NCBI GenBank assembly: GCA_026636295.1
Contig: CP089460.1
Coordinates: forward strand, 682,001-746,000
Direction: 5' to 3'
DNA: 64,000 nt
Source of the DNA: Medakamo hakoo
Lineage: Eukaryota > Chlorophyta > Trebouxiophyceae > Coccomyxaceae
Position 1 is the first letter of the stretch. Each line of letters begins with the position of its first letter. The position numbers and the translations under genes are program-made. Under the pieces are notes generated by a model, which saw only the letters and a list, made by a program, of their open reading frames with translations, had not been told where the DNA came from and made no database searches. Below are positions 1 to 64,000 of the stretch, in pieces.

Positions 1-877
1 GGGGCTGGCGCCGCCCCGCCCCTCCCTGGCCCGCGCGCCCAGCCTGGCGGTGGGCGTGGCGGCGCTGAAATGCTTGGACGGCGTGGCGGCGGGCGAGGAC
101 GCGCGGCCGTCCGCGTCCCTGCCCTCCGCGTCGCCCACTCCTGCCGCCACGACCGCCGCCACATCCCGCGGCTCCCCTGCGCCTCTGTCGGCCTCGTGCG
201 GCGCGGCCGGCTCCGAAGCCGGCGGCGGCGGCGGCGGGAGCGGCCCGGCGACGTCGTCAATGGATACGGCGGGCGCGCCGCCGCCCCGCCCGCCCGCGCC
301 CCCACCCCTGACCGCGTCCGCCGTCGCCGCCCGTGCTGCTGCCCTGCGTGCCGAACACCGGGCGGAGGGGTGCCGGGCGGCCGCCGCCGCCGCGGGCACG
401 GCGTCCTTGCCCGCCGCGGCGGGGTCGCGCCTGGGCAAGGCCCTCCTGGCCGCCGGCGGCTTTGCCGGCCCAGCCCTGGCGCGCCTGTCGTCCGGGGTGT
501 TGGACGACGCCGGCGGTGCGGTGGAGGCGGCGGCGCCCGCGCCGCCCGCCCCCCGCCAACCGTCCTTCTCCCTCGCCGTCTCGCGCCTCGCCGCGCGCGT
601 CCTCGTCCGCTCCTCCTCCCAAGCCTGGGCGGACGAGGCCGCGGCGTGGGCGGCCAAGGCCGGCGGCGCCGCGCTGGCCGCCGGCGGCCCCGGCGCCGCC
701 TGCTGCACCCGGCGCGCGTCGATTGCGCTGGCGGACGGGTACGTGTGCGAAGCCGCGCCCGAGCACGACGCCGGTGTCGCGGACGCGGTCGGCGCGGCGG
801 ACGATGCGGCCAAGCGGCGCGCGCTGGAAGCGGCGGCGCTGGTCGGCCTGCCGGCCTGGCTGGGCGGGAGGCAGTGA
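1..877 (+). CDS. hypothetical protein, 5' end outside the window
   Basis: The reading frame is open from the first complete codon (position 2) to a TGA at 875-877. No ATG occurs in frame near its start, so the true start or earlier exons lie upstream. The visible 291 codons are very Ala/Gly/Pro rich. There is a Gly run near residue 75, an Ala-rich segment with alternating small hydrophobics (around GKALLAAGGFAGPALARL) and a C-terminal stretch DDAAKRRALEAAALVGLPAW that could be helical. I do not recognise the family. Reading frames on the opposite strand are also open here, as is common at this GC content, so the coding call rests on frame length and position only. Confidence 0.45.
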   Translation, partial: GLAPPRPSLARAPSLAVGVAALKCLDGVAAGEDARPSASLPSASPTPAATTAATSRGSPAPLSASCGAAGSEAGGGGGGSGPATSSMDTAGAPPPRPPAPPPLTASAVAARAAALRAEHRAEGCRAAAAAAGTASLPAAAGSRLGKALLAAGGFAGPALARLSSGVLDDAGGAVEAAAPAPPAPRQPSFSLAVSRLAARVLVRSSSQAWADEAAAWAAKAGGAALAAGGPGAACCTRRASIALADGYVCEAAPEHDAGVADAVGAADDAAKRRALEAAALVGLPAWLGGRQ

Positions 878-1146
878 GTGGTGTGGGGGCGGCCTGTTTG
901 GCGCCCGCCTGTGTGCGCCCCTACCCACGGGTGCGCTCTGCCCCTCTCCGCCCCGCTTGTTTGGCGCCGCCTGTGTGCGCCCCTACCCACGCCACGCCCC
1001 CCGCCGTGCGCGGAGCAAGGCTCGACCGACCCCCCCCCCCCCCCAAAAATCGACGGTTTGCCTTTTTTGATGATGTGTGTGTGTTTCATCCACACCCCCA
1101 GTAGAGTCAGCTTGTTTTTTTTCCTTTTTTTGTTTTCGTGGGTGTG

Positions 1147-1179
<33 letters not shown>

Positions 1180-1804
1180 TGTGTGTGTGGCTGCGCGCCT
1201 CCATCGCAGGGCGCGCGCGCCGGTGAAAAGCTCTGTTTTTTCCCCCTTGGACCTGCTGGAAGAGGGTGGGGGCGACGGCAGCTGTCGTCGTGTCCTCCGC
1301 CCGTCGCTGAGCAGCAGAGTCTCCCCCCCCAACCAACCCAACGCCCACCACCACCACGGCCGCCGGTCCTGCGATGCCTGGTTCGCTTTCGTGTGCCGCC
1401 GTTTCCGTGGGATGAGCGGGGGGCCGCAAGCCCAACCACCCAAACCTTGTATAAAAATACCAAAACAGATGAATGAGCCAGTCCCGATAATCAATGCCAG
1501 GCGCACACGTCCCCTCACATGGTGAGCACCACATGCAGGCCCGGTGTTGCGCACGGGCGACAGAGAGGGCGGCGGGTGGCGGGTGTGAAAGAGTTTTGTC
1601 AAGCATTCTCCATCCATGGATCCACATGCTCTCTCTCCTCCAGGAAGAAAAAAGCAGCGCTCTCTCAAGCAAGAAAAGGCAGGCACCGCCACCCCCGCAC
1701 ACCCCCAGCCGTGCGCGCGCGTCCGGACACAGCCGCGGCCATGGGCCGGCGTCTCCACGCGGCCGCGCACAAGGCCTTCATTTCCTCATGCACGGTCCCC
1801 GCCC
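878..1804. other. gene-free spacer with a 63-bp-period duplication and a TGCG microsatellite
   Basis: No coding exon could be supported. A unit of about 32 bp beginning tttggcgcc and ending ctacccacg occurs at 897-929 and again at 960-991. A run of repeated tgcg tetranucleotides turning into tg repeats lies around 1147-1190. Homopolymer runs (C about 1030-1042, T about 1117-1133) sit between them. This is the shared 3' flank of the upstream plus-strand gene and the minus-strand gene beginning at 2319. Confidence 0.5.
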
Positions 1805-2319
1805 TTAGCCGCGACCAGCGCCCCCGCCGCGGCCAGCGCCGCCGCCGCGGCGTTGGTCGTCGTCGTCTTCCTCGCCTTGGTCGTCGTCCTCGCCTTGGTC
1901 GCCGTCGTCTTCCTCGTCTGAGTCAGAAAACCCTTCAGGAAAGAACTTCGCCATGTTCTCCAGGTGCTTCGCCAGCGACGCCGCGTCGCAGTACCTGTAT
2001 TTGGGACGAGAGACGGTGAGTGCGAACGTAGCGGGCAAGCCGACGGGCGCGCGGGGCGGCGGGCAAGAAACCGCACGCACCATTCGAGGCTGTCCGGGGA
2101 GATCAGGGCAGCGGCCGGGTTGGCGGGCGCGGGTCCGCCGCCCGCCGCCACCGACATCGTTTCAGGCCCGGGCCCGGCGCCGCCGCCCTCCGCGGTGGGC
2201 TCGGGCGGTTGCGAGAGCGGGCCGGCAGGCGGCGGAGGGGGAGACGGCGAGCGAGCGCGCGTGGACGAGGGCTCCATCAGGCCTCGCTGCTGGCCGGAAG
2301 CCGAGCCGTTGTTGTTCAT
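1805..2319 (-). CDS. hypothetical protein with Pro-rich N-terminus and acidic tail
   Basis: This is a two-exon model. Exon 1 is complement(2081..2319), starting at the ATG of MNNNGSASGQQ. Exon 2 is complement(1805..1994). Donor GTGCGTGCGG and acceptor ATACAG join in frame to give 142 residues. The N-terminal half is Pro/Ser/Gly rich and probably disordered. A compact segment (ISPDSLEWYCDAASLAKHLE, then NMAKFFPEG) spans the splice junction, which is the best support for the model. It is followed by a long Asp/Glu run (SDSDEEDD) and Arg-Gly repeats (RRGGGAGRG). An acidic run next to RG repeats is typical of nuclear or nucleolar RNA or histone-binding proteins, but I do not recognise the family. 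Confidence 0.55.
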
Positions 2320-3049
2320 GGTGCGGTCTGCGGATGTTTGTGGAGGAAACGAGTGTGAGACGCCGCCGGGAAGAGGCCGGCGGGCATGCCCCGCGCAGCT
2401 CTCGCTCTCGCCCGCGCGAGCGTGAGGGCGACCGCTCACTCGGCGCGCCTGCCTCCACCGGCTGTGCATGGAGTGATGAGCTGGTCACTCGCTTAGAGCA
2501 AAAGCGCCACCTGGCGCGGGACGCAGCGGTGGCGGCGACGCCCCCCCCCGCGGAAGACGCCTCGACGGATCGAGCGAATCGGGCTTGACGTAGGTCGCTC
2601 TTCGCGTGCGCGCCCAGGCCCTGGCGCCACCACGGCCGCGTCTCCACCTCCCGCCTCCCCGCATGAATGCGGGGTGTTCACAGGGCATCACCGCACCTTT
2701 TGGGAAGTTGTAGGGGGAGTAGGCCAGTTGAAAACCGTGGCGCTGAGAGCGGGTTTTGGGGGGTGAGCGAGGTTTTGAGTTGTGACGAGCGGGAGTGCGG
2801 CCGCCTCCGGCCTGGGCGACCACTCGCTGCTCTTTTACGTATTTTTCTGCTCTCCCAGTGATCGTTCAGCGTGGCTCCAGTCAGCCACACCCCTTCCCTC
2901 TTCTCCTCCCAAATACCTTTCCCTCCTCACTATCGCGATTTTTTTTTGAGGTCGTGCCTGCCTCACCCCCGCGAGCGCCCCACCCCCACCCACCCCCACC
3001 CCTCCTCGCACCCACCCCCACCCCTCCCCGCACACGCGCGCCCGGTCCC
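2320..3049. other. divergent intergenic region
   Basis: This spacer separates two head-to-head genes and should hold both promoters. It contains GC-rich sequence, a pyrimidine- and CCACCC-rich stretch at about 2955-3045 just before the plus-strand ATG, and T-runs near 2940. No TATA-like box at a convincing position and no small gene were found. Confidence 0.4.
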
Positions 3050-3736
3050 ATGCGCACGCACGGCGCCCAGCCGCACCGTCCCGGCTCGGACGAGTTCCAA
3101 GCGGACGCCCTCGCGCAGGAGCGGTGGATGGAAGTGCCCCGCTTCGACGTCGCGCGCGTCCGGCGCGAACTCGGCCGCGTCGAGCGCGGCGAGCTCGACC
3201 GCGTCTTTGTCCACAACAAGCCGCTCGTCGTCGCCGGCGGCTCCAAGATTGTCCCGAACTTTGTGCACTTCTTCGCCAACCACGGCGTCGTCGTGCAGAT
3301 CGACCAGAATCTGCGCGTGCTGACGGTGCGGCGCACGCACAGCCCGGACGAGGAGTGCACGAAAATGACGGTCGTCACGATGGCCCTGCTGGACATGTTC
3401 CCGGAGTGGAACGGCGTCTACTTCCTGCGCGTCAACCCTGGCCCGTACCAGGTGGACGGCGTGACGCAGGACACGCCCCTGCCCGACCGCCTGGCGGGGG
3501 TGCGCGCGTTTCTGGACAAGCACTCCACGGCCGAGGCGGCCGCTCGCCTCGCGCGCAAGGTCGAGGAGGGCAAGCCACGCAAGCCCGCCATGATCGCCCG
3601 CTTCATGTACTACGACGCCGTCACGAAGGACGGCGTGCGGATGCCCATTGTGGTGGACAGCATGGGGGCCGACAGTGGCGTGACTGTGGAGAACTTTGCG
3701 GCCCACCGTGGCGTGGCGAACGCGACGTTCTCGTAG
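3050..3736 (+). CDS. conserved-looking hypothetical protein, intronless
   Basis: An intact 228-residue frame starts at the ATG after the CCACCC-rich leader. Its amino-acid composition is ordinary and much less Ala/Gly-biased than its neighbours, which argues for a real, constrained protein. Visible features are a basic helix (RFDVARVRRELGRVERGE), hydrophobic strands (KPLVVAGGSKIVPNFVHFF; NHGVVVQID), an NPGPY turn and a C-terminal part with ARFMYYDAVTKDG and MPIVVDSMG. There is no signal peptide or membrane segment. A TGTAA poly(A) signal lies 135 bp downstream. I cannot assign a family. A plant-type enzyme or an expanded algal family is possible. Confidence 0.75.
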   Translation: MRTHGAQPHRPGSDEFQADALAQERWMEVPRFDVARVRRELGRVERGELDRVFVHNKPLVVAGGSKIVPNFVHFFANHGVVVQIDQNLRVLTVRRTHSPDEECTKMTVVTMALLDMFPEWNGVYFLRVNPGPYQVDGVTQDTPLPDRLAGVRAFLDKHSTAEAAARLARKVEEGKPRKPAMIARFMYYDAVTKDGVRMPIVVDSMGADSGVTVENFAAHRGVANATFS

Positions 3737-3870
3737 AGCAAAAAAAAAAAAAACACTTCCCTGCGCCGTGAAGCGCGCCGAGAGTGGGGGATGAGAACAC
3801 ACTGCCTGAACTGCTTTGACTGCCTGAACGGCTCCTGCTGACGCCGCCGCCGCACTGCTTTGCCCTGCCT

Positions 3871-3875
3871 TGTAA
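3871..3875 (+). promoter_or_regulatory. TGTAA poly(A) signal
   Basis: TGTAA followed by an A-rich stretch (caataaaaag) lies downstream of the intronless gene ending at 3736. TGTAA is the standard poly(A) signal of green algae. Confidence 0.5.
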
Positions 3876-4168
3876 CAATAAAAAGAAATGCATGCCATAA
3901 TAAAGAAGGATGGATCCCGGCGCAGAGCGCCGGGCGGGCGAGCAGCGGCCGCCACCAGACGCGCACTGGGCCCACGCGCGTAGTTCGCAAAGCGAAAGTC
4001 GGCGCACGCCCCCCGTCGCGTATGCATGGCCAGGACCCAGGCGAGGCCGGACAGGCGGGTGGGTGGGGCGCGTCGGCGGGTGGGGCTCGTCGTCGTCGTT
4101 GCCGGAGGGCTGCAGCGCGTCGGCGAAGGGGGTGGGTGGGTGGGTGGGGGTGGGGGGGGGGGAAGAAA
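3876..4168. other. gene-free flank of the tRNA duplication
   Basis: No exon is supported. The stretch ends in a strongly G-rich block at about 4129-4162 (repeats of gggtg followed by a G-run), which could form a G-quadruplex. The block lies directly at the left boundary of the duplicated tRNA segment. Confidence 0.4.
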
Positions 4169-4552
4169 TGGAAACTAAAAGGAGACCCTGCCCGGCGGCG
4201 GCGACCCACCACCCCTTCCAAAAACTTCGCCCGCGCACCGCCCCGCCTTCCGCCCACGCCCGCCGCGCGCCCGCCGCACCAAAACGGACGCAAAAAAGGC
4301 TTCAAAGCCCGAGGCGGGACTCGACCCGCAGCCTTGCGATAACATCAACGTCTGCGCGCGTGTCGTGGCAGATGGATGAACACACCCTGAAGGGAGGAGA
4401 CCTCTTCTCAGGGGGATTCGTTCCCACTCGCCACACGCACAGAAGGCTTCGTTCAACTCTTGTTTAAGAGTCGCATGCACTAACCAAGTGAGCTCGCGGG
4501 CGTGTAAAGCTTTGCTTGAGCGTTGCTTGGTTTCTTGACGTGAAGGTGTTTT
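4169..4552. repeat. left copy of a 0.38-kb segmental duplication carrying a decayed tRNA-Lys
   Basis: This segment is nearly identical to 5539-5924 (offset about 1,370 bp). Similarity starts at tggaaactaaaaggag and ends in gaaggtgttt. Differences are concentrated in the two ends of the tRNA gene, while the flanks and the tRNA intron are almost unchanged. This copy is therefore a recent duplicate that has lost tRNA function. Confidence 0.85.
4307..4501 (-). pseudogene. tRNA-Lys(CTT) pseudogene
   Basis: Compared with the intact copy at 5677-5873, one base is missing in the T-loop (ctcgaccc instead of ctcgaaccc). The 5' acceptor stem and D-arm start are also altered: gagctcgcgggc replaces tgctacccgggc on the plus strand, so the acceptor stem no longer pairs fully. 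The anticodon region and the roughly 124-bp intron are retained. The run of T downstream (complement of 4292..4297) is intact. It is probably not charged, though transcription could persist because the B-box is only slightly damaged. Confidence 0.75.
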
Positions 4553-5538
4553 CTTCAACACGGCCGGCGGCGCGCGGGGCGGTGCGGGCAGGGTGGGGGT
4601 GGTGGTGGGGGGGTTCAAGCCCGCCCCACCCTCCCCGCTGCCCAGCTTTGTGTGTTTCGCCCATGTTGGTGGGTCGTCGGAATCTCGCAGGATGCAGGCG
4701 GTCTCCTTTTTGCTGGTCCTGCGCGCGGGCGCGGTGCGGCGGGCGGTCGGGCGGGCGCGCAGCGGGCGGCGCGCGGGGCCGTGCGGCGCACGGCCCTCCC
4801 TCCCGCTGCCCAGCTTTGTGTGTGTCGTCCATGTTGGTGGGTCGTCGGAATCTCACAGGATGCCGGCGGTCTCCTTTTTGCTGGTCCTGCGCGCGGGCGC
4901 GGTGCGGCGGGCGGTCGGGCGGGCGCGCGGGGCGGTGCGGGCAGGGTGGGGGTGGTGGTGGTGGGGGTTCAAGCCCGCCCCACCCTCCCCGCTGCCCAGC
5001 TTTGTGTGTTTCGCCCATGTTGGTGGGTCGTCGGAATCTCGCAGGATGCAGGCGGTCTCCTTTGTGCTGGTCCTGCGCGCGGGCGCGGTGCGGCGGGCGG
5101 TCGGGCGGGCGGCGCGCGGGGCGGTGCGGGCAGGGGGGAGAGGGCTGGTGGTGGTTGTGGTGGGGGTTCAAGCCCTCCCCTCCCTCCCCGCTGCCCAGCT
5201 TTGTGTGTGGTCTGGCTGGCTAGGGTCAAACGGGTGCGTTTTTTCAACAGTCACGCTCCCTCCCACCCCCAATTGTTTCTATGATGTACACGTGTAGGGT
5301 GTGGGCGTTGCGGTAGTAATAATTTTAGAGGAATACGTGCGCATAAACAGTACAAAATCAGCAGCGGGGAGGGGAGGCTTGATGCAAAAAGAAAGCATGT
5401 GCCCGGCCGTTAACTCACATCACGGCCGTGTGTGGGCATATTTCTGCCTCTAAACTTCTTCACCGGATAAACCATGTCTGTGAGCACGTTTGCGGAGAGT
5501 TTGAAGGGTGTGCACGGGCCCAAAGTGTAACAAAGAAC
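4553..5538. repeat. tandem repeat of about 170-200 bp, three full units plus a partial fourth
   Basis: The landmark gctgcccagctttgtgtg occurs at 4637, 4805, 4991 and 5190, giving spacings of 168, 186 and 199 bp. Each unit carries ttggtgggtcgtcggaatct, a ggcggtctccttt segment and a GC-rich block (gcgcgggcgcggtgcggcgg). Unit length varies because the G-rich spacer expands. The array lies exactly between the two tRNA copies. From about 5220 to 5538 the sequence is less GC-rich, single-copy spacer. Long open frames on both strands here result from the repeat, and I do not call them genes. Confidence 0.8.
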
Positions 5539-5661
5539 TGGAAACTAAAAGGAGACCCTGCCCGGCGGCGGCGACCCACCACCCCTTCCAAAAACTTCGC
5601 CCGCGCACCGCCCCGCCTTCCGCCCACGCCCGCCGCGCGCCCGCCGCACCAAAACGGACGC

Positions 5662-5667
5662 AAAAAA
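5662..5667 (-). terminator. Pol III T6 terminator of tRNA-Lys
   Basis: Six T residues on the minus strand lie about 10 nt after the tRNA 3' end, as expected for RNA polymerase III termination. Confidence 0.75.
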
Positions 5668-5676
5668 GGCTTCAAA

Positions 5677-5873
5677 GCCCGAGGCGGGACTCGAACCCGC
5701 AGCCTTGCGATAACATCAACGTCTGCGCGCGTGTCGTGGCAGATGGATGAACACACCCTGAAGGGAGGAGACCTCTTCTCAGGGGGATTCGTTCCCACTC
5801 GCCACACGCACAGAAGGCTTCGTTCAACTCTTGTTTAAGAGTCGCATGCACTAACCAATTGTGCTACCCGGGC
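5677..5873 (-). tRNA. tRNA-Lys (anticodon CTT) with a long intron
   Basis: The cloverleaf is complete on the minus strand. The acceptor stem GCCCGGG pairs with CTCGGGC (one G-T). The D-arm is GCAC/GTGC around AATTGGTTA. The anticodon stem TGCGA/TCGCA has loop CTCTTAA, so the anticodon is CTT. The T-stem is GCGGG/CCCGC with loop TTCGAGT. The intron is about complement(5712..5835), 124 nt, inserted at the canonical place one base 3' of the anticodon. That is long for a nuclear tRNA intron. A T6 run follows 9-10 bp downstream. Confidence 0.93.
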
Positions 5874-5924
5874 GTGTAAAGCTTTGCTTGAGCGTTGCTT
5901 GGTTTCTTGACGTGAAGGTGTTTT

Positions 5925-6418
5925 TGACGGGTAATAAATAAGAGAAGAGGTTCGAGGCAGAGGCGGACCCCCCAGGGCAAGACTTCTTTTTTCTCCAACT
6001 GCCTCCCACCCGTCCCCCTTCCCACCCCGTTACCCTACACACTGTGTCAGCCTGAATGCCCGACGAGCAGCCTGGATAGTGCGTGGTGGAATGGGGATGA
6101 CGAGGAAGCGGCCTTTCCTCGCATCAATTCTTTTTGTCGCGCGCGCGCGCGCGCGGACAAAGCACGTGTCAGCCCTCGCGCCACCGGTTAGGGTGGTGGG
6201 GCCCCACCTGGCCGCCTGGGCTTTCGAGCGGGGCGCCGGTCTAGATGCCTCCCCATTCCATGTCTGCACAGCCAGCTCTCATCATCTCCAGGGACGCTGC
6301 CCTGGCTGCGTCAATTTGATGGCGGAAACCTGGCCGACCCCTTCCATCATCCAGCGCTCGTGTCTCCCTCCGTCCCTCAGACTCTCGTTCATTCAAGCCC
6401 CGCACACGCGCCCCCACC
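5925..6418. other. intergenic region between tRNA-Lys and the PI31-like gene
   Basis: No exon is supported. It contains an alternating CG run at about 6138-6155, a Z-DNA-prone sequence. The downstream part before the ATG at 6419 is the presumed promoter and 5' leader of the PI31-like gene. Confidence 0.4.
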
Positions 6419-7357
6419 ATGGCGCCGCCACCTCCACCACCCCAACCACCACCACCACCAGGCACGCCCCTTCCCGCCGAAGCCGTGGCCGCCACCCTGG
6501 CGGCCGTCGCGCCCGCCGGCCCGGCCGCACTGCGCGCGTCGTCGCGGCCGGACGGCGCCGCGCTCGTCGTCGCCGCCCTGCACGCCTGCGTCGTCGGCGC
6601 CGGCTTCCAGCCCGCCGCAGGTCGGACCTTGCCGGCCGGCTGGTGTGGTGGCCGCGACGCGGTGGAGTGGGTCTTTGACTACACGTGGTCTGTTGGTTTT
6701 GGTTTGGTTTTTTTTTTTTTGGTTCGCACATGCCCCTTCCCAACCAAAACCAACCGACCCCTCACCCCACCCCACCCCACCCCCCCCCCCCCAAAAAAAA
6801 AACGCAGCCCGGGCAAGGCGCACGCCTTCCAGCTGCACGCCTCGCTCCAAGCCGCCACAGGCCGCTTGCTCGTCCACTTTCGCGAACTGCTGCCGCCGCG
6901 GCCGCCGGGCGCTGGCGCCGTCCTGGCCATGGCGGCTGTGGGCGGCGGCGCCGCCGACGCCGCGTCGCCCGGCCCAGCCCTGCCCGGCGTCGGCGCGTCG
7001 GCGTTTTTGGGCGCGTCCGTGTCGCGCTACGTAGCGGCGGAGGAGGGCGAGAATGGGGGTGACGTCACCGACCCGGTCGCCGCGTGGACGGCCGCGACCG
7101 CCAACCTGGGCGCCCTGGCCGCCATGGTGGGCGACCACTTGACGGGGCCGGTGTCGGCCGCGGCCGAGCCGGGCGAGTGCCCTGCGTCGGAGCGGCGGGC
7201 GCACGGCGAGGCGGGCGCGTCGCCACGCCCGCCCTCCTGGCCTGCCTCGCCCGCGACCCTGGCCCTGGGCGTGGCTGTCCTGGCGGTGGGCGTGGGCGTG
7301 GCGCTGACGCTGCACAAGGGCGGCGGTGGGAGGGGCGGGCGTGTGCGCCGCTGGTAA
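6419..7357 (+). CDS. PI31/FBXO7 N-domain-like protein with C-terminal membrane anchor
   Basis: Exons 6419..6687 and 6808..7357 (donor GTCTGT, acceptor CGCAG) give 272 residues. After a Pro-rich start, residues about 20-150 resemble the N-terminal domain of proteasome inhibitor PI31 and FBXO7. There is an Ala-rich helix (AALVVAALHACVVGAGF), then LPAGW, a strand ending in FDYTC, and a strand HAFQLHASL followed by LLVHFRE. The splice junction falls inside this domain and restores its spacing. The usual PI31 C-terminal Pro-rich HbYX tail is absent. The protein ends instead in one hydrophobic span (TLALGVAVLAVGVGVALTL) and a basic tail, so it is probably tail-anchored. The similarity is suggestive, not proven. 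Confidence 0.6.
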   Translation: MAPPPPPPQPPPPPGTPLPAEAVAATLAAVAPAGPAALRASSRPDGAALVVAALHACVVGAGFQPAAGRTLPAGWCGGRDAVEWVFDYTWSVGFGLVFFFLVRTCPFPTKTNRPLTPPHPTPPPPKKKRSPGKAHAFQLHASLQAATGRLLVHFRELLPPRPPGAGAVLAMAAVGGGAADAASPGPALPGVGASAFLGASVSRYVAAEEGENGGDVTDPVAAWTAATANLGALAAMVGDHLTGPVSAAAEPGECPASERRAHGEAGASPRPPSWPASPATLALGVAVLAVGVGVALTLHKGGGGRGGRVRRW

Positions 7358-7375
7358 AACTTTTGCATCAAAAAC

Positions 7376-10300
7376 TCAGGCCCCCCCCTGCTTCTTCTTC
7401 TTGCCGCGCCGCGCCTCGGCCGCCAGCTTGGCCGCACCGGGAGCCGAGACCTTGCTCCCACCCGGCACGACGGCAGTCAGCTCCGTGTCGGGCACGGCCC
7501 GCATCAACTCCTTCATGCGCGGCGTGACGCCGGCCGACCGCGCCAGCAGCGCCGCGGCCGCGGCCGCGACGCGCCCGCGCTTGCCCGTGCCCGGCGTCAG
7601 CTTGACGCGCAGCGCGGCGCCGGCCAACGCGGCGTACGGCGCGACCATGGGAATGGCTTGGAGCAGGGTGTCTTCAGGGCGTGGCGCGGCGGTCAGGGCG
7701 TCGATGGTGGCGGCGTACTCGGCGCCGCCGGGCGCAGGGCCGCCGCCGTCGCTGTGCCCGCTGCCGCCTCCATCCCCGTCCACAGTGGACGGAGGAGGTT
7801 CTTCGTCGTCCTTCAGGTGCAGGGCCGCGACCGCGCCGGCGGCCGCCCGGGACGGCGCGGGTTTGGCCGGCCGGCCAGCACCGCCTCCACCGCCAGTCGG
7901 CTTGCGCACCACCTTGCCCGTCGCGCCCACGGCCGCCAGTTCCTCCGCCGTCGGCGGCGCGGCCGCGAGCGCGCCCGCGCCGCCGCCGCCGCTACCAGCC
8001 CCTTTCGCCCGGCTGGCCTTGCGCTCCGCCCGGCGCTGGGCCCGGGACTTGGCGTCCGCGCCTGGGACGCCCAGCGCTGCCGCCACCAGCGCCCGCTCCT
8101 CGTCCGACTGGGCCGCGTACTTGTCTTTTTTCTTGGCCTTGCCGCGCTTGCCGCGCGGCGGCGGCGGCGGGGGTGGTGGATGGGCCGCTTGTGGCGGTGG
8201 TGGTGGACCTGGTTTTTTCTCGGCGGACGATGGCTTGGCTTCGCCGCCGACCGCGCCCGGCGGCAGGTCCGCCACGTCCGTAATGCCCAGCTTCTTCATG
8301 GCCCGCCGCTCCGCGGCCGTCGGCTTGCGCCGCCCAGGCGGAGGAGGTTTGGCGTTGGTGGGAGGCGCGGGCGGCGGCGCGCGCTCTTCTTCCTCGACAG
8401 CCGGGCGGGGCGCGGCCAGCGGATCGGGGGCGGCCAGGGCGGCGTCCAAGGCGTCTTCGTCTTCGTCGTCGTCTTCGGAAGAAGAGGAGGTGGGCGAGGA
8501 AGACGACGACGGCGGTGATGGTGGTTGTGGTGGTGGTGACGCCGCGCCGGGCGCCGCGCCACCGCCAGCACACACGGCCGGCTCGTCGCCACGCCCAACC
8601 TCACCACCACCACCACCACCAACACTGCGCACGCTCCGCTCGCCCACGTGCCCGGCCGCACTGTCCTCGTCCAGGCGGAACAGGTAGGTCAGGCCCAGCT
8701 CCAGGCGCACGCCGCCGGGCAGCGCGTGTTTTTTGCCGCGGATGACAAAGGAGCCCGTGGGCAGGTACTCGCCCGACGGTGCGGACTTGGAGACCTGTGG
8801 GAGTGAGTGGGTGGGTGGGGTGGGTGTCGTGCGGGTGAGGGCGGTCTCCGGGCCGTGCAGACGTGTCCCCATGCAACCAGCCAACCGTGCCCACTCCACC
8901 TACCTGGTGCGCCTCCACCCACCACGCGCCCGCCGTCACTTTTGCAGACCAGGCGGCCGACCGGCACACGCACGCCGTGCCCGCTTCAGCCAGGGAGAGC
9001 GGGGGGAGGGAGACGCCCCGCCCGCGCCGGTTTTTCAGGACGACGGCCGCCGCGCCGTGGACGTCGGCGTGGACAAACGCGTCGCCCGGGCGCAGGTGGC
9101 GCCGCACGAGCGCTTCGTTTTGGGCGGCGTCCCGCCCGGCCAGCACCAGGAAGCCTTCGGACGTGATGAACCAGTCAAACCGTTGAAACCACAGTGGTTT
9201 AAAGGCGCGGGCGGCGGCGCGAGCTGCGGCCGCGGCGCGGACGGACGCGACAGACGCGGCGGCACGGGCCGACGCGGCCGCCAGGGCGGCTTCGTGCCCG
9301 GCGAGCGTCCGTGCATGCTTGGTCAGGCGCGCCCGCCGGGCTTCGTACAGCGAGCGCGCGTTGGCGTGCGCGCCCAGGGCGACGTCGACTTCGACGGAGA
9401 CAAGCGTGTCGGAGGGCTCGCCGGCCGCGCGTCCATCCCCGCCGCCGTCCTGCTCGTCGGCCGGGCGCGGCAGCGCGAGCGTCGCCCTGCCCGCGGCCAG
9501 GCGCAGGCCGCGGATCCGGCTTGCGACAGGGTTGCCGGCCGCCGCCTCGTCCGCGATGAGCCGCTCGACATCCAGCCAGGCCATGCCGCGGGCCAGGGCC
9601 CCACGCAACGCCTCCAGTGCTTCGTCCGCGGCGGCCAGGTTGGCCTCCAGCGCGCGCGCGGCGGTCTCCGCGGCCTGCGCTTCCGCTTCCAACTCCGCCG
9701 CCCGCCGGGCTTGGTCGGCTTTGATGCGTTCCACCCGGGCCAGGGCGGCGGCTTCAGCTGCCGCTTGCGCCGCGGCCGCGCGCTGGCCCGCGATCGCGCC
9801 GAAAAACTCCGCCACCGCCGCGTCGAAGGATGGGAAGGGGCGGGTCGGGCGGCCGGCGTGCTGGGCCAGCGGCAGGGCGTCAAAGGACTCGTAGGATGGG
9901 GCGGCGTCCGGCGCGGCCGGCGCGGCCAGGATGATGGAGCCGGGCGGAGGAGGGGGAGAGGCCGGCGTCGGCGTCGCCCCGTCGTCGCCGCCGCCGCCCA
10001 CGGCCTCACACCCGTCGATCCAGTCTTCCAGGTCGCCCGCGGCCGCGACGAGCGCCGCGACCTCCGCAGGCGACAGCGGGGACGGCGCGGCGTCGCCGCC
10101 TCCGCCCGCTTTCACCACCCGACCCGGGTCCAGCCCCGCCCGCAGGATGACGTGTTCCGCGACGGCCGGCCCGTGCGGCAGCGCGGCCGCGACCGCGGCT
10201 TTGAGGGTGGCGGCGGCGCCCCGGCTTTTCGGTCCGCCACGGCCGCTCGCTTCCGCGGCCAGCGACGCGGTCAGGCCCTCCACGCTCAGGCGCGCCCGCG

Positions 10301-10995
10301 GGCGGACGGCGGCGGCCAGCGGGTACGGCTTGGCCGGCAGGATGGCCAGGCCGCGCGCCGCGTCGACGTGCGAGCGCTGCAGGGTCAGCACGCTCCAGGC
10401 CGCGTCCGCCAGGACGAGGTTGCCGTGCGAGTGCAGTTCCAGGAGCAGGTGGTGCGTGCCGTCGCCCGACCCAAACACAAAGTCGACCAGGCGGTCGCAG
10501 CCCAGCTGGGTGACGGCTTCCAGGCGGCGGGAACGCAGGTGCTTGCGCAGCTTCATGGCCAGGCCGGACGGCGGGGCGGAGGAGCACGCGGGCGCCGCGT
10601 TCGACGGGCCGTCCCCCGCCCGCCCACCACGCTCCGCCGCGTCGTCGGGGACGGTGTGGAAGCGGACGCCCGGTTCGAGCAGGACGCCCACTTTCTCGCC
10701 GTCATCGCCCGAACGGGTCAGGCGGAGGAGGATGGCCTGGGCGTGCGGGTGGGTGGTGTCAGGCGGCGTGGCGTGGCGTGTGAGGAGGAGGAAAAAGCCG
10801 GGCGCGCGCCCCCCCGTTGGCGGGCCAGGTGCGACGGCCGCCCCCCCCGCCCCTCTCCCTCTCCCTCTGCTCGCGCATTGTTACCTTGCCGTCCGCCGCG
10901 TCGTACACGTTGGCGCACCGCATGCCGATCGTGCGCGCCCGCAGGCACGCCGCCTCCGCCGCCACATCAGTCGTTGTGAACCGACTCTTCCCCAT
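7376..10995 (-). CDS. NEMF: NEMF/Rqc2 (NFACT) ribosome quality control factor
   Basis: Three exons, complement(10885..10995), (8904..10736) and (7376..8794), join in frame to 1,120 residues. The start MGKSRFTTTDVAAEAACL with GMRCANVYD matches the NFACT-N domain. AMKLRKHLRSRRLEAVTQLG and DFVFGSGDGTHHLLLEL follow. An Ala-rich coiled coil (around RVERIKADQARRAAELEA) lies mid-protein. The NFACT-R domain (FHPLWFQRFDWF-like, HADVHGAAAVVLKN, AWWVEAHQVSKSAPSGEY, GSFVIRGKK) spans the second splice site. An acidic Ser/Asp run and the NFACT-C end (PYAALAGAALRVKLTPG, KVSAPG) complete it. The protein binds 60S subunits carrying stalled nascent chains, recruits the Ltn1 ligase and adds C-terminal tails. 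Length and domain order match animal NEMF. Confidence 0.93.
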
Positions 10996-11196
10996 TGTGC
11001 GCAAAGCGAAAAAAAAAATGCGGGGGGGAGCGGGCGTTTGGGCGGTGCTCACTCTCTCTGCAGAGCAACGCAACAAAACCCCAAACAAGCGCTCCCCCCC
11101 GCCCGGGCGGCGCCAGCCGGCCTGGCCGACACCTCATCACCCGCACCAGGCCACGCCCACATCTCGACCCACCCACTGTTCAAGGAGCAAGGTGCC

Positions 11197-13263
11197 ATGC
11201 GGCCCGCTCCGCCGTGCGCGCGGCGTCCTTGGACGCCTGCCCCGACGTCGTCGGGGCACAGGCCGCGCAGTCAGCGCATTGCCGCCGGTGGTGGAGGCCT
11301 GGCGCCACCACCACGCGCGCCGCCACCCGCGCCAGACAATGCCCAGGGCCTGGCGCATCGCCTGCTGGGCGGACTGTTGGCGGGTCTGGCCTTGGTGAGC
11401 GGGTGCACGGACGCGGCGGGGGCGACCGGGCTCGCACCACCCGACGACGCGGCGCCGACGGCGCGCGTCGCCCAGGCACCGGCCTCGGCCGCCCGGCCCG
11501 GCCCGCCTGCGACGCCGGCGCCGGCGCCGGCGCCGGCGCTCGACTACGCGGCCGCGGCGTCCGCCCGGGCGGCCGCCCGCCACCACGCCCTCCCGTCCTC
11601 GCCCGCGGCGGCCGCGCTCGCCTCGTTCGACCGCGCGGCATACACGGACGACGGGTGGGCGGCCGCCCAGACCATCGCGGCGTACGCTGTGTACGTCGAC
11701 TCCCTGGCGGGCGCCGAGGCGGCGCCGGGCTGCGAAGCGTGCGAGGCCAACCGCGCGGCCCTGGAGCGGGTGTGGCAGACCGTGTCGCGCGAGTTCTACT
11801 CGCCCGGCCCGGCCGGCGGCGGCGCGCCGGCCTTCAGCCAGGCGGCCTGGGCGTCCCAACTGGAGCGCGCGCTGGGGGACGCGCCCGGCCACGGCCTGCT
11901 GCGCACGCGCCGCGACCTGCACGCGGCGGCGGCGGCCATGGTGGCGTCGCTGGGCGACAGGTACACGGCCTTCCTGCCCGGGCCCGCGTTCCGGGCCGCG
12001 CTGCGCCGCCCGACCGCGGGCGAGCTGCCCTACCTGGCCGCCCAGGTCGGCGGCGGGCCGGGCCTGGTGCTGGCCACCGACGGCGACGGCGCGGGCGGCG
12101 TGGCGTCGCCGTCTGCGCCGCCCGCCGCCCACGCCCACGCCCACGCCCGCGGCGGCGGCGTGCGCATCGCGGCCGTGGCGGCCGAGTCCGCGGCCGAGGG
12201 CGCTGGCATCCGGCCGGGCGACACGCTGCTGGAAGCCGACTTTTACCGCCTGGACCGGCTGGCGCCGTCCGACGCGCGCGCCCTGCTGCGCGGGCCGGCC
12301 GGCTCGTCCCTGACCGTCACCATCCTGCCGTCGTCGTCGTCGGAGGGTGCGCGCGCCCGCCCGGCCGGCCCCGACGCCCGCCGCCGCCGCCCCAAGCCCG
12401 TGACGCTGACGCTGGAGCGGGCGGCCATCCCCCAGCCGCCCGCGAAAGTCGACTGGTCGCTGGCCACGCCGGCCGGGCGGCCGGTGGGGTACGTCCGCCT
12501 GCACTACTTTGCGCGGGAGGCCACGGACGCCCTGGCGGCCGCCCTGATCGCGGGCGAAGCGCGGGGCGTGGGCGGCTGGGTGGTCGACGTCCGCGCCAAC
12601 CCGGGCGGCGTGTTCGAGGAGGGCGTCGCGTCCGCGGCCCTCTTCCTCCCGGCTGGGACGCCCATCGCGCGGACCGAGCGCTCGGGCGGCGGCGGGTCGG
12701 GCACCGACTTTGTGGCGGGCGGGCTGTCGCGCTCCGATTACCCGGCGACGGCCGCGGGCGCGCTCACGGCCGCGCCCGTCGCCGTGCTCGCGGACGAGGG
12801 GTCGGCGTCCGCGGCCGAAGTCTTTGCGGGCGCGCTGACCGGCGGGGGCGGGCGCGGCGTCGGCCGGGTCGGGCCGTACGCGTCCACGTCCGCCGCCCAC
12901 CCGCCGCGGGCGGCCCTGGTGTCGGCCGCGCCCCGCACGTTTGGCAAGGGTTTAGTTCAGTACTATTTCCCCATTTCGCTGGACCCAAAAGGGGACGGCG
13001 CGGACGGCGGCCTGAAAGTCACGGTCGCCAAATACCTGAGCCCGGCGGCGAGTGCGGGCGCGGGCGCGCCGGGCTCTGCCTGGGTGGACGTCCAGGCCGA
13101 CCACGGCCTGGCGCCCACGCTGCGGTGCGCGCCCGTGCCTGGGCGGGACGACGTCGGCCACGCCGGCCCCGGCGCGCCCGACCCGGCGACCGACGGGTGC
13201 CTCGCGGCCGCGCTGCGTTTCCTGGACGGCGCGGGGCCGGCTGCCCGCGGGCGGGGGCTGTAG
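11197..13263 (+). CDS. ctpA: C-terminal processing peptidase, CtpA-like (S41), probably thylakoid lumen
   Basis: A single exon of 688 residues starts at the first ATG downstream of the divergent NEMF gene. A basic, Pro-rich N-terminus and a hydrophobic stretch (LLGGLLAGLALVSG) fit a plastid transit plus lumenal targeting sequence. The PDZ part carries GIRPGDTLLEADF. The catalytic part has WVVDVRANPGG, the nucleophile region DEGSASAAEVFAGAL (Ser538) and the catalytic Lys in TFGKGLVQ (Lys584). The family matures the D1 protein of photosystem II. Ser and Lys are 46 residues apart instead of about 25, because a Gly-rich insert lies between them. An HA repeat and Ala/Pro runs are also inserted. 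A TGTAA signal follows at 13308. Confidence 0.9.
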   Translation: MRPAPPCARRPWTPAPTSSGHRPRSQRIAAGGGGLAPPPRAPPPAPDNAQGLAHRLLGGLLAGLALVSGCTDAAGATGLAPPDDAAPTARVAQAPASAARPGPPATPAPAPAPALDYAAAASARAAARHHALPSSPAAAALASFDRAAYTDDGWAAAQTIAAYAVYVDSLAGAEAAPGCEACEANRAALERVWQTVSREFYSPGPAGGGAPAFSQAAWASQLERALGDAPGHGLLRTRRDLHAAAAAMVASLGDRYTAFLPGPAFRAALRRPTAGELPYLAAQVGGGPGLVLATDGDGAGGVASPSAPPAAHAHAHARGGGVRIAAVAAESAAEGAGIRPGDTLLEADFYRLDRLAPSDARALLRGPAGSSLTVTILPSSSSEGARARPAGPDARRRRPKPVTLTLERAAIPQPPAKVDWSLATPAGRPVGYVRLHYFAREATDALAAALIAGEARGVGGWVVDVRANPGGVFEEGVASAALFLPAGTPIARTERSGGGGSGTDFVAGGLSRSDYPATAAGALTAAPVAVLADEGSASAAEVFAGALTGGGGRGVGRVGPYASTSAAHPPRAALVSAAPRTFGKGLVQYYFPISLDPKGDGADGGLKVTVAKYLSPAASAGAGAPGSAWVDVQADHGLAPTLRCAPVPGRDDVGHAGPGAPDPATDGCLAAALRFLDGAGPAARGRGL

Positions 13264-13307
13264 AGAGTTGAGATTGCATGTTTCGATTGTGTGTGTGTGT
13301 TGTTTCT

Positions 13308-13312
13308 TGTAA
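13308..13312 (+). promoter_or_regulatory. TGTAA poly(A) signal
   Basis: It lies 45 bp after the stop codon of the CtpA-like gene, in a T/G-rich 3' flank, at the distance usual for green-algal genes. Confidence 0.55.
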
Positions 13313-13532
13313 GATGCTTGTACGTTTACTTTTGTTATTGTGTGTGTGTGGTGGAAAAAAGAGGGGTGGGCGCGAGGAGGAGGTGTGAGAGAGGGAGGCG
13401 TGAGAGGTCACGAGGCCTGCCAACCCGCGCGGCGCGGGTGGTGGAAAGAGGCCCGCACTTTTCGCGTCTTTATTCTGCCACACCACACACACAAAAAGCA
13501 CACACGGATCGCCCCCCGCCCCATCCCACACC

Positions 13533-14785
13533 ATGCCCACTCTCCGCGGGCGTGCGCCGAGCCTTACCACGCCCAGCACCGCTGCCGTGGCCGGTGCACG
13601 ACCTCGTCCGCCCCTGCGTTGCCCGCCTGTGCCTGCGCTCGCGCACCCGCACCACCACCACTCTGTCTTGCCGTTGCTCCAGCCCACAAGTCTCAAAACT
13701 CCATCCCATCGTGCGCCCTGGTCCGCTGTCAAGCCTACGGAGGGGTGGCGCGACGGCCAGTACTGGACCTTGCTCGAGGTGAGGGAATAAGGAACGGCCC
13801 ATTGCCCTGCCGCGCAGCGCGCGCGCGCGCGCGCGTGGATGAAAAACTAGCCGCCAGCAACACCGCCGCCGGGCGCCAGGAAGCGGCCGGGAGACAGCCA
13901 CCTGCATGTCAACGGCAAGCAAAGGCGCTTCCGCAGCTTCTTCAGGATGAAAAATACCCGGCGCAGCCCGGATGTGGCCGGCCGGGCCAACCGATGTGTT
14001 TGTTCCGCGCGTCGTGTCGCTACCTTCTCGCCGCGCGCGCTCACTGTTTTTGGCCTCCTCCCACACAGATCCGGCCGACTGACATCGACGAATTCAACGT
14101 CGTCTCCAATACCATCTACCACCAGTACCTGTTGTGGGGTGAGTGGCGGGCGTGCGTGCGGCGGGCGGGGCGGGGAGGCGGCCCCAAAGGGCGCGCAAAC
14201 ACACCAACGTGCGCGCTCGTCGTGTCGACACCACGCGAGCTCCCACAGCCACAACCTTTTTGCCCCACCAACGAGGGGCGTGCAGCACGCCTCCCGGCAT
14301 GCAATCACGCCGCCACCCGGGTGGGGGGTGGCGCCCGCCTTGCCGTGCACCCCCGCCCTCTCATCACCCCTCACGGCCCCCCCACACACACGAAAACAAA
14401 AAAAAACACAGTCCACCACAAGCTCTTTGCGGCCGCGGCCGCGCCCGTCCCCGAACTGGTCGGCGCGGGCTACCTGCCCGTCACGGCGGAGACGCACGTC
14501 CGCTTCAAGCGCCCGCTCCTGCCCGGCGACCGCGTGCTCGCGACGTCTGGCCTGGCCCGCGTCACGGCCACCCGACTTTTCTTCGCAGACAATATTCTGA
14601 GATTGCCGGCCGAGGGCGGCCAACCCCAGGTCGCGGCCGAAGCGGATGTGATGGTTGCCTTCACCGGCCCCGACGGCCGGCCGCGCGCCCTGCGGCCCGA
14701 CTGGCGGGCGGGGTGCGAGGAACGGGCGGCGCAGTACGCGGCGGCCGTCGCGGCCGCGGGCGGCGGGCGGCCCATCCTGGCGTAG
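13533..14785 (+). CDS. hotdog-fold acyl-ACP/acyl-lipid thioesterase (ALT-like)
   Basis: Exons 13533..13778, 14069..14138 and 14412..14785 give 229 residues. A 70-residue Pro/Ala/His-rich leader looks like a plastid transit peptide. It is followed by the hotdog domain: WTLLEIRPTDIDEFNVVSN, TIYHQYLLWVHHKLF, then THVRFKRPLLPGDRVLATSG and ATRLFFADNILRLP. The DEFxVVxNxxYxxYL pattern carries the catalytic Asp and matches plant acyl-lipid thioesterases, relatives of 4-hydroxybenzoyl-CoA thioesterase. The protein likely releases fatty acids or ketoacids from acyl carriers in the plastid. It lies tail to tail with a ketoacyl-CoA synthase gene. The substrate cannot be read from the sequence. DHNA-CoA thioesterase is an alternative. 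Confidence 0.8.
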
Positions 14786-15359
14786 GTGTGGTGGGCGTCT
14801 GAGCTCCCCTAGTTTTTGGTGTGGGCGTGAGAGGCCAGTGGGCCTGCTTTTTTTTTAAAATTCTTGCGTCCCATCCTGTGCGACGCGGCGGCCGTGATTG
14901 CGTGCCGTCATTGCGTTCGGAGGGAGAGAGGTCGGATCGACCACCCACCCGTCCTCCCACCTCCCCTCTGCACGCGCCATTCCATTTTTTCCCCGTGCGT
15001 GTGTGTGCGCGCTCGCGCGCCTGCCCGCTCCCCTCCCCTTCCCCAGACCCAACGCACCTGCGCGCTGTGTGCGCCGTCCGTCGTCGTTGCGGTCCCCCCT
15101 CCCCCCAAGTATATTTTTTGTGTGGGCGATGAGGGTCTGTGTCCGGCGGTCCACGCCGGACCACCCCCACGCACCACTTGCTTTGTTTTGTTTTGTTTTG
15201 TTCTCCCCCCCCCCCCTCATTCCCCGTCCCCTCCCAATGCACGGGCCTAGATCCGGCCGCACACAAATGGTGTGCGGTCTCGAAGAAACGTTGTGTTATT
15301 TCAATTGCTTTGTACGCGTCTTGTGTGTTTTTATTTGCGTCACACACGACACCTCACGC
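14786..15359. other. convergent 3' intergenic region
   Basis: This region lies between the stop codons of the thioesterase and the ketoacyl-CoA synthase. It contains T-runs, a ttttg repeat at about 15183-15200 followed by a C-run, and no supported exon. Confidence 0.4.
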
Positions 15360-17051
15360 TCATTCCTCGCCCACCAGTGCGCGCGCGACGCCCGCCGCGC
15401 GCTCCATGATGGCGTCGTCGGCCGCTTTGCCCGCGTCCGCGCCGGCCATGGGGATGGGCAGGTCCTCATCGCGGACGGGCACGCCCCCCAAGTGCGCCCA
15501 GGCCTCGTGCGCCGCGTCTGGCGTGCCGCGCCGCACCGTCCGCAGGGCGACCCACACGGCCGCGCCGGCCTTCATGCCCGCGCCCACGCCCAGCTGCAGC
15601 ACCCGCTGCCCCTTGCACACGCCGCCGCCGTTGGGGCCGGCCCCGCCGCTCGACCCCAGGCTCTCAATGTACGCCAGCACGTAAAACGTGGAGGGCGCGG
15701 ACGTGTTGCCGTAATCCCGCAGCGACGCGAAGGAGGGCAGCGCGGCCGGCGGCGGGACGCCCAGGCTGGACACGAAGCCGCGCAGCATCGCGTGTATGCC
15801 CGGGTGCAGGGCGAAGTGGGTGACGCGGCCGGCGGGGGCGGCCCAGACGGGCGGAGGCGGCCGCGGCGGGCGGGGGTCCCCGGCCGCCGACGCCCGGCGC
15901 GCCCGCCGCCCGGCCAGCACCGCGCGGACAAGCTGGCCCGCCGACAGGCCGGCGGTCGCGACCGCCCTCAGCGCGCCCTCCACCGCGCCCGCCGCCGCCT
16001 TGGGGACGGCGCCCGTGAAGTAGTTGCCGACGACGCCCGCCGCGTCCGTGCGCTGGCCGATGGCGCCCAGGGACGCCGGGTCGGCCGCGCCCGTGTGCCA
16101 CCGCCCCGCCTTGGCCAGGCGGTATTTTGCGCGCGCGCCGACCCTGCCCCCGACCCGGCCCCCGCCCGCCCTCTTCCTGTCCGCGACCCAGGCCGCCGCG
16201 CCGCCGGACCGGATCAGGCCCGTCGTCGCCAGCATGGCTGGGTCTTCGCCCACGTACATGCCGGCTGTCAGGTTTTCGTAGACGACGACGAGGGCGTTCA
16301 GAGCGCGGCCCCCCTTGCGTGGGGCCCGCCCGCGCGCGCGCAGGCCGGCCAAGACGTCGCCCGCCAGCGCGACCGCGAGCGGGCCGGCCGCGCACGCCTG
16401 GCCGCCCAGGTGGTACGCCTCGCAGTCGGGCCGCAGCCCCAGCTCGGCCATGAGCACGGACGCCGTGGACGGCGTGGGACTGAACGTCGCGCACGCGGTG
16501 ATGAGGACGTCGACGTCGGCCGGGCGCAGCGCGCCGCCCGTGCGGGCGAGCAGCGCCCGCGCCGCGCCGCCGGCCACGGTCTTCAGCTCTATAACCGCGG
16601 CTTCGTGCGAGCGGTCGGCCCCCCCGCCCGGAGGGAAGGCGGCCGCGCCGGGCGGTGGGAGGAGGTTGGGCGGCACGCGCGGGCCGCCCTTGACGGCCTG
16701 GCCCGACGTCGCGGCCACGGTCACGGCCCTGGACGCGGCGGCGGCCTGGTATGTGTTTGCATTGTGTATTTTGTGTGTGTTTAAGTGTTGTGTGTTGTTG
16801 TGTGGGGTTCGGGTGGGCGCCCGGCGCGTGAGTGCGTGCGGGACGGGCGGAAACGAGAGAGAGGAGAGGAATAACTTTCGTCGGCCACGCGCTGGCCACG
16901 CGTCTTTTTTTGCGGCCGCGCAGCGACGCCACAAAATCGCACGCACCGTCACGGCGCCGCAGTCAACCATGGCCGCCGCCATGGCGGCAACGTCGACCTT
17001 GGAGTCATCGCTGCCCGTGTGCACGTCAAAATCGACGAGGTACGTCGGCAT
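15360..17051 (-). CDS. 3-ketoacyl-CoA synthase (KCS/FAE1 type)
   Basis: Exons complement(16947..17051) and complement(15360..16745) give 496 residues. The protein starts at the conserved TYLVDF motif of plant very-long-chain ketoacyl-CoA synthases. Catalytic residues are visible: Cys153 in GGQACAAGPLAVALAG, His in THFALHPGIHAM and Asn in DYGNTSAPSTFYVLAYIE. The C-terminus KGQRVLQLGVGAGMKAGAAVWVALR is typical of the family. The enzyme condenses malonyl-CoA with acyl-CoA in the first step of fatty-acid elongation. The usual two N-terminal membrane helices are missing, so either an upstream exon escaped detection or the protein is soluble. It faces CDK5RAP3 head to head across 305 bp. Confidence 0.88.
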   Translation of the reverse strand: MPTYLVDFDVHTGSDDSKVDVAAMAAAMVDCGAVTVRAILWRRCAAAKKDAWPARGRRKLFLSSLSFPPVPHALTRRAPTRTPHNNTQHLNTHKIHNANTYQAAAASRAVTVAATSGQAVKGGPRVPPNLLPPPGAAAFPPGGGADRSHEAAVIELKTVAGGAARALLARTGGALRPADVDVLITACATFSPTPSTASVLMAELGLRPDCEAYHLGGQACAAGPLAVALAGDVLAGLRARGRAPRKGGRALNALVVVYENLTAGMYVGEDPAMLATTGLIRSGGAAAWVADRKRAGGGRVGGRVGARAKYRLAKAGRWHTGAADPASLGAIGQRTDAAGVVGNYFTGAVPKAAAGAVEGALRAVATAGLSAGQLVRAVLAGRRARRASAAGDPRPPRPPPPVWAAPAGRVTHFALHPGIHAMLRGFVSSLGVPPPAALPSFASLRDYGNTSAPSTFYVLAYIESLGSSGGAGPNGGGVCKGQRVLQLGVGAGMKAGAAVWVALRTVRRGTPDAAHEAWAHLGGVPVRDEDLPIPMAGADAGKAADDAIMERAAGVARALVGEE

Positions 17052-17356
17052 GAAGTCGAGCGTGTGTCGAAAAAGGGAACACAGAGCCGTCGCCGCCGCG
17101 CTCTCTTCTTTTGTTCAACGAAGAAAGGTGTGGCACGGAGCGGTCGTCCATTCACTCCGTTTGTTTCAACAACAAACGAGCTGCCAGGAGGGCGTGCCGC
17201 GCTTCAACGCCCACCCGCGCGCATCGCGCCAGGCGTGTACCTCAGCCAACTGCGCGCGCAGACGTGTGCGGGGCGGCTACCTGGCCGGACGACGGCGCCG
17301 CGGCCGCAGCCTCGACGCGCGCAGACCCCCCCACCGCGCGCTCCCACTACAACCTG
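17052..17356. other. divergent promoter region KCS/CDK5RAP3
   Basis: This short shared 5' region should drive both genes. Its right part is open in frame with CDK5RAP3 from an ATG at 17111, but the residues upstream of 17357 look like random translation. No clear TATA box was seen. Confidence 0.4.
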
Positions 17357-18793
17357 ATGGCTGCCCGCCTCGTGGGCGCTGGCTTCGGCCGCCCGGACGC
17401 GCCCGAAGTCTACGAAGTCCCGTACGCCTCCCTCCCCGACTGGCTTGCGGCACGGCGCCTTTTAGAGCCGGACTGGCAGGCGGTCGCGTCGAGGTCGGCC
17501 GCGGCGGTCGCGGCCGCTGTGCCCGCCCTGCCCCCCGACGCGGTCGCGGCCGTCGCGGCCGCCCCACCCTGGACGTACGGCGCGTCCTCCGCCCTGCTCA
17601 AGGCCCTGACAGACTGCACCACCACCCAGCGTGGTTTGCTGGGCGGCCTGGCCGGCCCCGCCGGCACCGTGGAAGCCGCCGTCCGCGCCTGGGAGAAGAG
17701 CGGCGCGGCCGCGGCGGCCGCGGGCCTGGCGCTGGCGGCCGCCGTTGACTGCGAAATCCCGGCGCTGCGCAAAGCGGTCGCCCGCGGCCACCAGGCCGTC
17801 AGGGACTTGAGTCGCAGAGCTGCGGACGGCCGGAAGGCCGCTGCCGCCGCCGCCGCCGCCCACGCCGACCGGTGCGCGCGCGCGGGCCTGACGCCGGGCG
17901 TGCCCGTCCGGGCGGCGCTCGCGGGCTTGCCCGCCCAGGAGTTGCCGGCGGTGCTGGCGGCCGTGGCGGCGCACCTGCGCGCTCCCGGCGTGGGTGAGGC
18001 CATGGCTTTTTACGCGGCGTTCACGGCTGCCATGCACGGCGGCGGCGGCGGGGCAGGCACCACGGCCGCGCTGCCCGCCCTGGCCGCGCTGCGGGCGGCG
18101 GATGTGGACGGCGGCGGCGGCGGCACTCCCGCGTCCTTGCCGACGCCAGATGACGCTCAGGGTGACGACGGCGATGCGGCCGCCTGGGGCATCACCACCG
18201 TGGCGGGCGGGCAGGGCGGCGAGGGCGGGGGTCCGGCCCCGTCGCCGCCGCCGCTGCTGGCGGTGCCGTCCTGCCTGGCCACGCTCGCCGACTCCGCGCC
18301 CGCCCGGGCCGCCCTGGGCGACGACATCGCCGAGCTGACAGCCTTCTTGCGCCAGCGGGCGGCTGAAGCCGGGTCGTCCGCCGCCGCGGCGGCCACCGCA
18401 GCCCGCCACGCGCCCGCCACGCCGCCGCTGGGCGACCTCGACGCTTGGACGGTGCATCTCACGGCCGCATCCACCGCCCTGTCGTCCGACCGGACGGCCC
18501 TCTTGTTCGGCTTGCGAGCTGGCGGGCGGGCCGCCGACCGCTTCGCCGCCGACCTGGAGGCCGGCGCCCGCGTCGAGGCCCGCCACCGGGAGGCCGCGAG
18601 CTCGGCCGACGCGCGGTGCGCGGCCGCGCAGGCGGCGCTAGTCGAGGATGCGAGCGCGCTGGTGGCAGCCATACAGAAAGTGAGGGCCGCCAAAGCGGAA
18701 GCGGAGGCGGCGGCCAGTGCGAGGCTGGGCAGGGGGCGGCGCGTCGTGCTGGTTGGGCCAGAGCTGGAGGCGGTGCTGGCTGAGAAGAAATGA
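17357..18793 (+). CDS. CDK5RAP3: CDK5RAP3 (LZAP) homologue, UFMylation adaptor
   Basis: A single exon of 478 residues. The chosen ATG begins MAARLVGAGF. The earlier in-frame ATG at 17111 would add 82 residues of low-quality sequence. Matches to the family are LPDWLAARRLLEPDWQAV near the start, WTYGASSALLKALTDCTTTQ, then EKSGAAAAAAGLALAAAVDCEIPALRKAVA, corresponding to the human NYEIPSLKKQIAK region, and CARAGLTPG. A long helical C-terminal half ends in ARVEARHREAASSADARCA. In animals and plants this protein partners UFL1 and DDRGK1 in UFM1 conjugation at ER-bound ribosomes. Gly/Ala-rich inserts (about residues 230-310) enlarge a loop. Confidence 0.85.
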   Translation: MAARLVGAGFGRPDAPEVYEVPYASLPDWLAARRLLEPDWQAVASRSAAAVAAAVPALPPDAVAAVAAAPPWTYGASSALLKALTDCTTTQRGLLGGLAGPAGTVEAAVRAWEKSGAAAAAAGLALAAAVDCEIPALRKAVARGHQAVRDLSRRAADGRKAAAAAAAAHADRCARAGLTPGVPVRAALAGLPAQELPAVLAAVAAHLRAPGVGEAMAFYAAFTAAMHGGGGGAGTTAALPALAALRAADVDGGGGGTPASLPTPDDAQGDDGDAAAWGITTVAGGQGGEGGGPAPSPPPLLAVPSCLATLADSAPARAALGDDIAELTAFLRQRAAEAGSSAAAAATAARHAPATPPLGDLDAWTVHLTAASTALSSDRTALLFGLRAGGRAADRFAADLEAGARVEARHREAASSADARCAAAQAALVEDASALVAAIQKVRAAKAEAEAAASARLGRGRRVVLVGPELEAVLAEKK

Positions 18794-18872
18794 TAGTGGT
18801 TGAGAGAAAAAAAATCAGTTATGCCCATTCTTGTTGTTTTCATTCGTTCGTTTCGTTTTCACTCAAAAAGAC

Positions 18873-19529
18873 ATGACGGCCACTCGGCCCCTTCCTTCAC
18901 CGCCATCCACTGTGACCTCCATCACCATCGCCGCGCCCTGGCCGCGCGGGCTGTCCGCGTGCCTGGTGGTCGCGGCCGGCGTCGCAGCGTGCTCGCACCC
19001 CGGCGGCCTGATGAGGGCGGTCGCGGGCTGTGCGGCCGTCGCCGCCGCCGCGGCACTGGCGTCCTCGCCATCCCAACAGGGCTTGCACGTCGGGACTCGA
19101 CATGCAAGCCGTGTGATCACGACGCACACCAAAGCGCGTGGCGGGTGGACGCGGCGGGACGCGGTGGCCGCGGCGGACGTGGAGGAAGTCTTTATCCAAG
19201 AGGTGTGAGATCGGATGGACAGTACGCGTGGGGGATGGGAGGAGGCAGACAAAAGAAACGACGCTGCGCCAGTCACGCCCTCGCCCTCCATCCTTGCACA
19301 GACCGTCAGTCCCTGGGCCGTCCAGTCTGCTGTCGCCATCGTGGCGCGCACCCGCGCCGACGGCTTCGTGCTTGCGCTGGGCGACTGCGCCGCGCCGCGG
19401 TCGGCTCTGAAACTGGCGGTCGCCGCCGTGCGGGACGCAGCGGCAGGCGGGGACAGGAACGACGCGGGAGGCAAGGAGGCGGGGGCGGTGGTCAAAATCC
19501 AGGCGTTTGCGGGCGTGGAGAAAAAATAG
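18873..19529 (+). CDS. PIG-H-like subunit of GPI N-acetylglucosaminyltransferase
   Basis: Exons 18873..19202 and 19302..19529 (donor GTGTGA, acceptor CACAG) give 185 residues. Two adjacent hydrophobic segments (GLSACLVVAAGVAACS; AVAGCAAVAAAAALASS) form a membrane hairpin. They are followed by the PIG-H domain: LHVGTRHASRVITTHT, then DVEEVFIQETVSPWAVQSAV, which corresponds to the family's I-N-E motif and its following hydrophobic strand. PIG-H belongs to the ER complex that makes GlcNAc-phosphatidylinositol, the first step of GPI-anchor synthesis. The protein is short and divergent, so the call rests on topology plus the motif spanning the splice site. Only 188 bp separate it from the DNAI2 start. 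Confidence 0.6.
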
Positions 19530-19717
19530 TGTGTGTGTGTGTGTGTTAGACGTGTGGCACGAGAGAGAGAGAAAAAAAACGAGCAGAGGTCAAGAGGCTG
19601 GGTGCCCTGCCCCCCTCACACCACCCACCATCCTCGCCCGAGGAGCGCGAGCGAAAGACGGGGCTCTGCAAACGCACCCCGCACAGCCCGCACCACCCCC
19701 TCTCCTACGGCGGGACC

Positions 19718-22178
19718 ATGGATGTGCGCTGGGAGGCCGTGCGGCGAGGGAGTGGGACGCAGCGATCTCGCGAGCGAAAAAAAGAGCACACGCCGCATAC
19801 GCGCGCGCGCGCGCCGCTCTCTCCAGCCGCACCTCCTCGTCTCCCCCCACTGACCCCCCTCTCCGCGCGCGTCCCCGCCAACCACCTCCAGGCCACCCAC
19901 ACCCTCACCCGCCCGCGCTCCGAGTGCTTTCGGCGTGTCGTCTTGGACTGCCCACCCCCAGAAGTGCTGTGGGACTGTCGCCCGGATGAGGAGGCGGCGG
20001 CCGCGTTTGCGGCCGCGCGCGCAGGAGGCGGTGCGTCGCCCACCTGCACAGCCGCCGTCTCCGAGGCCGCCGTCCAGGCCGAGCCGGCCATGGCCGCGCA
20101 CGCCGTCTCCACGGAAGCGGCCGCAACAACAGCCGCGGCCGTCCAGCACGGCGAGGGAGACGGCGGCTGGCCGGAAGGCGTGGACGGCGGCGGCGACCCG
20201 GACGCGGCCGCGCGGTTTCGGCGGCGCGCGGAAGCGGCGCCAGCTTTCCTGCCGGGCCTGCGGTCCGCGGCGGCGGTGTTGGAGGCGGCGGTCCGGGCGG
20301 CGGCGGCGCTGCCTGTGTTTGAGGACGCCCTGGGGCGGTCGGAGGCCGGGTGGAGCCCAGGGCCGGTCCGGGCCGGCGCACCCGCCCCGCCTCCGCCTCC
20401 GCCGGCGCCGGCGGCCGGCGTCGTCGCGCCTCTCCCGCCGTCGGCCGCGGCGGCGGCGGCCGCGTCCGCCCTGGACGGCCCGCCCACCGCCTCCTCCGAC
20501 GGCCTGGCCCTGCTGCGCATTGCGGGGCTGCGTCCTCCCGGCCCCGCCGCCCGCACGCCCGTGTCGGCCGTGGCGTGGAGCCCGGACGGGTCGGCAAAGG
20601 TGAGAGAGATGGGTGGGTGGGGCGGGCGGGCGGATGGGTGAGAGCACAAAACACTCACGCCCCTCCACACACACACACACACACTGCGACGCCGACGACG
20701 ACAGGTCCTGGTCTCACACGCGCCCCTGGCGTACGTGCCTGCCGGGCAACCGTCCGGCCTCGCCCCACCGCCGTCCGCGTTCTGGTGGGATGCCGCCCGC
20801 CCCGCCGCCGGGCCGGTCGCCGCCTTTGCGCCGCCGCCCGGGTGCGGGGCGACGACCGGCATCGCGGCCGTCGCGCCCGCGCCCCGGGAGGCCGGCGTGT
20901 TTGTGGCCGGGCTGAGTGAGTGTTGGATTTGATGGGTGGGGGTGAGTGAGTGTGTGTGTGTGCGCGCGCGCCTCGCGTCCCGTCCCCGTCCCGCCTCACC
21001 CACCCACCCACCACCCCCACCCCCACCCCACAGCCGACGGCCGCCTCGCCCTCTTCGACGCGCGCACGCCCGGCAGTGCGCCCGTCGCCGTCTCCCCCGT
21101 CGACGCGTCCACCCACGGCGACGCGTACGTGTCGGCGGTCGTGTGGCCCGCGGGCAAGGCGGGCGGCGAGGTCGCGACCGCCGGCGCGGACGGCCTGGTG
21201 CGGTGGTGGGACGCGCGCGCGCTGGGCGGCGGCCACCTCGACGCGGCCGACCTGTGTCAGCCGCCGCCGCGGTTGGGCGGCGGCGGCGGCGGGGCCGGCG
21301 GCGCGCCGCCGCCGCCGGCCATTCCCTCTCCTGCCACGGTCCTGCTCTGCCCTGCTGCCGGCACGGCGCGCTTGCTCGTCGGCACCGCCGCCGGCACTGT
21401 TCTGCCCGTCGTCCGCGGTGCGCGCGCGCCCGCGCCGCGCGTCGGCGCGCCGCTCGCCACCGCCGCCGGGCCCGTGTCTGGCTTGGCGCCCGCCCACCCG
21501 GCCCTGGCCCGCGCGTACCTCGTTGCCGGAGAGTGGGCTCCGCGTGTGTGGAGCGAGGACGCCCGGTCGCCCGTGGCGGTCTGCCCAGAGCCGCCGGCCG
21601 GGTGGTGGGGCGGCAGCGGCGGCGGCGCCGCCCGCCCGCCCCGCCCGCGCTGCACGGCCGCCCGGTGGTCGGCCACCCGGCCGGCCGTCGTTTTTTCGGG
21701 AGGGGACGACGGTGTCGTCCGTGCGTACGACCTGCGCGCCCGTGGCGGTGGGGGCGGCGGTGCAAGTGCGCCGGACGACGCGCCGACGGCCGCCCCCGCG
21801 CCGTGGCTGGCCGCGACCGGCCGGCCAGTCGCGCCCGGCGGCGTGTCTGCCCTCGCCGCCCGCGCGTGCGGCCGCTTGCTGGCGGTCGGTTCGGCCGGAC
21901 AAGACGGGTCCGGCGCCAGTGTCGCGCTCGTCGAAGTCAGCGCCGCTTTGGCCACCCCGGACCCGGCCGAGCGGGCCGACGTCGCGGCGTTTCTGGAGCG
22001 TGAGGCGGGGCGGCTGCGCGCGGTCGCCGACCGCGCGGCGCGCGGCGCGCGCGCGGCGCGCGGCGCGCAGGGCATCGCCGCCGCCGCGGCCGCCCCGTTG
22101 CGCGCATCGCTGGGGCCCAGCCCTGAGGAAATGGCCGCCATCGAGCGCCGGTTCCTGGAGGAGGCGGGCCTGGCGTGA
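19718..22178 (+). CDS. DNAI2: axonemal outer-arm dynein intermediate chain 2 (DNAI2/IC69)
   Basis: Proposed exons are 19718..19723, 19892..20599, 20705..20915 and 21034..22178, giving 689 residues. The match to DNAI2 is clear: QHGEGDGGWPEGVDGGGDPD followed by ARFRRRAEAAPAF, WSPDGSAK, FWWDAARPAAGPVAAF, AGLTDGRLALFDART, VATAGADGLVRWWDARA, AYLVAGEWAPRVWSEDARS and VALVEVSAALATPDPAERAD. These form the N-terminal region, the WD repeats and the C-terminal helix. The protein is a structural chain of the flagellar outer dynein arm. The first exon is inferred: ATGGAT followed by GTGCGC, joined to ATHTLTRPRSECF, gives an N-terminus of the same length as algal IC69. Reading through from the same ATG without splicing would insert a low-quality 56-residue stretch. 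Confidence 0.9.
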
Positions 22179-22506
22179 CAACGGGGGCGCCCGGGGAGGG
22201 ATGGATGGAGGGAGGGAGGGGAGGAGGGGGTTGAAAAAAAAAAGCGAGTCATTCCGTCGGCTAACACCCACCACAAGCCACCTCCCCCGCCCGCCACGCC
22301 ACCCCGCACGCGCGCGGACTCGGCGCCCTCCTATAGGGCAAGAGACGCGTCACGCGTGCGCTGGTGCGCCTCCCCGGCCTAACACCCCCCTCCTCCCCCA
22401 CGCACACAACACAGCCTGCGCCTACAGCAGCCACCTCGCCCCTCTCTCCCCACGTGAGGTAAAAAAAAGAAAAGCGGTGAAAAGGGGAAGAAGCACGCGT
22501 GTGTCT
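22179..22506. other. convergent 3' intergenic region
   Basis: This region lies between the stop codons of DNAI2 and the RRM protein. It contains a gggagg-rich stretch and an A-run at about 22226-22243, and no exon. Confidence 0.4.
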
Positions 22507-24966
22507 TCAGTACGGGCGGTAGCGCTGCCCGCCGCCGCGCCGACCCGTCCCCGGCACGGGTGCCGGCGCTGCCGCCGTCGCCGACGTCGGCGCCGTGTAC
22601 GCGCCGGGCGCGGCGGCGGTGAAGGCGGCGGGCGCGCCCGGCGCGGCCGCACCTGCGCCACCGCTCCCACTCCCACCGCCGCCGCCCACGACGCCCCCAC
22701 CGCTCGAGTAATGGCCGGGCGACGGGGGCAGGGCGTACCCGTACGGCGTGGCACCGTACGCGCCGTACGCCGCATAGGGATTGGCGCCCGGGCCGCCGTG
22801 GTGGAAAGCCGCCGCGACGGCCGCCGCCGCGGCCGCTTGCTGGTGGTGCAGGTGGGCGGCGGCGGCGGCCGCGGCGGCCGCGTCCGGGTAGGGGTACCCG
22901 CCCGGCGGAGACGCGCCGCCCGCGCCCGCGCCGCCCATGGCAGCCGCGGCGGCGGCAGCTGCGGCGGCGGCGGCGGCGTGGGGCGTGGAGCCCGCGGCGG
23001 CGGGGCCGCCGCCACCGCCGCCGCCGCCACCGCCGGGCCACAACGCCAGGCCGCCCGCGCCCGCCGCCATGGCCGCGTACGCGGCGGCGGCCATGGCGGC
23101 CGGGTCGTACGGGCTGTAGCCCTGAGCTTGAAGGGCGGCGGCGGCGGCGGCGGCGGCGGCCGGCGAGGCGGGCGCGGTCGGCGGCGCGTGGCCGCCCCAG
23201 CCGGTGGCGGCGGCGGCGGCGGCCGCGGCCGCTGCGGCCGCGGCCGCCGCACCAAACGCGGCCGGCCGGCCGCCGGGCCGCGGCGTCGCGCACCGGTTGC
23301 ACACTTCCCGCCACCCGTAGTTCTGGTTGCGGCACTCCGGGATGGGGCACACCCAGTCCAAAGGCTTGCCCGTCGACGCCGCGGTGGCGGAGCCGGGCGG
23401 GAGCGGGCGGGTCGACGCGCCGCCGCGCGACCGGCCGCCGCCGCCCCCGCCTCCACCGCCGCCGCCATCGCTCCCGCTGCCGCCGCTGGTGGTCGTGGCG
23501 GCGGCGGCAGCCGCGGCAGCAGCCGCGGCGGCTGCCATGTCCTCCTTCCGCACGGCGCGCTTGAGTTCGACGGTGCGCCCGCCCAGGGCTTGGCGCGCGC
23601 CGCCCGCGAGCGCGGCCGCGACGCCCGCGTCGTCCGCGAACGTCACAAAGCCAAAGCCGCGCGGCGCGCCGTCGGCGGTGCGGACGAGGATGGCGTCGTC
23701 CAGGGCGCCGTACCGGGCGAAGTGGGAGCGGAAGGCGTCGTCGGTCACCTCGCCCGTGCCGCCGACAAAGACTTTGCGCGAGGCGGCGGCCGTGGCGGCG
23801 GGTGGTGCGGCCGCGGGCGGCGGGTGCGGGTGTGGCGCCGCCGCCGCGGCCGTCGGCGGCGAGCTGCCCAGCGCCAGGCGGTCCGCGCTCGCGTTCCTGT
23901 GTTCGGCAGCCAGGGCGGCCGTCGGCGGCGGCGGGGCGGGCGCCTTGGGGATGGCGGCCTTGGCTTCCACGGCCTTGCCGTCGATGGCGTGGTCGCCGTG
24001 CTGGTGTGAGTGGGGTGAGGTGTGGGGAGGGGTGAGGTGTGGGGTGTCTTTTTTTTTTGCCTTGCGCCCCGAGCCGCGTGGGGGAGGCCGCGCGCGCGAG
24101 GAGCGAGGCGGAAAAAAATCAACGCCCCGCCGCGGCCGGCGCCTGCGATCGCGGGCCACACTGCCTGGTGTCTGAGCCCGCCTGGCCCGTGCGCGGGCTC
24201 CGACGCTGGAATGCGGGAGCGTGAAGCGTGGGCAGGGGCCGGGACGCGGCCCCCTTCGGCAGCCGAGCGGCCGCATGCGTTCCTGCCGCGCCCCACGGAA
24301 CCAAAAAAAATAAAAACCGCCCGCCCGCGCCCAATTTGGCCCGCGTCCCACGGCCGCAGGCCCTCCACACGCCAAGGACCAACTCACCGCCAGGAACGAC
24401 ACAGCGGCCGCCGGGTCGTCAAACGTCACAAACCCAAAGCCGCGCCCTTCCATGACGACCGCGTCGGCGAGGCTGCCCCACGCGCTGGCGTACGCCCGCA
24501 GGCCGGGCGTGGACGCGGAGGAGGGCAGGCCGCCGATGAAGACCTTGCCGGTCGAAGGAGCGGTGGCGGGCGGCGGCGCAGGGTCGTCGTCGGCGTCGGG
24601 CTGGTTGAGCGCGGGGAGAGGCGTGCGGTCGTGAGGTTTTTTTGTGCACGGGCCCCGCGCGCGCGCACGAGCGGTGGCGGAGGCACGAAGAGGGAACACG
24701 ACGCCGCGCGGGCCCGACCCCACCCACACCCACCCACGCACCTCGCCGTCAGCGGGCGCGGGCCGGTCGTCCGCCCCGCCCGCGTCCGTCGTGTTGGCCG
24801 TGTCCCCGCCGGACGTGTCGCCGCCGTCGGCCGCAGGCGCGTCGAGGCATTGGCGCGCCGGCGAGCCCGGCTCGCTCGGCGGCGGGGCCTTGACCGCGTC
24901 GGCGCCGCCGCCGTCCACGGCCGCGGCCGGGGCCGGGGCCGACTCGGCGTCAGGCCCGGCCGTCAT
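22507..24966 (-). CDS. RNA-binding protein: two RRMs plus RanBP2-type zinc finger
   Basis: Exons complement(24742..24966), (24388..24600) and (22507..24000) give 643 residues. RRM1 runs from KVFIGGLPSSASTPGLRAY through GFGFVTFDDPAAA and is completed after the second intron by HAIDGKAVEAKAA. RRM2 has RKVFVGGTGEVTDDAFRSHF and RGFGFVTFADDAG. A zinc finger follows: WVCPIPECRNQNYGWREVCN, then RCATPRP, with the C-x4-C-x3-N-x6-C-x2-C spacing of RanBP2 fingers. The rest is Ala/Gly/Tyr/Pro-rich and disordered. The layout resembles hnRNP A/Musashi-like proteins with an added single-stranded-RNA-binding finger, such as FUS-type fingers. Its likely role is pre-mRNA processing or translational control. 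Its promoter is shared with the ABC1 kinase gene. Confidence 0.88.
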   Translation of the reverse strand: MTAGPDAESAPAPAAAVDGGGADAVKAPPPSEPGSPARQCLDAPAADGGDTSGGDTANTTDAGGADDRPAPADGEVRGWVWVGSGPRGVVFPLRASATARARARGPCTKKPHDRTPLPALNQPDADDDPAPPPATAPSTGKVFIGGLPSSASTPGLRAYASAWGSLADAVVMEGRGFGFVTFDDPAAAVSFLAVSWSLACGGPAAVGRGPNWARAGGFYFFWFRGARQERMRPLGCRRGPRPGPCPRFTLPHSSVGARARARRAQTPGSVARDRRRRPRRGVDFFPPRSSRARPPPRGSGRKAKKKDTPHLTPPHTSPHSHQHGDHAIDGKAVEAKAAIPKAPAPPPPTAALAAEHRNASADRLALGSSPPTAAAAAPHPHPPPAAAPPAATAAASRKVFVGGTGEVTDDAFRSHFARYGALDDAILVRTADGAPRGFGFVTFADDAGVAAALAGGARQALGGRTVELKRAVRKEDMAAAAAAAAAAAAATTTSGGSGSDGGGGGGGGGGGRSRGGASTRPLPPGSATAASTGKPLDWVCPIPECRNQNYGWREVCNRCATPRPGGRPAAFGAAAAAAAAAAAAAAATGWGGHAPPTAPASPAAAAAAAAALQAQGYSPYDPAAMAAAAYAAMAAGAGGLALWPGGGGGGGGGGPAAAGSTPHAAAAAAAAAAAAAMGGAGAGGASPPGGYPYPDAAAAAAAAAHLHHQQAAAAAAVAAAFHHGGPGANPYAAYGAYGATPYGYALPPSPGHYSSGGGVVGGGGGSGSGGAGAAAPGAPAAFTAAAPGAYTAPTSATAAAPAPVPGTGRRGGGQRYRPY

Positions 24967-25162
24967 GCGGGGGGCGAGATCGATGCGCGCGCGCGCGCAC
25001 GTGTGTGTGTGGGGAGGGTGGCGCGGACCGGGAGCACGCGCCCGGAACGCGGGTGTGGGGGGCGAGGGACTGCTCTCTGCTCTGGCCTGGCCGCCCCAGT
25101 GCGTCTTTTTTTTTCTTTTTGAGCGACAGGCGAGTGTGCGTGTGTGTGTGTCCCGCCTGCAC

Positions 25163-26554
25163 ATGTCCGCCAGGCTCCTGCTGCGGTTCAGCCCGCTGGC
25201 CGCGGCTGCCGCAGGCATCCCCGTCCTGGGCGGCGCGGCGGCGTATGCGTCCGACCCGGAAGCCGCGCGCGTCGCGGCCGCTGTGCCGGCTCGTTTAGCT
25301 CGCGCCGTCGCGACGGCGACCGCCATCGTCGCAGGTGGGTGTGGAATGCGCGTGTGGATGGAGGGGGATGTGGGGCGCTCGCCTGCGTGCCTTGATTGGT
25401 CAGGACGAAGGCGGGCCCGGCCACCGGGGGCCGGTGCGCATTGCTTTTCGGTGCTGTCTCTTGCCGCGCCGCGCCGCGCCGCGCGCACACCCCCCACACC
25501 GACCACCCGACCGCACACCCCTTCCTCACCGACCACCGCCCGCCCACACCACCTCCGTCCGCCCGTCCCTCAAGACTACAAGCGCACCGCGGCCGCGGCC
25601 GCGGCCGACCCGTCCTCGGCCGCCGCCCTGAACGCGGCCGCCCACATCCGGGGCGCCGCCCGCCTGCGCGACCTGTGCCACGGTGCGTGTCCCCTTTGCG
25701 TTTTTTTTTCTTGTGCGTGTTTCCACCCATGCCACGCGACCGACGAAAGAAGCACCGCCAGGCAGCCCGCGGACCCGCGCACACGATCGGGCTGTCCAGG
25801 TCTCACCCCTCCCCCCCAAAAAACAAAACGCACAGCCAACGGCGGCGTCTACGTCAAGCTCGGCCAGCACGTCGCGACGCTCGACCACCTGCTGCCGTCC
25901 CAGTACGTGCTGACGATGCGGGCGTCCATGCTGGACGCGTGCCCGCCCTCGCCGCCCGCGGACGTGGAGGCCGTCATCCGGTCCGAGCTGGGCGCGCCGC
26001 CGCAGCAGCTGTGGGCGAGCTTTGACCCGTCGCCCGTCGCCGTCGCGTCGTTGGCCCAGGTCCACCGCGCGGTCACGCACGACGGCCGCCCGCTCGCCAT
26101 CAAAGTCCAGCACCGGGGGCTGAGGGAGGCGTGCGCGGCCGACATCGCCACCGTCGCCGCCCTGGTCGACGCCGCGCACTGGCTGTTCCCGGATTTTGAC
26201 CTGTCGTGGCTGGTGCGGGAGGTGCGGGACAACCTGCCCAAGGAGCTCGACTTCCGGCACGAGGCCGCCAACGCGGCCCGGTGCGCGGCCAACCTGGCGT
26301 CGCCGTCCTCGCGCGTCAGGGGGCGGGTGCGCGTGCCCGACCCGGCGCCCGAGTACTCGACGGGGCGGGTGCTGGCCATGGAATGGATCGACGGCGCGCC
26401 CGTGACCGACCGGGCGGGCGTCGTCGCGGCGGGCGTGCGCCCGGCCGACGTCGCCTGGCTGGTCGCCGAAACGTTCATGGAAATGACGTTCACGCACGGC
26501 TTTGTGCACTGCGACCCGCATGGAGGCAACCTGCTGGTGCGGCGGGTCAACAGA

Positions 26555-26598
<44 letters not shown>

Positions 26599-27331
26599 AC
26601 ACGCACCGCCGCCGACCACCGGTGGTCCTCCCCCGCTCCCGCACCAGCCCCCGTCCCGAGGGGCCGTCACCGACGGCGCCGTCGGCCCCGCCGAACTCAT
26701 CCTGCTGGACCACGGCCTCTACCGGTCCCTGGACGACGGCTTTCGGCTGGCCTACGCCCGCATGTGGCGCGCCCTGATCGCCGGCGACGTGCCCGGCATA
26801 TACGCCGCGGCCGGGGAGATGGGGACGGACGCGGCGACCGCGCCGCTGTTCGCGTCCCTCATCTCCATGAAGCCGTGGGCGGCCATTTCAGGGGCCCGGC
26901 CCACCGCCGGCCGTGGCGCGGCCCGGTTGCGCGTCAACGCCGAGGACCGGGCGGAGGCGAAAGCGTACGCGGCCGACCACGCGCCCGACATCTCCCGCCT
27001 TCTCGGGTCCCTGCCGCGCCCGCTGCTGCTGCTGCTGAAGACCAACGACTGCTTGCGGAGCATCGACTGCACGCTGGGCACGCCGGCCAACACGTTTGTG
27101 GTGACGGCGCGGGAGTGCGCGCGCGCGCTGGCGGCGGACGCGCGGCAGAAAGCGCGGGCAGGAAGCGCGGACGGCGAGCGCCGTGGTGGGCTGCGTGCCG
27201 CGCTGGGCGCGACGGCCGCGTCGGTGCGGGCCGAACTGACGGTCGCGGCCGTGCGCTTAGCGGCGTGGTGGTGGCCGGCCGCGGCGAGTGGCAGTGGTGA
27301 CGGTGGTGGTGGCAGCCAGGCCGCCGCGTGA
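25163..27331 (+). CDS. ABC1/ADCK (UbiB family) atypical kinase
   Basis: Exons 25163..25334, 25575..25682 and 25836..27331 give 591 residues. The Ala-rich N-terminus with hydrophobic stretches may target an organelle. Family signatures are VYVKLGQHVATLDHLLP (KxGQ motif), VAVASLAQVHRAV (the Ala-rich loop that replaces the P-loop), LAIKVQH (ATP Lys), LPKELDFRHEAANA, FVHCDPHGGNLLV (catalytic loop) and ELILLDHGLYRSL (metal-binding loop). It is closest to the ADCK1-like branch. These proteins support coenzyme Q or plastid lipid metabolism. Between the catalytic and metal-binding loops lies a roughly 50-residue Gly-run and Pro-rich insert encoded by a GGC repeat near 26555-26598. Confidence 0.9.
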
Positions 27332-27502
27332 TTTTTTTTTTTGCCTTTTGTCTGTCTAGGGTTGCGTCTTTTCTTTTCTTGCCGTAGATTTATACGGGGG
27401 GCCGTAGGAGGCGCAGCCGCGTGTGTAGCTCTCAACTCTTTCCAAATCCTGCGGGCTGCGTGCGCGAATGGGTTTTCTAACAACAACGCCGTCTCTTCTT
27501 CT

Positions 27503-28407
27503 TCACGCACCCTCTCCAGCCATCTCCCCTCCACCCCCGCCCGCCGCCGCGGCTTCTTCAGCCTTCATGTCGGCTTTGGCTTTTTTCAGCAGTTCGCGCA
27601 CCTCACCCGGCTTGACCTCGCCGTGCTGCATGGCCTGGACCAAAGCCGTGGCTTCCGGCCGGCGCAGCAAGCCCCGCACGTTGCGCAGGCCCGTCCCGAA
27701 ACACACGCCGCACACCCGGCTGCCGCGGCCATAACACTGCGGGCACTCGACAAACTCGTACGTGTCCTTGGTGCGTTTGCGGTTGAGCGCGCGCCATTTG
27801 CCCGTGCCGCCGCACATGTCGCAGGGCGTGACGCCCGTGCCCGCGCACTCGCGGCATTTTGCCGGCTCGGCGGCAGAAGGCGTGGTGGTGGTCGCGTCCG
27901 CGGCAGAGGCGGGCGACGCGGCATTGAACCAGCCGGCGGCGGCCGTGGCGGCGAGAGAGATCAGGGCGGCCCGGCGGGCGGGAGGAGGCGGGGGAGCGCC
28001 TGGCGTGTCGAGGGAGGGCGGAGGGGGAGGGAGCGGGGTGGTGGTGAGGGGTGGCGGCCACGACGGAGAGGGTCGGGTCGGGGCAGCGCGGCGCGCAGCG
28101 TTTGCTTTTGGCGTTGGTTTTTCTCTCGACGAGCCTCCTCTGTGCTGTGCCTCCTATGCACGCATACCTTGGTCATCCGCGGGCGTGGCGGCCGCGGAGA
28201 CGGGGAGGGAGGCGGCCCGGGCCTGCGTTTGAATGTGAAGAGACAGGAGCGTGAGACACGAGCGAAATTCACAGACGGCGGCCGGAGCAAAGAAACGCGG
28301 CCGGCCACCACCCACACACCACGACCACTCACCGCGCGGCGCGTGCGGGCCGGGACGACGGCCCTCCCACAGGACGGGCAGCAGGCGGTGTGGGCGTGGG
28401 TGGGCAT
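27503..28407 (-). CDS. lumenal DnaJ-type zinc-finger protein (PSA2-like)
   Basis: Exons complement(28333..28407), (28168..28222) and (27503..27999) give 208 residues. After a basic transit-like start comes a twin-arginine thylakoid signal ([18 protein letters not shown]) ending in an A-x-A site (ASAAD). The mature part has four CxxCxGxG motifs ([32 protein letters not shown]) and [16 protein letters not shown] between the second and third. A conserved-looking tail [18 protein letters not shown] follows. There is no J domain. The layout fits the Tat-imported lumenal protein PSA2, which acts in photosystem I assembly. BSD2-like stromal proteins share the finger but lack the twin-Arg signal. The C-terminal Lys/Ala tail is variable. 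Confidence 0.82.
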
Positions 28408-28985
28408 GATTTTTCCTGTGTGTGTGCGAGGGGCGAAAACAGAGCAGTGGTGAGAGAGGGGGAGCGCGCCGAGCGAGCGGCCTGGCCGCTGCAGCACTGG
28501 TGCTTTTTCTCTCTCCCTGCGACGCGCGCCTCCACCGCGCGAGCACGAGGGCACTCCCCCACCCCACACACCCACCACCCATACATCGTCTGCACATTAC
28601 TGCAGTCCCTGCGAGCTTGCTGTCAAAGCAAAAAAAACTCTCTCCCACGCCGTCCACACACAACGGTGCGGTTCTCGGCGCATGCGTGTTTCGGCCAAAC
28701 AGGCTAGCGGCCCGCGGCGTGCCCAGCCCGCCCGCGCCTTTTTACCACTGTTTCACACGACCAACACCGCCGCTGATGGACAGCCTACATCATGGAGACG
28801 GCATCGTGGTTGAAATAAACGGGTTTACAGACGACCCACGCCCTGCGCGGACCAAGCCCATTGGACCGGCCGAAAAAAATGCAACGGCGGCGACGGCGCG
28901 CGCTCACGCATCACTCTCCGCCCTACACACCGCACAGGCCCCCGCACGACACACACATCGCATCGTCTGCCCATCTAGCTGAACG
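28408..28985. other. divergent intergenic region
   Basis: This region lies between the lumenal zinc-finger gene (minus) and the LCL-domain gene (plus). It is less GC-rich than the flanking coding DNA. A 68-codon frame starting MDSLHHGDGIVVEING at about 28779 was considered, but nothing supports it as an exon of the downstream gene. The region should contain both promoters. If the downstream gene is clock-controlled, light or evening elements would be expected here, but none could be pointed out with confidence. Confidence 0.4.
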
Positions 28986-30240
28986 ATGCACTCGCTCCAG
29001 GTGTGTTGGGTGGAGAAAGGGAGGACCGGTGCGACGATGCGCGCGCCTCTTCCCTCCTGGACTGCAGCCCCCCGCCCGGCGCGCGCGTGCGTGCGCGCAC
29101 CTTGCCGGCTCGCCTGGCGGTCCCCCCAAGCCCTTGCACCGAGACTCCTCACCCTCGCGCGCACACGGCACCGGCCAACAACACCACTCCACCCTCCTCC
29201 AGGACATTTGGGGCGCCCCGCCGTCCGTCTGGGACGACGCGCCGCCCCTGGACGCGGCCGCCCCCCTGCCGTGCGATGACGCGCTCAAGGGCTTTGCCGC
29301 CGACCCCCCCGCCGCCGCGCCGGTCAAGGGCGCGCCCGCCACGCCTGCCGGCGCGTTTTGCGCGCTGCGCCGTGGCGGCGCCGGTTCGTCCTCCATGGGC
29401 TGCCCGGACTCGGACGGGACGACGACGGCCATGCCCGTCGGCGCGGCGTCGCCGATCAAGGCGGGCGCGCGCGGGCGGGCGGGCGCTGGTGGGGATGGCG
29501 GCCGGCCGTCCGTCTCTCTGGTGGCCGGCGCCCACCTGGGCGCCGCCATGGGCCCGCTGTACCCCGTCGGCAATGCTAAAAACAGCGCGACGGCGTCCCC
29601 GCTGTCGGCCCGGTCCGCGCTGGCGGGCGGCGGCGGCGGCGCGACTGCCGGCTCGCCTGCCGGGCCTGTCGGTTGGATCCCCACGGAGGCGGCCGAGCCG
29701 GCGGCTGACGTGGCGGCCGAGGCTGGTGACGCGGCGGCCCCGCCCGGCATGGACGCGGCGGCGGCGCGCGTCACGGCGGCGGCGGCAGCTTTAGCGGCGG
29801 CGCTGGGCGCCGGGCCGCCCGTGCTGCCTGGCGGCGTCGCTGCGCCCGCCCAACCCGCGGGCTCGCCGCCGCCCATCGACTTCCCGACCGTCTACGCCTT
29901 CATCGGGTCCCTATTTGACGAGGCGTGCGCGGGCGTGGACCACGCAGCTGTGCTGCAGGAGGTGAGCCTGCTTGGGCGGGGAGCGGATGGCACACACACA
30001 CACGCAAAAGGCAAGCCCTTTTTTTGCTTCCACGCCACCTCTCACCACCCGCCCGCCCATCGACCCCAACCCCAACAGCTCACCCCCCTCGACCGCGCCG
30101 CGTGCGTGGCCTGCCTGCGCTGCGTGTCTGAGTTCCTGCGGTCGCCCGAATCCTTGAACGCTGCTGAACGGGACCTGGCGCACGCGGCGGCCCTGGACGA
30201 AGCCGCGGCCGCCGGGTGGGCGCCGCCCCGCAGCGGGTGA
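28986..30240 (+). CDS. LCL-domain protein related to REVEILLE/LCL clock factors, without MYB domain
   Basis: Exons 28986..29000, 29203..29961 and 30079..30240 give 311 residues. The first exon encodes only MHSLQ. Most of the protein is Ala/Gly/Pro-rich and disordered, with a possible acidic patch near the start (WGAPPSVWDDAPPLD). The C-terminus (IDFPTVYAFIGSLFD, then LQELTPLDRAACVACLRCVS and EFLRSPE) aligns well with the LCL domain of plant RVE4/6/8 proteins, whose consensus is about DFAEVYNFIGSVFD followed by K-x-MDPID and L-x-RNLS-x-NL-x-SP. The intron sits inside the domain and splicing restores it. RVE-type factors also have a SHAQKYF MYB DNA-binding domain. None is visible here, so this may be a regulatory partner or an incomplete model. 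Confidence 0.72.
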
Positions 30241-30610
30241 ACGGAAAAAAAACGACCCACATACAAAACCAACCTTCCCCGCCCTCATCGTTCGACGGCA
30301 CGAACCGCATTGGGTGTCGCTGGCCCGTCGCACGCGAGTGCAGCCTTTGCTTTGCTGTGTTGCTTCCTCCTTCCGTGTGCTTTTTAGTCTGTGTGTGCTT
30401 TTCAAACCAACCCCCTCTCCCCCTCGAAAAAAAGAACGACAATCCAAACCCCCACCCAAATGAAAAGAAAGCGCGCAGCACCCAGCAGAGGCGGCACAGA
30501 GGCGGCACTGTCTCGGTCTGTGGTGCTGCGCGCCGAGCAAATAATGCGCGTGCGCCTTGTAACAAAAAAGAAAAGAAAGAGAGGGCTAAGAAGGCACGAG
30601 GAGGTCTCCC
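30241..30610. other. convergent 3' intergenic region
   Basis: This region lies between the LCL-domain gene and SppA. It is relatively A/C-rich, with A-runs, and contains TGTAA at about 30558 on the plus strand, which could be a distal poly(A) signal for the LCL-domain gene. No exon is supported. Confidence 0.4.
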
Positions 30611-32952
30611 TCACAACCGGCCGAGCTCGGACGCTCCCACGACGCGCACGTCATCCATTGCCGCGACGGGCCGGCCGGACGTGGACGCTAGGTTGAGGGC
30701 TTCGAGCGCCGCGTCGCCCGCACTCCCGCCGCCCAGGCCGACCCAGCCGGCCAGGCCGGCCAGGGCGCGGGCCAAGCCAGCCGCGTCGCCCGAAAACACG
30801 GCGACCAGCACCGAAAAGAGGGCGGCCACGGCCTCTGCGAAACCCGCGACCGCGCCGCCGCCCGTCACCAAGGCCAGCGGCGAGACAGGGGCCCGGGACA
30901 GCTCCACGACCCGCGGCCGGACGCCCTCCGGCACGCCCGCCGCCGCGGCCGCGATGGCGACGGCCGTCTCCACGCCGCCCAGCGCGTCGACCAGCCCCCG
31001 GGCCAGGGCCTCGCGCCCCGTCCACACCCGGCCCTGGGCGACGGCCTCCATGTCGGCGACCGTCTTCCCGCGGCACGCGGCCGCCTTGTCGCGGAAGGAC
31101 GCGTACGCGACGGCGGCCTGGCCCTCAAACAGCTCCCGTTCCTCGGGCGTGAAGGGCCGCGTCTCCGTCAGCAGCTCCGCGTACTTGCCGCGCGAGACGA
31201 GCGTCTTCTTGTAGCCGCCCACCCGCTCGTACAGGGATTCGGGGCTGGAGCCGGACGCGGGCGCGGACGTGGAGCGGGCGGCGGCCCAGATCCCACCACC
31301 ACCACCGCTGGCCTCTTTTCCGTCTTTGTCGCCGCCTTGCGCGGGCGGGCCCAGAGCGATCTTTCCGGTCACGATGCCGACGCTGCCCGTCAGCGTCAGC
31401 GGCTGCGCCACGATGCACGGCGCCGCCATGCTTAGGTAGTATCCACCAGAGGCTGCGACGTCGCCCATCGACGCCACGACAGGCTTGCGGGCGGCCAGCC
31501 GCCGGGCGGCCCGCCAGATCAAGTCGCTGGCGAGCGCGTCGCCGCCCGGGCTGTCGACGCGGAGGACGACGGCCTTGACCCGCTTGTCGTTCGCCAGGGC
31601 GTTCAGCAGGGCGACCAGGGGGCCGGGCGTGATGCCGTTGGACGAGGTGCCGCCCGTGATGGCGCCGCTCGCCCGGACGACGGCGATGCGGGGGGCGCCC
31701 CACCCGCCGTCCAGCCCAAAGGCGGAGCGGGAGACCCAAGCATACTTTCGCAGCGGGACGGCGCGGAGCGGGCGCGGCGCCTTGCCGTCCTCGATCGCTT
31801 TGTCGGCCGGGTCCAGGCCCGTCAGGACGCGCATTTCTTCCACGACCTCGTCCTCGTACTTGGCGGCGTCGACCAGGCCCGCCGCGACCAGGTCGGCCGG
31901 CTGGGTGTGCGCCGCGTCCAGGGCCGCCACGACGGCGTCCACGGTCAACCCGCGCCGGGCGGCCAGCTCCGACGTGAAGTGGTCGTACACGTCGTCCACG
32001 ATCGCGGTCAGCGCCTCCTTCTGCGCGGGCGCCATGTCCTTGCGCAGCAGCGAGTCGCCCGCGCTCTTGTACGCGCCGATGCGGACGATCTCCGGCGTCA
32101 CGCCCGCCTTTTCCAGGGGGCCGCGCAGGAAGGTGCCCGCGACGGCGACGCCGCGCACGGACAGCGCGCCCGGCACGGGCGGCACGTACACCCTGTCCGC
32201 CATGGCCGCCAGGTACAGCTCCTTCTCGCCGCCGCGCTCGATCCAGGCGCGCGACCACTTGCCGGACGCCCGGAACGCGGCAAACGCGTCCTTCAGCTCT
32301 TGCAGCTTGCCCCACCCGGCCGAGACGGGGCCGATGCGGAGGGCGACGCCCTCGATGCGCGGGTCCAGCGCGGCTTTTTGCAGGGCGGATACGATTTGTG
32401 GGATGGACAGGGCCGAGGAGCCGGGCCCGAAGCGCCCGCCCGCCCGGTCGGCAACCTCGCCCTCAAACCGGATGGCCAGGACGGCGTTGGAGCCGGTGCG
32501 GCGCCAGGGCAGGGCGAAGGCCAGCTTGGTCTTGGTCCACAGCGGCGAGGGCGGCGGGTAGGGTGGCAGCGCGGTGGGGAGTGGGGACGGGACGGGCTTG
32601 GGCGTGGGGGCGGCCTGTGGATGGAGGCGATGGGGGTGAAGGTTGGAGGGTGCGGCCACGACGCGCGCGGCCAGCGGAGCGCGCGTCTCACGCTCGCTCT
32701 CTGCCGCCCCACCACCAGGGCGACCACGCGCCTCCACTGCTCAACGAACAAGCGCGTCCTAGTGCTGCGTTGCTTCCTCCTGCAACGCACCAGGTCAGCG
32801 GGCGGTGACGCGGCCGCTTCGACCACCGACGCGGGCGCGGCCGCGCGAGGGATTGTCGTCGCACCAGCGCGCGGACGCAGGCCGCTCGCACCAGCCCGGC
32901 GGTCGGCCGGCAGGCCCGGGCGGGGCGTTGGGTGGCGAGAGAGCAGCTGCAT
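30611..32952 (-). CDS. sppA: signal peptide peptidase SppA (protease IV), plastid type
   Basis: Exons complement(32791..32952) and complement(30611..32614) give 721 residues. Exon 1 (MQLLSRHPTPRPG...) supplies a transit peptide. Exon 2 carries the duplicated S49 fold. The N-terminal half has KELYLAAMADRVYVPPVP and the general base Lys in VRIGAYKSAGDS. The C-terminal half has VLRVDSPGGDALASDLIW and the nucleophile Ser in VASMGDVAASGGYYLSMAA. TLTGSVGIVTGKIAL follows. Arrangement and length match E. coli SppA and the light-induced thylakoid SppA of plants, which degrade membrane peptides. An acidic-free, Gly-rich insert (about GGDKDGKEASGGGGG) lies shortly after. The 5' splice site can be drawn into a hairpin (see findings). 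Confidence 0.92.
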
Positions 32953-33086
32953 GTCAGAGCGTAGTTGAGTGCGCACGCAGAGAAGCGGCCTGTTTGTTGT
33001 CCGCCCCGCGGCGTGGTCTTTTTTTTTGGTGTTGGTGTCTGCGTGATGCGAAGGAGCAAAAAAAGAAGACAGGCGATACACCTCTC

Positions 33087-35105
33087 TCAGCCACCCTCTC
33101 CACCACCAGCAGCAGCAGCGGCCGCGAGCACCGCCTCCGCTTCACTGACCCGCACCCCGTCCGCTTCCACCCCAATAAATCTAGCGCGTGGTGACACCAC
33201 TAAGCTGGCCACGGAACGAGCCGCCCCGTCCACTGCATCCAACCCGCCACGGAAAGCTGCGCCCCCGGGTTGCAGCGCCGCGAGCGCGGCCAGCGCCTCG
33301 CCCAGGCTGCCCGGCGGCGGCGGCGGCGGGGTCGCGGCGGCGCCCAGCCGGGACGGCCCAGGCCCGGGCCCGGCCTCCAGGCCTACCTTCCGCCTCAACG
33401 CCAGGAATTCAGGCGCGGCCGGGCTCGCAGACCACCAGGGCCGGTGCCCGGCGCCGTGGCGCCGCCGCCGCCCGGCCCCGGACGTGCGGCCCCGCCCGCC
33501 CTCCCCGCCATCCTCGGAGGACGCGCCGGACAGCGGGGTCAGGACGCCCGTGCCGCCGCCGCCGCCGCCGCTGCCGGTCCGACCCAGGAGCAGGCCACCC
33601 AGGGCGCGGGTGGGCAGGCGGAGGAGGGAAGGCAGGCCGCCGACGGCGGTCGCGGCGGCCGCGGCGGCAGCAGACGCCGCCGCCTGCGCCGCAGCAGCGG
33701 CTGTCGCCGCGGGCGCGGCTTCCGGCGCGGCCGGCCCAGCAAAGGGCGCCAGGGCCGTGTCGCCCACCCAGGCGTCGCCCCACACCACGCCGCCCGAGCC
33801 GCCGCCCAATAACAGCAGGCGCCCGCCAGGCAGGGGCGTGAGCGTCGCAAACTCCCTCGGCGGCGGGCCAGGCGCCGCGGCGGGCGCGACGGAGCCCGCG
33901 CCGTCCGTCCTCCAGCAGACGCGCCCGACGCGATCCATCACGACCGGCGGCCCGCCCAGGACGCGCTCCGTCCCGGGACCCCCGCGCCGCAGCAGCGGCA
34001 GCCCACCGCCTCCACCGGCGGGCGGGTCGAGCGTGCGCCCGCCCCACCAGACCAGCCACGCACCGAGCGCGGCGGACGCGGCGCCCTTGCGCGGGGTCGG
34101 CGGCGGGCCCGGGAGGTCGAGGGCGATCCAGGACGGCCCGGGCGCGTCGCCGGCGCTGAGGCTGCCCGGGTCTGAGGGCTGGCGGGCAGAGGGGGTGGAG
34201 GCGGCGGGCGCGGCCGTCGCCCCCCTCAACGCCCACAGCTCCGCGCTGGGCCCGCCGGCCGTCTCGCCGCCGAACAAAAACACACGGTCGCCGACGGTGG
34301 TGAGGGAGTGGCCGTACCGGGCTTTCGGCCGGGCCTGGGTGGGGTAACCCCGTCCAGGCGCGGGCGCGAGCAGCGGGGTCCACCCGGCCGCCCCCCCGCT
34401 GGCTGACGCCGTGGCCGGGCAAAACACCCACGCGTCGTCCAGGCGGCGGTCGGCCGCGTCCAGGCCGCCGACCAGGACGAGGCGGCCGTCGGGCAGGGGC
34501 GCCACAGCCGAGAAATCGCGGGGGACGGGGGACGGCTCACTCCCACCGCCGCCAGCGTGCAGCCGCGTCCACTTCCACTCATTGCAGTCGAGCGCCCACA
34601 GGTCGCCGTGCTTCACGACTTTGCCGCCGCCCCTGCCGTCGGGGCTGCCACCGCCGCCGCCGCCGCCACTCCCACTCCCTGCAGGCGTCCAGGCGTGGCC
34701 GCCGTAGACGAACAAGACGGCTCCAATGGACGCGGCCGCGTGGAAGGCGCGCGGCGCGGGCGCGGAGGGTGGGGGTGGGAGGAGTGTGCCGTCGGCGGCG
34801 GTGGTTGGGTGGAGCGGAGGCGGGCTGGCCGCGCCCACCGCCGGCCGCGCCCACTCCCCACTCCCGACCTGCAGGCACGCGACGTCGCCCAGGGCCCACC
34901 GGTCGGGCCCCAAGCCGCCGTGGACGACGACCAGGTCGTCCCCCCAGACGGACGCGCCCGCCGGGATGAGCGCGGCGGCGTGGCCCATGCGCGGGCCGGG
35001 GCAGGCCGGGTCGGTGGTGAGGCCGGGCGCGGGCGTCCAGGAGATGAGAGGAGGTGCAGGCGCGGGCGCGGCGGCGCCGCCGCCGCGCGCGGCGGGAGCC
35101 GCCAT
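33087..35105 (-). CDS. Kelch-repeat protein
   Basis: A single exon of 672 residues starts at MAAPAARGGG. At least five Kelch blades are recognisable by the hydrophobic-GG motif after a strand: MGHAAALIPAG...LVVVHGGLG, RAFHAAASIGAVLFVYGGHA, PRDFSAVAPLPDGRLVLVGG, ARYGHSLTTVGDRVFLFGGE and REFATLTPLPGGRLLLLGGG. Conserved W/aromatic positions include DLWALDCNEWKWTRL. The C-terminal third is Ala/Gly-rich with a basic Arg stretch and a final helical part. No BTB, F-box or phosphatase domain is present, so it probably acts as a protein-binding propeller of unknown partner. Residues up to ISWTPAPG resemble a blade-closing strand. Confidence 0.85.
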   Translation of the reverse strand: MAAPAARGGGAAAPAPAPPLISWTPAPGLTTDPACPGPRMGHAAALIPAGASVWGDDLVVVHGGLGPDRWALGDVACLQVGSGEWARPAVGAASPPPLHPTTAADGTLLPPPPSAPAPRAFHAAASIGAVLFVYGGHAWTPAGSGSGGGGGGGSPDGRGGGKVVKHGDLWALDCNEWKWTRLHAGGGGSEPSPVPRDFSAVAPLPDGRLVLVGGLDAADRRLDDAWVFCPATASASGGAAGWTPLLAPAPGRGYPTQARPKARYGHSLTTVGDRVFLFGGETAGGPSAELWALRGATAAPAASTPSARQPSDPGSLSAGDAPGPSWIALDLPGPPPTPRKGAASAALGAWLVWWGGRTLDPPAGGGGGLPLLRRGGPGTERVLGGPPVVMDRVGRVCWRTDGAGSVAPAAAPGPPPREFATLTPLPGGRLLLLGGGSGGVVWGDAWVGDTALAPFAGPAAPEAAPAATAAAAAQAAASAAAAAAATAVGGLPSLLRLPTRALGGLLLGRTGSGGGGGGTGVLTPLSGASSEDGGEGGRGRTSGAGRRRRHGAGHRPWWSASPAAPEFLALRRKVGLEAGPGPGPSRLGAAATPPPPPPGSLGEALAALAALQPGGAAFRGGLDAVDGAARSVASLVVSPRARFIGVEADGVRVSEAEAVLAAAAAAGGGEGG

Positions 35106-35691
35106 GGAGAGAGTTGATGCAGCTCGCCGCCTAGGGGGGGAGCGGGGTGGTGGCGCGCGCGGGCCGGCAAGGGCGCTGAGAGTTGAATGGGCGCGCCCCT
35201 CGCTTTGCAGCGCGACCGCGGCCGGCGTCGGCCCTGGTCAGGGCGTCCGTCCTGGCCTGTGCGTGATCGAAGCTGTTCCCCACTCGCCCGTCCGGGCGAG
35301 GAGCGGCCCAGGGGTCTGAATCCCAGCCCGGTCGAGCGTGCAAGCGAAAAAAAAAAGTAGTGTCAAAAGAAGTGACGCACCACGGGAAGCCTCTGCCTCT
35401 CCATCCAGCCGGGAGCGAGTTTTTTTTTTCGTTTTTTTCCGATGTCGGTTCCCCTCTCACACACACGCACCCTCTTCCCGACCCTCCCTCCCACACGCTT
35501 CTCTCTCTCTACGAAGGCACAGTCCTCCTTGGTGAAAAAAGGAAAGTGAAAAATCTGACAGTGAAGAAAAAAAGGCACACACACACAGTGCTCTGCATGG
35601 GACGAAGGTTGGTGGATGGGGGAAGGGATGAACGGAACGCGCGCGCCGTTCCGCCCCCCCTGCCCCAATGCCACGCACACGCCCACCTCCT
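35106..35691. other. intergenic region upstream of the Kelch gene
   Basis: This region holds the Kelch promoter (minus strand) and the 3' flank of the histone gene. It is moderately GC-rich with A- and T-runs (about 35346-35357, 35420-35438) and CA repeats near 35457-35470 and 35576-35586. No exon is supported. Confidence 0.4.
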
Positions 35692-36803
35692 TCAGTACGA
35701 GGACACGCCGTAGATCGGCCCCCGAATGCGCCGGGCCAGCTGCAGGTCCTTGGGCATGATGGTGACCCGCCGCGCGTGGATGGCACACAGGTTGGTGTCC
35801 TCGAACAGGTGGACGATGAAGTCTTCCGTGGCTTCTTGCAGGGCGAGCAGGGCTTCGGCCGTCCAGCGGAAGGGTTCAGGGGCGACGCCGTTTGTGATTT
35901 CGCGGGCCTGACGTGGCGGTGGAGGGGGGGGGGGGGGGGAGGTGTGAGAGAGAGGCGGGTGGCCGCACCACCCACCCACCTGCGTCGTGGCCACGCCGCT
36001 GGAAAGGCGCCACCAAAGACGCCACCAAAACCAAGGACGCCACCAAAACCAAGCTCGACGTGCCCGCCAGGCCTGGCGCGGCGTCTTTGGTCTTGATCTC
36101 GCGCACGCGACCCCCCCTCCCGAACCCGCCCCCTCCACCCCCACTCCCACCCCCAAAACAAAAACACGCACCAGGCGCGCAAAGGGCAGCTTGCGGATGA
36201 GCAGCTCCGTCGACCGCTGGTACTTGCGGATTTCGCGCAGGGCGACGGTGCCCGGGCGGTACCGGCGCTTGCCGGCGGCGGCGGCGGACTTGTAGCCTGG
36301 GGGTGGGGTGGACGGGAGGAGGGGAGGCAAGGTGGGAGGGAGGCCCGCATGCTGCGATATAGAGAGGGCACAGGCGGGACGCGGATGGCACAGCCCTGCG
36401 CGCTTTGCCGGCCACTTTTCTCTCATGGCCGAGGCGCACACGCCTCTTGAACTCAGGCCGGCGCGACAAAACGAGGTGCCGGCGCCCGAAACCACTCCCT
36501 CCCCGCTCGCATGCACATCCCGCGCTCGCCGCCGCGACGTTGAAACTTTCAACTCACCGACAGCGACGCCGCGGCCCGTCGGCCCGTACCCGGGCCCAGG
36601 CCGCGCTTTCAGCGGGCTGCGCCGGGCTGGGGTCGGGCGGGGCGGGCCGGCCAGGGTCTGTTGGAGGGTGGAGGTGGGAGGCAGGCGGCGTGAACGAATT
36701 GGTTGTTGAAAAAAAAATGACGGCAGCCGCGAGTGGAGGGAGGAGTCGCGCGCTGGGCAGCACACACGACACCGCCCAACCGCACCTGTGTGGCGCGGGC
36801 CAT
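35692..36803 (-). CDS. histone H3 variant, CENP-A/CenH3-like
   Basis: Exons complement(36786..36803), (36558..36657), (36172..36296) and (35692..35907) give 152 residues. The start MARATQTLAGP mimics H3 but the tail then diverges completely (Pro/Arg/Gly rich). The core has [34 protein letters not shown] and [20 protein letters not shown], then [20 protein letters not shown] and RIRG. Loop 1 ([16 protein letters not shown]) is one residue longer than in canonical H3 and has Trp in place of Gln-Ser, as in CENP-A. ALQEA-x-x-x-F-x-VHLFED also matches CenH3 rather than H3 (YLVGLFED). There is a C-terminal extension PIYGVSSY. The most likely role is the centromeric nucleosome. A divergent replacement H3 remains possible. 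Confidence 0.87.
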
Positions 36804-37058
36804 GGTGATGTGGACGCGCCGCACGCGCGCGGGTGTGTGTGGGTGTGGGAGCTGTGTGTGCGTGAGGCGCGGGCGTCCGGAGCCTGCGCGCCGCGGGGGA
36901 GAAGCGAGGAGTGAGTGCGACAGAGCGCACGGCTGCGCGTGCGCACCACCCCCTTATTTCCATCCACCGTTCGCTCATCTCAGAAAAAGTTCACGGACGG
37001 CCGCCAGCCTTTGTCTAACAAAGCGCACTCACACACACAGCACAGCAAACACCAGTCC

Positions 37059-40000
37059 TCACTCTTTAAACCACTCCCCCGCCCCCGCCGCCGCCCCCGG
37101 CGGCACGCGCACCACCCACCCTTCCGCCTCCGCCCGCGCCAGCAGCGCCCCCAACAGCGGCACCCGCCCCGCCGTCCGCGGGTCGCCCACCACGACCAGC
37201 TTCTCACGGGCGCGCGTGATGGCCACGTTGACACGGCGCCAATCAGCGAGCGGGCGGCCAGGCTCGCGCCGGGCGTTGGACCGGACGAGGGAGAGGAGGA
37301 CGGCGGCCCGGTCGCGGCCCTGGCACTGGTCGACGGTGAGGGCCTCGACGCCCGCCCAGCCGGCGGTTGCGGACGCCCGGCCCAGGAGGCCGACCTGGGC
37401 GCGGTACGGGGAGACGGCGACCGCGTCGTCGGCGCGCACGCCCGCGGCGAGCAGGCCGCGCGCGACGGCCCCCAACAGGGCCGCCTCGCCCGGGTTTGCG
37501 GCCGTGTCGCCCGCGCGCGCTTCGGCGCAGGTCAGGGGTGGTGGCGGCGCGCCGTCGTCGTCGCCGGCGGCCGGCGCGGCCGGCGCCGCGTCCAGCTCCG
37601 TCGACAGCACCACCACAGGCCGGGTCGGGTCCAGCGCCGCAGCCAGCCACGCCGGCATGGGCGGCGCACCGCCTCCACCACCGCCGCCGGCCGTCTCCCA
37701 CGCCGGGCGGGGCAGCGAGCGCGCCGCGACGCTCGGATGGCCCGCCACCAACGACCCGCAGTAAACCAGCGCGTTGGCCAGCTCCTGCACCGCGCCCGGC
37801 ATGCGGTACTGTCGCCGCAGCACGGTGGTGGCTTGCGGGTGGGCTTCGCACAAACGGCGGAAGAGAGACTCGGACAGCGACCCCGCGGCCGGGTCGGTCG
37901 TCGCACCGTCGGCGGCGGTGCCCGCCCGGTCCGACGCGGCCAGCGGCGGCAGCTGGTAGTGGTCGCCGACCAGGACAAAGGACCGGGCGCGCAGGAGGGC
38001 GCCCAGCACGGCGGGCAAGGCCATCTGTTGGGTGGGGTGGGTGGTGGGGTGGGGCGTTGGAGCCGGCCCAGCCGTGTGGGGGAGGCACACCCGCCCTCGC
38101 CTCCCGACCACCCCTCTCCACCCCCCCATCCCCCACCCACGCCACACCGCCTCACCTGGCCCGCCTCGTCCACGAAGACGACGTCGAACCGCCCGCCCGC
38201 CTTCAGCAGGGCGTGCTCGCAGCCCAACACCGTCGCGCCCACCACAGGCGCGGCCGTCGCGGCGGCCAACAGGTCGGCCGACCCGCCACCACCACCACCC
38301 TCGCCACCGCCGGGCAAAAACTGGCGGACGCCCGGGTGCACGCCCGCCGGCCGGCCCACGCGCAGCATGCCGGCCACGCCCAGGTCGGCCAGGCGCAGCA
38401 TGACGTTGTCCACGGCCGCGTTGGTGTAGGAAGAGACGAGCACGCGGCACCCGCACGACGCGGCGCACGCGACGGCCGCCACAATCGCGGCCGTCTTGCC
38501 CGTCCCCGGCAGGCCGAGGATGAGGGCGTAGTCCCGCGCCCGCAGCGCCGCGTCCACGGCGGCCCGTTGGTCGGGGTTCAGCGCGCCCAGGGCGGCCGCC
38601 AGGGCAGCGGGCGGGACGGGGCAGGAGGCCGGCAGTGGCGCCGCGCCGGCGTGGCTGCCAGCCCCGCCGACCTCGCCCCCGGCCGCGAGCGTCGCAGCCA
38701 GGCGGGCTTCGACGGCGGCCAGCCCGCGGCCGCGGCCGCCGCCGCCCGCAGCGGGCGGGGACAGGTCGACGACAAGCCGGCGCAGGCGAGCAGCATCCGC
38801 GGCAGAGACGGCCGCGGCCATGGCGGGCGCCGACCCGTGCCCGCCGGGCTTGCCGGCGCCCAGCCCATTGCCCCACCCCGCACGAGAAAACAGGGCCAGC
38901 AACGACCGGCGTTGGCGCACAAACGCCGTGGACGGCTCGTCCCGGTCAACGCGCCAGGTGCCGGGTGGGAGGCCGGCCGCCAAATCGACGCGCAAGGGCC
39001 GGTCCGTGCGGACGACGAGCGAGGAGGGCGAGGCGGCCAGGACCGACCCGCGGGACACGCACGGGTGCGCGCCGTCCAGGCCGACGACCGCCATGTCGCC
39101 CGGCGCCAGGCCGACTTCATCCAGTGGGGGTGGGGGTGGGGGAGCTGGGGGCTGCTGCCCCTCGCCGCCGCCCCCGTCTTGATGCACGCGCTCAAAGGTG
39201 TGCACCCAGCCGTCGTTGTCGTCGCCCGCCGGGACGGTGGCCACCAATGCCAACCCCGCCGCCGCGCGGCCGCGCGCCTGGCGCTCGGCCGCGGGCAGCG
39301 TCCAGATTTCGGCGCGGCGCGCCCCACCCGCCGCTTCTTCTTCGTCCAACAAGCGCAGCCAGTGCGCTAAGAATGAGGCGTGGCGCGGGGTGAGGTGGGC
39401 GGTCAAGGATTCGAACGCGCCGGGCGCCAAGCCAGCGCTCGCCGCCGTCCCGCCCTCAACAGCAGCGTGCACGGCCGCGCACGCGCCGGCTTGGAAGCAG
39501 CCACCGCACGCGCGCGGGTCACGCAGCATGGGCGCGTCCACGACCAGGCGGCCGCCGTCGGCGCCGCGGGCGGACGGGCGTGGGACGACGGCGGCGGCCA
39601 AGGCGTTTCGCACGGTGACCAGGGATGCGGCCTCGCCCGGGTGGGCCGGGACGGCGTCCGGGACGGGGTCGCCGCTGTACCAGAGCAGGCCGGCGGGGGG
39701 GCCTGGGGCACCGTACCGCGCGGCCGCCAGGGCCAGGTACAGCGACACCTGCGCCCGGTGCGAGCCGTGGCGCTTGCCCGTCTTGAACTCGAGCGGCGCC
39801 GCGGCCGTCGACGAGGTGTGGGGGCGGTCGCGGCGCGCGGCGGCCGCGGCCTGCTGCCAGCCAACCGAGGCATTGCCGGCCTGCCCGCCCGGCGAGTAGT
39901 GGTACTCGACCGCGACCGTCGCGTCCAGCACGCCTTTCACGCCCACAGACGGCGCCCAGACCACCTCTTCCACGTCGCGCACGGATTGGATGGCCGCGGT

Positions 40001-42411
40001 GGCGGGCGCGGACGGGCCGCACCCTCCGCGCACGGGCGCGGGTGGTGGCGGGTGGGGGGGGTGGGCAGACGTGTTGGGCGCCGCCCCGCCGCCGAGGTAC
40101 GTCCGCACAAAGCCGGCGATGGCCGGCACCGCGCCGCGGGCCGCGTCGGACGCGGCCTTTTCATCCAGGCCCACCTCGATGAGGCGGTCGGGCGCGCGGG
40201 CCGCGGCCGCGTCGGCGGCAGCTTCCAGGCGGGCCAGGGTCGCCGCCTCGCCCGCGCCCGCGCTGTGGCCGTCGCCGTCCGTCAGGGCGGCGGCCAAGAC
40301 TTCGTGGGCCAGCGTGCCGACGGCGGCGGCCAGGCCGGGCTCCCCCCCGAACTTTTCTTCCAGGGCGGCCTGGCGCACGCACCGCAGGGCGGACGCGACG
40401 CGCGTGCCGGACAGCAGCAGGTCGGGGTGCGTGACCAGGACACCCGACCCCTCGTCCAGCACCGCCGCCGGCTCGCCGCACGGGCCGCCGCCGGGACGGG
40501 GGTCGAGGCGGGTGGGGACGCCCGCCCTCGGCGGTGAGGGCGGCGCACCATCGCCGCAGCCGGGTGCGGCGGCGGCGGCGCCGCCGTCCAGTAGCCCGGT
40601 CAGCGCGACCACGTCGCCCGGCTCCAGGCCCGCGCCGTCGGCCCAGGGGCCGCGCATGCGCAGCACCAGCCCGGACGCTCCATCCTCCGCCAGCAAGCGG
40701 GCGTCCGTGCCGGCGTGGGCGGCCCAGACTTCCAGGACGACGTACCGGTCCGGGCGGGCGGACGGGCGGGCGCGTTGGGGTGGGGGTGGGGGTGGTGGGA
40801 CGGTTGGCGCGGCGACCGCCGAGCCCTCTCCTTCATCCCCCACCACCACCGTCGGCGGCGCCGGGCGCACTGGAGCAGGCGCGTCGACCTCGCCCGTTGC
40901 GGGCTTGGGCGGACCGGCCTCTTCTCCAGCAGCAGCCCGCGCGGCCGCAGCAGCCCGGGCGGCAGCGGCGGCGGCGGCTTCGTCAGCGGCCGCCAGGAGT
41001 GCGTCAAGGTCGGCGCCATCGTCGCCCGGCCCGCCGCCTCCGCCGCCGTCGTCGTACGCCGCCACGGCCGCCGCAAACTCGGCTTCTAAAGCGGCAGCCC
41101 GACGGGCGGCGGAGGTGGGCGTGGGCGCGGGCGCGGCGGGCGCTGCGGGCGGGCCCACGGTCTCCTGCGACGGCAGCGGCGGCGGCGGCGGCGCGAGTGG
41201 TTGGGAGGCAGGCGCTGCAGGCGGCGCCTCGTCCCCGCCTCCGCCCCCGACCATGGCCTCCACCCGCTCCAGCAGGGACAGCAGGGCCGCTTGGCGGGAG
41301 CCGCGCACGACAGCAGCCGCGGCGGCGGCAGCCGCGGCACCGCCCAGCGATGGCCGGGCCGGGCGGCCACGACCAGCGGCCGACGGTGGCAACGGCGGCC
41401 GGCCGCCCGACCCACCGCTGCCCAGGCTGGACCTGCCCAACCGCCCGGCGGTGGGCGTGGCCGTGCCGGGTGTGGCGGCCTGGGCGGCCAGGGCGGCGGC
41501 CGTGGCGGCGGCGGCCCGCCCGCCGAGCGACGACGGCGCGGGCGACGCGGCCGTGCCGGCCGCGCTGCTGCTGCCGCCGCCGCCAGGCAGCCCGCCCAAC
41601 AGCTCTTCCAGCAGGGCGTCCGCCGCGTCTTCATCGCCCGCCAGCAAGGCGCCGGACCCGCGGCGGTCCCCTGGCGCGAGCGGGCCGTGCGGGACGGCGT
41701 TGGAAGGCCCGCCACCGCCGCCGCCCAGGCGGGCCGCGACGGCCGCGGCCGCTCGGCGCTGGCGCAGCGCCGCGGTCGTGGGCGTGGCGGCGGCAGGGCG
41801 GGCCAGCCCGGCCAGCACGGCAGGCGGCAAACTACTCGCCTGTTGCTGCTGCTGCTGCTGGGACAGGAGGCTGGGCGAGGGCGCGTACACGACCCGGGCG
41901 TCGTCGTCGCGGCCGTCGTCGCCGGGTGAGGCCGCCGCAGCGGGCGCCGGGGCGGGCGCGACGCCCGCGCCCACCCGCCGGCGCTTTGGCGCGGCGTCTG
42001 GGCGGGGTTGGGACGGCGCCTGTGGTTCGGCCGCCGTGCCTGCCTGCGGCTGGGAGGACGGGCCGGCGCCCAGTTCAGCCAGCGGCGGGCGCGGGTCAGC
42101 CGCAGGCGGAGGAGGCGGCGGCGCGGGTCGGGCCGGCAGCGCAGCCGGCGCTGCAGCAGCTGCCGCCTTGGCGACGCCCGCCTTGGCTCCACCTCCGCCA
42201 CCACCCCGCCGGTCAAAGAAGGAGGTGATGGCCTGGGCCGCCGGCACGGGCTTGGGCTCGGGTTTCTTGGCCTGTGGGTGTGTGGAAAGGGGGGGCGAGA
42301 TTCGTGAGCGCATTCGGTTCGCGCGCGACAGACCCCACGCGCCCGCGGTTTTTTGGCTTTTTTGTCCTGCGCGCCCTCAAGGCAGGCTTCCCACCTCCGC
42401 ACCTTGCCCAT
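37059..42411 (-). CDS. DNA2: DNA2-type nuclease-helicase
   Basis: Exons complement(42403..42411), (38156..42271) and (37059..38024) give 1,696 residues. Exon 1 encodes only MGK. Near residue 15 lies AITSFFDRR, a PCNA-box-like motif lacking the usual Gln. A disordered Ala/Pro/Gly region of about 450 residues follows. The nuclease domain has GVKGVLDATVAVEYHY and PLEFKTGKRHGSHRAQVSLY (D, E-x-K). The Fe-S cysteines are C in RCVRQAALEEKF and C-x2-C-x5-C in RACGGCFQAGACAA. The SF1 helicase has LNPDQRAAVDAAL, Walker A ILGLPGTGKTAAI, VVFVDEAGQMALP, VGDHYQLPPL, RQYRMPGAVQELAN and DQCQGRDRAAVLLSLVR. It acts in Okazaki-fragment processing and end resection. The Fe-S cysteine and helicase motifs look intact. 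Confidence 0.93.
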
Positions 42412-42753
42412 GGTGCCGTGCCGCGCGTGCACGCGCGCGGTAGGGAGTGTTGTTGCGTGAGCAAATGCGGGGCTGTGGGGGTGTGCCCGCCCCCCCGTGT
42501 GTTTTTGTGCGAGTGAGTGACTCGAGCCCGGCCCTCTCTCCCACTGCCTTCACTCATCTCTTTGCGAGGGGGGGGAGAGCGCGAGCGAGCGCCGCGCCCT
42601 GCCCCCGCCCCCAATCCCTCCTCTGTGCGGCGGGGCAGGACCCCACGCACCGCGCCCACCCACCGACGGCTGGGTGGCGCACAGCAGCAGCCACCTTCCC
42701 GCTACAACAGGGCGGGCGTGCACGCCCGCCCACCCCCCCTGAAAACAAAAAAC
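42412..42753. other. divergent promoter region DNA2/E(z)
   Basis: This compact shared 5' region has no supported exon. An open frame continues upstream of the E(z)-type ATG into it, but its translation is low-complexity and unrelated. Confidence 0.4.
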
Positions 42754-45453
42754 ATGGCCGCACCCGCGCTCTCGGCCCCCAGTCACGCCGACTTGGAACG
42801 CCTGGCGCCGCCCGCCCTGGCCAAGCACGTGCGCCGGTTGGAGGCCGGCCTGCGCCAGGAGTATGTGAAGGAGACAGGGCCAGCCCTGGCAGCGGCCGTC
42901 GCGCGCAACGCGGCCGCGCACGCGGCCGTCCTGGCCGCCCGCCGGGCCAAGGCCGCGGCCGCGGCCGCCCCGCCGCCCGTGCCGGCGCTGGACTTGTCGG
43001 GCGGTGAGCCCGCGGCCGTGGTGGACGACGCCGTCATGGTCGCCCTGCAAGCCCTGGCCGACGTCGCGCCCGACACCCCGCCCGACGACCGCCCGCCCGT
43101 CTCGGCCGCGCACGTCCGGGTGTGGCGGGTGGTGCCGCCGCCGCCCGGGGCGCCCGACGGCGCCCGCCCGGGCGCGGAGCGCGCCGACGTGCACGCGCCC
43201 GCGGTCATGGCGCCGCCCATCCCGCCCCTGCCGCCCTACATGACCTGGGCGTACCTGCTGCGCAACGAGGTCGCCATCGACGCGGGCCAGCCGGTGTATT
43301 ACACCGACCCCACGGGAGAGACGATGATGGCGTCTGACGACGAGGAGCCCGACGACGGCGGGGGCGGCGCCGAGGACGGCGGCGGCGGCGGCCGCGGCGC
43401 CAAATCCAAGTCCAAGGGCGCCCGCAGCACGCGGAACGGCGGCCCGCCGCCCGACGCTGGGCGGGCCAAAGAGCGGGCGGCGCGGTGCGTCGTGCGCGAG
43501 CCACCCGGCCTGCTGGAGGGCGTGTGGGCGGAGCCGGCCCACTGGCTGCTGGGCCGGGTGGGCGCGGCCGGCCTGGACGGGTCGGGCAGCCTGCCGGGCC
43601 CGGCCGCGACGGCCGCCCTGGCGGCCGCGCTGGGGCTGCGCCCGGCCGCGACGGCCGAGCGGCTGGCGGCCGCGGCCGACGCGGCCGGGCGCGCGCGCGC
43701 GCTGCTCGCGTCCGAGGGCGTCGCGCCCGGCGCCCGGGTGCCGCCGGCGGACGCCGCCCGTATCGCTGCGTCGGCCGTCGCGGCCTGCCCGGCCGCCGCC
43801 GCGTCGGCGTCGGCACCCCCGCACGCCGCGCCCTTCAACCCGGTCTTCTGCCAACTGTGCCGCCGGTTCGCGTGCTTGCCCCACGGCTCCAGCCTGGAGC
43901 CGCACGTGGAGGGTGAGGACGTTGAGGAGGGCGGCGAGGGCGGGGGCGGCGGCGCGCCCGCCGGCCCGGCCGCCGCCGCCTCCCCACCCCTGCCCCCACG
44001 CCGGCGGCTGCCACCCCGCCCGGCGCCCGCGTGCGGGCCGGACTGCGGCCGCGTCGGCGCGCCGGCTGCGGACAAGGCCGTCGGCAGCACAGCCGCGGCG
44101 GCCGAGCTCGTCGACCCGCCGCTGGCCGCCCTCCTGGCCCGCGGCCTGGCCGCCCTGGGGCCGGACCCGTGCGTCCTGGCCTTGGCGTCTCGCAAGGCGA
44201 CGACGGACGCGTCCCCCGCCTCCTCGCCGCCCCTGCCCTGCTGGGCGGTGGCCGCCTGGCTGGTGGCGGGCGGCCACGCCCTGCCGGCCGTGGGGCGGAA
44301 GCGCGGCCGGCCTGCGGGCGCGACGCCGCCGCCGCCCGCCGTCGCTGGCCCGCCGGCGTGGGAGCAGGGGACGCACCAGCGCCCGGCCGGCACGCCCACC
44401 GCGGCGCAGGCGCACGCGCACGCGGCGCAGGCGACGCCCGCCAGCCCGGCGACGGGCGCGCCGACGCCGCCCTCGCCCGCCACCCTGGCCGCTGCCGCCG
44501 ACGCCGCCCGGCGCGGCGCCCGCCACATCGCCATAAAACGGCGCAAGCGCGACATCATGGGCGAGCGGTGGCCGGCGTACGTGCCGTGCGGGTGCGTGGG
44601 CGGGTGCCGCCCGGACAGCTGCCCCTGCCACGCCCAGTCCAACTTTTGCGAAAAGTTCTGCGGGTGCGGCTCCGTGCCGGGCGGGTGCGTGTACCGCTTC
44701 CGGGGCTGCCAGTGCACCGGCGGGTGCACGAACAAGGCCTGCCCCTGCCTGGCCGCCGGCCGGGAGTGCGACCCGGACATTTGCAAGCGGTGCGTCGACG
44801 ACTCGCCCGGCGGTGGCGCGGCCGAGGCGGCCGCGGACGCGGCGGCCGCGGACGCGAAGGCGGCGGCGGCGGCGGCGGCGGCCGCGGCCGCGGCCGCCGC
44901 CCACCCGCCGCCCGCCTTGGTCGCGGCCGGCCTCGTCCCGTCGGCCTCGTCACCGCCCCCCGCCACGAAGAAGGCCAAGAAAGAAAAACGGGGGGGTGGC
45001 GCAGCCGCCGCCGCCGGCCCGCCCGTCCCCGCCATCGTCTGCGCCAACGGCCGCGTCCGACGCGGCGAGCACAAGCGCCTCGCCGTCGGCCTGTCCTCCA
45101 TCGTGGGCTGGGGCGCCTTCACGCTGGAGCCGGCGGCCAAGGGCGACCTGCTGGGCGAGTACACGGGCGACATCATCTCCCAGCCCGAGGCCGACCGCCG
45201 GGGCAAGGCGTACGACCGGGACGACAACTCCTACCTGTTCGACCTGACGTCGTCCACCGTCATCGACGCCCGGCGCCGGGGCAACAAGCTGCGGTTCTGC
45301 AACCACGAGGCGGCGGCGCCCAACTGCCAGCCGTCCATCCGCCTGGTGGACGGCGAGGCGCGCATCGGCCTGTTCGCCAGCCGGGACATCCCCGCCGGCG
45401 GGGAGCTGATCTTTGACTACGGGTACGAGCAGGCGGGGTGGGTCGACCCCTGA
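42754..45453 (+). CDS. Enhancer of zeste-type histone H3K27 methyltransferase
   Basis: A single exon of 899 residues. The cysteine-rich CXC region starts near residue 608 (YVPCGCVGGCRPDSCPCHAQ; NFCEKFCGCG; CQCTGGCTNKACPCLAAGRE; CDPDICKRC). The C-terminal SET domain (about 769-899) has GLSSIVGWGAFTLEPAAKGD, GEYTGDIISQPEADRRGKAY, KLRFCNHEAAAPNCQ and ELIFDYGYEQAG. RRGK and the spacing match EZH2 and plant CURLY LEAF/SWINGER, the PRC2 catalytic subunits. In the NHS motif Ser is replaced by Glu (CNHEAAAPNC). Long Ala/Pro/Gly segments fill the middle. A YMTWAYLLRNEVAIDAGQPV stretch near residue 165 may be the region that contacts other PRC2 subunits. Its neighbours are DNA2 and the CENP-A-like histone. 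Confidence 0.92.
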   Translation: MAAPALSAPSHADLERLAPPALAKHVRRLEAGLRQEYVKETGPALAAAVARNAAAHAAVLAARRAKAAAAAAPPPVPALDLSGGEPAAVVDDAVMVALQALADVAPDTPPDDRPPVSAAHVRVWRVVPPPPGAPDGARPGAERADVHAPAVMAPPIPPLPPYMTWAYLLRNEVAIDAGQPVYYTDPTGETMMASDDEEPDDGGGGAEDGGGGGRGAKSKSKGARSTRNGGPPPDAGRAKERAARCVVREPPGLLEGVWAEPAHWLLGRVGAAGLDGSGSLPGPAATAALAAALGLRPAATAERLAAAADAAGRARALLASEGVAPGARVPPADAARIAASAVAACPAAAASASAPPHAAPFNPVFCQLCRRFACLPHGSSLEPHVEGEDVEEGGEGGGGGAPAGPAAAASPPLPPRRRLPPRPAPACGPDCGRVGAPAADKAVGSTAAAAELVDPPLAALLARGLAALGPDPCVLALASRKATTDASPASSPPLPCWAVAAWLVAGGHALPAVGRKRGRPAGATPPPPAVAGPPAWEQGTHQRPAGTPTAAQAHAHAAQATPASPATGAPTPPSPATLAAAADAARRGARHIAIKRRKRDIMGERWPAYVPCGCVGGCRPDSCPCHAQSNFCEKFCGCGSVPGGCVYRFRGCQCTGGCTNKACPCLAAGRECDPDICKRCVDDSPGGGAAEAAADAAAADAKAAAAAAAAAAAAAAHPPPALVAAGLVPSASSPPPATKKAKKEKRGGGAAAAAGPPVPAIVCANGRVRRGEHKRLAVGLSSIVGWGAFTLEPAAKGDLLGEYTGDIISQPEADRRGKAYDRDDNSYLFDLTSSTVIDARRRGNKLRFCNHEAAAPNCQPSIRLVDGEARIGLFASRDIPAGGELIFDYGYEQAGWVDP

Positions 45454-45628
45454 CGGGGGGGCGTGGGGTGGGGTGGTGGGGGTGAGGTGTGGTGTGCGGC
45501 GGTGGGGTGGGTGGATGACTGTCTTTCTAGCGAGGGGGTCGGCGCAGAGAGAGAGAGAGCGAGTGGCGAGGTGTCAGTCCTGTCTTTTTTTTTCTTGCGT
45601 CGACACACTCCCATCCCCACGCCGCACG

Positions 45629-47026
45629 ATGGCGCCACCCTGCCCGGCACGGTTGCGGACACACCGCAGCACGGTGCCGACCGGGTGCCGGCCGCAGGCG
45701 GCCCCACGCCCCGCCGTGGCGGCTCGCGCAAAGAGGCATGCCAACGGCGGCGGCGGCGGCGGCGACGGCCGGCCGCCGCCCGGCCAGCACTCGTCCGCCC
45801 GCGGCTCCTCGTCCACGCCCGGCACAAGTGGCGGAGCGTCTCCGACTGCCGGGCAGGACGGCCAACACCACCAGCCGCCGCCCCCCCCGCCGCCGCCCGC
45901 CCTGCACTGGTCGGAAAAGGCCTTCCCCACCTACCTCCAGTCGGAGGCCGACGACTTTTGCCGGGACTGGGAGGCCGCGCTCGCCCGGGCGGAACGGTCT
46001 GCGGGCGGCGCGGGCGGCGAGGACGGCGGCGCGTCGACGTCGTCTGCGCCGTCCTCCTCGCCGACGGCCGCCCGGGCCCTGGCCGCAGCCGCGGCCGCGT
46101 CCGCGCGCGCGACCGGGCCGGTCGCGGCCGACGACCCGGTCTGGCTGGCCATGCGGGCCGAGGCCGGCGCCGACGCCGCCGCCGAACCGCTGCTGTCCTC
46201 CTTCCTGTACGCGTCCGTGCTGTCGCACTCGACCTTCGGCCGGGCGCTGGCCTTCGTCCTGGCCAACCGCCTCGCGGACGCCACCCTCCTGGCCACGGAG
46301 CTCATGGCCGTCTTTGAGGGCGTCATGCGCGAGGAGCCGTCCATCGAGCGGGCGGCCCTGGCGGACGTCGTGGCCGTGCGCGAACGCGACCCGGCCTGCA
46401 CCGGCTTCGCGTCTGCCTTCCTCCACTTCAAGGGCTACCACGCCATCCAGGCCCAGCGCGTTGCGCACGCGCTGTGGAGCCGCGGCCAGCGCGTCATGGC
46501 CCGCGCCCTGCAATCCCGGTCGGCCGAAGTGTTTGCGGTCGACATCCACCCGGCCGCCCGCATCGGGTCCGGCATCCTGCTGGACCACGGCACGGGCGTC
46601 GTCATCGGCGAGACGGCGGTGGTGGGCAACCACGTGTCGCTCATGCAGAACGTGACGCTGGGCGGGACGGGCAAGGACGCCGGCGACCGGCACCCGCGCA
46701 TCGGGGACAACGTGCTCATCGGGGCGGGGGCCACGGTCCTGGGCGCCATCGACGTGGGCAAGGGCGCCCAGGTGGCGGCCGGGTCGCTGGTGCTGAAGCC
46801 GGTCGCGCCCCGCACGATGGTCGCCGGCTCGCCCGCGGCCGTCGTCGGCGTCGTCCACGGCAACCCGGCCCACCGCATGCAGCAGTGGCTGCAGACGCTG
46901 GACTCTAAGCGCGCGCCCGCCTGGGATGCGGCGCTGTGCGCGGAGGGCGAGGCCGGCGGGGACAAGGGCGCGCCGGCGGTCAGGGCGCTGTATGAAAAGG
47001 GGGTGGCCAAAGCTGCAGCGGCTGTC

Positions 47027-47064
<38 letters not shown>

Positions 47065-47194
47065 TGCTCCGCGGACGGCCGCGCCGCCGCAGCCGCCGCG
47101 GCCCAAAGCAGAGGCGCCCGTCCGCAAGGCTGTGGGCGTGCCCGCGAAGCCGGCCGCGAAAACCAAGGGCCCGGAACCGGAGTTTTTCATCTGA
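45629..47194 (+). CDS. serine O-acetyltransferase, plastid or mitochondrial type
   Basis: A single exon of 521 residues. The basic N-terminus (MAPPCPARLRTHRSTVPTGC) looks like an organelle transit peptide. The helical N-domain has DPVWLAMRAEA, SFLYASVLSHSTFGRALAF, RERDPAC and FLHFKGYHAIQAQRVAHALW. The left-handed beta-helix has FAVDIHPAARIGSGILLDHG, GVVIGETAVVGNHVSLMQNV and TLGGTGKDAGDRHPRIGDNV. The catalytic His lies in LDHGTG and the partner His in DRHPRIG. It makes O-acetylserine for cysteine synthesis. After the helix (HRMQQWLQT) the usual tail is replaced by about 100 residues of Ala/Pro/Lys-rich sequence with a 12-Pro run, ending in EPEFFI. A C-terminal Ile is what docks this enzyme into O-acetylserine thiol-lyase. 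Confidence 0.92.
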
Positions 47195-47258
47195 GGGCCG
47201 AGAGCTATTTTTTTGCAACACCAAAAAACGCCTGTCTGCTGCTGTCGAAACCTAAACA

Positions 47259-49049
47259 TCACGCGTCCGCCGCCCTCTTGCCCGTCAGCCGCGCCGACGC
47301 GGCCGCCCACGCCTCGCCCCTCAACCCAGCACTGACCACGCCCAGGTCCGACGCGACCGCGTCCCGCCCGCGCGTAGCCGACACCAGGACGGCACTCACG
47401 CCCGGCGCGCCCGCGGCCACAGCCGTCAGCCGGGCGCCCACCGTCGCGCCCGGCACGGCCCGCGGCGGCAGGGCGGCCTCCACAGCACGGCTGGGCGGCG
47501 GGACGGACCCGCCCTCACCGGGCGGCGGCCAGGCCGCGTCGATGAGGACGCCGACGCCCATCGCCGCGGCGGCGGTCGTGAGCGGCACCAGGCGGTGCTG
47601 TTTCCCCGTGTCGGCCGCTGCCGCGACGGCGGCGCCCCACCCGCCGACGACCGGCACGGGCGCGGCCAGCGGCCCACCCGCCACGACCGCCGGGTCCAAG
47701 GCCTGGGCGGGCCGGGCCCAGGCCGCCGCCGCGTCGCCCGGCCTCGACGCGTTGAGCGGGGCGGGGGCCGCCACAAAGCGAAAGCCGTGGCCGACGCCAC
47801 CCGCGGCCGCGGCCGCCAGGCGGACCAGGCGGGCCAGGGACGCGTGCGGGCTGGCCTTGGAGCCCGGCGGGCTCGTCAGGGCGTCCACCTCGGCCACGCC
47901 GTACGCGGCCAGCCGCCCCACGGCCCGCTGGCCCTCCGCCCACGCAAACGCGCGCGCGAGGCGGGCCTCCGCCTCAGGGCCGTGGTCTTCGTACGCGCCG
48001 TCGAACAGCAGCAGGTCGAGCGTTGCGACGTTGAGCGCGGCCAGGGTGTCATTGAACACGGGTTCCAGGCATTCGGTCGGGTGCAGGCAGGCGCGGCCGC
48101 CGGGTCCGGCGAGCTCGGACGGCGGCAGGCGGCCCCACGCCGCGGCTTTGCGCCCTTCCGCCGGGTCAGGCAGCCGGCCCGCTTTGGACGCCAGGACAAG
48201 GGCGCCGCGCTCCACGGCCGCCCGGCCCATGGACGCCGGGCCGCGGGCGCGCGGGTCGGCTTCCAGGCGCAGGGAGGCCAGGGCGTCCCCCACCGCTTGC
48301 AGGCGGCGCCCGCCCGCGCCGGCCGGGTCGACCAGCAGAAAGTTGGTGCCACCGCCCGAGCCGACCAGGCCACTGAGCACGGCGGCGACGACGCCCTCGT
48401 CCGCCGCCGCGTCGTCGACGGCCGGCGCGCCGGTCGCGGTGCTAAAGCCCAGGGGGCCCGTCCACACCCAGGGCGAGGAGCGCAGGGTCTGGGCCGGCGC
48501 CAGCCACGCGCCGAGGAGGGCGGGGTCGCGGCGCGCGGCGCGCGCGGCGGCGGCCGCACCCGGGTGCAACGCGAAAAACCGGCGCGTGCCCGCTTCCGTC
48601 GCCGACCCGGGCCAGGGGCTGAGCGCGTGCGACCCCCCGGGCCAGCAGGTGGCACGGACGAGGCAGGCGCGCGGGCAGGCCGGGCGCATAAAGTACCTGG
48701 CGCGCGTGTTGGGTGGGGAGTGGCCATGGTCACAGGAGCGGTGGGAGGGGCGGGGTCGGCGGGTTGATTTGTGTTCCAAGATGGACGCGCGCAGGCGTGG
48801 ACGACGACGAGGCCACGCGCCCTCCCCTGGCGGCCGCTCCTCTCCCTCCCAACTTGCAACTCACGGGTTTGTGACGCACTCCCCACGGGCGGCCCAGGCC
48901 TCACATTCGGGGAGGGTGTCCGCACAGGACGGGGATGCGTCGGTCGCTGCGTCGTCTGCAGCGTGGATGGGTGGCGGAGGGTGGAATTGGGCGGCGGCGG
49001 CGACCGCGTGGAGAGCGGCCAAAATCAGGAGGAGGCCAGGGCCGCGCAT
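47259..49049 (-). CDS. secreted ShKT-domain protein with aldo-keto-reductase-like domain
   Basis: Exons complement(48865..49049) and complement(47259..48696) give 540 residues. A signal peptide (MRGPGLLLILAALHAVAAAA) is followed by a ShKT motif completed across the intron: CADTLPECEAWAARGECVTN, then PYFMRPACPRACLVRATC (six Cys). The long remainder resembles a divergent aldo-keto reductase: LGFSTATGAPAVDDAAADEG, then LVLASKAG, ECLEPVFNDTLAALNVATLD, LLLFDGAYEDHGPEAEARLA and GRLAAYGVAEVDAL. The catalytic Tyr and His of true aldo-keto reductases are not evident, so activity is doubtful. In animals and plants ShKT domains occur on secreted or ER enzymes such as prolyl hydroxylases. It is head to head with eL39. 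Confidence 0.68.
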
Positions 49050-49200
49050 GGCTGCTTGCTGGGCGGCGCGGGCGTCCCCCCGCGCGGCACCTTTGTTTTT
49101 CGTCTTCTAGCTATCGGTCGAGTGCAGGCAGTGTCTCACTCCACTTAGCCTCACTGTGAAGAATCGAGCAAGCTTCTGCCCGTCGCGAAACTTGCCCGCC

Positions 49201-49979
49201 ATGGTGCGTTGCTTTCTCCCGCATTCGGCCCGGGCCTGTGCATTCCGACGCTGCGCCCTCATGTCTGTGGGAGTGGAGGCCGGCGAGGCTGCGCCAGGCC
49301 CTCGCCAGCGCCGTATGCCCGGGCGCCCGCTGCTGCCGGCGGCTCGGTCTGCCTTTACGCCGTGCCCAGCCGGGCTGGGACGCGTGTGCGCGGCGCAAGC
49401 AGCCTTCCAGACTGGCGTGCAAGTCTTGTGCGGCAGCCTGGCGGCGCTGTTGTGCCCGGCCGGCCTGTCCACGGTCCCGAGCCGACGGACCGGGGCCGCA
49501 GGCGGGCGATCGGCGCCTGCGCGCGCAGCGTCGCCCGCGCGCCTCCCTGCGCTCGTCATCGGCCCCTGAACCCCTCGATTCCCGCATGGACGAGGGTCTG
49601 CGGTCGTGGACCGCAGTCCTGGCGGACTGCACGCAGCAGGACGGCCCGTGTGTAGCCGACCGGCCGTCTCTTTTTGCGCGGCCCTCCCATCTCACGCCCT
49701 CCACTTCCCCCCTCTCCACTCAACAGCCGTCCCACAAGACGTTCCGCATCAAGCGCGTCCTGGCCAAGAAGCAGAAGCAGAACCGGCCGCTGCCCCAGTG
49801 GATCCGGTTCCGCACGGACAACACGATCCGGTGAGTCTTTGGGACGGAGAGTTTTTTTTTTTCGCGCCGCCGTCCGCCGACCCACCTCCCACCACTCACC
49901 CTCCATCCTCCTCCCTTCGCACGAAAACAGGTACAACGCCAAGCGCCGCCACTGGCGCCGCACCAAGTTGGGCCTGTGA
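49201..49979 (+). CDS. RPL39: 60S ribosomal protein eL39
   Basis: Three coding exons: 49201..49203 (the ATG alone), 49727..49830 and 49931..49979, giving the canonical 51 residues. [35 protein letters not shown] and [15 protein letters not shown] are nearly identical to eukaryotic eL39 and cross the second junction correctly. The first intron is 523 nt, begins GTGCGT directly after ATG and ends CAACAG. Without that first exon the protein would lack a start codon. The protein lines the ribosome exit tunnel. A TGTAA signal lies at 50024. The long first intron is the largest in the window and could host a small RNA (see findings). Confidence 0.96.
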
Positions 49980-50023
49980 TCGCGCTCAGCCGTGTGGTGG
50001 TGTTCTGACGGGGTGGTGGTGTG

Positions 50024-50028
50024 TGTAA
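50024..50028 (+). promoter_or_regulatory. TGTAA poly(A) signal of eL39
   Basis: It lies 45 nt after the eL39 stop codon, followed by A residues, which fits the green-algal poly(A) signal. Confidence 0.6.
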
Positions 50029-50239
50029 AAACTCGCCGTGCCACCGTGTGTTTTTTTCTTATGTTTGTGCTGCGTTCTTGATCTACAAAAAAGAAGCCAC
50101 CACCGCCGCCCACACAGCCCGCAATGTCAGAGGCAAACACAGAAACACAAGCTGAACAGGCATGGGCACGAAGAGTCCCGGAATGCGTGTGCGCATTCAT
50201 CTAAAAAGGGAGGCGCCAAAAAACCATTCAGCCCTCATC

Positions 50240-51334
50240 TCACAAAAACACGCGGTGGACCTGCTTCAGCTGCATCGTCCGCCGGCAGTTGGGGCACTTT
50301 TTGGCTTTGGCCAGGGCGGCGCGTAAGCAGGTCTCGCAAAAGACGTGGCTGGGCGTGAGTGGGGAGTGGGGGTGGAGGGTGGCGGTTGCGTGAGAGCGGC
50401 TGGGATGGAAAGAGAAAAAGAAACCCACCCGCCCTCCCTCAACTCACCCGCACGGCCCGCACGCCATGTTCTGAATCGGGTCCAGGCAGATGCCGCATTT
50501 GCTGCCCGCGCCACCGCCTTCCGCAGACTCGCGGCGGGTGCGCTTGGCCTGCGGTGGGCCGACGGCCGCCCCACCACCACCACCACTGCCGCCACCGCCA
50601 CGGCCACCTCCACCCGCGAAGAGTGGGCTCGGGAGGGCCGCCCGCGCCGCGGCCGCGATGCGGGCCATGCGTGATGCGACGGCTGGCGGCGGCGGCGGGT
50701 GTTCGGAGACGAGGACGACGTCGTCGCCGTCGGAGGACGAGTCGCCGTCGGTCTGTGAGGTGCGCGAGCGTGGACCCGGGCGGGGAGAGAGAGGGGGCAG
50801 TGAGAGTGCGAGCGGGAGGCGTGTGCCCAGGGCTTTCCTCTCACCACAAGCGGGCTCGACCACACGTACCACGACCGTGGCGGCTAGGTTGATGGGTATG
50901 GGCCGCCGCCGCCGGCCGGGCGCTGTGCCCGGCCGGGCGCCGGCGCTGGTGGTCGGTCCGCCGCCGCCGGCGCCAGCGGCGCGCCGGCCTGCGGTGGACG
51001 GTGGCGCGCCGGCTGGCCGCCCACGCGACGCCTGTGTGTGCGTGTGTGTTAGTGGAGGTGAGAGGAGCACGTCAGCGTTGTCAGGTCACGGGCGGACCCC
51101 AGGTGGGAGGGCGGGCGGGCGGCGGGGAAAAAAAAAACGCCACAGCACCAAGCGCGCCGCGGAGGCGCGGGCAACACGCAAACGCACCGGGCCCCCATCG
51201 TCATCGGACGAGCTGGACAGGACGACGACCACGCCATCGTCAGAGGGCGGCAGTTGTCGGCCGGACGGGCCCGCCGCGGGCGGCGGCCGCCGGCCCGACG
51301 GGCCCGCCGCGGGCGTTGTTGCGGGGCGGGGCAT
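50240..51334 (-). CDS. RING-type SUMO-targeted ubiquitin ligase (RNF4-like)
   Basis: Exons complement(51188..51334), (50870..51031), (50448..50752) and (50240..50348) give 240 residues. Two candidate SUMO-interacting motifs precede the RING: DGVVVVLSSSSDDDGG near residue 33, and DGDDVVLVSEHP encoded by exon 3. Both have a hydrophobic core of three to four residues with acidic or Ser flanks. A third weak one is INLAATVVV. The C-terminal RING is C-x2-C in KCGICLDPI, C-x-H-x2-C in CGPCGHVFCETCL, and C-x2-C in KKCPNCRRTM. It is completed exactly by the last intron. Short length, SIMs and a C-terminal RING match RNF4/Slx5-Slx8-type ligases that ubiquitinate SUMO chains on nuclear proteins. Confidence 0.82.
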
Positions 51335-51431
51335 GGAGCGTGTGTGTGCAGCGGCCCGCTCGACGCGGGGCCCCGTGACCTGCTCCCGCCTTCACAAAAA
51401 AAAAAATCCCCCTTTGCTCACACTCTCCACC

Positions 51432-53391
51432 TCAACGCGCCACGACCCCGACTTCGGCCGCCACCTCCGCCTCCGGCCGCGTCCCACTGTACACACCGCC
51501 GACCGTCTTCCCCGTCACCCCCTGCTTCAGGCCCGCCCGCCCCACCGTCGCGCACCAGTCGGTCGGCGGCCCGTCGCGCCCGGCCCACGGCTCGGAAAAC
51601 GGCACGGTCGACTTGACTTCAAACGTCAGGTCCCGGCCGGCGGGGCAGTCCAGCAGCGCAACGCACAGGTCCGCCACGTCCTCGCGCCCGATCTTGCCCT
51701 TCAACACGTCGCCCTGGCCCAGCTCGACCGGCATGCCCGCCGGCTCCTCCGTCAGGGCGGTCGGGCGCACGATGGCGTACGGCACGCCCGCCCCCCGGAT
51801 GGCGTCCTCGCCCGCCAGCTTGTACGTCAGGATGCCGCCCAGCATGGCGTTCATCTTGACCGCGGGCGGTTCGGCGTCCACGTCGATCCCCGGCCGGTCG
51901 GGGCGGGTGACGCCGGCCGAGGAGACGTGGACGAGCGCGGGCGGCCGGGACGCCGACCGCGCCGCGTCCACGTACGCGGATATGGAGGCGACGGGCAGGG
52001 CGAACGGGCCCGGGCGGACGGACGGGTTGAGGGCGCCGTCGTACTCAAACTTGGACAGCATGAGCTGGACGGACACGATGCGCGCCGGGTCGAGGGGGAC
52101 CGCGCGCTCGCCGCTCAGCGTCTTCGCGCGGAACACGGGCTTGAAGGCCGAGAAGGGCAGGGCGACGTCGCCCCACGTCCCGGCGGGCGGCGTGTCGAAG
52201 GACGCGCAGTGCGTGATGGAGTCCCAGCCCGTCGAATCGCGCAGGATGAGCTTGTAGCGCTGGCCGTCGCCCTTGAGCCGGAGGCGCAGGCCGTCGTACG
52301 CGCCCAGGTCCAGGCGCGGGTCGGCGTTGCGGGAGCGCACGGACGCAAAGCCGCCGTTGTTCTCGAAGCGCAGGACGCCTGTGAAGACGCCGGCGGGGCT
52401 GCGACCGTCTTCGCCCGCGCCGGGGACGATGGCCAGGGACGACTCCGAGACGCCGCCCATGACGACGTCGTCCAGCGGGCCAAAGGCGAGGGGGGTGGGC
52501 GACGCCGGGTCAAAGACGGGCCGGCCGGCCTCGCCGCCCAAGCTCGGCGCGACCGCGGCCAGCAAGTTCTGCATGCCGCGCAGTTCCACGGCTTCCGGCG
52601 AGTCGTCCGCAATCTCCGGGTCGTAAAACTTGATGCCCTGCATGTACTTGGCCCGGTCGGGCGTGTCGCCCTCCTTGGGGCGGACGACGACGGCCGCGGT
52701 GGAGACGACCGCGCGGACGCGGTCGCCCAGTGTCGCCGGCAGCGTCGCGGCCTGCGTGAGGTCGGCCAGCACGATCTCCAGGGACGCGCCGGGCGCTTTG
52801 GGCAGGCCCTCGAGCATCGTCGCGGCCTTCGACCCGTCGCGCGCGACGGCGCGGACGGCCTCGCCGCGCGCGAGCAGGCGGGCGACGACGCGCCGGCCCA
52901 GCCCGCCCGTCGCGCCCGTCACCAGCACGACGCCGCCACGGGCGGAGGAGGGCGCGCCGCCCGCCTCCGCCAGCGCGTCCACGGCGCCACCGCCCGTCAG
53001 CATGCGTTTGATCAGTTGGGCGGGCGGGTTGAAAAACGTGAGCGTGCGCAGGAAGCGCGCCAAGGGCCAGGGCGCTGCGTTTTTTTATGGGAGGGGGGTT
53101 GATGGAGACGGAAAAACACGCAGCGCGCCGTCGGTGCGGGTGCTCCTCTTCCCTGCCCTTCACCCAAACTTACCACGACCGTTGTCCTCGCCGCCGGCAG
53201 CACGCACAGTCAGGGTGCGCGTCCGGGAGGCGCGCGTGGAGGGCGGGCGGCCTGCGTGTTTTGGTGCGCGCGTGCGTGAATGGGTGCGGTTGTCGCGGAA
53301 AACGGAGGCGAAGGCACCCGTGCGGTCGCGTGCAACTCTCACCTGCGAGGGCGCGACGACTGGCGGCCAGACCGCGGGCGGGCGCGACCAT
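51432..53391 (-). CDS. atypical SDR with CIA30 domain, HCF173-like psbA factor
   Basis: Exons complement(53343..53391), (53174..53251) and (51432..53074) give 589 residues. Exons 1-2 form a transit peptide (MVAPARGLAASRRALAG...RTLTVRAAGG). The SDR part has VVLVTGATGGLGRRVVARLL, ADLTQAATLP and VSTAAVVVRP. A CIA30 domain is inserted in the Rossmann fold: FGPLDDVVMGGVSESSL, FENNGGFASVRSRN, YDGLRLRLKGDGQRYKLILR and FSAFKPVFRA. After it the SDR resumes (VHVSSAGVTRPDRPG; YKLAGEDAIRGAGVPYAIVR). This layout is that of HCF173, which activates translation of the chloroplast psbA mRNA. A sister CIA30-SDR protein is the alternative. It is divergent with the bS16 gene. Confidence 0.87.
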
Positions 53392-53557
53392 GAAAAAGAG
53401 GGGAGGGAAAGGAGAAAGGCGCGGGCGAGGCAGTTTTTGGCGCGCGTCCGGTTTTCTGCACACTGAGGAAGACTTGCACCCGCTCCCACTCGCTCGCCCG
53501 TCACTCACACGTTTTTCGTGCGCCGCCCTCAACCGCCGGCCCACAACCTGCTGCTCC

Positions 53558-54519
53558 ATGTCCTCCCTCGCGTTCCGGTCGTCCATGACCGCCACGCCGC
53601 TGACGGTGAGTGGGGAGTGGCGCGCGTCCGCTCGCGGCGCCCGCGCGCGCGGGGGAGGGGGGAGAGACACTCGTGCCTGGTCGTTTTGTGGCCTGTGTGG
53701 CGCCGCATCGACGTCGGAGGACGGCGGAACGAGCGTCGCGGGGGTCTGAACGCGGTACTAGCCTCTGTGTTTCCGTCGCCCGCACATCGAGGCGTCCTGC
53801 GACCAGAGCAGCTGGATGAGTGGACGTGGCGGGACGCGCCATCCATGGCGGGGTGCCCGCGACGCCGTTCCCCCCTGCGCTCCGCCGGCGGCTGCCCCCC
53901 CCCGACGCAGCGCTCTCCCTCACACCACCCCACACCCCTCCCTTTCTCACACATGCACAGGCCACGCCGCGGGCGGGCACGTCTTCGCGCGGCCCCCTGG
54001 TCGTGGAGGCTAAGGTGGCGGTGCGTTTGCAAGGGCGGGAGGCAGGCAGGCGTCGAAAGAAGAAGACGCGCCGCAACCTAGCCGTCGACGTCGGGCGCCG
54101 ACCCCCTCAACCCCCCCTCTCACACACACACCGCCCTCTCCCCCTGCGCGCCCCCGCTCCCACTCCAACAAACAGATCCGCTTCCAGCGCTTTGGCCGGA
54201 AGAAGTCGCCCTTCTACCGCCTGGTCGCCATCGACTCCCGCAGCCGCCGGGAAGGCCGCCCACTCGAGGTGTGTTGTGTTTTTGCCCCCCCCCCCCCCCC
54301 CCCTCCCTGGCTGCGCTCCCCATCCCATCCATCCGCTTCATCTCACGCCCTCCCCATCCCCAATCCCACCCATTCCAGCGCCTGGGCTTCTACGACCCGC
54401 TGCGCAAGGAGACCAACCTGAACGCGCCCGCCATCAAGAAGTGGCTGTCCCTGGGCGCCCAGCCGTCTGAGACGGTGGGCCGCCTGCTGTCTAAGGCGAT
54501 GATCACGGCGGACGAATGA
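53558..54519 (+). CDS. rps16: organellar ribosomal protein bS16
   Basis: Exons 53558..53605, 53961..54020, 54176..54268 and 54379..54519 give 113 residues. The first two exons encode a Ser/Thr/Arg-rich leader typical of organelle import ([16 protein letters not shown]...). The mature protein has [56 protein letters not shown] and ETVGRLL, all hallmarks of bS16. It is a 30S subunit protein of plastid or mitochondrial ribosomes. Which organelle is not decidable from the leader alone. Intron 3 carries a run of about 19 C residues at 54285-54303. Confidence 0.93.
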
Positions 54520-54861
54520 ATTTTGAAAAATGCGCGTGTTTTTCATTCTTTTCTTTTAATGGGGTGTGAGACGGAGAGGGCACGGGCGGGGTCGCCCCGC
54601 CGTCTCTTCCAGAGTGGGGTGGCGGGCGGGTGGCGGTGGTTTGCAAAGGAAACAAAACTGATCAAAAATGAGAAAAAAATGGGGCGGGTCCTGTATTCGG
54701 CCATTCTTTTTTCGACGGCCGTCGCGCTCACGCCGGGCGTGTCTTCGCCACTTGGATTGGACGGGCACACTCTACACACGTCACTGCATGCGTAGAGGGC
54801 GCCCGTCTGTCTGAAAAAAAGGGCCACGCCTCTCCGGCGCGCGCGCCGCGTGCAGCACCGC
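54520..54861. other. tandem intergenic region
   Basis: This region lies between bS16 and the ASCH-domain gene. It is relatively AT-rich in the middle (tgatcaaaaatgagaaaaaa) and has no supported exon. Confidence 0.4.
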
Positions 54862-55305
54862 ATGCGCTGCTTCGCACTGGAAATCAACGGCACCTGGGCC
54901 GCCGCCGTCCTGGCCGGCTCCAAAACCGTGGAACTCCGGTCCTGGGAGTTGCCGGCCGACGCGGTCGGCCACCGCATTGCCCTCATCGTCCCGGACACCC
55001 CAGGCCGCCCGGGCGCGCCGTCCCTGGCGGCTTTGGGCGCACACGCGCCGGCCAAGGTTGCAGGCTGGGCGGTCTTTGGCCCGCCCTTTCGGTACGGAAC
55101 CTCCGCCGAGCTGGCCGCGGACGAGGGCAGGCACCGCGTGCCGGCGGGCTCGCCCTTCCTAGCAGGCGGGGACGTGAGCAAGCTGTGGGCGTGGCCAGTG
55201 GTGGAGGTCGGGACGGCGCCCGACCCGCGCCCGCCGCCACCGAGCGGGCGCCGCGCCCTGCGCTCGCTGTGGGCGCTGGACGCGCCGGCGTGGGGGCAGG
55301 CGTGA
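54862..55305 (+). CDS. ASCH/PUA-like domain protein
   Basis: A single exon of 147 residues starts at MRCFALEING. The frame upstream of this ATG has only a GTG. The signature GTWAAAVLAGSKTVELRSWE matches the ASCH motif (hydrophobic strand, then G-x-K-T-x-E-x-R) of a small PUA-related fold that binds RNA or modified nucleotides. HRIALIVPDT and AKVAGWAVFGPPFRYG supply the following strands, and KLWAWPVVEV a closing strand. A short Pro/Arg tail ends the protein. ASCH proteins include transcription coactivators and N4-acetylcytidine amidohydrolases. The conserved G-K-T-E-R residues are present, but substrate and role are unknown. Confidence 0.72.
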   Translation: MRCFALEINGTWAAAVLAGSKTVELRSWELPADAVGHRIALIVPDTPGRPGAPSLAALGAHAPAKVAGWAVFGPPFRYGTSAELAADEGRHRVPAGSPFLAGGDVSKLWAWPVVEVGTAPDPRPPPPSGRRALRSLWALDAPAWGQA

Positions 55306-55812
55306 CGGAGTGGAGGGAGGGAGGCTGTGCAGAAGGTTCGCCTCAATCGTTTTTGGAGGGCAGGGACGGGCAGCAGAGCGGTTTACAGCCCCTCTCCCTC
55401 CCATCCCCTCACCCTCCATTTTTTTTGTTCCGTCTGCGGCCCGGGGGGGAGGAGAGGTGGGCCGGGACAAGGCAGGAGGAGGCGCGCGCGCGCGCACACA
55501 GACAGCGCCAGCCAGAGAGAGGGGGTGGGACCCTCCCTCGGCGCACCTCTTGTGTGCCGCAAGCCCCGCGCCCTTCCTTTCCAGGCCCCCACCCAACCCT
55601 TCGCCTCGCCCCCACGACACGCGGCGGCGGCGCCGCGCACGCGCGCGCACACACACACACACACCGCTCCATGGAAGGAGCGGTCGGTGCGCGCGCACAC
55701 GCACGTCGAGCGCGCTCCTTTTTTTTGTCACCCGCACACGCACGCCATTAAGACTCGCTCACACACGCACACGGCTTCACACCCACACACCATGGGGCGT
55801 TGGGGGGACACT
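55306..55812. other. convergent 3' intergenic region
   Basis: This region lies between the ASCH gene and the HMG-box gene. It holds CG and CA alternating runs (about 55482-55500, 55638-55664 and 55745-55790) that favour Z-DNA, and T-runs. No exon is supported. Confidence 0.4.
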
Positions 55813-57118
55813 TCAGGCGCCCTTGTTGTGGGCGGCCAGCTCCTTCTGGTAGCGGGCCTTGTCCTTCTCGGCCAGGGCGTTGTACTTGACCTTCTCGGCG
55901 TCGGTCACCTTCTTCCACATGGCGCTGTTTTTATTTTTGAGGGGGGAGTGGAGGGGGGAGGGGTGGTTGAGTGGGGGTTGAGTGGGCGGCGGGTGGGGAG
56001 GGCGCGCGGGAGGGCGAGGACGACGCGTTGGAGAAACCAAAAGAGACACTCACCCCAGCTCCTTGCCGATCTCGCCGATGCCCCAGGACGGGTGGGCGGC
56101 CCTGTTGAGGGGGAGGGGGAGGGCGGGCGTGGGGTGGACAGGTCAGCAAGAGGGTGGGAGGGGGGCCTGGAAGGAAGGTGCGCCGTTTTTCTTGTCTGTT
56201 TGAACGAGGGGGCGGCAAGAGGGGAGGGGGGCGCCTCCACCACACCCCACCCGCCCGCCCCCGTCCCCGCATTTTTTTCTGCCTCGGCGGGTGGTCCGAC
56301 CCCAAACGCACTTGATGGAGGCGCGCTTGTCGTTGCTGGACGGGTGGGGTGGGGGTGGGAAAAGGGGAGGAGCGGGCCGTGAGTGGGAGGTTGCGTGGTG
56401 CGCGCGCGCGCGCGCGAGAGGCAGCGAGTGTGCACAGTCAGCCGCGCGGCGGCCCGCCACCGCCCAAAGCCCGCCCGCGCCGGTGCCGGCCACCCCGCGG
56501 ATGGGTGTGGCAAGACCTCGCCTACCCAGTCCGCGGGTGAGCGGGTGGGCGGCCCGGTGGCGGAGGGGTGCCGAGGGAGCGGGGAGAGAGAGGTGTCTGT
56601 TGCGGTCGCTTCGCATCGTCGCCAACCGCGAGCAGCGGCGGAGTGGGAGCCTCGGCCGTGCGCATGGCCCGCTCCATCACACCGCAACGGAAGGGCTTGA
56701 TACTCGGCCGACACGCACCAGAAGTGGATGTAAGCGCCTGTGGGTGGAGGTGGGGCGGGAGGAGGGTCGTGAGAAGGGAACGGCCGCATGTGCGCTCGGC
56801 TCGAAAAAACTCGTTGGCTTTTGCTGTCGTTTCCGGCGCCGCCGACAGCACAAACCCCGATTAACTCCCACCCAGCCACGTACCGGACGGCTTCTTGATG
56901 CCCTGGGGTGCCGGGTGTGTGGGGAAGCGTGTGCAAAAATGTCCGTCCGTGAGTGAAACGTTGGGAGGGAAGCGCGCGCCGCGCACCACCTCTCGCGCGC
57001 GGCGACGCTCTCCACTCCACCAGCCGCCGCCCCTCTCCACCTCTCGCCCGCAACGCACGGGGATCTTGGACGACTTCTTGCCGGTCTTCGTCTTCTTGAC
57101 AGCGCCCTTGGGAGCCAT
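55813..57118 (-). CDS. small HMG-box protein (NHP6/HMGB type) built from micro-exons
   Basis: Six exons, complement(57059..57118), (56884..56902), (56719..56737), (56312..56335), (56054..56101) and (55813..55924), join in frame to 93 residues. A basic N-terminal arm (MAPKGAVKKTKTGKKSSKIP) precedes one HMG box: KKPSGAYIHFCNDKRASIKA, AHPSWGIGEIGKELGAMWKK, then VTDAEKVKYNALAEKDKARY and QKEL. This is close to yeast Nhp6 and plant HMGB in size and layout. It binds and bends DNA without sequence preference and assists chromatin remodelling. Three internal exons are only 19, 19 and 24 nt. Each is confirmed because the frame and the HMG-box spacing are recovered only when all three are included. Confidence 0.9.
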
Positions 57119-57898
57119 GGTGGCGGTGAGAGAAAGGAGGGTGGAAAAAAAAGGCGGAGGGCTGGTCGGTCTGTTGGTTGGGTTTGCAGTGTGTGGGGCG
57201 GGGCGGCGGGAGAAGCCGTGAGGAAGAAGCTCCTGCTTTTTTTTTGTTCCGCGACGGAACGAGGGGGCGTCGGCCTCTGGGCAGGCGCCCGTGCGCCGCG
57301 CCCAGGGTCATGCCCGGGACCCTGCGCACGCCCAGCGCGGGTCGTCCGCCGCCGACCCGGCGGGGAAAAGCACGGGAGGAGAGGGGGGAAGGCGGGCGAG
57401 CCGGGCGTCCTCGCATGCAATCGCGTGCCGAAAAACGAGAAAGCGCCTGGGCGACCGCCGCGCCGCGAGGCGCACCGGCACCGCCCACCGGTCTCCTCCC
57501 CCTTTGGACCGGAGGGCTGCGTTCTGAGCCAGACCGGCGCGGAAACGGGGGCCTTCCACTCAGCTTGGGCCCGCAGTCGGGCACGGAAGGGCCGGCGCGG
57601 CCGCGCCCACTGCTTGCTGGCACTGCGTGCTCCTGCCCCACTCCAACCGCAAGACCGCCTTCGCGCGCCGCAAGAGCGACCGGCGGCGCCACCCGCCACC
57701 CACCCCAGCCGGTGCGCGGTGCACCTAAGTCCGGTTTTGGTAGGGCGGCAGGTGGCACCCCCGCACACAAAGTGGACACGGCGAAGGAAACGCACCGTTT
57801 TTCAATGGGGGCAGTGTGGGCTCCTGCTGCCCCTCTCCGCGGAAAAAAACTCGGCGCGCCACCCACCTGCTGCTGGGGGAACCCTCACGCCCCCCTCC
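57119..57898. other. intergenic region between HMG-box and PRMT9-like genes
   Basis: This is the largest spacer apart from the tRNA region and the one at 878-1804. It carries the HMG-box promoter on its left and the 3' flank of the methyltransferase gene on its right. Long open frames exist on both strands but translate to Arg/Pro/Ala-rich sequence with no homology I recognise. An unrecognised small gene cannot be excluded. Confidence 0.35.
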
Positions 57899-60800
57899 TC
57901 ACCCGCCCAGCCCGCACACCCCCGCCACGCCCGCCCCGTCCAGGCCCCACTCGCCCGGCCGCGCGCACACCACCCCGCTGCCACGAGCCACCCGCCGCCC
58001 AGCCCGCGGGTCATGGGCAGTGGCCCGCGCCACGGCCGACGCCGCGGCGGACGCGGCGGCGGCGGCCGCCGCGACGCCAGGGTCCACCACCAGCGCGTCG
58101 CCGCCGCCGCCCGGGTCGCCGCCCGGCCCCGACGACTCCACGCCGAAGGACAGGCCGTACGTGTCGTGGGACGCGCCCAGGACGACGGCCTGCCCCGCGG
58201 TGACGGGCACCGGCGCCACCCATTGCAGCGCCTGCCCCCACGACGGGCGGCGGCCGGCGGCGTGCGCCGCGTGCGGCGAGGTGGACAGGCGCACGGCGCC
58301 GCCGCTCCCTCCGCCCGGTCCGCCGCCGCCGCCGCCGCCGCCCTCCCCCAAGCACAGGTCAAACCAAAACAGGACGGCCGTCACCGTGCCGTCGGCCAGG
58401 GCGGGCGCCGCCAGCGTCGCGGTCCCGGGCGTCAGCAAGTCTGCCGGGGCCGCGCCCGCAAAGTCCCAGCCAAACGCGCGGACGGGGCGCGTCAGCGGCC
58501 GCCACGGCAGGCCCAGGCCCGGGGCGCCGCCGCCGCCGCTCCCTGCCCCCAGCTCCACGGCTTCGTACTCGGCCCGCGCGCGGAAGGGGCGCGTGAACGC
58601 CCAGGTGAGGGGGGGCGAGGGCGGGCCCGGCAGCGCCGTGGGCGGCGGCGCGCTGACCTCGACCGCCTGCGCCCAGACGTCGGCCCGGCACGGGACGACG
58701 GCGCCGCCCGGCCGCACCAGGCCGCGGGCCTTGGCGGCCGCCACGATGTGCAAGGCGCCCTCGCCGATCAGCCCGGCGTCAAACACCTCAAAGACCAGGG
58801 CGTCGGCTGGGCGCGGGAGGGTGGGCGGCGACCCCGGCGGGCGGGTCGGGTCGGGCGGCGCTGAGGGCGCGCCGCCGCCCGCGCCGCCATCCCCGCCGGC
58901 CGTCGCGCGGCGGACGTCGCCCGCGACGACGGCGACGGTGCGGGCCCAGCCCGTGGCGGCGACCGTGCCCGCCGCGGCCGCCGCCAGCGCGGGGCAGGAC
59001 TCCACGCACGTCACGCGCGCCGCGCCCGCCCGCGCGGCGAGCAGCCCCAGCAAGCCCGTGCCCGCGCCCGCGTCCAGGACGTGCGGCCGGTCGCCGCCGG
59101 GGCCGCGCAGGGTGTGCAGGACGCGCGTCAGGGCGGCGTCGTACGCCGCCGCCCGCCCGCCGTCCGCCACCATGTCCCAGTGCCAGCGCGGCAGCCAGGC
59201 GGGCGGGAAGGGGGAGGGGAGCGGGGGCGGGACGGGCGGCAGGGCTGGGCAGGCGGGCGCGCCGCCCGTGTCGCTGCTGCCGCCGCCGCCGCCCGCCGCG
59301 TCCGCCGCCGTCACGACCACGTGGTCCCGGTCCCACCGCACGCGCACGGACAGCGCCGCTTCTCCGGCAGGGCTGCGGGCCAGCGCCGCGCCGACGGGGC
59401 ACGGCCCGCCGTGCGAGAGCCAGTGGAGGCCGAGGCCCAGGGAGGGCGCCGCGTGGGGGGCGGCGGCGGACGCGGCGGCGGCGTCGCCGCCTTCGTGCCC
59501 CACCGGCGACAGGGCGACGCCGGCGCCCAGGTCCAGCACCGACCAGGTGACCAGGGCGGCGGGCGCGCCGCCGCCGACCGCGACCGCGGCCGCAGGGTCG
59601 GGCGGGAGGGCGACGCGGACGGCGTGCGTGGCGTCACCCTCCCAGGCAGCGGCGGCGCCTCCGTCGCCGGCGCCGCCCGCGACGGCCAGGGCAGACGTGC
59701 CGGCGCAGGCGGCCGCCCCGCCCGCCCGCTCCACCGCCGCCCGGGCCCGGGCCGTGACGTCGACCTCCGCCAGGGTGAAGGGCGCCGACAGGGGGATGAG
59801 GCCGGGCGGCAGGGCGCCGACCCACCCGCCGCCACCACCACCGGCGCCGGCGTCCAGCCTGTCCGCCGCCCAGCCCCACCGAAAGGCGTCCAGGGCAGGT
59901 CCCACAGGCATGCCCGCCGGCGCGTGCGGGTCGGGCAGGGCGGGCGTGGGGCCGCCCCCGCCCGCCCACCGCCCGCCGCGCGCGTCGGCCACGACGGCCG
60001 CGCGCACGGTCACCCGGCCGGGCAGGGCGACGACGTCGGGGGACAGGAGCCCCCGCGCGGCGGCGGCGTCCAGGGCCGCCAGCGCACCCGCGCCCAGCGG
60101 CGTGTGGTCCCACAGGTCCGTCAGGACAAGGGACGCGGGCGCGGGGAGCGGCGTCGCGGCCGGGGACGCCTCGGCCGGCGGCCCGGGCGGCCGCAGGCCT
60201 GCAAAGCCCGCCGGTGCCAGGGCCGTCGTGGCGGTGGTGGCCGGCGTGCGTGAGCCGCCTTCCTCCAACCCGGCCGCCAGGAACCGGGTGGCCAGCGGGC
60301 CGGGCTCGGCCGCGACGACGGTGAGCAGCGGGGGGTGGGACGGCGCCGGGGCGCGAGCGCGCGCCGCGTGGCCCGCCACCGTCGCCGCCAGGACCAGCGC
60401 CGCCGGCCCGCCGCCCAAGCTCAGCGCCACGGCTGGGCCGGCAGTGCCGCCCGACACCAAGGCCTCCACCGCCGCGCCCACTCCCGCCGCCCAGCCACTC
60501 ATGCGCCCGCCGTCGGCCGCCGCCGCCGCGGCGCGCCGCACGCCGGCCAGGTCGCCCGCCGCCGCAGCCAAACCCGCGACCGTGCCCACGTCTGGCAGGG
60601 TCGAGGCCGCCGCGGTCTGGTCGGTTGCAGGGGCGCAGGAAGACGCGCACGAAGCCTGCGCGCCCACCGCCGCGGCGCGGAGCAGCGCGCCCGCGCGCAC
60701 CAGCCGGTCGCCCGGCACGCAGCCGGCCGGCCCGGCCCAGCCATACTCGGCCATGTCCCAGTCGGGGGCAGCGGCCGCGGACCGGAACTGGTGTGTCATG

Positions 60801-61457
60801 GCCGCGACGGTGGAGGCGGTGGCCGTCGAGCGCAGCGCGCGGGCCGCGGCGGAGGCGGTGAGAGCCGCGGCCGCGGCCGCGTCTGCAGCAGCAGCTGCGG
60901 CAGCACGCACGGCCGCGCCCGCCGCCCGCTCCACGGCTGGGTCGGCCTGGCCCTGCCGTGCAGCTAACCGGGCAGCCGTGCTGTACGACACGGCTGCGGC
61001 ACCCCAGTCCCGGCCTGCCGCGGCCGCCGCGCCCGCGCGAAAGTGGGCTTTCGGCCAGGCCGGCGCGAGGTGGGCCGCGCGCGCCGCCGCCGCCGCGGCG
61101 CCGCGTACGTCGCCTGCCTTCAGCAACGCGGCCGCCTGGTTGGAGGGTATGGCTGGGTCGTGTGGGTCGCCGGCAGCCGCCGACAGGTAGTGGTCGGCCG
61201 CGGCTGGATGAGTGGGTGGGGTGGGGTGAGAGGGGAGAGGGGAGGGGGGTGGGGGAGGGAGAGGGCGGGGCGGCCGTAACCGACCCCCCTCTCCCTGCAC
61301 GCTCCCACCGCATCACACCTCTGAACCGCCCCTCTTTAAACGCCGCATTCCCTTCGGCCCGGCACGCCACCACAGCCGCCGCGATGTCGTCCGGGTCGGC
61401 CAGGGCCAGGGCGGCGGCGGCGCAGGTGGGCGGGGAGGAAGGGTGGTGGATGGTCAT
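57899..61457 (-). CDS. TPR-containing protein arginine methyltransferase (PRMT9/PRMT7-like)
   Basis: Exons complement(61319..61457) and complement(57899..61203) give 1,147 residues. TPR repeats are at the N-terminus: ACRAEGNAAFKEGRFRAAAD, SNQAAALLKAGDVRGAAAAA and PAWPKAHFRAGAAAA. Two methyltransferase-like regions follow. The second is canonical: RWHWDMVADGGRAAAYDAAL, motif I VLDAGAGTGLLGLLAARAGA, VTCVES, and the double-E-like loop ALVFEVFDAGLIGEGALH, then GGAVVPCRADVWAQAVEV. The first keeps only remnants (AVALSLGGGPAALVL; LVLTDLWDHTPLGAGALAAL; LPGRVTVRAAVV) and looks inactive. A C-terminal beta-barrel (LQWVAPVPVTAGQAVVLGAS) closes it. TPR plus tandem domains match PRMT9, which methylates splicing factor SF3B2. 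Here the C-terminal copy, not the N-terminal one, has the intact motifs. Confidence 0.85.
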
Positions 61458-61655
61458 TTTGAGAGAGATGGAGGAGGTGTGTGTGTTGCGTTTTTCTTCT
61501 CGTGTAGAGGGAGGTGTGTGCAGGGAACGGGCTGCCGTCGCTTGTTCTTTTGCCTTGCACTCCCCAGGTCCTCCTCCTCTCTCCCTCTCTCTCAACTCTC
61601 ACTCTCACAGCCATGCGGCGCAATGACTCTCGCGTGGTCACCCCTCCCCTCCCTC

Positions 61656-61869
61656 TCACTTGGTCGGCGCCGGCTTGGTGTCCGCGGCGGCCGCGGCCGC
61701 CGTCGTCCCGGCGCCTCCTGCCGCAGGCGCCGGCGCCGCCGCGGCCGCCGCGCCAGCGCCCGCTTCGCTCTGGTACGACGGCGGCGCGACCAGGACGGGA
61801 GAGCCCAGGACGGGCCCGGGCGGCGTCGGGCTGTACCAGCCGTACTGCGCGGGCGAGGGCGTTGGGTAC

Positions 61870-61913
<44 letters not shown>

Positions 61914-62773
61914 GCCGCCGCCGGCAGCGAAGCCCATTTGGTACGTCGCGGCCTGGGCGGCGGCTTGAGCCTGGGCGGCCCGCATGTCTTGCATGAGGCC
62001 TGATGAGGCCGTGTGGGTGTTCGGGAGGGAGGGAGGGAGGAGGGAGGCAGGGGGTGAGGGTGGGTGGGGTCCGGGCGCGCTGGCGGTCGAGGCGGGGAGC
62101 TGGCCGCGCGAGCGGGCATGCCACCGCCACACTGAACGCCGACGCTCGCGCCCCTCCCTCCACTCCAGCCCCCTGTCCATTGCGTGCACCACCAAACCAA
62201 CGTACCGATCGTGCACATGGCGTGGATGACACCTGTGTCGCATGCATGGGTGGGGCGAAGAGGTGAGTGCAGGTGGATGGCACAACCTCGCGTGCCTGCT
62301 GATGCCTTTGCACACACACGCACGTTCCGACAGCCGCTGCGCGCCGTCGGAATCACAATAAACCGCCTCCACCCCCTAGCCAGGACATGTAACATGTCTG
62401 TGAGCTGGCGCCGGGAGGGAGGCGTGGCGCGCGTGCCCCGCCTCGCCGCATTCTTGGATGGTGGGATGGAGGCACCACACACGCCCGCGGCACCGACCCG
62501 GACACCCTTACCAGGAAACCAGCCGAGCATTGTGAACAGCACGTTGAACAGAATGGACGCCAGGTCACCGCCGGCCAGCGCCACGGCGACGGGCGGGAGG
62601 ATGAAGCACCACAACAGCGCGAGGACTGTGATGCACGGGTCGGGCGAGGCCGGGGTCGCGACCAAGACGGACGTCGGACCGGGCCCTACCGCATACGTCG
62701 GCATGGGCGGGGGCGCCGTGTTGCCGTACGCGGCCGACGTGCCGTCCGGTTTGATGGCGGCGGCGGAGGCCAT
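61656..62773 (-). CDS. PMP3/UPF0057-like small membrane protein with long tails
   Basis: Exons complement(62512..62773), (62206..62232) and (61656..61999) give 210 residues. The core has two membrane helices: CITVLALLWCFILPPVAVAL, then DLASILFNVLFTMLGWFPGV followed by IHAM. This is the PMP3/RCI2/Esi3 signature (LPP in helix 1, N-x-L-x-T-x-LG-x-x-PG-x-IHA in helix 2). These plasma-membrane proteolipids affect membrane potential and salt or cold tolerance. Family members are usually 52-75 residues. This one adds about 48 residues before and about 115 after (QDMRAAQAQAA, a 13-Gly run, Tyr/Pro-rich YPTPSPAQYGWYSPTPPG, Ala run). Such tailed forms occur in fungi and algae. It is head to head with an MFS gene. 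Confidence 0.88.
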
Positions 62774-62966
62774 TGGCGTGTGTGTGTGTGTTTGTGGTGG
62801 TGGTGCGAGCCTGGACGTCGGCGGAGGCTGGAACGAAAAAAGGAGGAGTGGAGGGGGGGGGGGGGGGGGAGCGGGGCGGTGCGCAACAGCAGCAGACGAG
62901 AGAAAAGAAAGCGGCGGGCGCGGGGCCCACACTCACGAGCGGGGCCAGCCCCTCCTGACGCCCGCC

Positions 62967-64000
62967 ATGCCGCCCAGCCCGGGCGGCCGCGAGGAGACAA
63001 GCCTGCCTCGCAGCCAGCTCCTGTCCATATGGTGAGTGAGGGGGTTTGCCCGTGGAGTCTCGTGGCGTGTGTTGTTGTCTCTCGTGGCCGCCACCCCATT
63101 TGCTTCGACCGCCGTGGCCCGACCACACCGCCTCGCCCCCGCGCTCTCACGCACACACTGCGCCCGGCCGCCTCGCCCACCCGAAACCCCAAAACAGGAC
63201 CGCCCAGTTTGTCGAAGCCGTCCACACGACCATGCCCTACTCCGTCGCGGTCTACATGGTCCGCGACCTGCTCGCCCACGACGGCGGCGGCGGCGGCTCG
63301 ACGGCGGCGGCCCTGGACGAGTCTGTCGTTGGATGGAAGACCGGCATCCTCGCCGCCGCCTTCTCCTTCGCCCAGTTCCTGACGTCGCTCGCCTGGGGCA
63401 AAGTCTCCGACTCCATCGGGCGCCGGCCCGTCGTGTGCGTGTCGGCCATCGCGTCGGGCAGCTCCGCCATTGCCTTCGGCCTCGCGCCGTCGTACGGCGC
63501 CGCCTGCCTGGCCAGGCTTTGGGGGGGCGCGCTCAACGCCACGTTCGGCGCGTTGAAGAGCATCATTGCGGAGGCGTGCGCGGCGCGCGGAGCGGGGCAG
63601 ACCCGCCCCATGTCGCTGCTGGCGTTGGCCTGGGGCGCGGGCGTCATCGCGGGCCCGGCCCTGGGCGCGCTCGCGTCGCCGTGTGCGGCAGGCGAGCCGT
63701 CCGCCCTCGCCCGGGCGTGGCCGGCCGGGTGCGCGGCGTCGCCCTCGCCCGGCCTGTGGGTGCGCCACCCGTTCTTGCCGCCCTGCATCGTCGCGGCCGG
63801 GTGCTCCGCCGCCGCCCTGGCCGTCTCGCTGTTTGTGCTCGAAGAAACACTGCCGTCGGCGGTGGCGGCCCGCCAGCGCGCGGCGAGGGGCGCGGCGCTG
63901 GGCGACGCCCGCGCGTCGTCGTCCCTGGCGCGCGCGGTCGCGGCGCTGCGGGGGCGGCTGCTGGGCGGGCCGCGCGCGACGCTGTCGTCGCCGTACGTAG
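62967..64000 (+). CDS. MFS transporter, ZIFL-like, 3' end outside the window
   Basis: Exons 62967..63031 and 63198..64000+ (donor GTGAGT, acceptor AACAG). About 289 residues are visible. The start MPPSPGGREETSLPRSQLLS leads into helix 1 (TAQFVEAVHTTMPYSVAVYM). Further matches are GWKTGILAAAFSFAQFLTSL, the MFS loop motif WGKVSDSIGRRPV, GSSAIAFGLAPSYG, LWGGALNATFGALKSIIAEA, MSLLALAWGAGVIAGPALGA and a later helix ending FVLEETLPS. The order fits the plant ZINC-INDUCED FACILITATOR-like branch (12 helices expected, about six seen). Substrates in that branch are metal chelates, auxin or potassium. The final bases tacgtag could be another donor, so the gene probably continues with an intron. Confidence 0.85.

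Follow-up and report, generated by a model that had tools for sequence, protein, structure and literature searches.

GC-rich human introns with weak, C-rich tracts are reported to use G-rich and C-rich intronic splicing enhancers (Murray et al., 2008; PMC2481429), and AC/GT introns of fish and lamprey are described as bridged by structure and independent of U2AF2 (Lin et al., 2016, as presented in PMC7404189). Strand asymmetries coupled to splicing were also described (Touchon et al., 2004, as cited in PMC10946897 and PMC10030826), and this pattern is stated, with reference to another paper, to be absent from human and mouse intronless genes (PMC10030826). The introns considered here were predicted in a window of 64,000 nt from the very GC-rich green alga Medakamo hakoo (GCA_026636295.1, contig CP089460.1, positions 682,001 to 746,000; 72.7% GC) and in a further 200 kb (C1). 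Like the human introns outlined in PMC2481429, they have a U-poor, C-rich acceptor tract, G-rich and C-rich intronic zones, and a U2AF65 in the same genome. However, in the human case only some introns are concerned and the G and C motifs lie upstream of the tract, whereas in M. hakoo about nine-tenths of the predicted introns are involved, the G zone lies on the donor side, U2AF65 is altered, and the enhancer role is presumed. With the fish and lamprey introns, as summarised in PMC7404189, they share opposite ends that are complementary in composition and an unusual 3′ end, but the arms are stretches of skewed composition and not matched repeats, and U2AF65 is present, though altered. Similar to the asymmetry of Touchon and co-workers, the skew is anchored at splice sites, as distance profiles show; unlike that asymmetry as it is represented in the citing papers, it changes sign within one intron, and the flanks of start and stop codons share the sign. 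No description of this skew pattern, or of the U2AF65 change discussed below, was found in the titles and abstract openings of the open-access papers listed.

Most predicted introns in this alga are G-rich first and C-rich last. Genes were predicted with a hidden-Markov gene finder; because its non-coding model is symmetric between the strands, a G-first intron could not be preferred over a C-first one. From 190 predicted introns, 184 of 60–700 nt were used (six fell outside this range), and 181 were available for skew after 10 nt had been trimmed from the donor side and 40 nt from the acceptor side, the halves of three more being too short. In the trimmed halves, mean GC skew was +0.222 (5′) and −0.240 (3′), and the 5′ half exceeded the 3′ half in 163 of the 181 introns (39/47 in the window, 124/134 in C1), the order recurring in every stretch sampled. 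The recurrent G-rich 5′ and C-rich 3′ halves, noted in the preliminary description from seven introns, are thus borne out, and the strand asymmetry is real. Pseudo-introns, GT..AG pairs of matched splice score from intergenic interiors, were nearly flat (+0.075/+0.007; 57% of 238 in G-first order). The order was kept with an order-0 variant of the non-coding model (162/179 introns) and in 47 of 52 introns from 20 loci outside the training stretches, seven of which had seeded the first codon table with their kinase exons; a bare GT/AG model gave it in 204 of 254 introns, with a weaker contrast (+0.172/−0.196). The skew is steepest at the intron ends: on the donor side, G makes up 0.47–0.49 of the first 20 nt and near balance is reached by 50 nt, and on the acceptor side, C is 0.56 at 10–30 nt from the acceptor and has faded by 100 nt. 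Pfam domains were also searched in 21 proteins selected for their length and composition; a domain crossed a junction in 12, five had a domain that crossed none, and four had no family. Among the 15 predicted junctions lying inside a domain of these 12 proteins, 13 introns showed the order (mean by hand, +0.16/−0.35).

The seven introns in which the asymmetry was first seen have untrimmed half skews of +0.33 to +0.80 (5′) and −0.19 to −0.95 (3′). Six were recovered at their exact boundaries, and the seventh, ABC1 intron 1, was placed at 25335–25574 (plus strand; +0.35/−0.54); the ABC1 domain lies downstream of its junction and provides no test of it. The two DNAI2 introns on the plus strand, at 20600–20704 (+0.71/−0.53) and 20916–21033 (+0.61/−0.74), each contain CTCAC, a candidate branch-point motif, at 20654–20658 (51 nt from the intron end, within the 30–60 nt at which the motif class peaks) and at 20995–20999 (in the C-rich zone), respectively. 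The remaining four are on the minus strand: CENP-A (H3-like) intron 3 (35908–36171; +0.48/−0.19), whose spliced protein matches histone H3 across the junction (PFARLAREI vs PFQRLVREI), DNA2 intron 2 (38025–38155; +0.80/−0.51), the PRMT9 intron (61204–61318; +0.33/−0.95), and PMP3 intron 2 (62000–62205; +0.39/−0.64), at whose junction the Pmp3 domain ends. In CENP-A intron 3 and DNA2 intron 2, C does not predominate in the trimmed inner 3′ half (+0.18 and +0.15, respectively), so the C zone is there limited to the last 40–50 nt. Counter-examples occur. The opposite order was found in seven of the 46 window introns of at least 92 nt, including ABC1 intron 2 (25683–25835, plus strand; trimmed halves −0.23/−0.08). 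The two exceptions among the domain-spanned junctions are the S16 intron (54269–54378, plus strand; −0.49/−0.82), which is C-rich throughout and spanned by the Ribosomal_S16 domain, and PMP3 intron 1 (62233–62511, minus strand; +0.02/+0.01), which is spanned by the Pmp3 domain and balanced, with only its last 40 nt C-rich (−0.62).

The acceptor tract is U-poor and C-rich: between −25 and −5, the 184 introns have C 0.54, A 0.226, and T 0.134, and TTTT occurs in the last 40 nt of 11 of them. The CTCAC motif emerged without any branch model in the gene finder; 108 of the 184 introns have it in their last 70 nt, with a peak 30–60 nt out. The C-rich tract, in which A exceeds U, begins about 40 nt upstream of the motif, is purest just 3′ of it (C 0.62–0.64 and G 0.08–0.10 over 12 nt), and ends at CAG; the start of the next exon is also C-skewed. 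CCCACCC was counted 46 times vs 30 in shuffles. As the tract is G-poor, weak RNA folding is predicted there, and compared with copies in which G and C were randomly exchanged, the weakening of the local fold was 9.1 kcal/mol for acceptors and 4.6 for ATGs, vs −0.4 for donors, 1.5 for stops, and 0.95 in mid-exon. Opening of the branch point by the upstream G zone was considered and rejected (unpaired 0.53 vs 0.57 when shuffled, p 0.20, and vs 0.44 in the reverse complement, p 0.056). On the other side of the intron, about 40 nt of G-rich RNA lie 3′ of the GTGAGT donor. GGG runs in the donor arms (308) are more numerous than in dinucleotide shuffles (280, sd 6) but not than in mononucleotide ones (322, sd 11), which points to weak selection on G runs over and above G content; GGGTGGG was found 25 times vs 11 in shuffles. 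Compensation of weak donors by G content was rejected, since donor strength and G content showed no trade-off (rho 0.00, p 0.99). Opening of the donor by the G zone was also rejected: in a partial transcript with 48 nt made, the donor was unpaired at 0.405 vs 0.341 in shuffles (p 2e-4; p 0.054 at 28 nt and 0.004 at 68 nt), a small effect with no counterpart in the full fold (0.306 vs 0.295).

U2AF65 prefers uridine-rich tracts. In the human protein, F262 is reported to stack on U3 and F304 on U4 (PMC7408900, PMC4786784). M. hakoo has a likely U2AF65 orthologue with RRM1, RRM2, and UHM in order, which aligns with algal, plant, and animal U2AF65 and carries FDVPPPGF, comparable to YWDVPPPGF of animal U2AF65 P0068; its TIGR01642 matches (model 169–279 and 301–508) each lie below the whole-protein cut-off. 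It differs in that the predicted protein has no RS-rich N-terminus and the RNP aromatics of RRM2 are lost, with S, T, and T at the positions of F262, Y302, and F304. The alignment had 109 rows: M. hakoo, four plant and animal proteins, and 104 proteins (P0001–P0009, P0131–P0225) chosen by the author from at least 121 distinct proteins among the matches listed, one listing giving 120 of 133. Three rows are gapped at the RRM2 motifs. The RNP2 aromatic at the F262 position is kept in 98 of the 106 scorable rows; P0213, P0217, and P0223, in which RNP1 reads non-aromatic, perhaps through misalignment, keep it and were counted as intact. The eight non-aromatic rows, M. hakoo and seven environmental proteins (P0001–P0007), are set apart by a branch supported at 99/98, whereas RRM2 is intact in Coccomyxa. 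In RRM1, the aromatics are kept in 101 of 101 rows. Judged from these sequences, the usual reader of U-rich intron ends has lost some of the surface with which it reads U. Against the reading proposed below, the RNP2 aromatic is retained in some high-GARP relatives, and a second U2AF-like protein of M. hakoo, with RRM1 and RRM2 intact, could still read U. Two U2 genes score above the Rfam cut-off and SF1 is present; a U1-like RNA reaches 58.1 bits, below the cut-off of 69.5.

With modest confidence, it is proposed that the intron consists of two independent signal zones, each anchored at one end, and not of matched partners, with G and C as their letters owing to a genome GC content of about 73%. 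The splicing steps are those we infer. The acceptor C tract would replace the U-rich polypyrimidine tract, and this open tract might be read by U2AF65 via the intact RRM1, a route suggested because the uridine-stacking aromatics of RRM2 are gone; the donor G zone would enhance splicing from within the intron, next to a strong U1 site, and base pairing between the zones, arising from composition, may shorten the distance between splice sites. Against this proposal stand the skew of the same sign at start and stop codons, which are not splice sites, and the fact that the introns are predictions, though 15 junctions fall inside Pfam domains. A more tentative idea, to which we give somewhat less than an even chance, is that a very GC-rich picoalgal lineage rewrote its 3′ splice-site code from U to C. 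The open C/A acceptor tract, the U2AF65 that retains RRM1 without the uridine-reading face of RRM2, the donor G zones, and the C zones at start codons would then be one solution for keeping signals readable at this composition. Extreme GC content and splice signals would here meet in one lineage, as introns without U tracts and a reader protein with matching lesions, which would make this small, culturable alga a natural experiment on the flexibility of 3′ splice-site recognition.

The complementarity of the two arms might be explained by pairing between them, joining donor and acceptor in the manner of the fish AC/GT introns that do without U2AF2. Predicted folds of 154 introns have 22.6 cross-intron pairs vs 11.5 in shuffled introns, a donor–acceptor graph distance of 24.6 vs 33.1, and 14.2 vs 20.9 exon–intron pairs. 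Shuffling within halves lowers the cross pairs to 20.0 (p 0.008), weakens the energy by 2.4 kcal/mol (p 4e-4), and raises the distance to 29.1 (p 0.011) and the exon–intron pairs to 18.1 (p 8e-6); the excess of T over A in 5′ arms and of A over T in 3′ arms also has the direction that pairing would want. However, the pairing of an intron's own arms is no stronger than that of arms exchanged among introns (−25.8 vs −25.4 kcal/mol; z −0.98, with 804 of 5000 permutations as low), hybrid introns do not differ in folding energy (p 0.96) or in cross pairs (p 0.62), and the skews of the two arms are uncorrelated within introns (rho −0.01, p 0.87; A/T unmatched, rho −0.07). Moreover, arms facing each other across an exon have a slight pairing advantage over own arms (residual −1.24 vs −0.42); pairing in that arrangement would favour exon skipping. 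Pairing as a selected trait is unsupported by these comparisons and is considered improbable; cross-intron pairing is predicted to follow from composition alone, with no intron-by-intron matching detected. Since composition was enough in the swap test, pairing should not be concluded from complementary intron ends. The idea of a shared splicing habit is therefore retained in part: the pattern recurs in all sampled stretches of a genome without U-rich acceptor tracts, whereas the arms as partners are unsupported. Complementary ends also look like the terminal inverted repeats of introner-like insertions, but the arms are not intron-specific complements, and blastn among the 184 introns (low complexity masked) gave no intron–intron match at 1e-5; an origin from such a repeat family has hardly any probability. 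RNA G-quadruplexes near the donor, also suggested in the preliminary description, could be the selected feature, with the C arm incidental. Of 184 sense 5′ halves, 35 contain a three-tetrad motif, against four 3′ halves; the 94 overlapping motifs in 50-nt donor arms exceed the counts in shuffles, whether dinucleotide (47, sd 11) or mononucleotide (61, sd 13); and the statement of the M. hakoo genome paper that G4 is abundant (PMC9871001) was counted in favour. However, with motifs in 35 of 184 halves, and in only 23 of 142 donor arms, the donor half of most introns has none, and the complementary C pattern is commoner (69/184 3′ halves); quadruplexes concern at most a minority of introns, and this reading as a whole is quite unlikely.

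That the gene finder or the splice motifs themselves pick G-rich starts and C-rich ends has some basis, as GT favours G-rich patches, the bare GT/AG model gave the weaker contrast, and the order is absent from two of the four domain-spanned introns of the window. Nevertheless, such a selection artefact has only a negligible chance given the nearly flat pseudo-introns, the order kept by the symmetric models, the order-0 variant, and the other loci, the branch motif that appeared unasked, the residue-exact H3 junction, and the ordered majority of domain-spanned junctions. A more serious alternative is a general gradient, at the level of DNA or transcript and not tied to splicing, in which the sense strand is C-rich before coding segments and G-rich after them; introns would inherit it because they are placed between two coding segments. 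Indeed, the skew is not confined to introns, as the flanks of ATGs and stops and fourfold sites share its sign; the preliminary description is silent on this same-sign skew at start and stop flanks and synonymous exon sites. The 25 nt that follow stops have a skew of +0.42 (99 genes), ATGs are preceded by one of −0.36 (101 genes), fourfold sites have −0.38 after acceptors, −0.26 after ATGs, and +0.32 before stops, and intergenic spacers of at least 60 nt run from G to C in 28/32 tandem, 24/32 convergent, and 31/34 divergent cases. The intron ends are, however, more extreme (+0.62, −0.72), fourfold sites before donors have no clear gradient (0.02–0.05), and predicted folding is weakened by C zones and not by G zones, so that the two signs do not act like products of a single process. 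The gradient on its own is therefore judged unlikely, though it keeps a real chance; as part of the two-zone proposal, a splice-specific component overlying a broader gradient, C before and G after coding segments, is somewhat probable. In small samples, single-exon genes show the flank skew as well, at +0.56 downstream of the stop in 16 genes and −0.35 upstream of the ATG in 14, and a gradient at fourfold sites was seen in 10 of 15 such genes.

Introns of Medakamo hakoo, a trebouxiophyte green alga of 72.7% GC (PMC9871001), run from a G-rich start to a C-rich end, as the preliminary description had claimed for several genes of the window. GC skew is +0.222 in trimmed 5′ halves and −0.240 in trimmed 3′ halves, the order being found in 163 of 181 predicted introns; along 20 bins (184 introns) it falls from +0.59 to −0.63 before rising again to −0.39 in the final bin, where CAG lies. 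The G-rich zone spans about 40 nt and the C-rich zone about 100 nt, and introns above 300 nt give +0.15, −0.05, and −0.31 by thirds. The suspected genome-wide habit also extends beyond the window (C9:682001-746000 of the 15.6-Mb, 16-contig assembly), with the order in 47/52 introns from 20 other loci, seven of which had supplied kinase exons for the first codon table. Splice-score-matched pseudo-introns in intergenic interiors reach only +0.075/+0.007 and 57% (238 pairs). Antisense pseudo-introns within introns show +0.26/+0.06 and the order in 72%, as expected if both strands read G-first.

The main text of the genome paper does not contain the words “intron,” “spliceosome,” or “U2AF” (PMC9871001), and the introns analyzed are predictions from a purpose-written Viterbi gene finder. 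Its codon model was seeded from kinase matches, its non-coding model was symmetrised under reverse complement, and retraining on the window plus C1:200001-400000 gave 103 genes with 190 introns and the consensus G/GTGAGT at donors and ACAG at acceptors. C stands at donor +2 in about 6% of trained-matrix donors, which suggests GC-AG introns. This strand-symmetric finder reproduced to the base the introns first read from the sequence alone, such as those of DNAI2 (20600-20704, 20916-21033), CENP-A (intron 3, 35908-36171), DNA2 (38025-38155), PRMT9 (61204-61318), and PMP3 (62000-62205). An order-0 non-coding model retains the order in 162/179 introns, and it is weaker without splice weights (204/254). 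Pfam domains cross 15 predicted junctions in 12 of the 21 spliced proteins scanned; the ABC1 domain crosses none. Spliced CENP-A also matches histone H3 across its intron-3 junction. Among these domain-spanned introns, 13/15 show the order on trimmed halves (mean by hand, +0.16/−0.35), while two of the window's four, PMP3 intron 1 and the S16 intron, do not. The finder fused CENP-A with DNA2 and put doubtful first exons on some genes.

One proposed purpose of the asymmetry was pairing between intron ends. This was not supported when duplex energies were calculated for all combinations of 40-nt donor and acceptor arms from 175 introns: own arms average −25.8 kcal/mol and permuted arms −25.4 (sd of permutation means, 0.41), with 804/5000 permutations as low. 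The skews of an intron's two arms are uncorrelated (rho −0.01), and in 151 introns both the energy (p 0.96) and the number of cross pairs (p 0.62) stayed unchanged when the 3′ half was exchanged for that of a length-matched intron. Arms on the two sides of an exon pair slightly above chance (residual −1.24, 78/5000 as low, 92 pairs), which own arms do not (−0.42, 813/5000). In predicted folds of 154 introns, real sequences have 22.6 cross pairs against 11.5 in shuffled cores, fewer exon–intron pairs, and more open acceptors (0.515 vs. 0.453), but composition alone suffices for such end-to-end folding. The best remaining evidence for pairing comes from predicted folds after shuffling inside each half, where cross pairs drop to 20.0 (p 0.008), donor–acceptor distance is 29.1 vs. 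24.6 in real introns (p 0.011), and exon–intron pairs stand at 18.1 (p 8e-6); a gradient inside each half may explain these losses. As to donor G-quadruplexes, the second suggestion, G4 patterns are in excess in a minority of donor arms (23/142); G4 is described as abundant in the genome (PMC9871001). Spaced runs such as GGGTGGG (25 against 11 expected) are likewise in excess in a minority, whereas G content largely accounts for donor G runs as such: GGG is counted 308 times, compared with 322 after mononucleotide and 280 after dinucleotide shuffling.

The third suggestion concerned the absence of U-rich acceptor tracts, and the tracts do have little T (0.134; A, 0.226). CTCAC lies within the last 70 nt of 108/184 introns, with a peak 30-60 nt from the acceptor, and C content is maximal directly after it (0.62-0.64). 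The motif would fit the GTAGTA branch-binding stretch usual in U2, present in both U2 genes above the cut-off; SF1-HH matches one gene. A U1-like gene (58.1 bits, under Rfam's 69.5) begins with the normal ACTTACCTG, read on the other strand. These snRNA genes cluster at C7:569910-576262, the U2 genes 2 kb apart, sharing about 125 identical nt from the start but differing towards the 3′ end, and the U1-like gene ~4 kb on. AAAAA is the top over-represented 5-mer in the last 60 nt of predicted introns (42 vs. 14 in dinucleotide shuffles). Compared with versions balanced by random G/C exchange, local predicted folding is weaker by 9.1 kcal/mol at acceptors, 4.6 at ATGs, −0.4 at donors, 1.5 at stops, and 0.95 in mid-exons; C zones are thus predicted to open the RNA and G zones are not.

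Two U2AF65-like genes were found. Protein A (L033:1123-2247) scores 157.7 bits against a solved U2AF65 chain and has good RRM1 and RRM2 domains, with no UHM seen in its open frame, and relatives in Coccomyxa, Chlorella, Micractinium, Chlamydomonas, Trebouxia, and other green algae, several just 250-300 aa long. Protein B (L034, spliced), with an FDVPPPGF stretch, RRM1, RRM2, and UHM, is the likely orthologue. RRM1 of U2AF65 tolerates C better than RRM2. In the aligned proteins, RRM1 aromatics are present in 101/101 scorable rows. In human RRM2, F262 stacks uridine 3 and F304 uridine 4 (PMC7408900; PMC4786784). The RRM2 RNP motifs of protein B are FAVSVTGL and PGTATVTF (in maize, DRIFVGGL and KGYAFCVY). 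The F262 position is aromatic in 98/106 scorable rows, those of Coccomyxa viridis and C. elongata among them, and non-aromatic in M. hakoo and seven environmental proteins, of which only P0001 shares with M. hakoo the loss of F304. These eight form one side of a branch (99/98 support) in a tree of 32 rows, where M. hakoo and P0001 have an unusual composition that the models do not accommodate. As a proxy for GC, the GARP/FYMINK ratio lies at 2.2-4.0 in the eight (median of 97 others, 1.53), though a few rows keeping the aromatic reach 3.2-3.5.

The intron pattern is read here as a pair of independent zones. At the acceptor, an open C/A tract would stand in for the U tract, and the G-rich donor zone may serve as an enhancer, as G-rich zones do in human GC-rich introns (PMC2481429). 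That a U-less tract goes with a worn RRM2, the most interesting and most testable point, is a correlation from one sequenced genome and relatives' proteins. A purely splicing-based account is opposed by skew outside introns. On the sense strand, the 25 nt that follow stops have a skew of +0.42 and the 25 nt leading up to ATGs one of −0.36; whole intergenic spacers run from G to C in every gene orientation. At fourfold-degenerate sites, the 20 nt downstream of acceptors give −0.38 (unchanged, −0.41, for introns also called by the order-0 model), weakening to about −0.08 at a distance of 160 nt; the values elsewhere are −0.26 after ATG, ~0 before donors, and +0.32 before stops. Coding segments therefore lie in a saw-tooth, C before and early, G late and after, with introns the steepest part; it needs a separate explanation, and a DNA-level cause may lie behind it.

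Two tRNA calls lie on the reverse strand of the window. An Rfam match (49.4 bits) at 5676-5873, not reported by ARAGORN, spends 198 bases on a 71-position model and would be a tRNA gene whose insert, at some 120 nt, is unusually long. The tRNA-Gly (gcc) called by ARAGORN at 41344-41420, absent from Rfam matches at gathering score, lies inside the long DNA2 reading frame and may be a false call.
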